From Clostridia bacterium (GTDB taxonomy: Bacteria > Bacillota > Clostridia > Oscillospirales > Acutalibacteraceae): 55,150 nt of DNA. The notes under the pieces are model-generated. The model searched no databases and was not told the origin of the DNA. It saw only the letters and a program-made list of their open reading frames with translations. Shown here in pieces: positions 1 through 55,150 of this stretch. The position numbers were made by a program, and so were the translations under genes. The number at the start of each line of letters is the position of its first letter. The first letter of the stretch is position 1. Where the stretch lies: the NCBI GenBank assembly GCA_017548045.1, contig JAFYNR010000010.1, positions 99,271 to 154,420 of the forward strand, written 5' to 3'.

Positions 1-128
1 ACTACACTACGGATATGTGCCCCAAAACCCTTGACCTGCTGGCACGCACCGCATACGTTGCAATCGATCCCGACTGGAACGAAGAAAAAGTGAGCGAGGT
101 TTCGGAAATAATCAACAAATCCATATAA
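1..128 (+). CDS. DegT/DnrJ/EryC1/StrS-type aminotransferase, 3' end only
   Basis: An open frame (frame 3) enters from the left edge and stops with TAA at 126-128, leaving about 41 C-terminal residues. The tail contains DMCPKTLDLLAR followed by AIDPDWNEEKV and a final short helix. This pattern of 'P-x-T-x-D-x-L-x-R' then 'D-x-W' resembles the C-terminus of PLP-dependent DegT/DnrJ/EryC1/StrS sugar aminotransferases, which transaminate keto-sugars for surface glycans or antibiotics. The PLP lysine and the rest of the catalytic domain lie outside the window, so the assignment rests on the tail alone. A strong hairpin terminator follows directly. Confidence 0.5.
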   Translation, partial: YTTDMCPKTLDLLARTAYVAIDPDWNEEKVSEVSEIINKSI

Positions 129-132
129 AGCA

Positions 133-166
133 CAAGACCTTCGGGAAACCGAAGGTCTTGATTTTT
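133..166 (+). terminator. Rho-independent terminator of the aminotransferase gene
   Basis: A perfect 12-bp stem (133-144 with 149-160) closes a GAAA tetraloop and is followed by a T run at 162-166. It ends the plus-strand gene just upstream. It abuts the stop codon of the minus-strand mannosidase, whose transcript would read the same stem, but that side has only a weak T tract. Confidence 0.9.
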
Positions 167-3100
167 CAGTATGTGATTTTAAGTGTTTTGATTTCAAAGG
201 GTCTGAAGGAAAGCTTGCCGCCGTCAAATTCCTGCTGAACCTCTTCAAGCATATTGGCGATTTCAATCTTCTTTGCTCCCTCAAAAATTCTGAGTGCACT
301 GCCGGTAAAGGTTCCCTCTGCTTCGTAAAGCCTTGCAATAAAGGCTTTTTCGTTATCCTCACAGGGCTTGATTGATTCAACAATAATATTTGCTTCTTCG
401 GGTACGACGAGTGCAACCGCCTCAAATTCACCCTTACCCTGAACAACGGGAACGTTAAGCTCATAAGCAGGTCTTATAACCGTTTCCGCACCGAAGCCGC
501 CGTTATGAGGCAGGAAGGAATAAACCGTTCTGTGAAGTCCTCTGTCGCCTTCAATATCGGGGCGTGTGCCGCCCTTGTGAAGTGAAAGCCTCATTTTGCC
601 GCCTTCAACGCTGATACCGTATTTGCTGTCATTGAGAATCGCAACACCGTAGCGTGTTTCGGAAAGGTCGGTAAATTTATGGTTTACAACCTCAAACTTC
701 GCCTTTTCAACGGAATCGTTTCTTGTGGTGGGTCTCATAACGTTGCCGTACTGAATCTCGAAGCGGGCAAAGTTATTCTGAACCGACGTATCAAACGCCG
801 CTTTAAGGAAGCGATGGTTATCCTGCCAATCCATAAGAGTATCAAATCGGATTTCCGCACTGTCTGCAAAATAAATCGCATCCTGCGTAATTGTTGATTT
901 TTCGGAAATCTTATATACACTTCTGATAATCAGTGCCGCACTGCCGTGAGATACAACCTTACGGCTTATAAGCTCCGCAGTATCCTCAAATTTACATTCG
1001 ATATCCGCATCAATATCCCAGTTATCCCAGGCATAGGGCAGATCCTCTGCCATAAGGAAGGTGTTGAGCGCATAGCCCTCGCCTCTTACCTGTCTGCCGC
1101 ACTTCTTATCGGTGAAAGATGAAATAAATCCTTTTTCGCTGAACACGATATCCGCAAAGGGAGTTGAAACGGTGTTTTCGTCGGCGGTGATTTCACTCTC
1201 GGCATCCGCACTGCCCTTCACAAGATTTATCTTAAGCGTTGAGAATGCAGGTACGGTAATGCCACTGATGATAAGAATATTTTTGCCGTCAAGGTTTTTA
1301 TACGCCTGCTGTTTACAGGGAATATCCGCAATAAAGCCCTCTTCACATTCAAGGAAGATGGGGTCGCATCTGTCATAAGAAAGTGTGTTGGTAACGGTTA
1401 CAAAATCGCCCTCACCGCTTGTATATTCAGCGATAAGCTCACCTGCCGCTTCAAGAACACTGTCCGTTTCTTCAAGCGAAAGACGGTGTGCGGAGTTGAT
1501 GCAGGTGCCGGGAAGAATATCGTGGAACTGATTCACAAGCAGCTTTTCATAAAGAGGATGAATCTTTTCGTCACTTGAAACCTCACCCGCTTTTACTGCG
1601 TTGCTGACGGTAAGATATTCAAGGTCACGCAGAGCAAGCTCGCATTTTCTGTTGTTATGCTTTATTCTGTGCTGGTTTGTGAGAGTTCCTCTGTGGAGCT
1701 CAAGATAAAGCTCGCCCGTATACGTGCTCGGATTTACGGTTTCCGCTTCCATCTCTTTCATATATTCTGTAACGGTTGAATATTTCACCTTGGGGCAACC
1801 GTTAAGGTCAAGCATTCTTCTGCCCATTTCGATACTTTCAAACTGGGGTCCGCCGCCGCCGTCACCGTGTCCGAAGGCGGTAAGACGCTTTCTCGTTACG
1901 CTTCTTTCGTTAATGGTTTTGTTTTCACGCACGTCGCCCGAAACGGTATTATGCAGAGTAACGGGTGTAAGCAGACCGAGGGTCTTGTTGAAATGAGTAA
2001 ACACCCTTGTGCCGTCAATACCCTGCCAATAAAACGTATCGTAGGGGAAGTGGTTCGTATCGTTCCAGTCAATTTTGGTTGTGAGGAAATAATCAACGCC
2101 GCAGCCCTTCATAATCTGGGGAATTGCACCGCTGTAGCCGAAGGTATCGGGCAGCCAGAAGCTGTTTGAAGTAAATCCGAAATGCTTTCTTGTGAATCTC
2201 TGACCCCAGAGGAACTGCCTTACCATTGCTTCGCCCGAGGTAATGTTGCAGTCACATTCAACCCACACTGCGCCGTTGGGCTCATATCTGCCCTCTGCAA
2301 CCTTCTGCTTTATATCCTCAAAAAGAGAAGGATAATGCTCAAGAAGCATATTGCCGTGGCAGGCCGAGCTCTGAACAAACTTGAATTCGGGGTATCTTGC
2401 CATAAGCGAAAGCTGGTTTGAATAGGTTCTTGCACATTTCTTTATTGTTTCGGTTGTTTTCCACAGCCAGGCGGTATCCATATGTGAATGACCTATAACA
2501 CCTGCCTCGGGTGCGTCGGGACCGTTCTTGACGGTAAGCACTTTTTTAAGGAAAGGATGCGCCTTTGCCATTGCCGTTCTGAATTCTTCATCGCTTACGT
2601 CTTCAACCGCATAATAAATACGCTTGTGAACCTCGTAAAGTGCGTTTGCAAGGTCGCCCTTTCTGAAAGAGGAATCGGGCAGACTCTCATAAAGATCGTT
2701 GATAACACGCAGGTCAAAGTAGAATTCCTGAATAAATTCATCCCTTGTGCAGATATCAAGTCCGCTGAAATGATATGTATAATCCTTGATGAGTCTGTTA
2801 CATTCAAGAGGCTGTGTGCCGTAATGTGTGTGACCTGTATAAACTTCAAGGGCAATTTCAATTTTATCCCCTGCCTTGGGATTCTGCACAAGCATATCGC
2901 AGTAGTGATTGCCGTGACCCGTGAAAACGATTTTTGTTGCAAAGGTGCCGAAGGGCTTGCCGTTAACCCAGAGAAGGGTTTCGTAGCCCTCTGTATGAGG
3001 CATAAGAAAAATCTCTTTGCCTGCAAGATTTTCGGGCACCGTAAATTCAGCCTTGAACCAACCGAATGCTTCTTCACTGCCCCAGGTTTCACCGCTGTGC

Positions 3101-3267
3101 ATAGGTCTGCAAAGAGCATCTTCGGGAATTTCGTAAAGTCTGTCAGCCGTTTCGTAAAATCTTACGTCATCTATAACGGCTTCTTTTCTGAAAAGCATTC
3201 CGTTGAGGGTATTCTCAAATCTTCGGAGTTTTCTGAACGTGCGTTCAAACTGTCTGTCTGTAAGCAT
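166..3267 (-). CDS. Alpha-mannosidase, glycoside hydrolase family 38
   Basis: This 1033-residue protein hydrolyses alpha-linked mannose, probably from N-glycan or mannan fragments already imported, since no signal peptide is present. The GH38 catalytic domain is clear: GHSHMDTAWLWK near residue 259 (metal-binding His and Asp), a WVECDCN segment, and SFWLPDTFGYS near residue 373, whose Asp is the expected nucleophile. The C-terminal half is the family's beta-sandwich region. The frame is open upstream to 3402, but the start chosen is the ATG at 3265-3267, which has GAAAGGAAA about 8 nt upstream. Length fits bacterial GH38 enzymes of about 1000 residues. It is a monocistronic minus-strand unit with its own promoter, divergent from the D-lactate dehydrogenase gene. 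Confidence 0.92.
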   Translation of the reverse strand: MLTDRQFERTFRKLRRFENTLNGMLFRKEAVIDDVRFYETADRLYEIPEDALCRPMHSGETWGSEEAFGWFKAEFTVPENLAGKEIFLMPHTEGYETLLWVNGKPFGTFATKIVFTGHGNHYCDMLVQNPKAGDKIEIALEVYTGHTHYGTQPLECNRLIKDYTYHFSGLDICTRDEFIQEFYFDLRVINDLYESLPDSSFRKGDLANALYEVHKRIYYAVEDVSDEEFRTAMAKAHPFLKKVLTVKNGPDAPEAGVIGHSHMDTAWLWKTTETIKKCARTYSNQLSLMARYPEFKFVQSSACHGNMLLEHYPSLFEDIKQKVAEGRYEPNGAVWVECDCNITSGEAMVRQFLWGQRFTRKHFGFTSNSFWLPDTFGYSGAIPQIMKGCGVDYFLTTKIDWNDTNHFPYDTFYWQGIDGTRVFTHFNKTLGLLTPVTLHNTVSGDVRENKTINERSVTRKRLTAFGHGDGGGGPQFESIEMGRRMLDLNGCPKVKYSTVTEYMKEMEAETVNPSTYTGELYLELHRGTLTNQHRIKHNNRKCELALRDLEYLTVSNAVKAGEVSSDEKIHPLYEKLLVNQFHDILPGTCINSAHRLSLEETDSVLEAAGELIAEYTSGEGDFVTVTNTLSYDRCDPIFLECEEGFIADIPCKQQAYKNLDGKNILIISGITVPAFSTLKINLVKGSADAESEITADENTVSTPFADIVFSEKGFISSFTDKKCGRQVRGEGYALNTFLMAEDLPYAWDNWDIDADIECKFEDTAELISRKVVSHGSAALIIRSVYKISEKSTITQDAIYFADSAEIRFDTLMDWQDNHRFLKAAFDTSVQNNFARFEIQYGNVMRPTTRNDSVEKAKFEVVNHKFTDLSETRYGVAILNDSKYGISVEGGKMRLSLHKGGTRPDIEGDRGLHRTVYSFLPHNGGFGAETVIRPAYELNVPVVQGKGEFEAVALVVPEEANIIVESIKPCEDNEKAFIARLYEAEGTFTGSALRIFEGAKKIEIANMLEEVQQEFDGGKLSFRPFEIKTLKITY

Positions 3268-3304
3268 AGATGTTTTTCCTTTCGGGAACATATTTAACTT
3301 GATG

Positions 3305-3333
3305 ATTATATCACCTATATTTATCAAAAACAA
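3305..3333 (-). promoter_or_regulatory. Sigma-A promoter of the GH38 mannosidase gene
   Basis: On the minus strand, TTGTTT (3328-3333) and a perfect TATAAT (3305-3310) are separated by 17 bp. The -10 lies about 40 bp upstream of the chosen ATG, which supports that start over the longer open frame. Confidence 0.75.
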
Positions 3334-3392
3334 TGTGTTTTTGAATTTTTCTGTATAAATAACCGATAATTTTACAGTAAACCGCTTTTTTA

Positions 3393-3421
3393 TTGAAAAC
3401 AAAACCGAATTATGATATCCT
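3393..3421 (+). promoter_or_regulatory. Candidate sigma-A promoter of the D-lactate dehydrogenase gene
   Basis: TTGAAA (3393-3398), a 17-bp spacer and TATCCT (3416-3421) lie 34 bp before the TTG start codon. The -10 is only a moderate match. Confidence 0.6.
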
Positions 3422-3454
3422 TATAAAGACGAATTTTTACAGGAGGACACAAAA

Positions 3455-4489
3455 TTGAAAATTGCTTTTTTTGATGCAAAACCCTACGATATACCTGCCT
3501 TTGAAAAATACGGCGGTGATTACGGCATAAGCTTCAAATTTTTTGAAGCAAAGCTCAATTCCGACACGGCAAAGCTCGCAAAGGGCTACGACGGGGTTTG
3601 TGCGTTTGTTAATGACACCGTAAATGCGGAAGTTATTGATAAGCTTTATGATATGGGTGTAAATGTGCTTGCCCTTCGCTGTGCAGGCTTCAACAATGTT
3701 GATATGAAGCACGCCCACGGCAGACTTCACGTGCTGAGAGTTCCTGCCTACTCGCCCTATGCGGTTGCGGAGCACACAATGGCACTTCTTCTCACTTCCA
3801 TCCGCCGAATTCACAAGGCGTATATCCGTTCACGCGACTTTAATTTCAGCCTTTCGGGTCTTACGGGCTTTGATCTTTACGGCAAAACCGTTGGCGTTAT
3901 CGGCACGGGCAGAATAGGCAGAGTTTTTATTGATATATGCAGAGGCTTCGGAATGAAGGTGCTTGCCTATGACAAATTCCCCGCCGAAGGTCTTGATAAC
4001 GGTGACACCGTAAGATACACGGAGCTTGACGAGCTTTTCGCAAAAAGCGATATTATTTCGCTGCACTGCCCGCTCACCGAAGACACCTACCACATAATCG
4101 ATGAAAACGCACTTGAAAAATGCAAAAAAGGAATAGTGATTCTCAACACTTCAAGAGGTGCTCTTGTTGATGCGGAGGCACTGCTTGCAGGAATTAAATC
4201 ACGCAAAGTGGGCGCCGCCTGCCTTGACGTGTATGAGGAGGAATCCGACCTTTTCTTTGAAGATAATTCGGGCCATATCCTTGAAGACGATACCCTTGCA
4301 AGGCTTATTTCAATGCCCAACGTAATCGTTACCTCCCATCAGGCTTTTCTCACAGAGGAAGCCCTTGAAAATATAGCCGAAACAACAGTTAAGAACCTTG
4401 CGGATTTCTTCGAAAAAGGTCAGTGCTCCAATGAGCTTTGTTTCAGAACAGGCGAAACAGTTGACTGCAAAAACGGAAAATGCTTTTAG
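3455..4489 (+). CDS. ldhA: D-lactate dehydrogenase (D-2-hydroxyacid dehydrogenase family)
   Basis: This 344-residue cytosolic enzyme reduces pyruvate to D-lactate with NADH, regenerating NAD+ in fermentation. The Rossmann fold motif is GVIGTGRIGR near residue 147, followed by the acidic residue of AYDKFP. The family signature SLHCPLTEDTYHII, the ILNTSRGALVD segment with the catalytic Arg, the downstream acidic residue in the YEEESDLFFED region, and the catalytic His in VTSHQAFLTEEAL are all present. This last block matches fermentative LdhA and VanH-type enzymes closely. The start is TTG at 3455, set by a perfect AGGAGGA at 3441-3447. VanH-type function is unlikely because no vanA/vanX partners are nearby. 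It is a single-gene unit with its own terminator. Confidence 0.88.
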   Translation: MKIAFFDAKPYDIPAFEKYGGDYGISFKFFEAKLNSDTAKLAKGYDGVCAFVNDTVNAEVIDKLYDMGVNVLALRCAGFNNVDMKHAHGRLHVLRVPAYSPYAVAEHTMALLLTSIRRIHKAYIRSRDFNFSLSGLTGFDLYGKTVGVIGTGRIGRVFIDICRGFGMKVLAYDKFPAEGLDNGDTVRYTELDELFAKSDIISLHCPLTEDTYHIIDENALEKCKKGIVILNTSRGALVDAEALLAGIKSRKVGAACLDVYEEESDLFFEDNSGHILEDDTLARLISMPNVIVTSHQAFLTEEALENIAETTVKNLADFFEKGQCSNELCFRTGETVDCKNGKCF

Positions 4490-4490
4490 T

Positions 4491-4519
4491 TAAAATGCTG
4501 TCTTCGGGCAGCATTTTTT
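4491..4519 (+). terminator. Terminator of the D-lactate dehydrogenase gene
   Basis: The stem AAAATGCTGTC pairs with GGCAGCATTTT around a TTCG tetraloop, with the 3' arm running into T residues. It begins directly after the stop codon. Confidence 0.85.
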
Positions 4520-4555
4520 CAGTACTATTGCCGAGTTTTTTCCGCACATAAAGCC

Positions 4556-4584
4556 TTGACGAAAGGTTGTATATATTGTAAAAT
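4556..4584 (+). promoter_or_regulatory. Sigma-A promoter of the first GPH-type transporter gene
   Basis: TTGACG (4556-4561), a 17-bp spacer and TAAAAT (4579-4584) lie 47 bp upstream of the transporter ATG. Confidence 0.75.
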
Positions 4585-4630
4585 AAAATGAATATAAAAT
4601 TTTGGCAAAAAACGAAAGGCAGGTGGAGTT

Positions 4631-6148
4631 ATGTCAGCAACAGAAAGAGAGCTTGTTGAAACAACTGACAACTCTATACTTCTTAAAAACAGACGCTTTG
4701 TAGGCACAAAAGAAACCATTGCCTATGTTCTTGAAGACACTGCGGCAAGCCTTAACATCAACGATTTTAAGGACAGATACATATACGATGTTGTTAAGAT
4801 CGATTTCAGTTATCTTGCAATTCAGAACATCGTTGCAACCGTGTGGGATACCTTCAACGATACGTTTATCGGCGTTATTGTTGAAAAGACCAGAACCCGT
4901 TGGGGTAAATTCAGACCCTATCTTCTTCTCGGTCAGCTTCCGCTGACGCTTCTCGGTTTATGGTATTGGCTTATCCCCTTCATTTTCCCCGATACTCCCG
5001 GTGAATATCTCCCCAAATGGATATTCTATTTCGCAATGTCAATCATCACCGAAACCGCAACAACCTTTACGTCAGTTGCCCGTGCAGGCTTCGGCTCTAC
5101 CATAACGCCTGAGCCGTTGGACCGTTCAAGGCTTATTGCAACGGCAAACCTGATGTCCCACTTTGTTGAAGACGTTCCGAAACAGGTGTTCGGTATTATT
5201 TACGACCTTGTAATCAACGAAAAAATCAAAATAAAGCTTCCCAAGCTTTTCGCAGGCTTCGGCGTTTCATTTGCGGTTATCGGTGCCGCCTTCTGCCTTT
5301 ACTTCTTCCTTAACACAAGAGAAAGAGTTGCGCAGACAATCAAAAAGCCAAGCGTTATTCAGGGCCTTAAAGCTATCGTTACGAATAAGCCTATGTTCAT
5401 TCAGGTGCTTTCTTCATTCCTTTCGGGATTCAGCATCGGTTCAAGCAGAACAAACTTCTATATCGACGTTATCGGCTCGATTACATGGAAAACCATTGTC
5501 GGCATCCCCGCTTTCCCCATCAAATTTATCAGCTACGGTTTTGTTGAACCTCTCAGAAAAAGATTTTCAACAAAGGCTCTGTGGATTCTCGAAGACGCCT
5601 GGACGGATATGCTGTGGCTTACCGTATTCGGCATAGGTTCAATCAACAAGAACTTTATGAAGAAGCCGATTATTCTTCCGCTTATGGGTATTGAAGAAAT
5701 ATTCGAAATGTGTGTTTACGGTTTAAGACGAGTTATCCCTGCTGAAATCAGCAACGAATCAATGGACTACTGTGAATGGAAAAACGGCTACCGTGCCGAG
5801 GCTATGATAGGCGTTGCGCAGTCAACAATCTCAAAGCTGCAGCAGGCTGTTATGGGCAGTATCAACAGCATCGTTATGAAGAAGGTAGGCTATATTCAGG
5901 GTCTTAAAGTCGGCACACAGTCAGACAAGACAAAATGGTGGATTTTCGCTCTGGGTACAGGTATCCCCATCATCACAAGCGCTCTGGGTATTATCCCCAA
6001 ATTCTTCTATCCCCTTTCAGCAGAAAAGCGCGACCTTATGTATAACGAGCTTCGTGAAAGAAGAAGCAAGGTTGCAACCAAGATAAAGAACGCAACAACC
6101 GCCGAAGAAATTGCGGAAATTGCAGATTCACAGTTCATCGTTAAATAA
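4631..6148 (+). CDS. GPH-type (MFS_2) sugar:cation symporter
   Basis: This 505-residue polytopic membrane protein probably imports a glycoside or hexuronide with a cation. The segment TRTRWGKFRPYLLLG near residues 87-101 is the cytoplasmic loop signature of the glycoside-pentoside-hexuronide (MelB-like) branch of the MFS. Hydrophobic helices surround it through the whole length, for example LLGLWYWLIPFIF and FGVSFAVIGAAFCLYFF. The ATG at 4631 has AGGTGG 4-10 nt upstream. It is related to the larger transporter at 13136 but lacks that protein's cytoplasmic tail. No substrate can be read from the sequence. The neighbouring mannosidase and GtaA-like gene suggest a role in scavenging glycans, which is inference. 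Confidence 0.8.
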   Translation: MSATERELVETTDNSILLKNRRFVGTKETIAYVLEDTAASLNINDFKDRYIYDVVKIDFSYLAIQNIVATVWDTFNDTFIGVIVEKTRTRWGKFRPYLLLGQLPLTLLGLWYWLIPFIFPDTPGEYLPKWIFYFAMSIITETATTFTSVARAGFGSTITPEPLDRSRLIATANLMSHFVEDVPKQVFGIIYDLVINEKIKIKLPKLFAGFGVSFAVIGAAFCLYFFLNTRERVAQTIKKPSVIQGLKAIVTNKPMFIQVLSSFLSGFSIGSSRTNFYIDVIGSITWKTIVGIPAFPIKFISYGFVEPLRKRFSTKALWILEDAWTDMLWLTVFGIGSINKNFMKKPIILPLMGIEEIFEMCVYGLRRVIPAEISNESMDYCEWKNGYRAEAMIGVAQSTISKLQQAVMGSINSIVMKKVGYIQGLKVGTQSDKTKWWIFALGTGIPIITSALGIIPKFFYPLSAEKRDLMYNELRERRSKVATKIKNATTAEEIAEIADSQFIVK

Positions 6149-6165
6149 GTTTTATAAACAAGAAA

Positions 6166-6204
6166 CGGATTGCAAAGATTAATTTCTCTGCAATCCGCTT
6201 TTTT
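6166..6204 (+). terminator. Terminator of the GPH transporter gene
   Basis: CGGATTGCA (6166-6174) pairs with TGCAATCCG (6189-6197) and is followed by CTTTTTT. It lies between two convergent genes and abuts the stop of the minus-strand neighbour, so it may serve both. Confidence 0.85.
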
Positions 6205-8080
6205 ATTTCATCAGAAGTTTCATAAACAATCCGCCCTGCACCGTGCGGTGGCGGAAGGAAACCCATCTGCCGCTGACGGTATCATACCAGTCTGTCATAG
6301 GCACTCTCGAGGGGCTTTCATCATATGCCTTCCACAAGGGAGCAATATATTCTTCAAAGTCTTTCTTTTCACTTGCCATTGAAGCAGTCCACACAAGCCA
6401 GTCAGACTTTGTGTAATCCGCACGGCTGTCAAGAGGCATACCGTATTTATTGAAATGCTTTTTGTTATCCGCAATTTCGGCATCCATAAATTCCTGAGTG
6501 AAAAGGCCCGTTTTCCATACTTTATCCCACACCATATTGTATTTCATCGAATAGGTATAAGGCCGGTCAAAGGCAAGGTTTGAGGTGCCGTCGGGGTTAA
6601 GTGCGGTATTCATCCAGTTTGCCGCCATTTTTTCGGCTTCACTGCGATAGAAAGCCGATTTTTCGCCGTCACCAAGCATATCGGTGATTATGGACATTCC
6701 CTGAAGCCCCATAACCGCTTTGAGTGAAAGATTGCAGTTGTGTGCAAGGTGACCTGCAAAGTCATCGGTGCAAAGCTGATCCTCGGGGTCTGCACCGTAT
6801 TTTATAAGGTAGGTACACCAGCCTTCAAGCAGGTCAAGATGCTCTGCCGCAAAATCTGCCGAGCCTGTTGCAAGAGCAACGTTGGCATCCATTACCAACA
6901 TATTGCCGCATTCTTCAACGGGCATTTGATATTTGAGAGCGTTATTGCCGTAAACCTGTCCGTTGACAAGCGGATACTGACCCACATCGTGAGGAGCAAA
7001 ATCAAATTCCCACGCATCACTTTTTGCGTAGCGGATAACGGGGCGCATCATACCCTTGACAAGCTCGGGATTATAAAGCAGGAACATGGGAATTGAGGGG
7101 TAGGAAACGTCAACCGTTGCGGCACAGCCGTTTGAGAAGCATTCTTTTGATATGTAAAGGATTTCGCCGTTTTCATCAAGCACAAGCTTGTGGGCGGCAA
7201 TTACCTGACGGTAAGCAAGGGAAAGAAGCTCGGCATATTTTTCACCGCCTGCTTCAAGAGCGTCGGAATAAAGCTTCTGTGAAAAAGCCTTGCATCTGCC
7301 TGCTATCTCATCATATTCGCCTGCCGCCTCATCAACAGCTTCAAGAATACTCTGACCGTCTTTGTTCCAGTATGAACGCAGGTGCTTACCGAAATATTCA
7401 ATGCTTTCAATATCGTCGTAAGCAAAGTAATACATAAGCTTTTCGGAAGGTGCAAGCTCCGAAGCAATGTTAATGTGAACATCACTCCATATTTTGTTTG
7501 CGTATATTTCAGCATCCGCCTTATCGGTCATAAGGTAGAAATAGCCCCAGTCAATTCGCACGTCGTCACCGCTTCGGTTAAGAGGCTTCTGCTCCGTGTT
7601 GCCCATACGCATACCCTTGACCCTGCCGTATTCAACAGCTTCCGTTATAACGTCGTTCTGTCCGCCTTCGTCAAGGCAAAGCTCCTCGCTTGCGGCAATA
7701 TTCACGCTTACGGTGTGGTCTTTGCCGTCAAGAATTTCATAAGAAACTTCAAGGTATGTAACGGGTCTTGTAAGCAGACGGTAATCATCTGCAATAACAG
7801 GTGAAGTGAAAACCGCTTTAAGACGTATCTGCTCATTTTCGAAAACCGCAGTAGTTGAAAGTGCGTCAATATCAAGGGAAACCTGAGTTATTTTATGATA
7901 ATCCCTGTGGTATCCGAGGAAAAGGTAACGGTTTCCGTCAACGGTAACGGTGCCGATAATCGAGTTGCTTTTACCCGTCCAATGCTCGGTGTTTGACACG
8001 TTGAGGGTTGTATCTGAAGACCATATTGAAAAATACGGGTCAACGGTAATCAGAGGGACTGCGGGTGCTCTCAGTTTCAT
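6203..8080 (-). CDS. GtaA-type glutaminase family protein (DUF4964/DUF5127/DUF4965/DUF1793 architecture)
   Basis: This 625-residue protein matches the family typified by fungal glutaminase A. The N-terminus, with PAVPLITVDPYFSIWSSD and later EHWTGKS, is the DUF4964-like start of the family. The middle carries FDFAPHDVGQYPLVNGQVYG and PVEECGNMLVM, hallmarks of the DUF4965 alpha/alpha barrel. The C-terminus ends with DWYDTVSGRWVSFRHRTVQGG. Fungal members are secreted and release glutamate from glutamine, but here no signal peptide is visible, so a cytoplasmic role is expected. Many gut bacterial relatives have no proven activity, so the reaction is uncertain. The start is the ATG at 8078-8080, with AAAGGAAG ahead of it; the open frame runs 14 codons further. 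It is monocistronic. Confidence 0.82.
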   Translation of the reverse strand: MKLRAPAVPLITVDPYFSIWSSDTTLNVSNTEHWTGKSNSIIGTVTVDGNRYLFLGYHRDYHKITQVSLDIDALSTTAVFENEQIRLKAVFTSPVIADDYRLLTRPVTYLEVSYEILDGKDHTVSVNIAASEELCLDEGGQNDVITEAVEYGRVKGMRMGNTEQKPLNRSGDDVRIDWGYFYLMTDKADAEIYANKIWSDVHINIASELAPSEKLMYYFAYDDIESIEYFGKHLRSYWNKDGQSILEAVDEAAGEYDEIAGRCKAFSQKLYSDALEAGGEKYAELLSLAYRQVIAAHKLVLDENGEILYISKECFSNGCAATVDVSYPSIPMFLLYNPELVKGMMRPVIRYAKSDAWEFDFAPHDVGQYPLVNGQVYGNNALKYQMPVEECGNMLVMDANVALATGSADFAAEHLDLLEGWCTYLIKYGADPEDQLCTDDFAGHLAHNCNLSLKAVMGLQGMSIITDMLGDGEKSAFYRSEAEKMAANWMNTALNPDGTSNLAFDRPYTYSMKYNMVWDKVWKTGLFTQEFMDAEIADNKKHFNKYGMPLDSRADYTKSDWLVWTASMASEKKDFEEYIAPLWKAYDESPSRVPMTDWYDTVSGRWVSFRHRTVQGGLFMKLLMK

Positions 8081-8112
8081 AACAATCTTCCTTTCGGTTT
8101 GATTCTGATAAA

Positions 8113-8141
8113 AGTTTACCATAAGACTCTTTACCTTGCAA
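8113..8141 (-). promoter_or_regulatory. Sigma-A promoter of the GtaA-like gene
   Basis: On the minus strand, TTGCAA (8136-8141) and TAAACT (8113-8118) are 17 bp apart, 33 bp upstream of the chosen ATG. Confidence 0.6.
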
Positions 8142-8220
8142 TAAAAATAAACATTATTTTTTTGAAAGTTACGGTTTTTCAGTGCACATTACCGAAAATA
8201 AAAAACATACGGTTTTTGCC

Positions 8221-8248
8221 TTGTAACAGGCAGAAAAAGGTGTATAAT
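8221..8248 (+). promoter_or_regulatory. Sigma-A promoter of the SulP transporter gene
   Basis: TTGTAA (8221-8226), a 16-bp spacer and a perfect TATAAT (8243-8248) lie 38 bp before the ATG at 8287. Confidence 0.75.
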
Positions 8249-8286
8249 ACTGTTCTGGAATAATAAATGTAAACGGGGTGCTTTCT

Positions 8287-9927
8287 ATGAATATCTTTCA
8301 GCCAAAGCTTTTCACATCGCTGAAAAGCTACAACAAAAAGCAGTTTATCAACGACCTTGTGGCAGGTCTTATCGTTGCCGTTATCGCTCTTCCCCTTTCA
8401 ATCGCTCTTGCCATAGCATCGGGCGTATCACCCGAAAAGGGTCTTTACACCGCCATTGTTGCAGGCTTTGTAATTGCATTCCTCGGTGGCAGTAACGTAA
8501 ACATTTCGGGTCCTACCGCCGCATTCGCCACCATCGTTGCAGGCATTGTTGCCCAGCACGGTACAGGCGGTCTTATAATCGCCACCATTATGGCAGGCAT
8601 TATACTCGTGTTTATGGGTATATTCAAATTCGGCTCGCTTATAAAATACATACCTCACACCATAACAACGGGCTTCACCTCAGGCATTGCCCTTACCATT
8701 GTTATCGGTCAGGTAAAAGACTTTCTCGGTCTGACCTTTGACCCCTCACTGGCTACGGTTGAAACTATTGAAAAGCTTGAAGCCATCGTCAAATCAATAA
8801 GCACATTCAACTGGCAGGCACTTGTTGTGGGCATTGCGGCAATGGCAATTCTTATTGTGTGGCCCAGAATCAGCAAAAAAATTCCAGGCTCGCTTATTGC
8901 GGTTGTTGCAGGGGTTATAATGGTAAAGGCGCTTGATATGAACGTTAACACCGTGGGCGACCTTTACACAATATCAAGGGAGCTTCCCGAATTTTCACTC
9001 CCCGAATTAAGCGCAAGCTCAATCAGACAGCTTATGCCCAATGCTTTCACCATTGCAATTCTCGCCGCCATTGAATCTCTGCTTTCCTGCGTTGTTTCAG
9101 ACGGTATGATCAATGACAGACACAATTCAAACACCGAGCTTATCGCACAAGGTATGGGCAATATATTCTCGGGTCTTTTCGGCGGTATTCCCGCAACGGG
9201 CGCTATTGCAAGAACAGCCGCAAACGTTAAAAACGGCGGCAGAACACCCGTGGCAGGCATTGTTCACGCGGCAATGCTTCTGCTTATCCTCGTTCTTCTT
9301 ATGCCCTATGCGGCGTGGATCCCCATGCCCGTTATTGCGGCAATCCTTTTTATGGTTGCATACAATATGTGCGAGTGGCGTCAGTTTGTTAAAATCTGCA
9401 AAACAGCACCCAAAAGCGACATTACCGTTCTTGTTGTAACCTTCGTGCTGACGGTTGTTTTTGACCTTGTGGTTGCAATTACAGCAGGTATGATAATTGC
9501 TGTTGTGCTGTTTATGAAGCGTATGGCAGACGTTACAAGCATCAGAACCTGGAGCGACCCCAAAGATGACGACGTTCCCGACAGCGAAAGACTCAAAGCC
9601 ATTCCGGCACACACCGAGGTCGTTGAGTTTGAAGGCCCTATGTTCTTTGCATCGGCAGAAAAATTCAGCCGTATCCCCATAAAAGACGGTGTTACAACCA
9701 TTATTCTCAGAATGCGTAACGTACCTGCACTTGACGAAACCGCAACACGTACGCTTTTTGAAATTTACCGAATCTGCAAAAAATCAAACCGTACCCTTAT
9801 TTTTTCACACACAAACGAACAGCCTCTTGCGGTTATGAAAAAGGCAGGCTTCTACGATAAAGTCGGCGCAGAAAACTTCCTGCCCAATATTGACGAAGCC
9901 CTTGCATACGCCGAAACACTGCAATAA
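8287..9927 (+). CDS. SulP family anion transporter with C-terminal STAS domain
   Basis: This 546-residue membrane protein should move an inorganic anion such as sulfate or bicarbonate across the cytoplasmic membrane. The N-terminal NDLVAGLIVAVIALPLSIALAIASG is the SulP TM1 signature, with GLYTAIVAGFVIAFLGGS following. About 12-14 hydrophobic segments extend to residue 410. From about residue 430 a soluble STAS domain follows, with a beta strand at TTIILRMRNVPALD and a helix at TRTLFEIYR. A GTG at 8278 opens the frame, but the GGGG just before it is best spaced for the ATG at 8287, which is chosen. No carbonic anhydrase is fused or adjacent, so the anion cannot be named. It is a single-gene unit. 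Confidence 0.9.
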   Translation: MNIFQPKLFTSLKSYNKKQFINDLVAGLIVAVIALPLSIALAIASGVSPEKGLYTAIVAGFVIAFLGGSNVNISGPTAAFATIVAGIVAQHGTGGLIIATIMAGIILVFMGIFKFGSLIKYIPHTITTGFTSGIALTIVIGQVKDFLGLTFDPSLATVETIEKLEAIVKSISTFNWQALVVGIAAMAILIVWPRISKKIPGSLIAVVAGVIMVKALDMNVNTVGDLYTISRELPEFSLPELSASSIRQLMPNAFTIAILAAIESLLSCVVSDGMINDRHNSNTELIAQGMGNIFSGLFGGIPATGAIARTAANVKNGGRTPVAGIVHAAMLLLILVLLMPYAAWIPMPVIAAILFMVAYNMCEWRQFVKICKTAPKSDITVLVVTFVLTVVFDLVVAITAGMIIAVVLFMKRMADVTSIRTWSDPKDDDVPDSERLKAIPAHTEVVEFEGPMFFASAEKFSRIPIKDGVTTIILRMRNVPALDETATRTLFEIYRICKKSNRTLIFSHTNEQPLAVMKKAGFYDKVGAENFLPNIDEALAYAETLQ

Positions 9928-9935
9928 AGCAAACA

Positions 9936-9968
9936 GCTCCGAAGCTTTTACGCTTCGGAGCATTTTTT
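9936..9968 (+). terminator. Terminator of the SulP gene
   Basis: A perfect 10-bp stem (9936-9945 with 9952-9961) with a 6-nt loop is followed by ATTTTTT. It sits between convergent genes and overlaps the stop codon region of the minus-strand neighbour. Confidence 0.9.
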
Positions 9969-11295
9969 ATTCGACGAACAGTTTTTCACTTATTGCTGAC
10001 ATCTGCGTTTCATCGGGAGTCAAAGTCATACTGATTTTCACAATAATATTATCCTTGCAGATAACGAAATAATTGGCATAGCCGTCCTCATACTTTATGC
10101 GGTAAACCGTATCCGCACCCCAGGGTACAGGGTCAACTTCAACATAAATATCCGCAAGTAAATCCTGCACTTCGGTTACGCAGGCATCGTAAACGGGCAT
10201 AAAGTATATTTTGTAAACATCGCAAGAAAACGAAAACGTATCCCCATTTTTATCTTTTGCAAACTGCCACGTCTCCGTAACGCTTGCAAAGCCAAGCCAT
10301 TCAAAGGATTTATATTTTGAAACAACACCTTCCGTCTCAATCAAATCTTCAAGGTCAACGGGCAGGTTTTTATCAAAATATATTTCTGTTGTTTCACCGT
10401 CGGGCAAAGTGATTTTTTCGCTCCGTGCAGGGAATAAGGAGTATATTCCGATTGAGCCTGCGACAAAAACTGCAATGAATCCCACTGCGGCTATGGCGGT
10501 CTGTGACTTCTTCTTTTCATCGGCAATATCCTTTCCTGCGATACTTCGTCGCAAGGATTTGAATGTAAACCACATAACAACCGCAAGAGCAATGGCAATC
10601 ACACCGAATATCATCTGCGGCGGCGAAAGGAAGGTGTAAAACTTTAAAGCAGTGGCTGTCAGGTAAAGAGGAATATAAAAATTAGCGTAGTTGAAAATCC
10701 GTTTCGTGTCGGTAAAAAATCTGTCTTCCGCCGCTTTTTTTGCTTTTATATACCAGAAAAGATACTTAAAAATGCTGTAAAGCGACAAAGGAATTGCAAA
10801 GGGAACCGACCAGAATATGTATGCCGCATCGGACATTGTATCAATGGGCTTCTCAAAAAATCGGAAAACGAAATATGTTGTCAACGCTGCTGCGACGGCA
10901 AACATAAAAAGATTTTCAAAAATAATATTTCCCTTTGCAAAGCGGTGAATTTCTCTGACCCTTTCTGCGGCATCGGTATGCAAAGGCACGGGGTTTTCGC
11001 TTTCGTTACAGAATATATGCATTTTTCCTATGTGGGTAACGAACTTCCACCCTGCCACGGAATGCTCATCAATGTATTTCAGCCTTTCATCGGTCATATC
11101 GTCAAACAAAACCCTTTTGGGATAATAACACACTGAAAAACTCATTGACCTCGGCTCAATACGGCGGTATTTCCATTTGCTACCCGTAATTTCTTTCAGC
11201 AACCAGCCTTTTTCCGCCATCTTTTTAAGGTGATTTTCAATACCCGTACAATCGTAATAGGAGTAAATATTAATCTCTTTTTTCATTTCTTCCAT
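9967..11295 (-). CDS. DUF2812 domain membrane protein
   Basis: This 442-residue protein starts with a roughly 110-residue soluble region containing GIENHLKKMAEKGWLL and a following beta-rich stretch with CYYP. This is the 'W/L-x-x-M-A-x-K-G-W-x-L' pattern of DUF2812, a domain often encoded beside PadR regulators. Hydrophobic segments follow near residues 125-148, 155-182, 208-250 and 270-292. A C-terminal region of about 150 residues is predicted outside. The function is unknown. No PadR gene is adjacent here, unlike the usual DUF2812 context. The start at 11295 has GGGGTGAAG just upstream; a second in-frame ATG three codons later is possible. It is a single-gene unit. Confidence 0.72.
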   Translation of the reverse strand: MEEMKKEINIYSYYDCTGIENHLKKMAEKGWLLKEITGSKWKYRRIEPRSMSFSVCYYPKRVLFDDMTDERLKYIDEHSVAGWKFVTHIGKMHIFCNESENPVPLHTDAAERVREIHRFAKGNIIFENLFMFAVAAALTTYFVFRFFEKPIDTMSDAAYIFWSVPFAIPLSLYSIFKYLFWYIKAKKAAEDRFFTDTKRIFNYANFYIPLYLTATALKFYTFLSPPQMIFGVIAIALAVVMWFTFKSLRRSIAGKDIADEKKKSQTAIAAVGFIAVFVAGSIGIYSLFPARSEKITLPDGETTEIYFDKNLPVDLEDLIETEGVVSKYKSFEWLGFASVTETWQFAKDKNGDTFSFSCDVYKIYFMPVYDACVTEVQDLLADIYVEVDPVPWGADTVYRIKYEDGYANYFVICKDNIIVKISMTLTPDETQMSAISEKLFVE

Positions 11296-11319
11296 TCACT
11301 TCACCCCACTCATTTTTTT

Positions 11320-11348
11320 ATCGTAGCATTACTTTTTATTCTTGTCAA
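11320..11348 (-). promoter_or_regulatory. Sigma-A promoter of the DUF2812 gene
   Basis: On the minus strand, a perfect TTGACA (11343-11348) and TACGAT (11320-11325) are 17 bp apart, 24 bp before the start codon. The -35 overlaps the T tract of the neighbouring kinase terminator. Confidence 0.7.
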
Positions 11349-11381
11349 GAAAAAAGAGCAGTCCGTAAAAGAACTGCTCTT
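11346..11381 (-). terminator. Terminator of the FGGY kinase gene
   Basis: Read on the minus strand, AAGAGCAGT pairs with ACTGCTCTT (11354-11362 with 11373-11381) and is followed by TTTTTTCTTG. Confidence 0.88.
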
Positions 11382-11392
11382 ATGTTCAATTA

Positions 11393-12982
11393 TCAGAATG
11401 CCTCAACTGCTGCCTTTTCAGCCGCAAGACCCTTTTTGTAGTTTTTAAGGAATGCCTTGAAGCCTGCAATATCATCCGCATCGGGAGCGATTTCCGTTGA
11501 ATCCTGACCTGCAAAAACCTTGTTCTCAAGGTACTTATCAAGGGTTTCGCCCTCTGCCTTGCTTACCATATATTCAGCAAGAATTGCTACGCCCCAGGGA
11601 CCGCCTTCGCCTGCGGTTTTCATAACGGATACAGGTGCATTGAGTGCGGCACCCATAATCTTCTGACCTGCAACGGGAGCCTTGAAGTAGCCGCCGTGAC
11701 CGAGAATTCTGTCAACCTTAACGTCCTCATCCTCAAGAATTTCCATACCGATGCTGAGAGTTGCCGCCGCCGATGAAAGCTGAACTCTCGCAAAGTTTTC
11801 AAGAGTGAATTTGCTGTCGGGTCCTCTGAAAAACATAGGCTTACCGCTGTCAAGACCTGTAATAACCTCACCTGAAAGGTAGTTATATGCAACAAGACCG
11901 CCGCAGTCCTTATCGCCTTCAAGTGCTTTTTCAAACATCTTGTCAAGGACCTTGTAAATACTGATATCCATACCCAGCGCCTTGCACATTGACGTGAACA
12001 TTCCTGCCCAGGCATCGATTTCACCCGAGCAGTTGTTACAGTGCACCATAGCAACGGGCATACCAGCAGGAGTCGTAACCATATCGATTTCGGGGTAAAG
12101 CTTTGAAAGTGCCTTTTCAAGAACAACCATAAGGAAGATGGATGTACCTGCGGAAACGTTACCCGTTCTTACGGCAACAGAATTTGTGGCAACCATACCC
12201 GTACCTGCATCGCCCTCGGGAGGACAAAGAGCTACACCTGCCTTGAATTCGCCTGTGGGGTCAAGGAGAAGTGCGCCTTCTTCGGAGAGAACGCCTGCGT
12301 TTTCGCCTGCAACAAGCACCTTGGGAAGAATATCCGCAATCTTCCAGGGGAAGCCGTATGAAGCAACCTTCTCATCAAACTGTGAAAGCATTTTTGCGTC
12401 GTAATCGTTGGTGATGCTGTCAATGGGGAACATACCCGAAGCCTCGCCTACACCGATAACCTTGTTGCCCGTCAGCTTCCAATGAACGTATGCAGCAAGA
12501 GTTGCAATAAAGTCAACGTCCTTAACGTGTTCTTCGCCGTTGAGAATTGCCTGATAAAGGTGTGCAATGCTCCAACGCTGGGGAATGTTAAAATTAAAAA
12601 GCTCGCTGAGTTCTTCCGCCGATTTTGCGGTGATTGTATTTCTCCAGGTTCTGAACTGTGCAAGCTGATTGCCGTCTTTATCAAAAGCAAGGTAGCCGTG
12701 CATCATACCGCTGATACCCAGCGCACCTACGGTCGTCAGCTTTTCGCCGTATTTTTCGGCAACATTCTTTTTAAGCGCACCGAATGCACCTCTGAGACCT
12801 TCCCACACCTGCTCCATAGGATAAGTCCATATACCGTTGTCGTATGTATTTTCCCAGTCAAAGCTGCCTGACGCAAGAGGCTCGTGATTCTTGCCGATAA
12901 GAACAGCCTTTATTCTTGTTGAACCGAATTCAATACCCAGAGCTGTCTGCCCCGAAGCTATTGCCTTTTTGATATTTTCCAT
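11393..12982 (-). CDS. FGGY family carbohydrate kinase
   Basis: This 529-residue cytosolic enzyme should phosphorylate a sugar or sugar alcohol with ATP. The N-terminal [16 protein letters not shown] is the phosphate-1 loop of the ASKHA fold, with the expected acidic residue changed to Glu. [15 protein letters not shown] is the FGGY substrate-side motif, and GHGGYFK and GEGGPWG near the C-terminus belong to the adenosine-binding half. The size and the M-M-H-G motif resemble xylulokinase- or ribulokinase-like members, but the exact sugar is not readable. A GTG at 12991 opens the frame, but GGAGAG lies directly against it, so the ATG at 12980-12982 is chosen. The gene is divergent from the transporter at 13136, a common arrangement for uptake plus phosphorylation of one sugar. 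Confidence 0.85.
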
Positions 12983-13018
12983 TATTATCACTCTCCGTCA
13001 GAAAGTTCATTTTTGTTA

Positions 13019-13047
13019 ATAATATCAAAAACCTTTTACTCCGTCAA
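13019..13047 (-). promoter_or_regulatory. Sigma-A promoter of the FGGY kinase gene
   Basis: On the minus strand, TTGACG (13042-13047) and TATTAT (13019-13024) are 17 bp apart. The -35 lies 27 bp from that of the divergent transporter promoter, so one regulator could control both. Confidence 0.75.
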
Positions 13048-13074
13048 GACTTTGAACAAAAAGTGCTCAACCTG

Positions 13075-13103
13075 TTGCAAAATATCATATGTTTTGATAT
13101 AAT
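13075..13103 (+). promoter_or_regulatory. Sigma-A promoter of the tailed GPH transporter gene
   Basis: TTGCAA (13075-13080), a 17-bp spacer and a perfect TATAAT (13098-13103) lie 32 bp upstream of the ATG. Confidence 0.8.
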
Positions 13104-13135
13104 AACCTTTATATAAAGTAAAAAGGAGGAAAATC

Positions 13136-15553
13136 ATGAACTTGGTCGGTATTGTGAAAGAAGGCGTTTCAAAAGTAAAAACCTATTGGAAAACGCCGCC
13201 TCTCGGAAAGTACATGAATTTCAAAGAAATCGTATCCCTTGCAGGAGGCGGAATAGGTGTTAAATTCATCATCACCTGCATTTCCTCGGTTCTGCTCTCC
13301 GCAACAAACGTTTTTGTAGGTAACACAATCGGCATTGAGCCGATGAATATGTATTTCATATATATTCTTGCTGTTGTTCTCAGCTTCCCTCTGACAATGT
13401 TCAGAGCCTACATCATCGATAACGCCCGTAACAGAAAAGGTAAATACAGACCTTACATACTGACTATGGGTCTTCCCACCGTTATTCTTGCAATCGGCTA
13501 TTTCTGGTTCCCCTATGAAAAATTAGGCGGCCAGCTTATGAAATGCGCTGTTGTGCTTCTCTTTAACATCGGATTCCAGTTCTTCTATAACTTCCTTTAT
13601 GATGCATACGACAACTATATCGTTGTTCTTTCACCCAACACTCAGGAAAGAGCAAACGTTTCCTCAATAAAATCCGTTACAGACTCCCTTGCGCCCACAA
13701 TCACAAATGCGGTTATCCCCCTTCTTGCAACGGGTCTTATCGGCACAAACAACCTTAACGACATCAGAATTTATCGCTACATCTGGCCCCCCGTTCTTAT
13801 CTTAGGTTTCCTTCTGAGCGTTATCGTTTACGTCAACACCGAAGAAAAAATCGTTCAGGCAAAAACCCACGTTGTTCAGATAAAGTTCATTGATGCTCTG
13901 CGCGCGGTTGCCAAAAACAAATATTTCTGGGTAATTTCACTTGCAGGCTGGCTGGGCTTCCTTGAAGGCTCGTGCCTTAACATTCTCAACTGGCTTTATT
14001 CATATCAGCACGCCTGCACAAGCGGTCAGTATTCACTTATCGTTACCATTTACGGCAACGCATCCCTCTGGGGTATGCTTCTTGCACCTCTTTCAATCAA
14101 GAAAATCGGCAAGAAAAATACACTTATCCTCACCAACGCACTCAACATTATATTCATCGCTCTTATTTATCCCGTAGTTAAATATGCGGATATGAGCATA
14201 ATGATATGGCTTGTTATGATGTGCCTGTGGTTCAACGCCCTTGTAGGTTCGTTTGCTCACATACTTACACCTGCACTCAACGGCGATATCCGCGACTATC
14301 AGCAGTATATCACAGGCGAAAGAATTGACGGTATGTTTGCCGCTGTGGGTCTTATCGGTTCGGTTATCACAATGGCAACAAGCTCAGTTCTTCCCGCAAT
14401 TTACGAAAAAATCGGCTTCAACGAAACCAAACTGAACGAACTTTTACCTCTGATTGTTGCTCAGGAAGGCGAGCTGATAGACCCCACCAATGTTTATAAT
14501 GTTCTGTATCACAGAGAAACATTCATAAGCATTTTCGGCGTTCTTGTTGCCGTTTCTGTGCTGGGTGCGGCGCTCAATGTTATCCCCTATTTCTTCTATG
14601 ACCTTTCGGAAATCAAGCAACAAGGTATGATCAAGGTTCTTAAAATCCGCGCTCTTTTCGAAGATTACGGCAACGGTGTTCTTAAAGACAAAGACCTTGT
14701 CGAGGCAGTTGAAGCTGTCAGAGAAGCAAACGAGCTTGCAGACGCACAGCCCGCAGACCTTAAAGCTCTCAGAGCAGAAAGACGCTGTGCTTCAGGCAAG
14801 GAAGCAAAGAAAGCCGCAAGAAAAGCTTACAAGGATGCGGTTGCACTTAATCAGAACATTGAAATTTCAAAAATCGTTCTTGACGAAATGGACCGCTTCA
14901 ACACTCCCTTCGGCAAGGCACAGCTTGCAGAAGCACGCCTTAACGCAGGCGCAGGCTACGAAGCAATCTACAACTATGAAGTATCCGCACTTGGTGCCGC
15001 AAAGGCACTTCCCTCTTCAACTCCCGAAGAAAAGGAATACAGAAAATACGCAATCTCCGTTGCAAAAGAATTCATCGACGCAAAGAAGGCGGCGGCAAAA
15101 TATTTTTCAAATAACATTGTTGATTTTGATATCTCCGTATTTGAAAAGCTCTTTGACAGAGAAGATGCTCTTGAAGCAGAGCTGAAAGAAACATACCAGA
15201 AGCTCTACACTGCAAGAGATAACAAGGATAAGGATGCAGTTGAATTCTGCACAAACCGAATCAAGGTAATCAAAGCGGAGCAGAAGAAAACGGAAAACGA
15301 AATCAAAAAAGCTACCAACGACAACTCTGTTTACAATCGCGCCGCAAGACCTGTAATGAAAGCACGCAAGCTTGTTACACAGAGCGAAAACTACGCAAGA
15401 TTTGAAGAAATCGCTGCAATGTATGACGAGGCAAAAATCCGTCACGAAAAAGCTCAGGCAGATGCCGCCGCAGAGGCTGCAAGAATTGCCGAAGAAGAAA
15501 AGGCATATGCCGAAAAGCTCAGAGCTGAAAAAGCGGCAAAGAAAAAGAAATAA
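13136..15553 (+). CDS. GPH/MFS_2 transporter with long C-terminal coiled-coil tail
   Basis: This 805-residue protein has a sugar-symporter body (about residues 1-500) and a hydrophilic, Ala/Glu/Lys-rich tail of about 300 residues. The transporter part carries RNRKGKYRPYILTMGLP near residues 98-114, the MelB/GPH loop motif, and many membrane helices. The tail begins near KQQGMIKVLKIRALFED, is strongly helical, includes repeated heptad-like stretches such as EEKEYRKYAISVAKEF and AQADAAAEAARIAEEEKAYA, and ends in AAKKKK. Ordinary GPH symporters end at about 450-500 residues, so the tail is an addition of unknown role, perhaps scaffolding or regulation at the inner membrane face. The ATG has AAGGAGG 7-13 nt upstream. 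It is divergent from an FGGY kinase and probably supplies its substrate (inference). Confidence 0.8.
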   Translation: MNLVGIVKEGVSKVKTYWKTPPLGKYMNFKEIVSLAGGGIGVKFIITCISSVLLSATNVFVGNTIGIEPMNMYFIYILAVVLSFPLTMFRAYIIDNARNRKGKYRPYILTMGLPTVILAIGYFWFPYEKLGGQLMKCAVVLLFNIGFQFFYNFLYDAYDNYIVVLSPNTQERANVSSIKSVTDSLAPTITNAVIPLLATGLIGTNNLNDIRIYRYIWPPVLILGFLLSVIVYVNTEEKIVQAKTHVVQIKFIDALRAVAKNKYFWVISLAGWLGFLEGSCLNILNWLYSYQHACTSGQYSLIVTIYGNASLWGMLLAPLSIKKIGKKNTLILTNALNIIFIALIYPVVKYADMSIMIWLVMMCLWFNALVGSFAHILTPALNGDIRDYQQYITGERIDGMFAAVGLIGSVITMATSSVLPAIYEKIGFNETKLNELLPLIVAQEGELIDPTNVYNVLYHRETFISIFGVLVAVSVLGAALNVIPYFFYDLSEIKQQGMIKVLKIRALFEDYGNGVLKDKDLVEAVEAVREANELADAQPADLKALRAERRCASGKEAKKAARKAYKDAVALNQNIEISKIVLDEMDRFNTPFGKAQLAEARLNAGAGYEAIYNYEVSALGAAKALPSSTPEEKEYRKYAISVAKEFIDAKKAAAKYFSNNIVDFDISVFEKLFDREDALEAELKETYQKLYTARDNKDKDAVEFCTNRIKVIKAEQKKTENEIKKATNDNSVYNRAARPVMKARKLVTQSENYARFEEIAAMYDEAKIRHEKAQADAAAEAARIAEEEKAYAEKLRAEKAAKKKK

Positions 15554-15560
15554 AAACATT

Positions 15561-15597
15561 AACGGGCAGTACATTATCGTACTGCCCGTTAAATTTT
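15561..15597 (+). terminator. Bidirectional terminator after the tailed transporter gene
   Basis: A perfect 12-bp stem (15561-15572 with 15579-15590) is followed by AAATTTTAT on the plus strand and by a TGTTTTTA tract on the minus strand. It ends the transporter gene and the convergent two-gene unit. Confidence 0.88.
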
Positions 15598-15811
15598 ATC
15601 TGTATTTATATATTACAAAACCACCTGCCGCCACACCAAAAATTCCGCTGATTACCGCTTTTACATACCACAGCTTTTTTACGCTTGCAATAAAGCATTC
15701 AAATGGCGGTGCGGAAAGCTTCAGCGCAAACCAAGGCGAATAACACAGAGCGACATATACGGTTAAAAATACGGCGGCGAAAACAAACGAAAAAAGTAAA
15801 AACTTTTTCAT
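15596..15811 (-). CDS. Small two-TM membrane protein, function unknown
   Basis: This 71-residue protein starts MKKFLLFSFVFAAVFLT and has two hydrophobic segments (about residues 5-24 and 51-68) separated by a short loop containing FECFIASVKKLWY. No family is recognised. The open frame extends to 15841, but the ATG at 15809-15811 is preceded by AAGGGGAT at proper distance and is chosen. It begins 27 nt after the lipoprotein gene ends, so the two probably share a transcript and may both act at the cell envelope. Confidence 0.6.
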   Translation of the reverse strand: MKKFLLFSFVFAAVFLTVYVALCYSPWFALKLSAPPFECFIASVKKLWYVKAVISGIFGVAAGGFVIYKYR

Positions 15812-15837
15812 ATCAACATCCCCTTTCAACATTAATT

Positions 15838-16290
15838 TCACTCGGTACGGGACATAATCTCATAATAGCATTCAGGCGGTACTTCATTCCGTTCAATGCA
15901 GTATGTGCCGTCATCAAGCCTTACCGTATCCAATCCGCTTTCAAACATTATACCGTGAGAATACACAATTTCAATATGAACGGAGTTTGTACCCGGAGGC
16001 ATCAGCTCGGGGGCTTTTTCGCCCACGGTAAAGGTTTCCAGCCAGCTTATGATTTCATCCATATATTCCTGCGGCACTTCGCTTCCCTTTCCCGTTCCGT
16101 AATCGTGATACTCGTAGAAGGTTATGCTTGAAACGTTATCGGTATCAAAAGCGGGAGTTTCCGCAGTATCTTTCGTTAATTCAACTTTTTCCGTATTATA
16201 TTCATCACTGTTAACCGTTGACGTTCCGTCGCAAGACACAAAACAAAACATTGAAAACACGCAAATGATTAAAAGTAAATATCTTTTCAC
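15838..16290 (-). CDS. Putative lipoprotein, function unknown
   Basis: This 150-residue protein starts at a GTG (16288-16290) with AAGGGGAG about 6 nt upstream. A TTG further out is in frame, but it would overlap that ribosome binding site. The N-terminus KRYLLLIICVFSMF followed by VSC-D is a lipoprotein signal peptide with a lipobox ending at Cys20. The mature part is acidic, with a Ser/Thr/Glu-rich spacer and then a compact domain containing SSITFYEYHDYGTGKG and IISWLETFTVG. No family is recognised. It is cotranscribed with the small membrane protein that follows. Confidence 0.65.
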   Translation of the reverse strand: MKRYLLLIICVFSMFCFVSCDGTSTVNSDEYNTEKVELTKDTAETPAFDTDNVSSITFYEYHDYGTGKGSEVPQEYMDEIISWLETFTVGEKAPELMPPGTNSVHIEIVYSHGIMFESGLDTVRLDDGTYCIERNEVPPECYYEIMSRTE

Positions 16291-16346
16291 ACAAATCTCC
16301 CCTTTCAATCATTATTCGCCTCAATTACAAAAAACACTCATACAAA

Positions 16347-16380
16347 CAAAAAAGCTCCCGTTTTTGGGCGGGAGCAATTT
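16347..16380 (-). terminator. Terminator of ftsZ
   Basis: Read on the minus strand, GCTCCCG pairs with CGGGAGC (16354-16360 with 16369-16375) and is followed by TTTTTTG. The other side also has an ATTTTT tract, so it could act in both directions. Confidence 0.85.
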
Positions 16381-16391
16381 TTATAATTATT

Positions 16392-17645
16392 TTATTTGTT
16401 ATCGTTGCCTCTGATGATATCGTTAATCATAATGTAGAACTGATCGTCATCGAAGCTGCCCTCAGCCTTGGGGGCTGCAGGTGCTGCTGCAGGAGCAGAA
16501 GTGCTTGAAATTTCGTTGTTACTGCTGTTGTTGCTTGCACCGAAGTTGGGGATGCTGGGTGCTGCAGGTGCCGCAGGCTTAACAACGGGAGCTGCAGGTG
16601 CGGCAGGAGCTGCAGGTGCAACGGGTGCTGCTACCTTTGCGGCTGCCATAAAGGGATTTGCTGCAACGGGTGCTTCGGGAGCCTTTACGGTTGAATCAAA
16701 GCCTGTTGCGATAACGGTGATAACCATTTCATCATCAAGGTCGGGATCAAATGCAATACCCCAGGTGATGTTTGCATCCTCGTGAGCCTTGTTGGTGATG
16801 ATTTCTGCTGCATTCTCAACGTCTTCAAGATCAACGTCGTCAGATGCGGTAATGCTGATGATAACGCCCTTTGCGCCTGCGATTGAGGTTTCGAGAAGGG
16901 GGCTTGAAACTGCTGCGTTTGCGGCACATTCAGCCTTATCCTTGCCCTTTGCACGGCCAACGCCCATATGAGCATATCCTGCATCCTTCATTACGCTGGT
17001 AACGTCAGCAAAGTCAAGGTTGATGAAGCCGGGAATCTTAATAAGCTCTGAAATGCTCTTGACACCCTGAAGAAGAACTTCGTCTGCCTCTGCAAATGCT
17101 TCTGCAATGGTCTTCTTCTTTTCGTCAAGTGCACGGAGTCTGTCGTTAGGAATAACAATAAGGCTGTCTACGTGCTCAGCAAGCTTTGAAATACCGTCCT
17201 GAGCCTGAACCATTCTTCTGCGGCCTTCAAACTTGAAGGGCTTTGTTACAACGCCGATGGTAAGGCAGCCCATTTCTTTTGCAACAGATGCGATAACGGG
17301 AGCTGCGCCTGTACCTGTGCCGCCGCCCATACCTGCGGTGATGAATACCATATCTGTGCCCTTGAGTGCATCAGAGATTGCATCCTTGCTCTCTTCAGCA
17401 GCCTTTGCGCCAACCTCAGGCTTACCGCCTGCGCCCTGACCGTGAGTTGATTTCTCACCGATCTGGATTTTATGAGTAGCCTTTGAATGAACAAGAACCT
17501 GCTTGTCTGTGTTAACAGCGATGAACTCTGCACCGAGAACACCCTGTGTAATCATGCGGTTAACTGCATTTCCGCCGCCGCCACCGACGCCGATTACTTT
17601 TATCTGAACCGCACTTTCAAAATCGTTATCAATTTCGAATGCCAT
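16392..17645 (-). CDS. ftsZ: Cell division protein FtsZ
   Basis: This 417-residue tubulin homologue forms the cytokinetic Z-ring. The GTPase domain is complete: [17 protein letters not shown] near the N-terminus, the [13 protein letters not shown] tubulin signature loop near residue 107, and the NLDFADV T7-loop region with the catalytic Asp. The C-terminal linker is low-complexity, dominated by Ala-Pro runs. The extreme C-terminus, [19 protein letters not shown], does not carry the usual D-I-P-x-F-L-R peptide that binds FtsA and SepF. The start ATG has AGGGGGTC 7 nt upstream. It lies last in the dcw cluster but has its own promoter and terminator, so it can be expressed independently of divIB. 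Confidence 0.97.
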
Positions 17646-17689
17646 TTCTTTGACCCCCTATTAATATTAAGGTATAATAAAACAGAATT

Positions 17690-17718
17690 ATATTACCATA
17701 TATTTATAAAAAAAACAA
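17690..17718 (-). promoter_or_regulatory. Candidate sigma-A promoter of ftsZ
   Basis: On the minus strand, TTGTTT (17713-17718) and TAATAT (17690-17695) are 17 bp apart in the AT-rich gap before ftsZ. The region is so AT-rich that a neighbouring -10 cannot be excluded. Confidence 0.55.
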
Positions 17719-17774
17719 GAACAATTTTTAAAAAACTCTTATTTTCAGCGGTTTTTTTGCATTATTACATATAT

Positions 17775-17815
17775 TTTGCCCGAAACAGTGCGAAAATCGT
17801 ACCGATTCGGGCAAA
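17775..17815 (-). terminator. Hairpin after divIB, probable terminator
   Basis: TTTGCCCGAA (17775-17784) and TTCGGGCAAA (17806-17815) form a perfect 10-bp stem with a 21-nt loop. Read on the minus strand it follows the divIB stop and runs into AAAATAT, so the T tract is poor. Attenuation rather than full stop is possible. Confidence 0.5.
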
Positions 17816-17821
17816 AATCAA

Positions 17822-18778
17822 TTATTCTTCTTCAGTTTCTTCTGTTTCCGAAGGCTGAGTTTCATTCATTGAAGGAATTTCGGGCTCCTCCCACTCACCG
17901 CCGTTATAGAGAACAAGCTCCTTGATATCGTCAGGGTCGTGAGGATTGAAGGAAGCCTCCTTGGGAATGGTAGAGGTCATAATTCCCGTTACCGACGGGT
18001 CAATTCCGATTTCAACCGCAAGACTTCTGAAGGCAAGGTCAATGCGCGGCTCAATATCCGTGCTTTCACCAAAGCGCATAACCACCCTCTCTTTATAGAT
18101 GAGGTAAATGTTATTGTTTGAAGAAAAGTCAATCATATTGATATTGACCGTTTCTTCTTCGGGAATTGCTCCCAGAACTCTGAGAACTATGTCAAGAGTT
18201 CTGTCACTCACCTGCTCATCGTCTTTTTTATCCTCTTTCTCTGCGGCAAAACTGAGAACGGTGCCGATTTCTGCCTTGACGGGAACAACTCCCTTGATAA
18301 GCGTTATTCCTTCGGGCACGTCGGACATAAGCTCAAGCACCTTGAGCTTGCTGTCTGTAAGGGCATATGCTCCGTTTGCCTGCACCGCATAGGATTTTGA
18401 AGTTTCGCCGTAACGGATAACCAGAGTATCGGGCAGCTTGCGTTTGATGACAACATCATCCGTATAAGGCAGGTTTTTTTCAATAGCCGCCTTTACTTCA
18501 TCAATATCAACAAAAATGAGGCTTTTACCCTTTTCTACTCCGCAGGCATTTACGATTTCTTCCTTGGAATAGGGGCTTATGCCCTCAACCGCAAAGCTGT
18601 TTACTCTGAAAAGCGCAAACAGAATGACGGGGCATACAATGAGGCTTATAACAAGTGCAAAGCCTGTGATAACTATTGCAAGCCTCATACGTTTTTTTCT
18701 TTTAAGCTTTTTATTGCGTATTTCTCTTTCTTCGGGTGTAAGCCTGCGGGGCTGACCCTGAATTGCTTCTCTGTCCAT
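17822..18778 (-). CDS. ftsQ: Cell division protein DivIB/FtsQ
   Basis: This 318-residue bitopic membrane protein bridges the divisome with FtsL and FtsB-like partners. A basic cytoplasmic segment with KKLKRKKRMR is followed by one TM helix (about residues 33-57). Next comes a POTRA domain (about 59-128) with FAVEGISPYSKEEIV and the RKLPDTLVIRYGE strand that typifies the family, then the beta domain and an acidic Glu/Thr-rich tail (TQPSETEETEEE). The ATG at 18776-18778 has GGTGGAG ahead; a GTG two codons earlier is too close to that site. It lies 15 nt after murA, so it is in the same transcript. Confidence 0.92.
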   Translation of the reverse strand: MDREAIQGQPRRLTPEEREIRNKKLKRKKRMRLAIVITGFALVISLIVCPVILFALFRVNSFAVEGISPYSKEEIVNACGVEKGKSLIFVDIDEVKAAIEKNLPYTDDVVIKRKLPDTLVIRYGETSKSYAVQANGAYALTDSKLKVLELMSDVPEGITLIKGVVPVKAEIGTVLSFAAEKEDKKDDEQVSDRTLDIVLRVLGAIPEEETVNINMIDFSSNNNIYLIYKERVVMRFGESTDIEPRIDLAFRSLAVEIGIDPSVTGIMTSTIPKEASFNPHDPDDIKELVLYNGGEWEEPEIPSMNETQPSETEETEEE

Positions 18779-18793
18779 TTCCACTCCACCGTT

Positions 18794-20053
18794 TTACTGA
18801 ATTCTTTTTACATCCGCACCAAGCTGTGTCAGACACAGTTCAAAATTCTCGCATCCCCTGTCGATATGGTGAATACTGTCTATCACCGTTTCACCTTCCG
18901 CCCCCAGCGCCGCCACTGCCAGTGCACATCCGCCGCGCAGATCCGTTGCGGTAACCCTTGCACCGTGAAGCCTTTCGACGCCTTCAACAACGGCAACACA
19001 GCCGTTTTCGGTTCTTATATCTGCACCCATTTTAGAAAGCTCGGGCACGTGTCTGAATCTGTTTTCAAATATTTTTTCCGTTATGACGCTGGTGCCGTTT
19101 GCTGTGGCAAGCATTGCCATCACAACAGCCTGAGCATCCGTCGGGAAACCCGGATAAGGCATTGTGCGAAGATATCTTATCCGCGATATGCGTCGGGGCA
19201 CTTTCACAATAAGCTCCCTTCCGCTTAACATTACGTTGCAGCCTACGGTTTCAAAAACACCCGTAACGGGCATAAGGTGTTCACGGATAACACCCTTCAC
19301 CGAAACCGTACCCCCTGCCGCCGCAGCACACGCCATATAGGTTGAAGCAACTATTCTGTCGGGAATAATAGTATGCTCTGCAGGGATAAGCTCTTTTGCA
19401 GGGCTGATATGAATAACACTCTGCCCAGCACCCCGTATTCTTGCACCGCAACGGTTAAGAAATGCCGCAAGGTCAACAATCTCAGGCTCCCTCGCCGCAT
19501 TTGTGATTACCGTTTCTTCCTTTGCGGTAACACCGGCAAGCATAATATTCTCGGTTGCACCGACACTGGGAAACGCAAGGCTGATATGACAGCCTCTCAC
19601 TCCGCAGGGTGCATTACATTCGAGCCTGCCGTTCTTTTCTTCAATAACCACACCCATACGCTCAAGCGCACTCAGATGAAGGTCAATAGGTCTGAGACCT
19701 ATTTCACAGCCTCCCGGCGGCGTTACACTGCCTTTGCCGAATCTTGAAACAAGTGCACCGAGAAAGACTATTGACGAGCGCATTTCACGCATAAGCTTTT
19801 CGGGAATATCAAATCTCCCTGCACAGGAGGCATCAACAATAACAGTATTCCCTTCTCGCTTCACCTTACAGCCGAGATACCGCAGTATTTTAATCGCCGC
19901 CGATATATCCGTAAGGTCGGGGCAGTTATGTATCACACTTGTTCCGTTCACCGTAGCCGCCGCCGCAAGAATGGGCAGGGCACTGTTTTTTGACCCTTGA
20001 AGGCTAACGCTTCCGTCAAGCTTTCTTCCGCCGTTTATAACGATATTTTCCAT
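18794..20053 (-). CDS. murA: UDP-N-acetylglucosamine 1-carboxyvinyltransferase MurA
   Basis: This 419-residue cytosolic enzyme transfers enolpyruvate from PEP to UDP-GlcNAc, the first committed step of peptidoglycan synthesis. The N-terminus has GSKNSALPILAAA with the Lys-Asn substrate residues. The catalytic Cys is present in PPGGCEIGLRPIDLHL near residue 115, so the enzyme should be fosfomycin-sensitive. AFPSVGATENIMLA and PYPGFPTDAQAVVMA are further family signatures. The ATG at 20051-20053 has GAAGGAGC 8-9 nt upstream; the longer open frame is not supported. Its place between murG and divIB, where B. subtilis has murB, is seen in several Clostridia. Confidence 0.96.
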   Translation of the reverse strand: MENIVINGGRKLDGSVSLQGSKNSALPILAAAATVNGTSVIHNCPDLTDISAAIKILRYLGCKVKREGNTVIVDASCAGRFDIPEKLMREMRSSIVFLGALVSRFGKGSVTPPGGCEIGLRPIDLHLSALERMGVVIEEKNGRLECNAPCGVRGCHISLAFPSVGATENIMLAGVTAKEETVITNAAREPEIVDLAAFLNRCGARIRGAGQSVIHISPAKELIPAEHTIIPDRIVASTYMACAAAAGGTVSVKGVIREHLMPVTGVFETVGCNVMLSGRELIVKVPRRISRIRYLRTMPYPGFPTDAQAVVMAMLATANGTSVITEKIFENRFRHVPELSKMGADIRTENGCVAVVEGVERLHGARVTATDLRGGCALAVAALGAEGETVIDSIHHIDRGCENFELCLTQLGADVKRIQ

Positions 20054-20119
20054 AACACACGCTCCTTCGAAGCAATGAAAGCTCTGTTCCATACTATTCA
20101 AAGAAGCGGTAAATGGTGA

Positions 20120-21244
20120 TTATTTTATTATCTCACAAAGTGTATCGTAGATACGCTTTGTTGCATCGATAACCGCCATTTTCTTTGCGTTTTCGCCGAT
20201 TTCGGCAAGCTTTGATTTATCTGCAAGCAGTGCATTGATTCTCTCTGTAAGAGTGTCTGCCGTAAGGTCTTTTTCTTCAAGAATTTCTGCCGCACCGTTA
20301 TTCACAAGTGCCATTGCATTATGATACTGATGATTTTCGGTAACGTAGGGTGAGGGAATAAGTATTGAAGGCTTGCCCAGCGCCTGAAGCTCGCTGAGGG
20401 TGCTTGCACCAGAACGGCATACAACAAGGTCTGCCGCAGGAAGGCACTTGGGAATATCGATATATTCAACCACTCTTACGTGGGGATTGGCTTTAAGGTC
20501 AATGCCTGCTTTTTCAAGCTCCTGAGTAAACCAATCGCCGCCCTTACCCGTTGCGTGAAGGAACACACAGTCGTTATCCTTATATTTATTGAGAATAACT
20601 CCCAGCATTGCATCGTTGACAGGCTTTGCGCCAAGGCTTCCGCCCATTGAAAGAATAAGGGGCTTGCCGCCGAGTTCAAGCTCCGCACGGGCAAAATCTC
20701 TGTCCGCTTTAAGGATATCCCCTCTTATGGGAAGACCCGTTACAACGCAGGGATTTTTGGGCTTCATATACTGCTCAGCCTGCTTTGCGGTAAGCATAAC
20801 TCTGTCCACCAGACCCGCAACAGCCTTGTTTGCAACACCGGGGTAAGCATTCTGCTCGTGAATCGCAGTGGGAATACCCATCTTTGCCGCCATTCTCAGA
20901 ACGGGACCGCTTACGTATCCGCCGTAGCCGATTACAAGATCGGGCTTATATTCTTTGATTATCTTTTTAATCTGCGAAGAAGATTTGAGAAGTTTTTTGA
21001 CGGTGCTGATATTATGCTTTACGGCATCGGGTGAAAAGCTTCTCCAAAAGCCGCTGATTTCAATGGTCTTAAGCTCATAGCCTGCCTGGGGCACAAGCCT
21101 TGCCTCCATTTTATCGGCAGTGCCTACAAAGGCGATTTCTGCCGTGGGATTCTGTTCTTTGATATAGCCTGCAGTACCGAGTGCAGGGTTTATATGACCG
21201 CCCGTACCGCCTGCGGCAATAAGAATTTTTTTATTTTCAAGCAT
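20120..21244 (-). CDS. murG: UDP-GlcNAc:lipid I GlcNAc transferase MurG
   Basis: This 374-residue GT28 enzyme acts at the inner membrane face and converts lipid I to lipid II. The N-terminal AAGGTGGHINPALGTAGYI is the first glycine-rich loop, GYGGYVSGPVLRMA the second, and HEQNAYPGVANK a hallmark motif. SMGGSLGAKPVND and CRSGASTLSELQALGKPSI complete the UDP-GlcNAc site. The start ATG at 21242-21244 overlaps the 3' end of ftsW by 8 nt (ATGCTTGA). It uses AAAGGAAG inside ftsW, a sign of translational coupling. Confidence 0.96.
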   Translation of the reverse strand: MLENKKILIAAGGTGGHINPALGTAGYIKEQNPTAEIAFVGTADKMEARLVPQAGYELKTIEISGFWRSFSPDAVKHNISTVKKLLKSSSQIKKIIKEYKPDLVIGYGGYVSGPVLRMAAKMGIPTAIHEQNAYPGVANKAVAGLVDRVMLTAKQAEQYMKPKNPCVVTGLPIRGDILKADRDFARAELELGGKPLILSMGGSLGAKPVNDAMLGVILNKYKDNDCVFLHATGKGGDWFTQELEKAGIDLKANPHVRVVEYIDIPKCLPAADLVVCRSGASTLSELQALGKPSILIPSPYVTENHQYHNAMALVNNGAAEILEEKDLTADTLTERINALLADKSKLAEIGENAKKMAVIDATKRIYDTLCEIIK

Positions 21245-22505
21245 TTTTCTTCTTCCTTTCACCGTTTCTTGATATTGCAAGAACTACGCCCATTTCCAGA
21301 AGCAGCATAACAAGAGAAGTGCCGCCGTAGCTGAAGAAGGGCAGGCTGATACCCGTATTGGGGATTGTTGCCGTAACAACGGCAATATTCAGCGCCGCCT
21401 GCAAGCCTACCTGGAAGCTGATACCCATGGCAAGCATAGCCTCATACCTTGATTTTGCTCTCAAACCGATAACAAAGCCTCTGCCTACAAGAAGAATAAA
21501 AAGCAGAATAATAAGCATTGCTCTTATGAAGCCCAATTCTTCACACACAACCGCAAACACGAAGTCGTTCTGAGGTTCGGGAATATACATATGCTTCTGC
21601 TTTGAGTTACCGAAGCCCAGCCCGAAAAGTCCGCCCGAACCGATGGCATAAAGCGACTGAAGACTCTGCCAGCCCGAGCCCTGTTTTTCCTTCACGGTAA
21701 GATCCTCACCGCTCAATAGCTTCAGCCATACGCTGATTCTCTGGCTTGCGTAGCCCTCAAGAATTTTTTCGGCATTCAGTGCAATCACGATAACACCGAG
21801 AATGAGTAACAGAATAATTGCAACGTAAACAAGCTTATGGATGCGAACACCGCCGAAATAAATGGTGGCAATGCCGATGCCGAACATAAGCACCGTGCCC
21901 GAAACGTGGTTTTCGGCATAAACAAGGGCACAGAAAACAAGAACCACACCCACGTAAGGAACAATCACCCACCATTTTTCTTCAATAATCTTATGGTAAC
22001 GCTCCATACTGAAGGCAAGGAGCATAATTATTGCCAGCTTTGCGATTTCAGACGGCTGAAAGGAGCCGATACCCGGCACCCACATCCAGCGCTTGAACTC
22101 TTCTTTACCCGGTATAACGTAAGGATTTATGAGAACATAAACCAGTAAAAGCAGTGAAATTACGGCTATAATCGACGATGCCTGTCTGAACACATCGGGT
22201 TTGATAAAAGAAACACCGATCATCAGTGCAATGCCGATTGCCGCAAAAAGTGCCTGATTTTTAATATAGTAATAAGGGTCGTTATCAACCGTAGGGCTTG
22301 AATCGTACCACGCATTGACGTAGCTTGCGGAAAACATCATTATTATGCCGATTGTGAGCACGGCAATAACAAGGGCAAGAAAGGTTATATCCATAGGATT
22401 CGTATTGAACAAATCCCTTATCTTCTTTCTGCCCGTAAACACATCGGCAACAATATTGAATATGCCGAAATGTGCCCTGAACTCTTTTTTAGCATCCAGC
22501 TTCAT
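21237..22505 (-). CDS. ftsW: FtsW/SpoVE-type SEDS lipid II polymerase
   Basis: This 422-residue SEDS family protein polymerises lipid II into glycan strands and works with the class B PBP encoded upstream. About ten TM helices are visible. IGSFQPSEIAKLAIIMLLA carries the conserved P-S-E. GSGWQSLQSLYAIGSGGLFG is in the central loop, and NTGISLPFFSYGGTSLVMLLL is the C-terminal SEDS signature. The start ATG shares ATGA with the mraY stop and has GGAGG about 11 nt upstream. It could serve vegetative division, sporulation, or both. The PASTA-bearing SpoVD-like PBP upstream is compatible with either. murD is missing between mraY and this gene. Confidence 0.94.
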   Translation of the reverse strand: MKLDAKKEFRAHFGIFNIVADVFTGRKKIRDLFNTNPMDITFLALVIAVLTIGIIMMFSASYVNAWYDSSPTVDNDPYYYIKNQALFAAIGIALMIGVSFIKPDVFRQASSIIAVISLLLLVYVLINPYVIPGKEEFKRWMWVPGIGSFQPSEIAKLAIIMLLAFSMERYHKIIEEKWWVIVPYVGVVLVFCALVYAENHVSGTVLMFGIGIATIYFGGVRIHKLVYVAIILLLILGVIVIALNAEKILEGYASQRISVWLKLLSGEDLTVKEKQGSGWQSLQSLYAIGSGGLFGLGFGNSKQKHMYIPEPQNDFVFAVVCEELGFIRAMLIILLFILLVGRGFVIGLRAKSRYEAMLAMGISFQVGLQAALNIAVVTATIPNTGISLPFFSYGGTSLVMLLLEMGVVLAISRNGERKKKNA

Positions 22506-23539
22506 CTTAATATATATCCTCCGTAATACATAACGGCAACCGCCGAAGCGGCACCGAGGATGTTAATGACCGTTAAGGTCAGGCTTATTTTCTTGTGAGT
22601 TTTACCGCACATCTCCATATGGCGATGCAAAGGTGCGGTTTTAAGCAGTAGCTTGCCACCCGTCGCCTTGAAATATACAATCTGCGCGGCAACGGAAGCG
22701 CCTTCAATAAAATATGAAATACACGAAAGAAGAAGTATCAGCGGCGAATTAAGCGCATATGCAAGAGCAACAGTCATACCGCCGAGAAACAGACTGCCCG
22801 TTTTACCCGTGTGAATTTTTGCAGGACTTTTATTCCAGATCAAAAAACCGATGCAGGCACCTGCAAGAGCCGCCGATAAAGCTGAAAACCCGAAAAATCC
22901 TTTAAGTGCCGCAATAACGCTCAAAGCCGCCGTCGCAGTTACGCCTATACCCGAGGTCAGACCGTCAACGCCGTCGGTAACGTAGGCAGAACCCACCGTG
23001 AAATAAATAAAAGCAATGCCGAATATCCAGTAAAAAAATCCCGTTTCGACGTTTCCGATAAAGGGAACAAACATAAAGGCTGCACCCTGCATACCCATAT
23101 AAAGGCTTGCGAGGTATGCGGCGGAAGCGAGAACAATCAAAATGGATTTCTGCTTTACGGTAAGACCCGAGGTTCCGTTTGTTGCGAATCTGAAATAATC
23201 GTCAATAAAACCGATAAAGCCGAAGGCAAGTGTCGTAATGACACCACCCCACAGCTTTGTATACATTTCCTGCGGAACAAGACTGCCCGAAGCGGCAATA
23301 TCACCGCCCATAATTTTGTCGGTAAGCACCGTAATCAGTATTGCCGACAAGGTGCCGAGAGCAAGCATTATCCCCCCTGCCGTGGGTACGTTTCCCCTGC
23401 CGTAAAGTTTTTTATCGGCATATGAAACAGGCAGACCGAACTGAAGCTGCCGAAGCCACGGAATCAGAACAAAGCCTGAAACTCCGGTTATGACAAGTGC
23501 CGCAACAAATGCAGCTATCACGGCAACGGCAACGTTCAT
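22502..23539 (-). CDS. mraY: Phospho-N-acetylmuramoyl-pentapeptide transferase MraY
   Basis: This 345-residue polytopic enzyme loads phospho-MurNAc-pentapeptide onto undecaprenyl phosphate to make lipid I. Signatures include GNVPTAGGIMLALGTL, FIGFIDDYFRFA with the catalytic Asp pair, TDGVDGLTSGIGVTAT, and KTAPLHRHMEMCGKTH with the His triad. The start at 23539 has GAAAGGAAA upstream and lies 21 nt after murF. It overlaps ftsW by 4 nt, with no murD between, which differs from the usual Bacillota order. Confidence 0.96.
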   Translation of the reverse strand: MNVAVAVIAAFVAALVITGVSGFVLIPWLRQLQFGLPVSYADKKLYGRGNVPTAGGIMLALGTLSAILITVLTDKIMGGDIAASGSLVPQEMYTKLWGGVITTLAFGFIGFIDDYFRFATNGTSGLTVKQKSILIVLASAAYLASLYMGMQGAAFMFVPFIGNVETGFFYWIFGIAFIYFTVGSAYVTDGVDGLTSGIGVTATAALSVIAALKGFFGFSALSAALAGACIGFLIWNKSPAKIHTGKTGSLFLGGMTVALAYALNSPLILLLSCISYFIEGASVAAQIVYFKATGGKLLLKTAPLHRHMEMCGKTHKKISLTLTVINILGAASAVAVMYYGGYILR

Positions 23540-23560
23540 AAAGGAATTTCCTTTCAGAAA

Positions 23561-24919
23561 TTATTTTTTCATAGAATCATACACGGAATGAATAACGTCT
23601 TCAAGCTTCATTCCCCTGCTTGCCTTGAAAAGAACCGCATCGCCCTCATCAAGATACTCTGCAAGGAAAGCGGAAAGCTTCTGCTTATCATCAAAGCTTC
23701 TCACGTGGGCAACACCGCCATCCCTTGCACCCTTTGCGGTTTCAAGGGAGCGTTCACCGTAAGTAAACACGGCGTCAACCTTATTTTCCGCCGCTTTTGT
23801 GCCTACTCCGTAATGAGCATCACGGCTGACACTGCCAAGCTCAAGCATATCGCCGATAACGGCAATCTTTCGTTTGGCATTCATTCCGCCAAGCACGGCA
23901 AGCGCCGCCGCCTGAGAATCGGGGCTTGCATTATAACAATCTTCAATAAACGTAATGCCGTTCATTTTGTTTATTCTCTGCCTCATACCTGCAGGCACAT
24001 AATTTTTCAGCGCTTCAAGGGCTGCTTCCGGCTCGATGCCGAAAAGACTGCCTGCCGCAACAGAGGCAAGAGAATTGTATACGTTATGTCTGCCGGGATA
24101 AGGCAGATTAACCGAAGCCGAACCGCCGCTGAATTCTGCAGTAAGCCCGATTTCCGACTCTCCCAAGGTTATTTCCGATGCTCTGAAAGTTGATTTTTCG
24201 CTCTCAATACCGTAATAAATAACGGGATGTGCACCGGGTCTTACGGTGATAAGCATATCGTCATCCGCATTGAGAATAACGGGTGCATCACCCTTCATTC
24301 CTTCAAGAATTTCAAGCTTTGCACGGAGTATACCTTCTCTTGAGCCGAGATTTTCAATATGCGAAACACCGATGTTTGAAATAACCGCAGCATCGGGCTT
24401 CACAGCCTTTGTGATGCGTGAAATTTCACCGAAATCACTCATTCCCATTTCGATAACAGCCGCTTCGTGAGTGCTGTCAAGCCTGAAAAGGGTAAGAGGT
24501 ACACCGATTTCATTATTAAGATTACCCTCGTTTTTGAGAGTATTGTATTTTGACGACATAACGGCGTGAATCATTTCTTTTGTTGTGGTTTTACCCACGC
24601 TTCCCGTAACGCCGATAACGGGAATACTGAACAGGCTTCTGTAATATCCCGCAAGGTCGAGAAGCGCCTGCCTTGTGCTTTCAACAAGAATCTGTCTTTC
24701 CTCAAGACCGCAGTCTTTTTCAACGATAACCGCCGCCGCACCGCATTCAACCGCTTTCACGGCAAAATCGTGACCGTCAAAATTTTCGCCCTTAATGGCA
24801 ATGAACAGACAGCCTTCCGTAATTTTCCTCGTATCGGTGCAAACCGTATTGAAACTGCCCGACAGCCTTGATTCTGAGCCTACCGCCTTTGCCGCATCCC
24901 TAAAAGTCATTGATTTCAT
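23561..24919 (-). CDS. murF: UDP-MurNAc-tripeptide:D-Ala-D-Ala ligase MurF
   Basis: This 452-residue ATP-dependent cytosolic ligase adds D-Ala-D-Ala to the UDP-MurNAc tripeptide. The N-terminal domain has TDTRKITEGCLFIAIKGENF. The P-loop is VIGVTGSVGKTTTKEM, followed by NEGNLNNEIGVPLTLF and FIEDCYNASPDSQAAAL, which are MurF-specific. The start ATG comes immediately after the murE stop codon with no spacer. Its ribosome binding site (AGGCGG) lies inside murE, so the two are coupled. Confidence 0.95.
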   Translation of the reverse strand: MKSMTFRDAAKAVGSESRLSGSFNTVCTDTRKITEGCLFIAIKGENFDGHDFAVKAVECGAAAVIVEKDCGLEERQILVESTRQALLDLAGYYRSLFSIPVIGVTGSVGKTTTKEMIHAVMSSKYNTLKNEGNLNNEIGVPLTLFRLDSTHEAAVIEMGMSDFGEISRITKAVKPDAAVISNIGVSHIENLGSREGILRAKLEILEGMKGDAPVILNADDDMLITVRPGAHPVIYYGIESEKSTFRASEITLGESEIGLTAEFSGGSASVNLPYPGRHNVYNSLASVAAGSLFGIEPEAALEALKNYVPAGMRQRINKMNGITFIEDCYNASPDSQAAALAVLGGMNAKRKIAVIGDMLELGSVSRDAHYGVGTKAAENKVDAVFTYGERSLETAKGARDGGVAHVRSFDDKQKLSAFLAEYLDEGDAVLFKASRGMKLEDVIHSVYDSMKK

Positions 24920-26362
24920 TTATTTTTCCGCCTTTTCGGAAAGAATTTTTGCAACAACCTCTCGCTCATCAAAGTGAATTTTTCCGCTTGCAAGAATCTG
25001 GTAGGTTTCCTGCCCTTTACCTGCAAGCACAACAACGTCACCCTCACGGGCAATTTCAAGCGCCTTTCCGATTGCGCTCATTCTGTCAATATCAACAATC
25101 ACCTTCGAATCGTGCCTGCCGATTCCTGCGGTTATATCCTCAATAATGGTCTGAGGGTCTTCGCTTCTAGGGTTATCGGAGGTCACAACCGCAACATCCG
25201 AAAGCCTTGCGGCAATTTCACCCATAATGGGTCTTTTTGTTTTATCTCTGTCACCGCCGCAGCCGAAAACGGTAATAACTCTGCCCTCGGTGATTTCACG
25301 CACACAGCCCAGAACGTTTTCGAGGCCGTCGGGTGTGTGTGCATAGTCGATGATTACGGTGTAGGGCGTATCCGTGGGCACAACCTCCATTCTGCCCGGA
25401 ATACCCATGCAGGCAACAAGAGAATCAAGAACAGCCTTGAAATCCATACCCATTTCAACAAGGCATGCCGCCGCACCCATTGAATTATAAACGGAAAACT
25501 TGCCGGGCACACCGAAATGAATTCTGCCTATTCCGCCTGTGCCCAGAAGCTCGTATTTGACTCCCGAGGCGGAAATTTTGATATTCTTTGCGGAATAATC
25601 GCATTTATCGCTGCTTATTGAGAAGGTTACGTTTCTGCAATTCGTGCCTTCAAGCATATACTCTGCGCTTTCGTCGTCAATATTGACAACGGCAAGGGAT
25701 GAATTTTCAAAAAGCATATGCTTTGCGGCCTTATATGCATCGAACGTGCCGTGATAATCAAGATGGTCCTGAGTAAGATTCGTAAATATTGCGGCTTCAA
25801 AATGAATTCCGTCAACTCTGCGCTGGTCAAGTGCCTGCGAAGAAACCTCCATAACGCAGTATTCACAGCCGTATTCCGCCATTTCCTTGAAAAGCGCAAA
25901 AAGATCGTTGCAATCGGGCGTTGTAAGAGACGCCTCATATTCCTTATCGCCCACAATATTTTTCACCGTACCGATAAGACCTGTTTTATGACCCATACCG
26001 TCAAGAACGGATTTGATTATAAAGCAGGTGGTTGTTTTGCCGTTTGTACCCGTTACGCCGATAATCTTAAGGCGTCTTTCGGGATGGCCGTAAAACGCCG
26101 CACATATATACGCATAGGCACTTCTTGTATTTTCAACAAGAATCTGATTGGGCAGACCCATATCCTTCTGCACAACAACCGCAGCCGCACCCTTTTCAAG
26201 GGCTTCCGCCGCTTTTGTATGGCCGTCAAAACGCTTGCCTTCAATGCATACGAATATGCAGCCCTCGGCAATCTTTGCGGAGTTATCGGTAATGAAAGTA
26301 ACTTCCCTGTCCTCAATAACTGCCGTAAAGCCTGTATCCTTAATTATTTCGCTGAGTTTCAT
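24920..26362 (-). CDS. murE: UDP-MurNAc-dipeptide:diaminopimelate ligase MurE
   Basis: This 480-residue cytosolic Mur ligase adds the third residue of the stem peptide. The P-loop is GVTGTNGKTTTCF near residue 105, SLTTPDCNDLF and EVSSQALDQRRVDGI follow, and the C-terminal domain carries TSDNPRSEDP. The DNPR motif is the known signature for meso-diaminopimelate rather than lysine, so DAP-type peptidoglycan is predicted. The ATG at 26362 has CGGAGGAC about 6 nt upstream. It sits 18 nt after the PBP gene in the same operon. Confidence 0.96.
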   Translation of the reverse strand: MKLSEIIKDTGFTAVIEDREVTFITDNSAKIAEGCIFVCIEGKRFDGHTKAAEALEKGAAAVVVQKDMGLPNQILVENTRSAYAYICAAFYGHPERRLKIIGVTGTNGKTTTCFIIKSVLDGMGHKTGLIGTVKNIVGDKEYEASLTTPDCNDLFALFKEMAEYGCEYCVMEVSSQALDQRRVDGIHFEAAIFTNLTQDHLDYHGTFDAYKAAKHMLFENSSLAVVNIDDESAEYMLEGTNCRNVTFSISSDKCDYSAKNIKISASGVKYELLGTGGIGRIHFGVPGKFSVYNSMGAAACLVEMGMDFKAVLDSLVACMGIPGRMEVVPTDTPYTVIIDYAHTPDGLENVLGCVREITEGRVITVFGCGGDRDKTKRPIMGEIAARLSDVAVVTSDNPRSEDPQTIIEDITAGIGRHDSKVIVDIDRMSAIGKALEIAREGDVVVLAGKGQETYQILASGKIHFDEREVVAKILSEKAEK

Positions 26363-26380
26363 CTTTTGTCCTCCGTGTCA

Positions 26381-28690
26381 CTACTCCTGACTTGCGTAGT
26401 CGTCTACTCCCGTGTTGGATTTGAAATAAACCGTCACGGTTTTACCGCATTCAACCTCCGTGCCTGCTTCAAGACTCTGGTCATATGAAATAAGCTCCGA
26501 TGCGTTGAGCGCATTACCCGAAATTTTAACGTTAAGACCTGCGGCAACCGCGGCGTTATTCGCCTGTGATACGGTCATAAGCTTCAGGTCGGGAACGGTT
26601 ACGGTAACCCTTTCGGCATCCGCCTCCGTATAAAGAACAATAATTCCGTCCTTGGGCATACTCTGATTATATGCAGGCACCTGGCTGACAACAACGTCAC
26701 CCTTGCCTACGGTTTTAACCTCAAAGCCCTCCTGAATAAGCATAGCCTTGGCATCGGCAATTTCAGTGCCTACAAGGTTGGGTGCATTGGTATCGAGAAG
26801 GGCGATTTCCTTATCGGTATACTGCCTTTCAACACCCATATATTCAAGGGTTTTTTCAATAACCTGTGCCGCAACGGGAGTACAAATCTGACCGCCGTTA
26901 ATCTGACCTACAGGTTCGTCAACAAGAATAAGCATTGCGATTTCGGGGTCATCCGCAGGTGCAAAGCATCCGAATGACGCAACGTATTCGCCCTGTGCCG
27001 TACCGATTTTCTGTGAGGTGCCTGTTTTGCCTGCAACACGGTAGCCTGCAACGTAAGCGTTTTTACCCGTACCGCCCGAAACAACGCCTTCCATCATATC
27101 CGCAACAATTCTTGCTGTCTGCTCCGATATAACCTGCCTTCTGACGGTGGGCTGTGTTTCACTGATAACATTACCCTTTGCGTCAAGCTGCTTCTGAACA
27201 AGATAAGGTGTCATCAGCTTGCCGCCGTTTGCAACGGCACTTATGGCGGTTATCATCTGAATGGGTGTTATCTGGAAGGTCTGACCGAAGGATGAGCTTG
27301 AAAGCTCAACGATACCCATACTGTCAAGTGAATGGTAGGTAACTCCCGCAACGGGTGCGGTTTCCGCAGGCAGGTCAATACCTGTTTTCTCGGTGAAGCC
27401 GAATGCTTCAAAATATTCATAGAATTTTTCCTTGCCCAGCTTCTGACCGACGGTAATAAACAAGGGGTTGCAGGAATTCATAAGCCCTTCTTTAAGATTC
27501 TGTGTGCCGTGTCCGTCACGCTTATGGCACTTTATTATTCTGTCCGAAACCTTGATTTTACCCGTGCAGGTGCAAATATTTGTTTCATTATCAACCGCAT
27601 TTTCTTCAAGTGCGGCGGCGGCAGTTATGATTTTGAAAACCGAGCCCGGTTCATAGCTGTCGCTGACAATAAAGTTTCTCCAGCGGGAGTAATAAAGATT
27701 ATTTCTTGCGGCACTTCTTTCGCTCTCGTCGGGATAAGCTTCTTCAAGCTGTGCCTTTTCTTTGTCGGTAAGCGCCTGAGGATCGTTAAGGTCGTAATTT
27801 TCCATTGATGCCATGGCAAGAATTGCGCCCGTATCAACGTCCATAATAATTCCGTAGGCACCCTTGCCCTTTGAATCTATATAAACCTGTTCAAGAGAAT
27901 CCTCAAGATAACGCTGAATAACCTCATCGATTGTAAGCACAAGGCTTGTGCCCTGCACTGCATCGTAGATGGTTTCAAATTCACGGCTCATAACGTCGCT
28001 TTTTCCGTTCTGAGCAGTGATTATTCTGCCGGGTGTACCAGTAAGAACACTGTCGTATTTAAGCTCGATGCCCGAACGTCCCACGTCATCCGTACCGGTA
28101 AAGCCGATAACGTTTGAAGCAAGTGTTCCGTAGGGATAATAACGCTTCACATCCGGGTCAAGACCCACAGCACTGCTGAAATAAATTTCATAATCAACAG
28201 GCACCGTTGCACCGTCTTTTTCTTCGTAAACGGTGTATTCGTATGATTCACTGAGGAATTTGCTGATTGCCTCTTTTTCCTCAAACTCAATCTGACGCTT
28301 GACTATAAGGTAACCGTACTGACTTTTTGCCGCCTTTGCTTTTATTGAGTCAAGGTCAACTCCCGTTATTTCGGAAAGTCTTCGGCAAAGCTCATTCGTA
28401 AAGCCTTCATTGTTTTTCTCAGCGATTTTATTGGGCTTTATGTAAACCTTCCATACGGAAGCGCTCTTTGCAAGCATAGTCATATTGGAATCGTATATAA
28501 TTCCGCGCTGCGCAACAATTTCAGTATCGTGAAGCTGATTCTGCTCCGCCTTCTGCTTATACTGTTCATTATCAACAAGCTGAATTCGGGCAAGGTTAAC
28601 ACTTGTTGCCCCGAAAACGCCGATCGTAAGCGCAAGAAAAACCACTGCGGCTCTGTTTATGAGCTTCTTTTTGGGTGATGTCTTTTTCAA
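26381..28690 (-). CDS. spoVD: Class B penicillin-binding protein with two PASTA domains (SpoVD/FtsI type)
   Basis: This 769-residue bitopic transpeptidase cross-links septal or spore peptidoglycan with its SEDS partner FtsW/SpoVE. A short basic cytoplasmic end and one TM helix (about residues 12-33) precede the dimerisation domain with QRGIIYDSN. The transpeptidase motifs are complete: S-V-F-K in YEPGSVFK near residue 350, S-C-N near 404, and K-T-G-T in GKTGTSQKIGT near 558. Two PASTA domains (about 640-700 and 700-765) end the protein. PASTA domains are typical of SpoVD rather than every FtsI. The start is TTG at 28688-28690 behind GAAAGGAAG. No second class B PBP is in the cluster, so one protein may serve division and sporulation. 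Confidence 0.92.
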   Translation of the reverse strand: MKKTSPKKKLINRAAVVFLALTIGVFGATSVNLARIQLVDNEQYKQKAEQNQLHDTEIVAQRGIIYDSNMTMLAKSASVWKVYIKPNKIAEKNNEGFTNELCRRLSEITGVDLDSIKAKAAKSQYGYLIVKRQIEFEEKEAISKFLSESYEYTVYEEKDGATVPVDYEIYFSSAVGLDPDVKRYYPYGTLASNVIGFTGTDDVGRSGIELKYDSVLTGTPGRIITAQNGKSDVMSREFETIYDAVQGTSLVLTIDEVIQRYLEDSLEQVYIDSKGKGAYGIIMDVDTGAILAMASMENYDLNDPQALTDKEKAQLEEAYPDESERSAARNNLYYSRWRNFIVSDSYEPGSVFKIITAAAALEENAVDNETNICTCTGKIKVSDRIIKCHKRDGHGTQNLKEGLMNSCNPLFITVGQKLGKEKFYEYFEAFGFTEKTGIDLPAETAPVAGVTYHSLDSMGIVELSSSSFGQTFQITPIQMITAISAVANGGKLMTPYLVQKQLDAKGNVISETQPTVRRQVISEQTARIVADMMEGVVSGGTGKNAYVAGYRVAGKTGTSQKIGTAQGEYVASFGCFAPADDPEIAMLILVDEPVGQINGGQICTPVAAQVIEKTLEYMGVERQYTDKEIALLDTNAPNLVGTEIADAKAMLIQEGFEVKTVGKGDVVVSQVPAYNQSMPKDGIIVLYTEADAERVTVTVPDLKLMTVSQANNAAVAAGLNVKISGNALNASELISYDQSLEAGTEVECGKTVTVYFKSNTGVDDYASQE

Positions 28691-28893
28691 ATCGTTCTTC
28701 CTTTCAAAAATTCAAAAAGAGGTAAAATAACAAAATCGCCGCCTCAAGCAAGCGTGCATACAACAGCAATCCCGACTTATCGTCGGGAAAGATTTGAACT
28801 CGCTAAAATTGAGACAGCCTTGATTATAATCAATATATATGCTTGTTACACAGCCGCATATGCAGCCAAAACAAGATAAAGCCGCCGCTGATT
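28691..28893 (-). promoter_or_regulatory. 203-bp gap inside the dcw cluster with palindromes and a possible internal promoter
   Basis: This is the longest gap in the cluster. It holds the perfect palindrome TTGATTATAATCAA (28822-28835), which contains a TATAAT, and a short hairpin CCCGAC-TTATC-GTCGGG (28772-28788). No good -35 sits 17 bp from the TATAAT (the best is GTGTAA), so an internal promoter for spoVD and the mur genes is only a suggestion. No coding frame was found. Confidence 0.35.
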
Positions 28894-29385
28894 TCAGCTT
28901 CCCTTGGCTCCATCTTCAACCGCCACGCCGTCGGCTAACACAACCTTATCCGTGCCGCCGTTTCCGAAATAATGCACCTGATATCTTTCAAGCTTATTCA
29001 TACCCAAAACCGATACCGCATAATCTTCCACCTTTTCAAGCGAAACCTTGGAATTGAGTTCAACAACAAGCCTCGTGTTTTCGCTTACGGCATCGCCTAT
29101 CTGTGTTTCGATTGCCGAAGCCTCGTTTTCGAGCATTATAAGGCTGATATTGGAGAGAAGAACTGCGCCGAAAAGAACGATTAACGTTAACGAAACCGCA
29201 AACAGCTTGACCGCACGCTTTGCAGATTCTATTGATTCTTTTCTTGCCTGTGCCGCCGATTTTGCACGCTTTTGCTGTGCGGGTCTCTGAGCAGGTCTTT
29301 CAATCTGAGGTGCCGCCGAGGTTCTCATAGCGGGCATATCATACAGCGAAAGGTCATAAGCCTCGCTGCGGTTATAGTCAGCCAT
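28894..29385 (-). CDS. ftsL: FtsL-type septum protein
   Basis: This 163-residue bitopic protein has a long, Ala/Arg-rich cytoplasmic part (about residues 1-60), one TM helix (about 61-83, LFAVSLTLIVLFGAVLLSNI) and an external coiled coil. The coiled coil runs EASAIETQIGDAVSENTRL and leads into the KLERYQVHYF region. Primary sequence is poorly conserved in this family, but the size, topology and position between rsmH and the class B PBP are diagnostic. The ATG at 29383-29385 has AAAGGAGA upstream; the frame is open 15 codons further. FtsL links DivIB to the PBP/FtsW pair. Confidence 0.8.
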   Translation of the reverse strand: MADYNRSEAYDLSLYDMPAMRTSAAPQIERPAQRPAQQKRAKSAAQARKESIESAKRAVKLFAVSLTLIVLFGAVLLSNISLIMLENEASAIETQIGDAVSENTRLVVELNSKVSLEKVEDYAVSVLGMNKLERYQVHYFGNGGTDKVVLADGVAVEDGAKGS

Positions 29386-29492
29386 CAATCTTTCTCCTTT
29401 CATAGAGTGAGCAAAAAATGTCACAGCCATCCGATGAAGGAATGGAGGTGATTATTGAGTGACTTGCACAAAGCCATCCAAACTTGTGCAGG

Positions 29493-30419
29493 TCATAATC
29501 TTTCTGCAGTGCGAAGCCTTGCGCTTCGGCTTCTGGGATTTTCGGCAAGCTCCTCTGCCGAAGGAGCAACCGCCTTGAACACCTTTGCTTTCGGTGTATT
29601 GCCGCAAACACACACAGGGAAATTCTTAGGGCAGGTACAGCCCTTTGCGAGAGGTGCAAGCTGCTGCTTCACCGTTCTGTCTTCAAGGGAATGGAAGGTT
29701 ATTACACTGAGCCTTCCGCCTTTGTTAAGGCAGTCAAACATATCCGAAACCGCATCATCCAGCCCTCGGATTTCCGAATTTACGAATATGCGGATTGCCT
29801 GAAAAGTTTTTCTTGCGGGATGACCGTCACGCTTTGCAGCGGCAGGCATCGCCGATTTTATGATATCCGAAAGCTCAAAAGTTGTTTCAATAGGTTTTAT
29901 TTCCCTTGCCTTTACAATCGCTCTGGATATGGAGGGTGCGAATTTTTCTTCGCCGTAATCATAAATTATTTTCTGAAGTTCCTGCTGAGAGAGGCTGTTC
30001 ACCGCATCTGCGGCGCTCATTCCTTCAATGCTCATTCTCATATCGAGAGGTGCATCGTGGTGGAACGAAAAGCCTCTTGAAGGCTCGTCAAGCTGATGTG
30101 AGCTTACGCCCAGGTCTGCCAGAACACCGTCAACGCCGCTGATACCCAGCCTTGCAAGAACGGATTTTATGTTGAAGAAATTATCGTGAACAACGGTTAC
30201 ACATTCATAACCGCCCAATCTTTCTTTGAGAGTTTCAATCGCCTGAGGATCACGGTCAATAGAAATGAGCCTGCCCGTTGTCAGCCTTTTTGCAATGGCG
30301 GTTGAATGTCCTCCGCCTCCCGAAGTGCAGTCAACGTAAATGCCGTCGGGCTTTATGTTGAGGGAGTCAATGGTTTCGTTGAAAAGTACGGGAATGTGAT
30401 GAAAGGAATTCACACTCAT
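29493..30419 (-). CDS. rsmH: 16S rRNA (cytosine-1402-N4)-methyltransferase RsmH (MraW)
   Basis: This 308-residue SAM-dependent enzyme methylates C1402 of 16S rRNA. HIPVLFNETIDSL opens the family. VDCTSGGGGHSTAIA is the SAM motif I, DGVLADLGVSSHQLD is the catalytic-region signature, and RGFSFHHDAPLDMRM follows. The C-terminal VITFHSLEDRTVKQ and NPRSRSARLR blocks are typical. Its ATG overlaps the mraZ stop (ATGA), so the two are translationally coupled. Confidence 0.96.
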   Translation of the reverse strand: MSVNSFHHIPVLFNETIDSLNIKPDGIYVDCTSGGGGHSTAIAKRLTTGRLISIDRDPQAIETLKERLGGYECVTVVHDNFFNIKSVLARLGISGVDGVLADLGVSSHQLDEPSRGFSFHHDAPLDMRMSIEGMSAADAVNSLSQQELQKIIYDYGEEKFAPSISRAIVKAREIKPIETTFELSDIIKSAMPAAAKRDGHPARKTFQAIRIFVNSEIRGLDDAVSDMFDCLNKGGRLSVITFHSLEDRTVKQQLAPLAKGCTCPKNFPVCVCGNTPKAKVFKAVAPSAEELAENPRSRSARLRTAERL

Positions 30420-30883
30420 CTTTTGCTCCTCGGTCTTGAATAAGGAACCTTGTCGAAGAAGCCGCTGTCGTCATCCTCGTCATCCTCGTCGTCATCGTCA
30501 CCGAAGTATTCTTCCCATGTGGCAGGATTCCAGAGTTCAACTCTGTCGCCCACACCCACTGCAAGCACCTCATCGGTAAGCTTTGCGTAAGCCATAAACT
30601 TATCACCGATGGTGATTCGGTTTGACTTGTCGGGAATCAGCACGTCGCATCTGTTTGCGATTTTTCTTTCGGCAACCGCCTGCTCGGCACCGTCGAAGCA
30701 TTCAAGCAGGTTTTCATAAAATTCTTCCCATCCCTCGGTTGAAAAAAGCATAACGCAAGGCTCACGGTGAACGGGTCTGAAAATTATGATTTCATCGCCC
30801 AGCCCTCTTCTGTGTTTCGGAGGAAGCGTCATTCTGCTTACCTGGTCAAATTTTCTTATTTCCTTGCCCTGAAGCTTTGGCAT
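30416..30883 (-). CDS. mraZ: Transcriptional regulator MraZ
   Basis: This 155-residue AbrB-like protein heads the dcw operon and is known in other bacteria to bind its own promoter. Two swapped-hairpin repeats are visible, around FDQVSRMTLPPKHRRGLG and IPDKSNRITIGDKF, but the usual D-x-x-G-R cores read D-Q-V-S-R and D-K-S-N-R. The tail is unusual: an acidic run (GDDDDEDDEDDD) and then a basic end, making it slightly longer than the common length of about 143. The ATG at 30881-30883 is set by AGGAGGAG; the longer frame would start inside the promoter. It is followed by rsmH with a 4-nt overlap. Confidence 0.9.
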   Translation of the reverse strand: MPKLQGKEIRKFDQVSRMTLPPKHRRGLGDEIIIFRPVHREPCVMLFSTEGWEEFYENLLECFDGAEQAVAERKIANRCDVLIPDKSNRITIGDKFMAYAKLTDEVLAVGVGDRVELWNPATWEEYFGDDDDEDDEDDDSGFFDKVPYSRPRSKR

Positions 30884-30907
30884 GACATTCTCCTCCTTTC
30901 TTACGAA

Positions 30908-30947
30908 AAATCCACCTTTTCCATCCTTTGTCTCCCTGACGACTCCT
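30908..30947 (-). promoter_or_regulatory. Four tandem 10-bp AGG repeats: probable MraZ boxes
   Basis: Read on the minus strand, four consecutive 10-mers begin with AGG: AGGAGTCGTC, AGGGAGACAA, AGGATGGAAA and AGGTGGATTT. They start directly after the TATAAT and cover the expected transcription start. MraZ is known to bind direct repeats with 10-bp spacing at this place in E. coli and Mycoplasma. The periodicity fits, but the core differs from the published TGGG-type repeat. Confidence 0.65.
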
Positions 30948-30976
30948 ATTATATATAAAAACTTTCCGAATATCAA
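30948..30976 (-). promoter_or_regulatory. Sigma-A promoter of the dcw operon
   Basis: On the minus strand, TTGATA (30971-30976), a 17-bp spacer and a perfect TATAAT (30948-30953) lie 64 bp before the mraZ ATG and directly upstream of the AGG repeats. Confidence 0.88.
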
Positions 30977-31071
30977 GGGGTTTTTATCAAAAATTTCAAC
31001 TATTTTTCACTTTTTTTCCGGCATTTGCCGTACCCTCTTGTGTACTGCATTTTTCGGGATACAAGATATAG

Positions 31072-31109
31072 AAAAAGTGCCGATTCATCACAGAACCGAC
31101 ACTTTTTTT
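31072..31109 (-). terminator. Terminator of gpr
   Basis: Read on the minus strand, AAGTGTCGG pairs with TCGGCACTT (two G-T pairs) across a 12-nt loop and is followed by TTTTTC. It insulates the dcw promoter from gpr transcription. Confidence 0.75.
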
Positions 31110-31981
31110 CAAGAGGTAAGAATAAGCATATCCTCGGGTGAAATTCCCGGCTGCAGGGCACAGTTTATTGCAAGTGCGGTAAGCTTTGAGGCACGCTCTA
31201 TCATCAAATCCACCTCACGGGGGGTTACCATCATATTGCCCGTCTGCTCATAAAGCGCCTGCTCGTCATCACACCCCGAGCCGCAGTCAAGCACAAGGGT
31301 TGCCGCATCCACAACCGTAGGCACTCCTATGGAAATTACGGGTACACCCACGGTTTTTTCGCTTATTTCCTGCCTCGAATTACCTACGCCCGACCCGGGC
31401 ACGATACCCGTGTTGCACATCTGTACGGTAGTACCCAGCCTGCTCACGTTTCTTGCGGCAAGAGCATCAACGGTTATGACGAAATCAGGGTTTATCATAT
31501 GCACTGCACCCTTTATCATTTCAACGGATTCCGCGCCCGTTTCACCGAGAACTCCCGTAGAAAACGCACTTACGCACCGCAGGTCGGAAAGCCCCGTTGA
31601 TTTCAGAAGCTCACCCGTAATATGCCTTGTTGCAAATATCATTGACGAGCATTTGGGTCCCAGCGCATCGGGAGTTATTTTCGTGTTGCCGAGACCTGCC
31701 ACAAGCACACTTCCCTCACGTGGAATTATCCGCCTTACTTCCTCGGTCAGCGCCGAAAGGCTTTCGTCAATAAACTGTGCGTGCTTTGCAAAAGGGCTTA
31801 CCTCAACCGTTACGTATCTGCCGATGGGTTTGCCTACCGATTCGGCACCCGTATCATTCGTAACGTCTATTCTCGTCACCTTTACTTTATGCGCCCTGAA
31901 GCTGTCTATTTCAATTCCTTCAAGGCTTTTTTTGCCCAAAAATTCGCACCTTTCCAGTGCGAGATCCGTTCTGAAATTCAT
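31109..31981 (-). CDS. gpr: Spore germination protease GPR
   Basis: This 290-residue aspartic-like protease degrades small acid-soluble spore proteins during germination. Family blocks are clear: RTDLALE at the N-terminus, LVAGLGNTKITPDALGPK, TVDALAARNVSRLGTT, and GIVPGSGVGNSRQEIS followed by PVISIGVPTVVDAATL. The ATG at 31979-31981 has GAGGAAAA upstream and an in-frame TAA two codons before it, so the N-terminus is fixed. The protein therefore begins almost at the mature N-terminus of Bacillus GPR, without the roughly 15-residue propeptide. It is divergent from rpsT, a common neighbour in Clostridia and Bacilli. Confidence 0.93.
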   Translation of the reverse strand: MNFRTDLALERCEFLGKKSLEGIEIDSFRAHKVKVTRIDVTNDTGAESVGKPIGRYVTVEVSPFAKHAQFIDESLSALTEEVRRIIPREGSVLVAGLGNTKITPDALGPKCSSMIFATRHITGELLKSTGLSDLRCVSAFSTGVLGETGAESVEMIKGAVHMINPDFVITVDALAARNVSRLGTTVQMCNTGIVPGSGVGNSRQEISEKTVGVPVISIGVPTVVDAATLVLDCGSGCDDEQALYEQTGNMMVTPREVDLMIERASKLTALAINCALQPGISPEDMLILTS

Positions 31982-32061
31982 ATTTTAATTTTCCTCTTGA
32001 TTTTTTTGAAAATATTTGGTATTATTAACTGCAAAAGTTTGAAATAATTTTTAAAAAAACC

Positions 32062-32090
32062 TTGCAATTACTGAAAAAATGTGATATCAT
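32062..32090 (+). promoter_or_regulatory. Sigma-A promoter of rpsT
   Basis: TTGCAA (32062-32067), a 17-bp spacer and TATCAT (32085-32090) lie 30 bp upstream of the rpsT ATG. Confidence 0.7.
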
Positions 32091-32120
32091 ATTCACCTGT
32101 ATGAAGAAGGAGGTGCCACT

Positions 32121-32372
32121 ATGCCCAATATTAAATCAGCTAAGAAGAGAGTTATCGTTAACAAGACCAGAGCTGCAAGAAACAAGTCACGCAACACAGC
32201 GCTCAAGACTGCTATTAAAAAAGCTCACGCAGCTGTTGAAGCAAACTCACCCGAAGCAAACGCTCTCGTAAGAGATGCTATCAAGAAGGTTGATCAGGCT
32301 GCCGCTAAGGGTCTTATCCACAAGAACAATGCTGCTCACAAGAAGTCAGCTCTTGCACAGCTTGTAAAATAA
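32121..32372 (+). CDS. rpsT: 30S ribosomal protein bS20
   Basis: This 83-residue basic protein binds 16S rRNA early in 30S assembly. It has the family start MPNIKSAKKRV followed by KSRNTALKTAIKKAHAAV. The conserved helical C-terminus contains AAAKGLIHKNNAAHKKSALA, the bS20 signature. GAAGGAGGTG lies 5-14 nt before the ATG. Codon use is strongly biased, as expected for a ribosomal gene. It forms a single-gene unit. Confidence 0.97.
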   Translation: MPNIKSAKKRVIVNKTRAARNKSRNTALKTAIKKAHAAVEANSPEANALVRDAIKKVDQAAAKGLIHKNNAAHKKSALAQLVK

Positions 32373-32404
32373 GCTGTTGTAACAACAGAACATTTCAAAA
32401 ATGG

Positions 32405-32440
32405 CCGCAGTTATAAATTTTTTATGACTGCGGTTATTAA
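32405..32440 (+). terminator. Probable terminator of rpsT
   Basis: CCGCAGTTATAAA pairs with TTTATGACTGCGG with one mismatch, around a short T loop, followed by the weak tract TTATTAAATTATT. A smaller hairpin, CTGTTG-TAA-CAACAG, lies just before it. Confidence 0.6.
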
Positions 32441-32444
32441 ATTA

Positions 32445-32473
32445 TTGACATTCCGCTGACAGTAATATATAAT
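32445..32473 (+). promoter_or_regulatory. Perfect consensus sigma-A promoter of the 51-residue peptide gene
   Basis: TTGACA (32445-32450), exactly 17 bp, then TATAAT (32468-32473): both hexamers match the sigma-A consensus fully. The peptide ATG follows 35 bp later. Confidence 0.9.
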
Positions 32474-32508
32474 TAAGTTATCCAATTATGACTTCGGAGG
32501 TTGTAAAA

Positions 32509-32664
32509 ATGAAAAAGGCTCTTAAAATCATCGGCATTATCGTAGCCGTTGCAGGCGCTGCAGCTGCTATTTACTTCGCAGTTAAAAAATATCTTGAAAA
32601 GAAAAACCAGGCAGCAGATTGTGAAGAAAACTACGTTTCCTGCTCCTGCTGTGAAGCTCAGTAA
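32509..32664 (+). CDS. 51-residue single-TM peptide with Cys-rich C-terminus
   Basis: This short gene is supported by a perfect promoter, CGGAGG 8 nt before the ATG, a clean stop and a strong terminator. The peptide begins MKKALKIIGIIVAVAGAAAA, a single hydrophobic helix. A basic segment (VKKYLEKKNQ) follows, and then an acidic, Cys-rich end (DCEENYVSCSCCEAQ) with four Cys including C-S-C-C. No family is recognised. The YtxH-like N-terminus suggests an inner-membrane peptide. The cysteines could bind metal, form disulfides or be lipidated, but none of this can be decided from sequence. Confidence 0.82.
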   Translation: MKKALKIIGIIVAVAGAAAAIYFAVKKYLEKKNQAADCEENYVSCSCCEAQ

Positions 32665-32680
32665 TCAAACCTTTTATCAA

Positions 32681-32713
32681 TCCCCTTCGCTTTTACGGCG
32701 GAGGGGATTTTTC
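32681..32713 (+). terminator. Terminator of the 51-residue peptide gene
   Basis: TCCCCTTCGC pairs with GCGGAGGGGA (32681-32690 with 32698-32707, one G-T pair), followed by TTTTTC. Confidence 0.9.
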
Positions 32714-32743
32714 TAAGAATTTATTAATTCCGCCCTTAATGCG

Positions 32744-32771
32744 TTGACAATGCAACGAAATTCTATATTAT
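32744..32771 (+). promoter_or_regulatory. Candidate promoter pointing antisense into spoVAE
   Basis: A perfect TTGACA (32744-32749), a 16-bp spacer and TATTAT (32766-32771) end 14 bp before the 3' end of the minus-strand spoVAE. No plus-strand gene starts downstream, so an antisense or noncoding transcript is the only apparent product. Confidence 0.4.
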
Positions 32772-32785
32772 AGTGGTTGTAGGTG

Positions 32786-33115
32786 TTATTTTTCCTTGGG
32801 CTTTGCAAACAGCGAGGTAACGATGCCGCAAAGTATTGCCGCAGTCACTCCGCCGGATGCCGCAGTAAGGCCTCCCGTGAGTATTCCTCTTATCCCCTGC
32901 TCGGCAATGGCCTTTTCAACGCCCTTTGCCATTGCATAGCCGAAGCCTGTCAGCGGCACGGTTGCTCCCGCACCCGCCCAACGCACAAGAGGCTCATAAA
33001 TACCCACCGCAGTCAGTATAACACCCGCCACCACAAAGGCAACCAGAATCCGACCCGGAGTCAGCTTGGTAAGGTCAATAAGAATTTGCCCCGCAAGGCA
33101 GATTGCTCCGCCCAC
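32786..33115 (-). CDS. spoVAE: Stage V sporulation protein AE (SpoVAE)
   Basis: This integral membrane protein is part of the SpoVA channel, which moves dipicolinic acid into and out of the spore. GGAICLAGQILIDLTKLTPG, GIYEPLVRWAGAGATVPLTGFG and the C-terminal ILTGGLTAASGGVTAAI match SpoVAE closely. The coordinates use GTG at 33113-33115, giving 109 residues. The homologous region continues upstream for about 14 codons (VNTDTVIDLLKAFA) without any ATG, GTG or TTG, and an AAGGGAG lies just beyond. The true start is therefore unresolved. spoVAC and spoVAD, its usual partners, are not in the window. Confidence 0.85.
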   Translation of the reverse strand: MGGAICLAGQILIDLTKLTPGRILVAFVVAGVILTAVGIYEPLVRWAGAGATVPLTGFGYAMAKGVEKAIAEQGIRGILTGGLTAASGGVTAAILCGIVTSLFAKPKEK

Positions 33116-33175
33116 GGCAAAGGCTTTCAGTAAGTCGATAACCGTATCCGTATTTACCGCTCCCTTCTTTTTGTT

Positions 33176-33204
33176 TATTATCGGTAAAGCGGCCTCGGAT
33201 ATTC
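33176..33204 (-). promoter_or_regulatory. Candidate sigma-G type promoter of spoVAE
   Basis: On the minus strand, GAATA (33200-33204) and GATAATA (33176-33182) are 17 bp apart. The known forespore sigma-G consensus is about GHATR, 17-18 bp, CATNHTA. The -35 fits fully and the -10 misses one base. Position and gene type agree. Confidence 0.5.
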
Positions 33205-33229
33205 CCGGCTTTTTCGAAAAAATTGCCTA

Positions 33230-33258
33230 TTGACAAATCAGTGCTGAATTAATAGTAT
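33230..33258 (+). promoter_or_regulatory. Sigma-A promoter of acpP
   Basis: TTGACA (33230-33235), a 17-bp spacer and TAGTAT (33253-33258) lie 56 bp before the acpP ATG. Confidence 0.75.
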
Positions 33259-33314
33259 ATATAGTGTAGTTTCCGGGGGGAAACAAAAAACAAAAACATA
33301 AAGGAGAAACAGAA

Positions 33315-33542
33315 ATGGTATTTGAAAAAGTAAAGAAAATCATCAGCGAGCAGCTGGAAGTAGACCAGAGCATCATCTCAGAAGGCTCAACAATCACAGG
33401 CGACCTCGGCGCAGACAGCCTTGACCTTGTTGACCTTGCAATGTCAATCGAAGATGAATTTGACATTGAGCTTTCAGACGAAGCTCTTGACAAAATCAAA
33501 ACAGTAGGCGACCTCGCTACATACATTGAGGACCGCATCTAA
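33315..33542 (+). CDS. acpP: Acyl carrier protein
   Basis: This 75-residue acidic four-helix protein carries the growing acyl chain in fatty acid synthesis on a 4'-phosphopantetheine arm. The attachment site is Ser35 in DLGADSLDLVDL, a perfect ACP motif. The length is typical. AAAGGAGA lies 7-14 nt before the ATG. It has its own promoter and terminator and no fab genes beside it, so it may be a stand-alone housekeeping ACP. Confidence 0.96.
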   Translation: MVFEKVKKIISEQLEVDQSIISEGSTITGDLGADSLDLVDLAMSIEDEFDIELSDEALDKIKTVGDLATYIEDRI

Positions 33543-33554
33543 AATAACATCAGG

Positions 33555-33588
33555 CCCTGCAACACAGGTTGCAGGGTTTATTTTTTTG
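33555..33588 (+). terminator. Terminator of acpP
   Basis: CCCTGCAAC pairs perfectly with GTTGCAGGG around an ACAG loop, followed by TTTATTTTTTT. The T tract runs into the -35 of the nagA promoter. Confidence 0.92.
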
Positions 33589-33614
33589 ACATATAAAATT
33601 TTGTGTGATAAAAT
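33586..33614 (+). promoter_or_regulatory. Sigma-A promoter of nagA
   Basis: TTGACA (33586-33591), a 17-bp spacer and TAAAAT (33609-33614) lie 18 bp before the ATG. The -35 overlaps the T tract of the acpP terminator. Confidence 0.8.
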
Positions 33615-33632
33615 AATTTCAGAGGTGATATT

Positions 33633-34745
33633 ATGATTATTAAGAATGCTGCCGTTTATACGGCAGATTTCTCTCCTTCATTTACCGACGTTGAAATTGA
33701 AAACGGTGTTATTAAAAATCTGAACAAAACCGAAGCCGAGGGAATTGATTTTTCAGGCTGTGCGGTATTACCCGGATTTATTGATATTCACATTCACGGC
33801 TGTAATATGGCGGATGCAACCGACGGCAACGCAGACTCCGCTGCAAAAATGAGCAAATGGCTTGCAACAAAGGGCATCACTTCCTTCTGCCCCACAACAA
33901 TGACCCTTCCTGTTGATATGCTGAAAAAATGCTTCGGCTACGTTGCGGATACAATGGGTAAAGAGGAAGGCGCCTACATTCACGGCATAAATATGGAGGG
34001 TCCATTTATTGCACCCGAAAAGAAGGGCGCACAGGATGCGGCACATATTCTTGCACCGGATTTTGAGGTTTTCAGTGAGCTGAACGGAATCTGCCCCGTA
34101 AAGCTTGTTGACATTGCGCCCGAGCAGAACGGTGCAAAAGAGTTTATTGCGAAGGCCCGTGAAATCTGCACGGTTTCCGCCGCACACACAACCGCAGATT
34201 ACGCACAGGGCAAAGAAGCAATCGCAAACGGAATCACTCACGCAACCCACCTCTATAATGCAATGAACGGTCTGACCTCAAGAGAGGCAGGAATGGTGGG
34301 TGCCGTGCTTGACAGCGATAACGTTACCGCTGAGCTTATATGCGACGGTATCCACATCTGCCCCGCAACCCTCAGAATTACGTTCAAAGCACTCGGCGAT
34401 GACCGCACCGTTGTTATCAGCGACGCTATGATGGCGGCAGGTCTTGAAGAGGGCGAATATACGCTGGGCGGTCAGCGTGTTATAAAGACGGATGCCGCAA
34501 GGCTTCCCGACGGCACACTGGCAGGAAGTGCAACCAATCTTTTTGATGAATTTCAAAATCTGCTTGCCTTCGGAATTCCCGTTAAGCAGGCAATAAAATC
34601 CGTTACAATCAACCCTGCAAGGGCAATCGGAGCAGATAAAATCACAGGCTCAATCGAGGTTGGAAAGAACGCTGACTTGCTGATTTTATCGGAGGATTTC
34701 AAAGAAATAAAAGCCGTTTTTGTTAAAGGAAAAAGGCTGGTTTAA
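33633..34745 (+). CDS. nagA: N-acetylglucosamine-6-phosphate deacetylase NagA
   Basis: This 370-residue amidohydrolase removes acetate from GlcNAc-6-phosphate, feeding amino sugars into glycolysis or wall recycling. FIDIHIHGCNMADATDG has the first metal/His motif, NMEGPFIAPEKKGAQ the metal-binding Glu, and HATHLYNAMNGLTSREAG the second His block. VISDAMMAAGLEEGEY has the catalytic Asp near residue 265. A C-terminal NPARAIGADKITGSIEVGKNADL strand set completes the composite domain. AGAGGTG lies 6-12 nt before the ATG. No nagB or PTS gene is adjacent. Confidence 0.94.
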   Translation: MIIKNAAVYTADFSPSFTDVEIENGVIKNLNKTEAEGIDFSGCAVLPGFIDIHIHGCNMADATDGNADSAAKMSKWLATKGITSFCPTTMTLPVDMLKKCFGYVADTMGKEEGAYIHGINMEGPFIAPEKKGAQDAAHILAPDFEVFSELNGICPVKLVDIAPEQNGAKEFIAKAREICTVSAAHTTADYAQGKEAIANGITHATHLYNAMNGLTSREAGMVGAVLDSDNVTAELICDGIHICPATLRITFKALGDDRTVVISDAMMAAGLEEGEYTLGGQRVIKTDAARLPDGTLAGSATNLFDEFQNLLAFGIPVKQAIKSVTINPARAIGADKITGSIEVGKNADLLILSEDFKEIKAVFVKGKRLV

Positions 34746-34830
34746 GAGCGTTTTGAAAGGTTTCCTGCAAGCTGTTTTTACCCTCTGATGTATACAAAAT
34801 TCAATATGCATAAATATATGCAGTAAAGTA

Positions 34831-34865
34831 AAATCCCTTTACAATTTTGTGTTGTAAAGGGATTT
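34831..34865. repeat. 14-bp inverted repeat with 7-nt loop
   Basis: AAATCCCTTTACAA and its exact complement flank TTTTGTG. The pairing continues outward with a bulge (AGTA/TACT and ATATGCA/TGCATAT), so the whole imperfect palindrome spans about 34815-34875. Confidence 0.85.
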
Positions 34866-34874
34866 ACTTGCATA

Positions 34875-34904
34875 TGTGGATAACTCGGTGGAAAAAGTGG
34901 ATAA
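34875..34904 (-). promoter_or_regulatory. Pair of DnaA-box-like nonamers 21 bp apart
   Basis: On the minus strand, TTATCCACA (34875-34883) matches the bacterial DnaA box exactly and TTATCCACT (34896-34904) misses one base. On the plus strand they form a direct repeat GTGGATAACTC spaced two helical turns apart. Confidence 0.5.
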
Positions 34905-35024
34905 CTCCCCTTTTTGGTGAAAAAAACAGGTGAAATCCGTAAAGTTTTCCACTTTACACGCTTTTTTAGTTCTTATTCAGAATAATTATATGCAGTATAT
35001 ACCGTATAACAGGTGAATTATTTT

Positions 35025-35055
35025 TGCAGGATTGCAATAAATATCCTGCATTTTT
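35025..35055 (+). terminator. Terminator-like hairpin on the plus strand with no matching gene
   Basis: TGCAGGAT (35025-35032) pairs with ATCCTGCA (35043-35050) and is followed by TTTTT. It would end a plus-strand transcript, yet the only plus-strand gene upstream is nagA, 280 bp away. Confidence 0.6.
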
Positions 35056-35104
35056 CTACAAATTTCGTAAAGCAAATCCACTTTACAAAACTGCACATAA
35101 ACCG

Positions 35105-35137
35105 CAGAAAAAGCCCCCCGGCTCATCACCGGGGGGC
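35105..35137 (-). terminator. Terminator of the 3315-residue repeat protein gene
   Basis: Read on the minus strand, GCCCCCCGG pairs perfectly with CCGGGGGGC (35113-35121 with 35129-35137) around a 7-nt loop, followed by TTTTTCTG. Confidence 0.93.
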
Positions 35138-35145
35138 CTTTGAAA

Positions 35146-38100
35146 TTATTTGAGTTTACCTGTAACCTGATCGATTCTTACGATACCGATTGAGTGGTCA
35201 CCGATGTAGGTAGCATCGATAGCATCAACATATGCGTTGCCGTCTACGTTAGCTGCCTTTGCAAGATAGTGAACATACTTTGCTGAACCGGGGTTAGCCC
35301 ACGATGTCAGACCTGCTGCTTCATCATATACATAGGTAGCGTCGATAGCCTGAACAACTGAGTCACCGTTGATATCGCCGAAGATAACGATGTGGAATGA
35401 TTCAACAAGGATATCATCGCTTGTATCATCAGGTGTACCCATTCTGTTGTATACGTTGATTACAGTACCTGTACCTGTGTATTCCCAAGTACCGCCGAGA
35501 CCGTTTTCAACGTGGATAAGCTCGATTCTGCCGTCACCGGATACGTCGATATACTTCTCAAGAAGCTCGGGAGCCTTGATGTATTCCTTAATACCGTATA
35601 CGTACCACTTGCTGGTTTCTGCATCGTAATCGTCTACCGTGCCGCCTGCTCTGTCGATAACAGTTGTGCAGGTGTCATTCTTGGGAATAAGCATAACCTT
35701 AACGGGCACGTAAATTGCATACAGTGCAAGGTCGCTTGCGGGCATTGTAATCTCTGTTACGATGCTTTCAGCATCGCCTTCAACTGTTGACCAGCCGAGG
35801 AAGGTGTAATGCTCGAAGGTACCGGGATCGCCGGGCACTGCTACTGTATCACCCATCTGCTTTGACTGTGTTGCGTAATCATACTTAACGTCAGGTGAAA
35901 TGGGGCCGCCTTCAGCAGGCTTATAATCATAGAATACTACGTCGAACTCTGTCTTGTTCCAGATTGCTATGTACTCTGCACCGTCAGCATCCATCTTGCC
36001 GAAGTCTGTAACGGGAGTTTCGGGATCATCGGGAGTTGCCCAACCGCCGAATTCATAGCCTTCCTTAACAGGTTTTTCTGTGGGAGGAACGATATCCTCG
36101 CCGAAGGTGATGTCTGTTACGAATGTTGAGCTGTCTGTGCTTTCGAACTTACCGTCGCCGGCATCAAACTTAGCTTCAAATTCATCTGCTCCGAAATCAG
36201 CGTAAACAGTTACGTCGTTTGCAGGCATAATTGAAGGAATTGTTGCTTCATTGCCTTCTGCATCAACCCAGCCCTTGAATACGAAGCCTTCAACAACGGG
36301 ATCTGCTACGGGAGCAACTGCCTCGTTGTAGTAGTATTCTTCGGTATCGGTTTCACCGTTAACAACAACGTTCAGCTTGTAAACGTTTCTTACAAGGTAT
36401 GCCTTGAACACGAGAGTTCCTGTTGCGGGAACGGTGCCTGTAAGCACGCTTGCTTCTTCGTTAAGAGTGAAGCCTTCGGGAACTGTGTATTCAACGGTCT
36501 TTGTTGTATCAACAACACCGTCGGTGTAAGTTACTGTTGAGGTTGCTGCGTCGGGATATGCACCCTCAGTATCCATTTCATAAACTTCAAGAACATAGCT
36601 TACGTTGCTGTTTGCAGTCCACTTTGCAGTGAATTCAAGGTCAGCAGCAGGCATTGAAGTGTAGTCAGCAGGCTGCTTGCCGTCCTTATCGAACCAGCCT
36701 TCAAAGCTGTATCCGACCTTAACGGGAGCTGTGGGAACGGGAACAGACTCGCCGTATTCAACGGCTGTGGGTCCGTCATAAACTGTGCCTTCGTTTACGT
36801 AAGTTACGTTATACTTGTTAACTGTCCACGTAGCCTTGATAACTACGTCGTCAGCAGGCATTGTTGAGGGAACGTCAACTTCATTGCCTTCAGCGTCTAC
36901 CCATTTATAGAAGGTGTTGCCTTCCTTAACGGGAGTTTCAACGGGTGCAACGGGTGCTTCGTAGGGATATTCAACCTCTGTTACAACGCCGTCAACATCA
37001 ATCTTCAATGTGTTGATTTCACGCTCATAATATACTTTAAGAACAAGTGAACCGTCAGCGGCTACGATGCCTTCAAGAACTGATTTTGCGTTATCAACTG
37101 TGAAGTTTTCATCTGCGTCGGGAGTTGCTGTTACGGTAGCCTTTGTTGTACCGTTATTGAAGGTGTCAACTCTTGTTGCTGTGTCGGAGTAGGTCTTGTC
37201 AGCCTTCATATAGTAATGCTCAACCTTATACTCTACATCGGTAGCTTCTGACCATACTGCATAGAATGCGGTATCGCCTGCACCGATTTCGCCGAGATCG
37301 TCAATGATGTTCTCGCCGTCTGTTGACCAGCCTTCAAATACATAACCGTCCTTTGAAGGTTTGTCTTCGGGAGCGGTGATGTAATCTTCATAAAGAACAT
37401 CGACTGAATCAAATGCTTCTGTATCGCCGAGATCTTTGTAGAAGTATGCAGTATATGTGTTCTTATCCCACTGTGCAGTGATCTGAACTCTGCTTGCGGG
37501 CATTGTTTCGGGCAGAGCTGACCATCCCTTGAAGGTATGACCGGGCTGAGTGGGATCTGTTGCGGGAACAGGCATATCAGCCTTTGCTGTACCGAAATCA
37601 ACCTTATACTGCTCATAAATGCCGTTATAGGTTCTGTAAATAAGGTCATATTCAACAACTTCCCAGGTTGCGTAGTAGTTAACGTCTCTTGCGGGAGTTG
37701 AAACTACGTTTGCGAAGTCAACAACCTTACCTGTTGCATCATCTACCCAGCCAGTGAAATCATAACCTTCCTTGGTTGCTACGGGAGCGGAAATACCTAC
37801 GCCATAGTCATTTTCGGTCTGCTGGATAACGTTTGTCATCTTGCTGTCTGAATAGAAGGTTACTGTGAACTTGGCAAGCTCCCATACTGCTGTAAGAGCT
37901 GTATCCTCAGCAGGCATTGTTGAAGGAACGTCAACGATATTGCCGTCTGCATCCTTCCAGCCCTTGAAGTCGTAGCCTTCCTTAACAGGCTTTTCGGGAG
38001 CAACGATTGCAGTGCCGTAATCCTGAGTGATGGGAAGAACGTTTGAGCCGCCGTCAGCATTGAAGCTGATTGTATACTTGTTGATTTCCCACTGTGCGTC

Positions 38101-41100
38101 GTAGGTTGCATCTTTAACTGCTACTGTTGAAAGTGCAGGTGACCAACCGATGAGTGAGTAACCTGTTCTCTCTGCGGCAGGAGCAACAACCGTTGCGCCG
38201 TGGTAGTAGGTATCGCTTACGCTTACCTCGCCGTCAACCGTACCCTCATTACCGTTGAAGGTAATGTCGTACTCGTCTCTTGCGTAGTAAACCTTAAGAA
38301 CTGTTGCTTCTTCAGCGGTGATTGTAGCCTGAAGAACATTTTCTTTGGTTTCATCAATATAGAAGCCTTCGCCGGGAGTTGCGGTAACCTTAACAACCTC
38401 GCCTACATTAGCGGTCTTTGTTTCGGTTGTGGGCTGACCGTATGCACCGGTTGTATCCATTGTGTAAACCTCAATGGTGTAAGCCTTTGCTTCGCCCACT
38501 GTCCATACAGCCTTATAGGTTGTGTTTGCGGCAGGCATTGTTCCCAGTGCGGGTTCCCAACCTGCAAATGCATAACCTGTATGCTGAGGAATTTCGGGAG
38601 CTGTTACAACTTCGCCGAATTCAAATACATCGGTCTTTGTTGTTGAATCGTCTGAATACTTACCGCCGTTTGCATCGAAGGTTGCTGTGTAGCTCTTGAT
38701 CTTCCAGGTTGCGGAATATTCAAGGTTCTGTGCAGGCATTGTTGCCTCGGGGGTAGGTGTCCAACCGTCAAACTCATTGCCTTCCTTCTCGGGGTCAGCA
38801 GGAGCAACGATAGCTGAACCGTAAGCAAGAGTTTCGCTCTTGATTGTGTTGCCGTCTACCTTCCAGGTTACGGTGTAGTTGTTAACTGTCCACAAAGCCT
38901 TAACGGTCTTGCCGCCTTCAGGCATTGTTGCGGGAAGTGAATCCCAGCCTGCGAAGCTGTAACCCGTCTTCTTGGGAGCTGCGGGAGCAGTGATGGGTGA
39001 GCCGTAATCAGCAACGATATCAGCAACAGCTGTGCCGCCGTCGGTATCGAACTTGATTGTATACTGCTCTACCTTATAAACTGCGTAGTAAGTTACGTCG
39101 TTTGCAGGCATTGTTGCTGCAACGGTGCCGGCTTCTGTTGCTGTTGCGGTTTCTGCCCAACCGACGAACTTGTTGCCTTCCTTAACGGGAGCAGCAGGAG
39201 CAACGATAGCTTCGCCGAACTTGGTTTCAACAACTGTTGTTGTTTCGCCGTCTGCAAAGAGACCGCCGTTAGCCTTGAAGTTAGCATTGTAGGTCTTTGC
39301 TTCCCACTGTGCTTCGTAGGTCTTGCCGTTTACGTCATTCATAACGCCAACCTCAGGTGACCAACCAGTGAAGGTGTAACCTGTCTTGGTGGGATCTGAA
39401 GGAGCTACGATCTGCTCGCCGAACTTTGTGGGAACTGTTTCGTGTTCAACGCCGTCAACGTTAAACACTGCATCATAGGTGTTTGCTTCAAGCTCGTAGT
39501 AAAGAGCAATATTCTCAGCAGGCATTGTCTTGCCGTCTGCAAGTGCAGATGTAAGAGATACATCCGTGTATGCCTTTGCAACAAGGCTGTAACCTGCGGG
39601 AACTGTGTAATCTGCAGGAACTTCTGTGGGAATTACGGTGCCGTAATCAACAGTCTTTGTACCTGCTGCTGCAAACTTACCGGTTGCAGGCTCGTATACA
39701 TAGTAGCTTACCGTGTAGGGATTTACTGCCCACTGTGCAGTGAACGTCTGCTCACCGGCAGGCATATTTTCGGGAACTTCGGGTGACCAACCTGTGAAGG
39801 TGTAGCCTTCCTTTTCGGGGTCAGCGGGAGCAACGATTTCTGCGCCGTATTCAACGCTTTCGGTTGTTGACTTATCGTCAACCTTCCAGGTTACGTCGTA
39901 GCTGAGGATATCCCACGATGCTGTTGCAATTACGTTGTAAGCAGGCATCTTTGAGGGAGCTGCTACGACTTCACCGTCCTCATTCGTCCATGCCCAGCCT
40001 GTGAAGTCATAGCCTTCTCTTGTGGGGTTGGCAGGCATTGTGATAATGCCGTCGTATGAGTAGGAATCAACCTTATCGGCTGTTACGTCGTCTTCATACT
40101 TCCATGTGATGGTGTATGTTTTTGCTTCCCAGTTTGCTTTGAAGGTTCTGTTACCGCCGGCTGTGAGTGTGTCTGAAAGACCGCCCCAACCTGTGAAGGT
40201 ATAGCCTTCTCTTACGGGATCTGCGGGAGCGTTGGGCTTGATAAGTGAGCCGTGGCTTACTTCAACAGCCTTTGTAAGCTCGCCGTCTTCAAAAGCACCT
40301 TCATTTGCATCAAAGGTGATTGTGCGCTTAACGGGTACGTAGTAGAGGTTGAGAACGGTTGAACCGTCTGCCGCTACAATGCCTGTAAGCTGATTTTCAG
40401 CTGTTTCGTCAAGCTCGTAGTTGGAAATTGCAAGGTCTTCAAGAAGAACGTAAACAGTTTCTGCTGCAAGCTCATCGGGAGTTGCCTCAACGATTTCGAT
40501 TGCATAGCCTGTTGTTCCTGTGTAATCTGCAAATTCCTCTGTCATTGCATCGCCTGTTGTGTAGTCATTGTAATGAACAACTACCTTGAAGGCTGTGTCT
40601 GACTTGGGAGTCCAGGTTGCTGTAAGCTCCATACCCTCAAGAGGCATTGTTGAAGGAACTGTTGCGGGGTTGTTGTTTTCGTCTACCCAACCTGCAAAGT
40701 CATAACCTGTCTTTTCGGGATCTTCGGGAATCTTACTGCTGATATCGCTTTCATAATCTGCAACGATATCTGCTACTTCGTCACCGCCGTCGGTGTTGAA
40801 GGTGATTTTGTATTCGTTTGCATCCCAGGTTGCAGTGAATGTCTGCTCTTCAGCAGGCATTGTTGCGGGAACCTCGGGTGACCAACCGTCAAAGGTGTAG
40901 CCATCCTTCTGAGGATCTTCGGGAGCAACGATTTCTGCGCCGAATTCAACCTTTTCGGTTGTTGTTGCGCCGTCAACATCCCATGTTACATCGTAGCTGA
41001 CAACTGACCATTTTGCAGTGATTGTCATATCGTAAGCAGGCATTGTTGCGGGAACGTCTGTATCCCAGCCTTCAAACTTGTGACCTTCCATCACGGGGTC

Positions 41101-44100
41101 AGCAGGAGCTGTAACATCGGTCTTATAAGCCTGTGTGATGGGAGCAATTACGCTGTCGCCTGTGTTTGCGAAGGTAATTGTGTATTCATTGGGAACCCAG
41201 ATTGCGTAGTATGTATCACCGTCAAGAGGCATTGTTACGGGGAACTGAACTGCCTTTGCTTCGTCGGTTTCGCCCTGAGTTTCAGCCCAGCCCTTGAAAG
41301 TGTAGCCTTCCTTGGTGGTTACTGCTGCAGGAGCATTAACGTCTGAACCGTATGCTGCAGTGATGGGGTCAATAGCTGTACCGCCGTCTGCATTGAAGGT
41401 GATTGTATAATCGTTGGTAATCCACTGAGCAACGTAAGCTGCATTTGCCACTGCAACTGTTGATACGTTCTTATCCCAGCTCTTGAAGGTATAACCTGTC
41501 TTTGAAGCTGTGGGAACTGCAACTGCTGCGCCGTGGAAATACTGAGCTGATGCCGCACCGTCAAGTGTGCCGCCTTCTGTTGCGTCAAATGTTACTGTGT
41601 AAAGGTTTCTTGCGTAGTAAACTTCAAGAACTGTGTCACCGTTTGCAGAAACAGTACCGGTAAGAACGCTCTTTGCAGTATCTACATAGAAGCCTTCGGG
41701 AATGTTTGTAACTGCTGTTACTGTTGCGTTGGTTGTGCCTGTTCTCTCGTCTACAACGGGATTTGCTTCATCGTAAGCACCTGTTGTATCCATTGTGTAA
41801 TACTTAACAGTGTAAGGTGTATCTGTTGCGGCATCCCACTGTGCGGTAAAGGTCTGATCCTCAGTACCCATAACGCCTACAATGTTATCCCAGCCTGCGA
41901 ATACATAACCTTTGTATGCAGGAGCTTCGGGAGCAACGATCTCTTCGCCGTAAAGTGTGGGAACAGTCTTTGTGGTTTCGGCTGATTCGCCTTCGCCCCA
42001 AGCACCGCCGTTTGCATTAAAGACAGCGTTGTGTGAATCCACTGTATAAACTGCTGTGTATACAAGATCCATAGCGGGCATATTGGTTTCAACCGCAGGT
42101 GACCACTCCTTAAAGGTGTGACCAACCTTTACGGGTGCGGCAGGAGCAACGATTGTTTCGTTATAATCATAGGTATCAACCTGATTTTCGCTGCCGTTAT
42201 CGAATATCCATGTTACTGTATATTCGTTGATTAACCAGTCTGCTTCAAGCTCTACGTTCTCAGCAGGCATTGTTGCGGGAACATCTGCCTTGTTGCCTTC
42301 TGCGTCAAGCCAGCCGTTGAAGGTATAACCCTTCTTAACGGGGTCTGCAGGAGCAACGATTTCTGAGCCGTAATCCTGAGTGATGGGATCAATCGTGCTG
42401 TCACCTGTTTCGGTGAAGGTGATTGTATACTGCTTAGCCTTGAGAACTGCGTAGTAGGTTACATCTTCAGCGGGCATTGTTGCTGCAACGGTGCCTGCCT
42501 CTGTTGCGTTTTCATCCTCTGACCAACCGATGAAGTCATAGCCTGTAACATCGGGATCTGCAGGGATTTCCATTTCGCCTTCGTAGATAATATCGAATTC
42601 GTCGTAAACTTCGCCTTCAACAATCCAGGTTACGGTGTATTCGGCAGGAGTCCAGACAGCTTCAAATACCATACCGGCCTCATCCATTGTACCTACGTAA
42701 GGATCCCAACCTGCAAAGTCATAGCCTGCCTTGGTGGGATTTTCGGGAGGAGTGATTTCAGAGCCGTACATTACGGGAACTCTGTCATACTCTTCGCCGT
42801 CTACCATGAATACTGCATCATAAATAACTTCTTCAAGGTAGTAGTAAATGTTAACTTCCTTTGCGGGCATCTTCTGACCTGCTGCAAATTCCTTGGTAAG
42901 ACCTACATCTGCATAAGCCTTTGAAAGTGCATAGCCTTCGGGTGCCACGTAGCTGCCGGGCACAGTGATGATTGTGTCACCGTAAGTAACCGAACCGACG
43001 TTAACAATTACAAATCTGTTTGTTACGGGATTAAGCACGTAATACGTTACGGTATAAGTGTTTTCCTCAAATATTGCGTAGTAAACTTCATCTTCTGTGG
43101 GATAATTTGCGGGGAGACCCGAGATGGTTGCACCCGATTTATCCGTTGACCAATCGATGAAGAACTTACCGTCAAGCTGAGGATCCTCGGGAACCTCGAA
43201 GGGAGCGCCTGCTGTTACAATGCGCTTGATTTCGGTATCACCGATAACAAATGTGATTTCAACGTTGTTTATCCAGAATGCCTTGTAAGTAGCATCGTTA
43301 TAGGGCATTTCTGCAGGAAGGTCTACGATATCTTCCTTTGTGGGATTTTCAACAGATGCGTCAACCCAGCCTGCGAAGGTGTAGCCGTCTCTGACTGCTT
43401 CGGGAACTGCAGCATAGTCAACTGCATCACCGATTGTGCCTTCGATTACGTATGAGGTTTCGCCTGCTGAACCGAAGTTACCGCCGTTTGCATCAAGAGT
43501 AATCTTGCTGTCAATATAAACGGGATAGCTCTTAACGGTTGCGTTTACATCCCAGAGGTGCATACTCAGAGTTTCTTCCTTAACGCCGCCTTCTACACCG
43601 AGAGGAATGTTGATGTAAGCATGTTCGCCTTCACCGGAATTTCTTATTGTCTCTTCAACAATAAAGAATTCGCCCATTCCGCTTGCGGTATCAAGAACTT
43701 CAAGATCGAACTCGATGAACCATTCGTCACCGCTGATCTTCTTGTTCGTTGAAGGTGAGAAATGATATCTTGCTATGATAGCAGTGTGATTATCAGCGAA
43801 ATCCTGAGTTATGTAACCGTAAGTTATAAGATCCTGGAGTGAATAGTTTGTTCCGTCAATCTTTGCAAATTCACCGTTTACACGGTTGAGAGCTGCTGAG
43901 CTCGTTTCGCTGTCATTGGGAACAAGATCTGTCTGATTATTATATACGTATGAATCAGTGAAGAACTCACTGTCATAGAACATAATAATGTTACCTGCGT
44001 TGGTAAAGTATGAGGTATCTACAAAGAGTCTTGCCTTAACCTTTTCGCCGGGCTTAACTCGGTCTGTGTAAATCCACTCATTTGTTTCGGGGTCAAGTCT

Positions 44101-45093
44101 GTAAATCTTTGTGATGAAGGTAAGCTCTTCGCTTGATTCGGTTGTTGACTTCCAGACTGCCTCGTACTCGCTTGATTCTGCGGGGAATGCGGTTATTTCA
44201 GCCGCTGTGCTGTCGTCTGCACCCTTGAGCTTCCAGCCCATAAACTTGTAGTTGCTTCTTATGGGAGTGGGAACCGTAAGTGCGTCGCCTGCGTCGCCCT
44301 CTGCGTAGAATTCGGTTGTCTTATTTGAAAATTCACCGAGACCTGTATCAAACGATGCAGTTACAAAATTCTCGAAAAGGGTAACCGTCTGGCTGCTGTA
44401 ATCAAGAACAGCATCCCAGTTAGCCATGCTGGTGATTGTTTCGTTGGTGCCGTCGTAAGGTCCCTTGGGAACGTTCATACGGCCCTTTTTGAAGCTTGTT
44501 GAACGGGTTGTTTCTTCAACTGCGAAGAAATCGCCTATGCCCGTGCCGTCAGCCGCATCAGCTTTAACTGTAAGAGGGAATTCGAAAAGCCACTGTGAGC
44601 CGTCGAATTTCTGGTTGTTCGCACCGCTTGTAAAGTGATATGAAATATAAACAAAGTTATGCTTATTTGCAAAATCAGCTGTGATTTTGCCGTTGGCAAT
44701 CATAAAGTTTTCAACGTCTGACGTTGAATCATCGCCTACGTAAGTACCTGTAATTCCGTAGGGAAGAGCTTTGTAATAGGGGTTAACCGTAAGGTCATTC
44801 TGCCCTGCACCGAACGAATCCTCATAGAAATCGTTGTTGTAGAAGAACAGAAGGTTACCTGTGTTAGTGTAGTAATCAGTGTTCAGATATACTCTGGCTC
44901 TGACTTCTTCGCCCTGCTTTACTTTTTCAGTTTCGGTCCACTTTCCGTCAACCTGTCTGAAAATCTTGGTGGTAATGCTTAAAGTGATTCCGTCTTCAGT
45001 TCTTGCACTCCATGCGTTTGCAATCAATGAGAAGGAGCTGAAAATCATTAAGACCGACAAAGCAATGGCTACTAACCTTTTGAATGTTTTCAT
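35146..45093 (-). CDS. Giant secreted InlB-B repeat protein with dockerin-like C-terminus (3315 aa)
   Basis: A Sec signal peptide (MKTFKRLVAIALSVLMIFSS, then a likely cleavage after ANA) precedes two tandem copies of an N-terminal beta domain of about 230 residues (around V-K-x-G-E-x-V-x-A-R). About 30 InlB-B/Listeria-Bacteroides type repeats of about 60-70 residues follow, recognisable by Y-x-F-x-G-W cores (hand count). At least four MucBP-like modules with a Y-x-M-D-T-x-G-x-Y signature are interspersed. The C-terminal unit has a G-T-G-x-V-I-N-V-Y strand, a dockerin-like pair of Asp-rich loops (GDINGDSVVQAIDATY and ANVDGNAYVDAIDATY), and the tail RIDQVTGKLK. No LPxTG signal or catalytic domain is seen. 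AAGGAGGC precedes the ATG. It is probably an adhesin or cell-surface fibre, which is inference. Confidence 0.88.
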   Translation of the reverse strand: MKTFKRLVAIALSVLMIFSSFSLIANAWSARTEDGITLSITTKIFRQVDGKWTETEKVKQGEEVRARVYLNTDYYTNTGNLLFFYNNDFYEDSFGAGQNDLTVNPYYKALPYGITGTYVGDDSTSDVENFMIANGKITADFANKHNFVYISYHFTSGANNQKFDGSQWLFEFPLTVKADAADGTGIGDFFAVEETTRSTSFKKGRMNVPKGPYDGTNETITSMANWDAVLDYSSQTVTLFENFVTASFDTGLGEFSNKTTEFYAEGDAGDALTVPTPIRSNYKFMGWKLKGADDSTAAEITAFPAESSEYEAVWKSTTESSEELTFITKIYRLDPETNEWIYTDRVKPGEKVKARLFVDTSYFTNAGNIIMFYDSEFFTDSYVYNNQTDLVPNDSETSSAALNRVNGEFAKIDGTNYSLQDLITYGYITQDFADNHTAIIARYHFSPSTNKKISGDEWFIEFDLEVLDTASGMGEFFIVEETIRNSGEGEHAYINIPLGVEGGVKEETLSMHLWDVNATVKSYPVYIDSKITLDANGGNFGSAGETSYVIEGTIGDAVDYAAVPEAVRDGYTFAGWVDASVENPTKEDIVDLPAEMPYNDATYKAFWINNVEITFVIGDTEIKRIVTAGAPFEVPEDPQLDGKFFIDWSTDKSGATISGLPANYPTEDEVYYAIFEENTYTVTYYVLNPVTNRFVIVNVGSVTYGDTIITVPGSYVAPEGYALSKAYADVGLTKEFAAGQKMPAKEVNIYYYLEEVIYDAVFMVDGEEYDRVPVMYGSEITPPENPTKAGYDFAGWDPYVGTMDEAGMVFEAVWTPAEYTVTWIVEGEVYDEFDIIYEGEMEIPADPDVTGYDFIGWSEDENATEAGTVAATMPAEDVTYYAVLKAKQYTITFTETGDSTIDPITQDYGSEIVAPADPVKKGYTFNGWLDAEGNKADVPATMPAENVELEADWLINEYTVTWIFDNGSENQVDTYDYNETIVAPAAPVKVGHTFKEWSPAVETNMPAMDLVYTAVYTVDSHNAVFNANGGAWGEGESAETTKTVPTLYGEEIVAPEAPAYKGYVFAGWDNIVGVMGTEDQTFTAQWDAATDTPYTVKYYTMDTTGAYDEANPVVDERTGTTNATVTAVTNIPEGFYVDTAKSVLTGTVSANGDTVLEVYYARNLYTVTFDATEGGTLDGAASAQYFHGAAVAVPTASKTGYTFKSWDKNVSTVAVANAAYVAQWITNDYTITFNADGGTAIDPITAAYGSDVNAPAAVTTKEGYTFKGWAETQGETDEAKAVQFPVTMPLDGDTYYAIWVPNEYTITFANTGDSVIAPITQAYKTDVTAPADPVMEGHKFEGWDTDVPATMPAYDMTITAKWSVVSYDVTWDVDGATTTEKVEFGAEIVAPEDPQKDGYTFDGWSPEVPATMPAEEQTFTATWDANEYKITFNTDGGDEVADIVADYESDISSKIPEDPEKTGYDFAGWVDENNNPATVPSTMPLEGMELTATWTPKSDTAFKVVVHYNDYTTGDAMTEEFADYTGTTGYAIEIVEATPDELAAETVYVLLEDLAISNYELDETAENQLTGIVAADGSTVLNLYYVPVKRTITFDANEGAFEDGELTKAVEVSHGSLIKPNAPADPVREGYTFTGWGGLSDTLTAGGNRTFKANWEAKTYTITWKYEDDVTADKVDSYSYDGIITMPANPTREGYDFTGWAWTNEDGEVVAAPSKMPAYNVIATASWDILSYDVTWKVDDKSTTESVEYGAEIVAPADPEKEGYTFTGWSPEVPENMPAGEQTFTAQWAVNPYTVSYYVYEPATGKFAAAGTKTVDYGTVIPTEVPADYTVPAGYSLVAKAYTDVSLTSALADGKTMPAENIALYYELEANTYDAVFNVDGVEHETVPTKFGEQIVAPSDPTKTGYTFTGWSPEVGVMNDVNGKTYEAQWEAKTYNANFKANGGLFADGETTTVVETKFGEAIVAPAAPVKEGNKFVGWAETATATEAGTVAATMPANDVTYYAVYKVEQYTIKFDTDGGTAVADIVADYGSPITAPAAPKKTGYSFAGWDSLPATMPEGGKTVKALWTVNNYTVTWKVDGNTIKSETLAYGSAIVAPADPEKEGNEFDGWTPTPEATMPAQNLEYSATWKIKSYTATFDANGGKYSDDSTTKTDVFEFGEVVTAPEIPQHTGYAFAGWEPALGTMPAANTTYKAVWTVGEAKAYTIEVYTMDTTGAYGQPTTETKTANVGEVVKVTATPGEGFYIDETKENVLQATITAEEATVLKVYYARDEYDITFNGNEGTVDGEVSVSDTYYHGATVVAPAAERTGYSLIGWSPALSTVAVKDATYDAQWEINKYTISFNADGGSNVLPITQDYGTAIVAPEKPVKEGYDFKGWKDADGNIVDVPSTMPAEDTALTAVWELAKFTVTFYSDSKMTNVIQQTENDYGVGISAPVATKEGYDFTGWVDDATGKVVDFANVVSTPARDVNYYATWEVVEYDLIYRTYNGIYEQYKVDFGTAKADMPVPATDPTQPGHTFKGWSALPETMPASRVQITAQWDKNTYTAYFYKDLGDTEAFDSVDVLYEDYITAPEDKPSKDGYVFEGWSTDGENIIDDLGEIGAGDTAFYAVWSEATDVEYKVEHYYMKADKTYSDTATRVDTFNNGTTKATVTATPDADENFTVDNAKSVLEGIVAADGSLVLKVYYEREINTLKIDVDGVVTEVEYPYEAPVAPVETPVKEGNTFYKWVDAEGNEVDVPSTMPADDVVIKATWTVNKYNVTYVNEGTVYDGPTAVEYGESVPVPTAPVKVGYSFEGWFDKDGKQPADYTSMPAADLEFTAKWTANSNVSYVLEVYEMDTEGAYPDAATSTVTYTDGVVDTTKTVEYTVPEGFTLNEEASVLTGTVPATGTLVFKAYLVRNVYKLNVVVNGETDTEEYYYNEAVAPVADPVVEGFVFKGWVDAEGNEATIPSIMPANDVTVYADFGADEFEAKFDAGDGKFESTDSSTFVTDITFGEDIVPPTEKPVKEGYEFGGWATPDDPETPVTDFGKMDADGAEYIAIWNKTEFDVVFYDYKPAEGGPISPDVKYDYATQSKQMGDTVAVPGDPGTFEHYTFLGWSTVEGDAESIVTEITMPASDLALYAIYVPVKVMLIPKNDTCTTVIDRAGGTVDDYDAETSKWYVYGIKEYIKAPELLEKYIDVSGDGRIELIHVENGLGGTWEYTGTGTVINVYNRMGTPDDTSDDILVESFHIVIFGDINGDSVVQAIDATYVYDEAAGLTSWANPGSAKYVHYLAKAANVDGNAYVDAIDATYIGDHSIGIVRIDQVTGKLK

Positions 45094-45250
45094 TAGAGTA
45101 TGCCTCCTTGTCTGTTATTCCGCCTGCATAGCGGAACTTGCGAAACAGAGGGGCTCTTGCTCCCCTGCTTCAAAGATACGTGGGGTTCCTCATCGGGCGG
45201 AGGGAGGTTGAATCCCTCCGCCAAGTGATTTCAGGTTAGGATTGCTTAAA
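45094..45250 (-). other. 157-bp intergenic spacer with hairpins between two giant genes
   Basis: It contains a perfect 10-bp stem (45196-45205 with 45213-45222) just after the upstream stop, and a TTCCGC/GCGGAA hairpin near the ribosome binding site of the downstream gene (45119-45137). The large stem has no T tract on the minus strand, and no promoter was recognised. The two giant genes are therefore likely cotranscribed, with the hairpin acting as an mRNA stability or partial attenuation element. Confidence 0.5.
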
Positions 45251-48200
45251 TCAGGAAGGTCTGCCCGTTACCTGATTTATTCTGAGCATACCGATTGATA
45301 CGTCACCAATGATCTGAGCATCGGTTGCATCAATGATTCCGTCGCCGTTAAGGTCTGCAGCCTTGATCTTATAGGGATCGTAATTGGGATTATCAATTAC
45401 AACGCCCTGTTCAGCATCATAAACCTTTTCTTCAGACCAGTTGGTTGTCATAAGGCCTTCGTCATCAGCATAGGTGCTGTCAACTGCTGTAATAAGTGAG
45501 TCACCGTCGATATCACCGTAGATAACGATTACGTATGTTTCGATGGGTGTTGAAGGATCAAGGTTATCATAAAGCTCAACCTTTGCGCCTGTACCGCAGT
45601 AATCGCTTACTGAAGGTGTTACGGTGAAGAAGCCGTCGCCTTCAACATCAAGGTATGTGCTGCGGAGTGTGCCTTCCTTCAGGTACTCTTTAAGACCTGT
45701 GATAACAAAGTTTGTTCTGTCTATCTCAGTTTTTGAACCGTCTTTAGCAATAAGCTTAACAGCCATTCTGTTGAATACGGGTTCAACTGTGATATCGTGA
45801 GCAGGCATTGCATCATAGATGATGTTCCACTCAACGAATTCATAGTGTTCCTTAACGGGGTCATCATCGGGAACGGGGATTTCGTCGCCGTATCTTACCA
45901 TTTCGGTTGCGAATACGGAGCCGTCAGCGTTGAGATAAGTTACCTTGAAGATAGCAACTGCGAAGTCAGCAACGATGATCATATCGTTTGCGGGCATCTT
46001 GAAGGTTGCGCCGGGAACATATTCTGTTTCACCGTCGAACCAGCCGTTGAAGGTCATGCCTTCAGCTTTGGGAGCTTCCTTAACTGTTACTGTTGCGCCG
46101 TATGCATAGGTTTCGGTTGTCTTAACACCGTTTACAACGTATGTTACGGTGTATTCATCCTCAGCCCATGTTGCGGTGAACTCAAGGTTGCCTTCGGGCA
46201 TTGTTGCGGGAACCTCGGGAGTCCAGCCTGCGAATACGTAGCCGTCCTTTGTGGGTTCTGCGGGAGCAACGATTTCTGCACCGTAGTAAACGGTATCTGT
46301 TGTTTCTGTGCCATCAACATTCCAGGTTACTGTGTAAGTATCTCTGTCATAGTAGATGGTAAGAACTGTTGAACCGTCTGCTGCAACAAGGTCGCTCAGG
46401 TGGCTCTTTTCAAGGTTGGGTGTAAGGCCGGGAAGGTCGTTGTTAGCCTCAACCCATGAGGTTGTGCCTGTTACGCCGAAGGTGTATGCAACTGTCTTTG
46501 CATATGTTGCGCCGTCAGTGTTCATTGTGTAGATTTCGATTGTTACCTTGGTGTTTGCACCTGCGGTAAATCTTGCCTCATAAACGGTATCGGTTGTGGG
46601 CATCTTGCCGTTGAATGCAGTGTTTGTACCCTTGACATACCAGCCAACGAAGTTGTAGCCTTCCTTCTTGGGATCTGCGGGAGCAGTGATTGCTGAATCA
46701 ACCTTTGCGTCTACGGGGTAGCCCTCTACTGTTACGCCTTCAACTTCGAAGCTGAGGCTTACGGTGTTAGCTGTGAATACGGGAGTGATTACCATATCCT
46801 TTTCAGCGGTAACGGGGAATTCAACTGCGTTGCCGTCCTTGTCTACCCAACCGCCGAATGTGTAGCCATCCTTTGAGGGATCTTCGGGTTCTTCAATCTC
46901 CTCACCGTAGTAATAAGTGTCCTTATCACCGTTGATTGTGATTGAAACTGTATTTCTGGTGTAGTAGATATAGATTACTGTTGAGCCGTTGCCTGCGATT
47001 GTAGCCTTAGCGGGATCAATGTTATAAACGGTGAAGCCTGCTTCGCCTTCATCTTCAGCCTTAAGCTCTACTGTTGAACCTGCCTTTGCGGTTCTTACGT
47101 CATCAACAGGTTCTGCCCATGTGAGGCCGTCGGTATTCTGGAATACCTTCTTAACGGTGTAGTTAACGTCGTTTGCCTCAAGGAGTGCGTAGTATGTTAC
47201 GCCGCCAACGGGAACGGTTTCTGTTGCGAGATCAACCTTTTCGCCGTCTTCTGTCTTAGCCCAGCCCTTGAAGGTGTAGCCGGGAATCTTTTCCTGAGCA
47301 GGATCGCCGGGGTTAACGATTGCTGTGCCGAAATCGTATGTGCCCTTGCTGTATTCCTGACCTGCAACTACGAACTTAACTTCATAGGGAATGGGAGCAA
47401 AGTCGGGTGTGATTGTTACATCATTTGCAGGAACTGTGTAGGGGAAGGTAACTGTGTCGCCTTCTGCATCTACCCAACCGATGAATTCATAGCCTGCATC
47501 TGCTTCGGGAGCTTCCATTTCGATGGTTTCGCCGTAGAAATATTCCTCAGCTTCGCCGTCGATTGTTACTGTAACCTTGTTACGGCTGTAATATACCTTG
47601 ATAACCATCAGTCCGTCGCCTGTTACGGTGCCGGTAAGAACTGATCTGTCTTCAACTGTGAAGCCGGTCTTTGCTTCGGGAACATAGTTGATAACGGTAT
47701 CTGTTACGTCGTACTTGGTTTCGCTTGACTTAGCATAGGTTGAACCGTTGGTGTTCATAACGTATGTTTCAACGGTGTACGGTGTGCCTGAAGCGGCAGT
47801 AAGGATTGCGTAGTATGTTACGCCGTCAACGGGAACTGTTTCTGTTGCAAGGTCAACTGCTGTTGAGCCGTCCTTTGACCAGCCGCCGAAGTCGTAGCCG
47901 GCAGGTGCTGTGTATGCGGGAGCGATTTCAGAAATCTTTGTGCCGAATGCATACTCGCCTGTTGCAACTGTGCCGTTCTTATCAATGAATGTTACTGTGT
48001 ATTCGATGGGAGTAAGCTTTGCGGTGTAGGTTGTAGCCTTTGAGGGAACGGTTGTTACACCTGCTTCAACCTTAACGCCGTCTGCAAACCAGCCGTCAAA
48101 CGTGTAACCGGGAACGTTTACATCTGCGGGAACACTGAGAATCTCGCCGAATGTCTGATTGCTCTTCTGAACTTCTTCGTCACCGTTCATGAAGGTGATT

Positions 48201-51200
48201 TCGAATTCTGAAGCCTTGTAGTTGGGATTGATAACGATATCTTCGGTACCAATCTTTACGGGGAATTCAACGGGATCGCCATTGCCGTCTACCCAACCGT
48301 CAGGTTCTTTACCTTCGGGTGCTGTGGGATGAGCAGGCATATCCTCTTCCTTGATTTCTTCGCCGTAGTACATATCATCTTCTTCACCGTTGATTGTTAC
48401 CTTAACGGTGTTACGGTCATAGTATACCTTGAAGATTGTTGTGCCGTCGCCCTTAACCATTGCGGTAAGAACATTTTCAGCATTGTCGCTGTCGAAGGTG
48501 AAGCCTTCGTAATCAGCGGCTGTAACGGTCTTTTCTGCACCTGCAACGCCGTCGGTAAGAACTTCTGTCTTAGCGGCATCCTTGGTGTAGGTTGCGCCGT
48601 CAGTTTCCATAAAGTACTTCTCGATTGTGTACTGAACATCGGTTGCGGATTCAAGAACTGCATAGAAGGTCTTGCCTTCTGCAACTGTTGTATCCATTGT
48701 GCCGAGGTCAGCGAGTGCTTCTGTTGCGCCCTTTGTTGCAGCCCAGCCGATGAAGCTGTAGCCTTCGGGAAGTTCTGCTGTGGGAGCAGCGGGAGCAGTG
48801 ATAGCTGACTTATAAGCTACGCTCTGAGTTGTGTAAGCAACTTCGTTGCCTTCATAAGCGATTACGTAGTCTACGGGATATTCGATGGGATTAAGAACTG
48901 CATAAAGTGTTACAGCTTCTGTACCCATTGCGCCAAGGTCTGCATCTGCTGATTCAGCGTCTGCGTTTCTTGACCAGCCGAGGAAGTTGTAGCCTGCGGG
49001 AGCGGCTGTGTAATCATCGGATGCTGTGAGAGCTGCTTCGTAGTAAACCTCTGCAGTGTCAACTGTTTCGCCGAGTGCAACATAGTTTACTGCATATTTA
49101 TTACGGATATAGTATGCGCTGAGAACTGTTGAGCCGTCGCCTGCAACTGTATCGCTGAGCTTACCTGCTGAAGTGTCAAGTGTGAAGCCTTCAACTTCAA
49201 CGTTGTATGAAACGGGAGTTTCAGCCACTTCGTGGAGCGTAACAACATCGGCTGCGCCGTAGTTGCCTTCTGTATCCATAAAGTATCTGTTAACCTTGTA
49301 GTCTACGCCGCCTGCTGAGGGAGCATAAACTGCTGTGTAGGTTACGCCGTTAAGAGGAACAGTTACGGTTGAAAGATCCTCAATAACTGTTACGCCGCCG
49401 TCTGCTGTCCAGCCCTTGAATTCGTAGCCGGGCTTAACGTTATCTGTTACAACTGTATCGGGAACTGTGATGTTTGATTCATAGCTCTGTGAAGACTCTG
49501 TTACAGTGCCTTCAACGTTGAAGCTGACAGTGTATTTGTTTGCAATCCATTCAGCGTAGTATTCCTGACCTTCATCATAGATTTCGCCAAGCTCTACGCC
49601 CCAAGGCATTTCAGTGTCAAGGTGATAGCCTTCTCTTACGGGAAGCTCGATTTCGGGAACAACCGAACCGTAAGCAACCTGGATGGTTCTTTCTGTATCG
49701 CCGTTGAGCCATGCACCGTCGTTTGCATAGAATACAACGTCAAACTCCTGAATTTCAAAGTAACCGCGGATTGTAATATCCTTTGTTACCGTGTAGGGGA
49801 AGGTGGGAGCTGAAGCGCCGATCTTCCAGCCTGTGAATCTGTAGCCTTCGATTTCTGTGCTTGGAAGGTCTGCTTCTTCGATTGTATCGCCGTAGAGCAA
49901 GCCTTCAAGACTGCCTACTTCTTCACCTTCATATTCGGGAACACCGATGAAGTATACTTTTACGGTGTATTCGATATCTGTTACGGCTGCAATGTTATCG
50001 TAAACATATCTGCCTGCAACATCGGGATCCTCAACAAAGTATGTTTCTGTATCGGCATCGATTACGTCGATAACATCCTGCTGCCACATAACGAATGTTG
50101 TACCGGGTGTGGGAAGAATATCATCTGTGGGATCTTCGGGAACTTCTACATCGTCACCGAATGAATACACATCGCTGAAATAGATTTCAGTCATTGCGTC
50201 GTCAAGCCAGTAGTTAACAACGTAAGTATTCTTTACCCATTTACCTGTTACGGTAACGTTATTCGTACCAACAGTGTAAACGCCGCCGTCTTCAACTGCG
50301 CCTGCAACGGTCCAGCCGAGGAAGGTCCAGCCTGCTGCTTCCTGCTCGTCAAGAGCAATTTCATCGCCCATATTTGCTGTGGTTATCTGAGCAGGAGGAT
50401 CGATGGGAGCTACGCCGTCAAATACATATGTTACTGTGTAATCTGTTGCTTTATAGAGAGCTGTGTAAGTTGCATCGCCTTCAAGTCTGAATTCCTGACC
50501 TGCTGTGAGAGCAACTGTTGCGCCGTCAAGTGACCAGCCAAGGAAGGTTTCGCCTGCCTTTTCGGGACCTGCGGGAGCATTCTTAAGTGCGTAATATGTT
50601 CCTTCGACTGCCTCAGCACCCTGGAAGGCTGCTGTGTAAGTTTTGGGAATGTAATAGAGATTAAGCTCTGCGCCGTCTGCCGTAACAACCTTTGAGGTTT
50701 CGTTTGCGGCATCGGGATTAAGCTTATAGTTTTCAAGAGCAAGTCTTGAATCGCTGAACAGAACGTTTGTTACCTTATCGCCTGCTGCTGCAGCTTCGGT
50801 GATTGTAACTGTGTTTTCTGTTACTGTTGCAATTTCAACAACCTTTGTTGCAGCCTGACCGTTGGTCTGGTCAACGTAGTTGATGATAATCTTCGCTGTG
50901 TTTGCAGCGGGAGTATAGGTTGCAGTGTAAGCTACATCAGCAAGACCCATTGTTGCGGTATCGCCTTCCTGAAGAAGAACGTCGCCGTTCTGCCAGCCTG
51001 CGAATGCATAGCCATCCTTAGCAGGACCTGCGGGAGCAGCATAAGTTGCACCGTAGAGAACAGGAACTTCGGTTTCACCGAAGGTTGCCTTATTCTCGTT
51101 TCTCTTGAGGAAGATTTCAACAAAAGCTTCACCGTCAGCAGTAACTTCTACATCCCCTGCTGTGCTCTTTGCTGTATCAAGAGTGAAGCCTGCGGGAACA

Positions 51201-52264
51201 CTGTAAGCCGAGGCGTTAACAAGTGTGCCGGGTGTTGAGGGAACGTTTGTGGGCTCTACTGTTTCGGGATATGCACCGTTTGTTCCCATTTCGTAAACGT
51301 ACTGCTTATAGGTTGCGTTTGCAGCCTGGAAAACAGCTGTAAGGGTAAGGGGTTCATAGCCGATTGTGAGCTCTTTAATCTGGTCTTCGGTAAGAACGGT
51401 TGAGCCGTCTGTTGACCAGCCAAGGAACTGCTTACCGTCTGCGGAAGCAGTGGGAAGTGAGAAGCCTGCGATTGTTGAAAGCTTGTCACCGATATAGCCT
51501 GTGTATGAGGCTGTACCTGCAACTGAACCTTCGTTTGCCTTGAACACTACTGTGTTGTCACATGAAAGTGAGCTGTCAGCGTCGGTATCGTTGAGGGTGT
51601 AACCGAATGTGCCTGTGGGTACTTCAGTTGAAATGTATTCTTCTCCATCAACTATACCGGTAATTGTTGTGGGAGCAAGCCAGTTGTCATAGTCTGAAAT
51701 GAAATCCAAAGCCATAAAGAACTGACCATTACCTGTAGGCTCTTCGTTAACAATAAAATCAATTTCGAAGAACCATTCGGAGCCATCAAATGTCATTGCT
51801 GAACCAGCCGGTTTGAATGGGCCCATAAAAATCCATGATTTATCGGCAATATCATCTTCTGTTATATAACCGTCATAAATCATATCATCAAATATGTTGT
51901 CGTAGCCTTTGCCGTTAGCAAGATTACCGGTGTACTTACCGCCATTAACAGGAACAGCGATTGAGCCTTTGTATGAGCCTTCATCATATCCTTCAAAAGT
52001 AGGAGTCAAAAACTCCGAAGAATAAAAATAAAGCAAACTGGCAAGTGCAAGGTCGAAATCCGTAGTCAAGAAAACTCTTGCCTTTACGTGTTCTCCTTTT
52101 GCCGCTTTTGTGGTTTCAACCCACTCTGCTCCGTCATATCTGTAAAATTTGGTATCTACCGACCAATTAAGTTCTGCGTCAGCAGCCGTTGCAAGAAGCG
52201 AAACGGAACCAAAAATCATAAGGAGAGCAAGGAAAAGTGAAACCGACTTTTTGAATAATTTCAT
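45251..52264 (-). CDS. Giant secreted InlB-B/MucBP-like repeat protein with dockerin-like C-terminus (2337 aa)
   Basis: The signal peptide MKLFKKSVSLFLALLMIFGS (cleavage probably after ATA or ADA) precedes one copy of the beta domain found twice in the neighbour, starting SVDTKFYRYDGAEWVETTK. Then come about 20 InlB-B type repeats (Y-x-F-x-G-W cores, hand count). About six or seven MucBP-like modules are present, for example VNRYFMDTEGNYG and IEIYTMNTDGATY, each ending in a T-V-L-x-x-Y-Y-x-R strand. The C-terminal unit contains GTGAKVELYDN, GDIDGDSLITAVDSTY, AADLNGDGIIDATDAQ and the tail RINQVTGRPS. No LPxTG motif is present. GGGAGGAAA lies 5-13 nt before the ATG. It is likely exported and surface-associated; ligand unknown. 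Confidence 0.88.
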   Translation of the reverse strand: MKLFKKSVSLFLALLMIFGSVSLLATAADAELNWSVDTKFYRYDGAEWVETTKAAKGEHVKARVFLTTDFDLALASLLYFYSSEFLTPTFEGYDEGSYKGSIAVPVNGGKYTGNLANGKGYDNIFDDMIYDGYITEDDIADKSWIFMGPFKPAGSAMTFDGSEWFFEIDFIVNEEPTGNGQFFMALDFISDYDNWLAPTTITGIVDGEEYISTEVPTGTFGYTLNDTDADSSLSCDNTVVFKANEGSVAGTASYTGYIGDKLSTIAGFSLPTASADGKQFLGWSTDGSTVLTEDQIKELTIGYEPLTLTAVFQAANATYKQYVYEMGTNGAYPETVEPTNVPSTPGTLVNASAYSVPAGFTLDTAKSTAGDVEVTADGEAFVEIFLKRNENKATFGETEVPVLYGATYAAPAGPAKDGYAFAGWQNGDVLLQEGDTATMGLADVAYTATYTPAANTAKIIINYVDQTNGQAATKVVEIATVTENTVTITEAAAAGDKVTNVLFSDSRLALENYKLNPDAANETSKVVTADGAELNLYYIPKTYTAAFQGAEAVEGTYYALKNAPAGPEKAGETFLGWSLDGATVALTAGQEFRLEGDATYTALYKATDYTVTYVFDGVAPIDPPAQITTANMGDEIALDEQEAAGWTFLGWTVAGAVEDGGVYTVGTNNVTVTGKWVKNTYVVNYWLDDAMTEIYFSDVYSFGDDVEVPEDPTDDILPTPGTTFVMWQQDVIDVIDADTETYFVEDPDVAGRYVYDNIAAVTDIEYTVKVYFIGVPEYEGEEVGSLEGLLYGDTIEEADLPSTEIEGYRFTGWKIGASAPTFPYTVTKDITIRGYFEIQEFDVVFYANDGAWLNGDTERTIQVAYGSVVPEIELPVREGYHLDTEMPWGVELGEIYDEGQEYYAEWIANKYTVSFNVEGTVTESSQSYESNITVPDTVVTDNVKPGYEFKGWTADGGVTVIEDLSTVTVPLNGVTYTAVYAPSAGGVDYKVNRYFMDTEGNYGAADVVTLHEVAETPVSYNVEVEGFTLDTSAGKLSDTVAGDGSTVLSAYYIRNKYAVNYVALGETVDTAEVYYEAALTASDDYTAAPAGYNFLGWSRNADAESADADLGAMGTEAVTLYAVLNPIEYPVDYVIAYEGNEVAYTTQSVAYKSAITAPAAPTAELPEGYSFIGWAATKGATEALADLGTMDTTVAEGKTFYAVLESATDVQYTIEKYFMETDGATYTKDAAKTEVLTDGVAGAEKTVTAADYEGFTFDSDNAENVLTAMVKGDGTTIFKVYYDRNTVKVTINGEEDDMYYGEEIKEEDMPAHPTAPEGKEPDGWVDGNGDPVEFPVKIGTEDIVINPNYKASEFEITFMNGDEEVQKSNQTFGEILSVPADVNVPGYTFDGWFADGVKVEAGVTTVPSKATTYTAKLTPIEYTVTFIDKNGTVATGEYAFGTKISEIAPAYTAPAGYDFGGWSKDGSTAVDLATETVPVDGVTYYAILTAASGTPYTVETYVMNTNGSTYAKSSETKYDVTDTVINYVPEAKTGFTVEDRSVLTGTVTGDGLMVIKVYYSRNKVTVTIDGEAEEYFYGETIEMEAPEADAGYEFIGWVDAEGDTVTFPYTVPANDVTITPDFAPIPYEVKFVVAGQEYSKGTYDFGTAIVNPGDPAQEKIPGYTFKGWAKTEDGEKVDLATETVPVGGVTYYALLEANDVNYTVKKVFQNTDGLTWAEPVDDVRTAKAGSTVELKAEDEGEAGFTVYNIDPAKATIAGNGSTVIYIYYTRNTVSITINGDKDTYYYGEEIEEPEDPSKDGYTFGGWVDKDGNAVEFPVTAEKDMVITPVFTANTVSLSFEVEGVTVEGYPVDAKVDSAITAPADPKKEGYNFVGWYVKGTNTAFNGKMPTTDTVYEARFTAGANTKVTIEIYTMNTDGATYAKTVAYTFGVTGTTSWVEANNDLPGLTPNLEKSHLSDLVAADGSTVLTIYYDRDTYTVTWNVDGTETTDTVYYGAEIVAPAEPTKDGYVFAGWTPEVPATMPEGNLEFTATWAEDEYTVTYVVNGVKTTETYAYGATVTVKEAPKAEGMTFNGWFDGETEYVPGATFKMPANDMIIVADFAVAIFKVTYLNADGSVFATEMVRYGDEIPVPDDDPVKEHYEFVEWNIIYDAMPAHDITVEPVFNRMAVKLIAKDGSKTEIDRTNFVITGLKEYLKEGTLRSTYLDVEGDGFFTVTPSVSDYCGTGAKVELYDNLDPSTPIETYVIVIYGDIDGDSLITAVDSTYADDEGLMTTNWSEEKVYDAEQGVVIDNPNYDPYKIKAADLNGDGIIDATDAQIIGDVSIGMLRINQVTGRPS

Positions 52265-52537
52265 GCATTTTCCTCCCTTAAATTTAAGGAATATCTATTT
52301 GCATTAAGCAAGTGAACATCACCTGCTATAATAGCCTGAATTTTACAAGCAATTTGCAAAATTTCGTCAAATCAAAAATTATATTTTTCCTTTGCAGGGG
52401 TCGATGCTCGCACCGACCTTTTTCCGCAGGGTCGATGAAAGCATCGGCCCCTGCTTTGGGGTAAAAATTTAATCTTCAATTATGGCGTTGCCCACAGAGG
52501 AGCCGGAGCTCCTCCGTGGGAATAATTTTAAGTATGA
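52265..52537 (-). other. 273-bp intergenic region with palindromic repeat element
   Basis: It separates two giant genes. It holds the palindromic element at 52394-52454 and a hairpin CCCAC-GAGGAGC / GCTCCTC-GTGGG (52490-52519, one mismatch) after the stop of the partial gene. It also holds AT-rich DNA upstream of the 2337-residue gene that should contain its promoter, but no well-spaced pair of hexamers was found. Confidence 0.5.
52394..52454. repeat. GGTCGATG-type intergenic palindrome
   Basis: GCAGGGGTCGATGCT (52394-52408) and AGCATCGGCCCCTGC (52440-52454) form a 15-bp inverted repeat with one G-T pair. Each half also contains its own smaller hairpin around (A/G)GGTCGATG. This is typical of dispersed, noncoding palindromes in clostridial genomes. 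On the minus strand it is followed by AAAGGAAAAATATAATTTTT, so it may also terminate the partial gene. Confidence 0.65.
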
Positions 52538-55150
52538 TTAGGAAACTCTACCTGTTATCTGGCTAAGAGTTGCACCGACAATTACTCGGTCAACAAGTGC
52601 ACCGTCGTCACCTGTAAGTCTTCTGTCACCGTTAAGGTTTGCAGCTCTGTAAATATATTCAACTCTTGTTCTCAAAGCTGACCATGTAGGCTTAAGAATT
52701 TCCTTATCGATGGCAGAACTATCGTCTGCCATAACTCTTGCGTTACCGTCGACATCACCGAAGATTACAACGTAGAAGGTTTCAACAGGTGCTGATGTGT
52801 CAGCATTGTCATAAACTTCAACCTTGGTACCTGTACCGAGACGTCCGCTTACAGCAGGAGTTACAACTGCATAACCGTCACCAAGAACCTGAACATAAGT
52901 TGCCAGAAGAACTGAATCTCTCTGACCGGTTCTGAGACCGTAGATAAGGTTCTTTGTGCTGTCTGTTGTTGCAACAAACTCGTCTGTTACGGTGTAACCG
53001 TCATTGTATGACTCGATAGCGCCGTTTCTTTCGATCATCGTTGTTGAGCCTGCCTTGGGAACAAGCTTAACAGCTACCTTCTTGTATACTGCGTAGTATT
53101 CGGTTGCAACGCCTTCGCCCATTGTGATTGCTGTTGTGTCAATTACTTCGCCGCCTTCGGTTGTTGACCAGCCGAGGAAGATCCAGTATTTTTCACTGAT
53201 TTCAGCGTGTGCGGGGAATGTGATTTCTTCGCCGAAGTTAACTTCTGCCTCTGATGCCTTTTCTGCTACGTCTGTCTTCCAGGGTGTTGCAGTTGTTGCT
53301 TCGTAATCATAGAAGGTTACGTTTGCAGCACTGCGCTCGAAGATTGCGTAGTAAACAAGGTTTTCAGCGGGCATCTTTGCATCGGTATTTTCAACATCAA
53401 GGATGTTGCCGTCTGCATCAATCCAATGAACGAATGCCCAACCGTCCTTATCGGGCTCTGAAGGATATTCAAGAGGCTCACCGAAGGTTACGTTGAATAC
53501 TTCGTAGGGTTCTGTTGTTTCGTCTACGTAATCAACATAGTAAGTGATTGTGTAGAAGTCAACTGTTTCTGACCAGATAGCTGTGAAGGTCATACCTTCT
53601 TCATCCATTGTACCTACCATGGGATCCCAGCCGAGGAAGTCATAGCCTTCCTTAACGGGAGCGGCAGGTGCAGGAATTTCGCTGTCGAAAGCAACCATTA
53701 CTTCGTAGGTGCCTGTGCCGTCTGCAAACTCACCGCCGTCTGCATTGAAGATTGCCTTGTATTCGTTAGCGGTTGTCTTTGCATAAAGCTTTGTTACGCC
53801 TGTTGTGTAGGTTGTGCCTTCAACGAAGGGAACGGTGCAATCTGCATCTGTGTACCAGGCGCTGAGTGAGTAGCCTGTGGGTACTGTGTAACCGGGAACA
53901 GCTGTTGAAATTACCTGACCGTATTCGCAGGAAACTGCACCTACGGGAATGCCGTTTACGTAATAAATTACGTCTGCGGTTGTGATTTCAAATACTGCTG
54001 TGTAGGTTACTGCCTTTGCAGGCATTGTGGTATCTGCCTTAAGATATTCGCCCTTTTCGTTTGCCCAACCAATGAAGCGGTAGCCTTCCTTGCCGGGATC
54101 TGCAGGAGCTTCAATCTTTGAACCGTAAGCAACTTCCTTCTGCTCAACTGTTGCACCGTCTGAAACGAAGGTTACAGTGTAGTTGATGGGAGTGAATACG
54201 GGAGTGATAACGATTTCATCGTTTTCGTCGGTAGGTACTGTGTAGGGGAATTCAACCTCGTTGCCGTCCTCATCAACCCAACCGGTATGTTCCATACCTT
54301 CGGGCTCTGTGGGAGCTGTGGGCTCTGCGATTTCTTCACCGTAGTAGTAAGTATCCTTATCGCCGTTTACGATAACTGTTATCTGATCGCGTGTGTAGCG
54401 AACTACGAGAACTGTTGTGCCGTCGCCGTTGATTACGCCGCTGATTGTGTTAGCGTCTGCATCGTAGTTTGTGCCGGATTCGAAGGTGAAGCCTTCATAA
54501 TCCTTAACAGCGTACTTAGCAGTGTCGCCTGCTGTGCCTGTGAATTCTTCTGTGCTTACAAGCTCATAAGTTTCACCGTCGGTTGCCATCTTATAAGTTT
54601 CAACCTTATAAACGATACCGTCGTTAGCTTCGAATACTGCGTAGTAATCTGCACCGTCAACCGTCATTTCGGTAAGTGCGGGATCCCAGTTCTTGAAGGT
54701 GTAACCGGGCTTAGCATTCGTTACGTCGGGAGCAACGGGAACCTTGCCGAAGTCTGTGGCAACTGTTGCGATAACGTTACCGTCAACGTAGAACTTAGCG
54801 TCGTACTGATTAACGGTGAATGTACCGCTGATTACGATGTTTTCAGCAGGCATTGTTGCAGGAGCAACCTTATCCCAACCGCTGAATGTGTAACCTTCCT
54901 TAACGGGAGCTTCGAGAGCTGTTACATCTGAACCGTAAACATAGCTTTCAACCTTGTGCTCTGCACCGTCTACCATATAGGTGATGGTGTAAGTGTTGAT
55001 TGAGAATGTACCGCTGATTACGATGTTTTCGGCAGGCATTGTTGCAGGAGCAACCTTATCCCAACCGCTGAATGTGTAACCTTCCTTAACGGGAGCTTCG
55101 AGAGCTGTTACATCTGAACCGTAAACATAGCTTTCAACCTTGTGCTCTGC
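52538..55150 (-). CDS. Secreted InlB-B repeat protein with dockerin-like C-terminus, 5' end outside window (at least 870 aa)
   Basis: The frame is open to the right edge of the window, so the ATG at 55037-55039 is internal and the signal peptide is not visible. About nine InlB-B type repeats can be counted (YTFSGWDK, YTFKNWDP, YRFIGWAN, YDFLGWDP and others) plus one MucBP-like module with VETYKMATDGETYE. The C-terminal unit has GTGTKVEVYDN, the loops GDVDGNARVMADDSS and ANLNGDRRLTGDDG, and the tail TLSQITGRVS. It is the same architecture as the two genes downstream and lies 273 nt before the next one on the same strand. The two repeats at the edge are nearly identical at DNA level. Confidence 0.85.
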   Translation of the reverse strand, partial: AEHKVESYVYGSDVTALEAPVKEGYTFSGWDKVAPATMPAENIVISGTFSINTYTITYMVDGAEHKVESYVYGSDVTALEAPVKEGYTFSGWDKVAPATMPAENIVISGTFTVNQYDAKFYVDGNVIATVATDFGKVPVAPDVTNAKPGYTFKNWDPALTEMTVDGADYYAVFEANDGIVYKVETYKMATDGETYELVSTEEFTGTAGDTAKYAVKDYEGFTFESGTNYDADANTISGVINGDGTTVLVVRYTRDQITVIVNGDKDTYYYGEEIAEPTAPTEPEGMEHTGWVDEDGNEVEFPYTVPTDENDEIVITPVFTPINYTVTFVSDGATVEQKEVAYGSKIEAPADPGKEGYRFIGWANEKGEYLKADTTMPAKAVTYTAVFEITTADVIYYVNGIPVGAVSCEYGQVISTAVPGYTVPTGYSLSAWYTDADCTVPFVEGTTYTTGVTKLYAKTTANEYKAIFNADGGEFADGTGTYEVMVAFDSEIPAPAAPVKEGYDFLGWDPMVGTMDEEGMTFTAIWSETVDFYTITYYVDYVDETTEPYEVFNVTFGEPLEYPSEPDKDGWAFVHWIDADGNILDVENTDAKMPAENLVYYAIFERSAANVTFYDYEATTATPWKTDVAEKASEAEVNFGEEITFPAHAEISEKYWIFLGWSTTEGGEVIDTTAITMGEGVATEYYAVYKKVAVKLVPKAGSTTMIERNGAIESYNDGYTVTDEFVATTDSTKNLIYGLRTGQRDSVLLATYVQVLGDGYAVVTPAVSGRLGTGTKVEVYDNADTSAPVETFYVVIFGDVDGNARVMADDSSAIDKEILKPTWSALRTRVEYIYRAANLNGDRRLTGDDGALVDRVIVGATLSQITGRVS
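54820..55150 (-). repeat. Nearly identical 186-bp tandem repeat units at the window edge
   Basis: The stretch from about 54820 recurs 186 bp later (for example CATTGTTGCAGGAGCAACC at 54851 and 55037) with only a few differences, and it continues to the last base. Each unit encodes one 62-residue InlB-B repeat. Other repeats in these genes are far more diverged, so this pair is recent. Confidence 0.9.

Follow-up and report, generated by a model that had tools for sequence, protein, structure and literature searches.

Three consecutive genes encode giant repeat proteins that share a C-terminal dockerin and, in the two whose beginnings are visible, open with one or two domains related to cohesins by profile comparison. 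On this architecture we put forward an enzyme-free cohesin-dockerin surface scaffold, in which the dockerins of the stalk-like proteins would dock on the N-terminal domains of a wall-anchored paralog, and perhaps on those of each other. We give this scheme an even chance of being right.

The Array and Its Genomic Setting

On contig C65, which is 154420 bases long, the window analyzed here (the whole stretch of 55,150 bases) spans positions 99271-154420 and thus extends to the contig end. The source genome comprises 2.38 Mb in 68 contigs and is rated 85.7% complete. As the initial annotation had described, positions 35146-55150 are filled by three consecutive minus-strand open reading frames, with intergenic gaps that the coordinates put at 157 and 273 bases. 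The N-terminal domain is abbreviated ND in the following list of features.

35146..45093, minus strand: gene 1, 3315 aa; signal peptide, two cohesin-like NDs, InlB/List-Bact repeats, C-terminal module and dockerin
44371..45015, minus strand: gene 1, ND copy 1 (cohesin-like; remote cohesin by profile comparison)
43504..44145, minus strand: gene 1, ND copy 2 (cohesin-like; remote cohesin by profile comparison)
35704..43503, minus strand: gene 1, repeat stalk (Pfam Flg_new and Flg_new_2)
35146..35703, minus strand: gene 1, C-terminal unit, ~90-aa module and dockerin (Pfam dockerin match at ~35209-35379)
45251..52264, minus strand: gene 2, 2337 aa; signal peptide, one cohesin-like ND, repeats, C-terminal module and dockerin
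51545..52186, minus strand: gene 2, ND (cohesin-like)
45767..51544, minus strand: gene 2, repeat stalk (15 Flg_new and 5 Flg_new_2 stretches)
45251..45766, minus strand: gene 2, C-terminal unit with dockerin (Pfam match at ~45308-45520)
52538..55150, minus strand: gene 3, at least 870 aa, 5' end open at the contig end; repeats and C-terminal unit
52538..53092, minus strand: gene 3, C-terminal unit (dockerin at ~52550-52762, placed by eye; family-profile match)

Genes 1 and 2 open with apparent signal peptides, as judged by inspection. Gene 3 runs off the contig end, and so its start and signal peptide lie outside the sequence; its positional ortholog in a related genome (G044:C22:14622-25343) is a protein of 3574 aa with both a signal peptide and an ND. 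The export signals originally ascribed to all three proteins can therefore be seen in two of them and, for the third, in its ortholog. The absence of a cell-wall or membrane anchor and of enzymatic domains, proposed at the same time, holds: by inspection, none of the three C-termini has an LPxTG motif or a membrane helix, and no catalytic Pfam domain is recognized in the array genes, with gene 3 visible in part.

Promoter and terminator counts from a scan of 34700-54600 are at chance level (26 against a mean of 24.8, and 18 against 21.4), and we therefore make no operon claim based on them. Neither Rfam families nor tRNAs were found within the window. Within 54500-55150, where window and contig both end, 119 bases are directly and exactly repeated at a spacing of 186 bases, which perhaps caused the assembly to break; Tandem Repeats Finder reported no repeat on gene 3, this exact repeat notwithstanding.

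The proteins had been described as made almost wholly of small beta repeats. Repeats are indeed present in all three: Pfam Flg_new (the Listeria-Bacteroides repeat or InlB B-repeat; PF09479), which we take to be a small beta-grasp unit, matches 29, 15, and 6 stretches in genes 1, 2, and 3, respectively (E values of 1.8e-227, 2.5e-95, and 2e-51), and the Pfam scan also finds stretches of Flg_new_2. In gene 1 as a whole the Flg_new stretches number 29 and those of Flg_new_2 10, and the two NDs have at least one such stretch between them. A PDB search with gene 2 led to Internalin B. An internalin identity suggested by NCBIfam models was discarded, their matches being far below the cut-offs and reflecting the shared repeat. 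What the description had missed is the ND itself, a domain of ~200 aa after the signal peptide, present as a pair in gene 1 and singly in gene 2.

The C-Terminal Unit Is a Module Followed by a Dockerin

The C-terminal ~170-190 residues of the three proteins are homologous (42 and 34% identity to those of gene 1) and consist of a module of ~90 residues followed by a divergent dockerin, which belongs to the family by sequence match and is type I-like. When whole proteins are searched with PF00404, gene 1 matches with an E value of 0.00082 (20 bits, below the cut-off of 22.9) and gene 2 with 0.0001 (22.9 bits, equal to the cut-off), while gene 3 gives no match at E<=0.01 and its dockerin is recognized through the family profile. 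The gene 2 unit alone reaches 30.9 bits against the same cut-off of 22.9, and PF00404 matches 32 of 33 such units at E<=1, the best at 3e-9. Compared with the PDB, a profile of the three array units finds the ScaB dockerin (4uyp/4uyq, E 2e-7); a 33-row profile again finds 4uyp (E 4.5e-7), the top match being 8x39 (1.4e-7), deposited as a serine protease. The shared dockerin-like unit of the initial annotation is borne out by these matches. In cellulosomes, a beta-rich module preceding a dockerin is the XMod-Doc layout (PMC4266597, in excerpt), and the module-dockerin dyad of the array proteins would be their attachment end.

Across the 33 divergent units, no variation is seen in the G-D, G, and last D of the first calcium loop or in a tryptophan located between the two loops, and a glutamine of the tail is conserved in at least 90%. 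By eye, the first calcium loop is well conserved in the array dockerins; the second is preserved in gene 2, less well so in genes 1 and 3, and degenerate in many relatives. At the recognition positions of type I dockerins, the window units are near-symmetric (AI/AI, AV/AT, and AD/GD); over the 33 units this symmetry is inconsistent, with a pattern that mislocated the second loop in several rows, and we base no conclusion on it.

Given the degenerate second loop, one could see in the C-terminal unit a relic, or a cap folded by calcium, that binds no cohesin, the proteins being simply secreted or loosely wall-bound. Four genomes of the genus with a C-terminal unit (E<=1e-20) have neither an ND nor a PF00963 cohesin, which points in the same direction. 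However, the invariance of the first loop and of the inter-loop tryptophan, together with the conserved tail glutamine, argues against a relic or cap, as does the fact that the unit occupies the place of a sortase-type end in paralogs (see below). We consider this explanation improbable.

The N-Terminal Domain Is Related to Cohesins at the Profile Level

The cohesin fold is a nine-stranded jelly-roll that binds dockerins. By profile comparison, the ND is a remote cohesin. Using hhalign, 49 NDs aligned to 12 PF00963 cohesins of relatives with scores of 33.8 and 38.8 in either order (probabilities of 77 and 89%) over 135 columns, against 3.7-3.8 for reversed profiles and 10.0 for the best of 150 column-shuffled cohesin profiles. 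An earlier comparison with untrimmed alignments had given a score of 29.8 and a probability of 59%. Profiles of other domains from the same organisms scored at most 11.5 against the ND, with 2.8-3.6 for Big_2 (14 sequences) and 4.0-11.5 for CBM3 (only four sequences), and the profiles of the C-terminal module, dockerin, and repeats did not exceed 6.4. Homology of the ND to cohesins is thus found above the controls.

Two further searches converge on the same family. When 35 NDs were compared with all of Pfam (E<=1), Cohesin was the most-matched family (5 of 35, best E 0.0015), the next being matched by two. Furthermore, the 12-sequence cohesin profile, run over the whole genome up to an E value of 10, returned a single match (E 8.6e-4), which falls within the ND of a 647-aa frame on contig C27. 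The relationship is visible at the level of profiles, and we count it as such because few single NDs beat shuffled sequences: with a plain cohesin HMM, 6 of 35 scored above 9.0 bits, the maximum among 1050 shuffled sequences, with 26.9, 18.5, 16.5, and 14.7 bits for the top NDs and 2.9-5.8 for the three of the window. ND profiles gave no significant match in the PDB (0 hits in one search, then two kinases at E values of 1.1 and 1.3). PF00963 itself has no match anywhere in the source genome at E<=0.001, NDs included. The earlier statement that the window holds no cohesin is accordingly accurate as far as Pfam PF00963 goes and gives way where the ND is recognized as a remote cohesin by profile comparison. 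Two alternatives had been raised for these proteins, a partner elsewhere that holds them on the cell or mutual assembly of the units; the cohesin-like ND would be a concrete candidate for both.

Recurrence of the Array among Relatives

With a profile built from the three window NDs and a threshold of E<=1e-5, below which further relatives may lie, 33 of 45 genomes of the genus contain the domain, as against 0 of 54 genomes outside it, drawn from other genera of its family and order. The double ND had no match among plasmid records.

A search of genome contigs by ND alignment, based on one peptide pattern and hence biased to near relatives, recovered 12 loci. All of them are from uncultured Clostridia MAGs of goat, sheep, water deer, or water buffalo caecum, colon, or rectum, and they come from the same genomes as the genus set, so that they do not form an independent sample. 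At least three consecutive genes end in the C-terminal unit at 8 of the 12 loci; at three others two such genes are visible, cut by the contig start, and the last (L100) is of the sortase-anchored type. The last gene of the array carries two NDs in 11 of 11 array loci. Four array-type genes stand in a row in genome G044, that of locus L091.

On the ND tree, first NDs of the double-ND gene group in one clade in 11 of 12 cases (support 100/97), and those of gene 2 in another in 8 of 9 (97/93), locus L098 being the exception in both. These clades suggest that the array is older than the species that carry it. Second NDs are separate from first NDs and interspersed with those of tail-bearing proteins, with weaker support. 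In six of seven relatives examined, the array adjoins a gene of ~700 aa, followed by genes that we read as pyrH, frr, and uppS. In the source genome the corresponding site, on contig C18, holds a different dockerin protein of 1814 aa, and the array lies elsewhere.

Exchange of Dockerin and Sortase-Type Ends

The ND, usually together with repeats, is also found on proteins with C-termini other than a dockerin. Among the 63 rows of the ND tree, classed by custom patterns and with one record appearing twice, 37 belong to proteins with a dockerin, nine to proteins with a PxTG-hydrophobic-basic end, and seven and five to proteins with two kinds of hydrophobic tail; four more are on frames cut by the stretch and one is unclassed. 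The source genome itself contains an anchored paralog on C27, a protein of 2267 aa with an ND, repeats, the motif IPDTG, a hydrophobic stretch, and the terminal RKKKDEE, as well as one sortase match, at C58. The strongest indication that the dockerin may serve for attachment is its replacement by a sortase-type end in proteins that are alike in other respects: the C-terminal unit stands where the sortase-type end stands in paralogs with ND and repeats, which fits such a role. By the same exchange, the anchored cohesin-like paralog is the natural candidate for a receptor.

The two other kinds of tail deserve separate description. A hydrophobic tail of the form ...YAWWQxIxRILxLGFxWY is common to exported repeat proteins, most of them with an ND (C2:8051-10573 in the source genome; L139, L140, L143, and L144; G044:C22:66654-68636), and is possibly an unrecognized surface-retention signal. 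The second recurrent tail, on other ND proteins, consists of two phenylalanine-rich stretches near the C-terminus (C27:25239-27137, which is L043:7240-9138; L141, L146, L147, L149, L153, and L156). Closely similar ND-like proteins are also present at two contig ends, C33:1-753 and the end of C2 (L045:4381-7875), perhaps as split copies of one repeated gene family.

Dockerins, Cohesins, and Possible Partners

Beyond the array, a search of the genome for dockerin genes found two more, on C66 and C18, bringing the number to five. These encode large proteins (C18:62679-68123, 1814 aa; C66:12860-17833, about 1660 aa) in which the Pfam scan finds no repeats and no other domains. Among the matches listed, dockerins occur in frames of ~1560-1880 aa in many genomes of the genus. 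In genome G035 (contigs C1 and C21), frames of 393-585 aa carry several C-terminal units each, and this genome yields neither an ND (E<=1e-5) nor a PF00963 cohesin.

The cohesin-like NDs recall the modules of scaffoldins, and a mucinolysome in the gut bacterium Limousia is a system of that type (PMC12997984, in excerpt). One could thus envisage an enzyme complex, either cellulosome or mucinolysome, with enzymes docking onto the NDs of the giant proteins. We disfavor this possibility strongly and regard it as very unlikely, since dockerins were found on five genes only and no catalytic Pfam domain is recognized on any of them, gene 3 being visible in part. A cellulosome in the source genome was likewise considered and rejected: in an assembly rated 85.7% complete there is no PF00963 scaffoldin, and no dockerin-bearing enzyme is found among the five genes. 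This agrees with the initial annotation, which had preferred a surface fiber to a cellulosome and had named a conventional cohesin and scaffoldin set in the same genome as the finding that would speak against it; PF00963 detects none.

The main alternative is that the ND, with a cohesin-like fold, is a ligand-binding tip for a host glycan, mucin, or plant polymer, and that the partner of the dockerins is a classical scaffoldin or wall cohesin absent from the incomplete assembly; the proteins would then be stalked adhesins that an ordinary cohesin holds in place. The ND follows the signal peptide in most ND proteins, whichever C-terminal end they have, be it dockerin, PxTG anchor, or hydrophobic tail, and a tip should occupy such a position. 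Its presence on proteins with the two other kinds of tail is equally compatible with a general N-terminal adhesive domain. In addition, 12 of the 44 other genomes in the genus encode PF00963 cohesins, some in frames of up to 3186 aa, and the source genome is incomplete, so that a classical scaffoldin may be missing here. Against a missing scaffoldin, the cohesin profile derived from relatives retrieves only an ND from the source genome, where PF00963 is silent, and the distribution of C-terminal units in the genus is not associated with that of PF00963 cohesins. Of the 26 genomes with strong units (E<=1e-38), 25 also have the ND (Fisher p 7e-5) and six have PF00963 cohesins (p 0.73); of the 33 with units at E<=1e-20, 28 have the ND (p 0.007) and eight have PF00963 cohesins (p 0.70). 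This evidence is weak, because kinship is uncorrected in these counts and the co-occurrence with the ND is inflated, both modules usually sharing a gene. We deem stalked adhesins of this kind possible rather than probable.

In the enzyme-free scaffold that we prefer, each array protein would be exported and would start with one or two cohesin-like NDs (for gene 3, as judged from the positional ortholog), with a long InlB-type repeat stalk between this end and the module-dockerin attachment end. The dockerins would plug into the ND of the sortase-anchored C27 paralog and so fix the array proteins to the wall. Possibly they would also plug into the NDs of one another, giving a longer fiber. In its fullest form, which we advance tentatively and think rather unlikely, the system would be a self-assembling fiber: three stalks, each with an N-terminal socket of cohesin type and a C-terminal dockerin plug, would be chained head to tail and capped onto the wall by the sortase-anchored paralog, giving a polymer that is free of enzymes and based on a genus-specific cohesin family. 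The pairing of partners, the anchoring to the wall, and a role in adhesion are likewise proposed.

Comparison with Known Systems and Significance

Enzyme complexes are the main setting in which cohesin-dockerin pairs are known, as a code for assembly. The array proteins have the same stalk repeat (PF09479) as InlB B-repeat or Listeria-Bacteroides repeat surface proteins and add to it a dockerin and a cohesin-like domain; to our knowledge, neither has been described on such surface proteins. A literature search covering few subscription journals returned no paper joining a dockerin with the InlB B-repeat or Listeria-Bacteroides repeat, and none on the InlB B-repeat together with gut and Clostridia.

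A non-cellulosomal cohesin-dockerin pairing of secreted proteins exists in the X82 system of Clostridium perfringens, where the modules are carried by glycoside hydrolases. The array would, by analogy, represent another such pairing, whereas its modules are on non-catalytic repeat stalks. The X82 cohesin and dockerin system is mentioned in the excerpted text of PMC12997984, which also describes the Limousia mucinolysome. There, the C-terminal dockerins of scaffoldins are predicted to bind cSca5, an LPxTG-anchored cohesin protein, so that a gut bacterium with C-terminal dockerins and an anchored cohesin receptor offers a parallel to our scheme. In contrast, Limousia has multi-cohesin scaffoldins and dockerin-bearing CAZymes (PMC12997984, same excerpt), and in the source genome we found no PF00963 cohesin and no dockerin enzyme. 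Another parallel is provided by the adhesion complex between the CttA XMod-Doc and the ScaE cohesin of Ruminococcus flavefaciens (PMC4266597, in excerpt). It is an enzyme-free adhesion branch with a beta-rich module and dockerin on the attached protein, and its partner cohesin is on a protein with a C-terminal sortase motif, features that the proposed scaffold would share. CttA differs in having two N-terminal CBMs, whereas the array proteins have an InlB-type repeat stalk and an N-terminus that is itself cohesin-like.

If the proposed scaffold is correct, the cohesin-dockerin code would also serve the assembly of surface fibers, a divergent cohesin family being used only for joining and anchoring non-catalytic stalks in a recurrent multi-gene system of ruminant-hindgut Clostridia. 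It would extend the cohesin family past the reach of Pfam and provide binding pairs that are new and possibly orthogonal. Finally, it would explain how giant InlB-repeat proteins are retained on the cell without an LPxTG motif.
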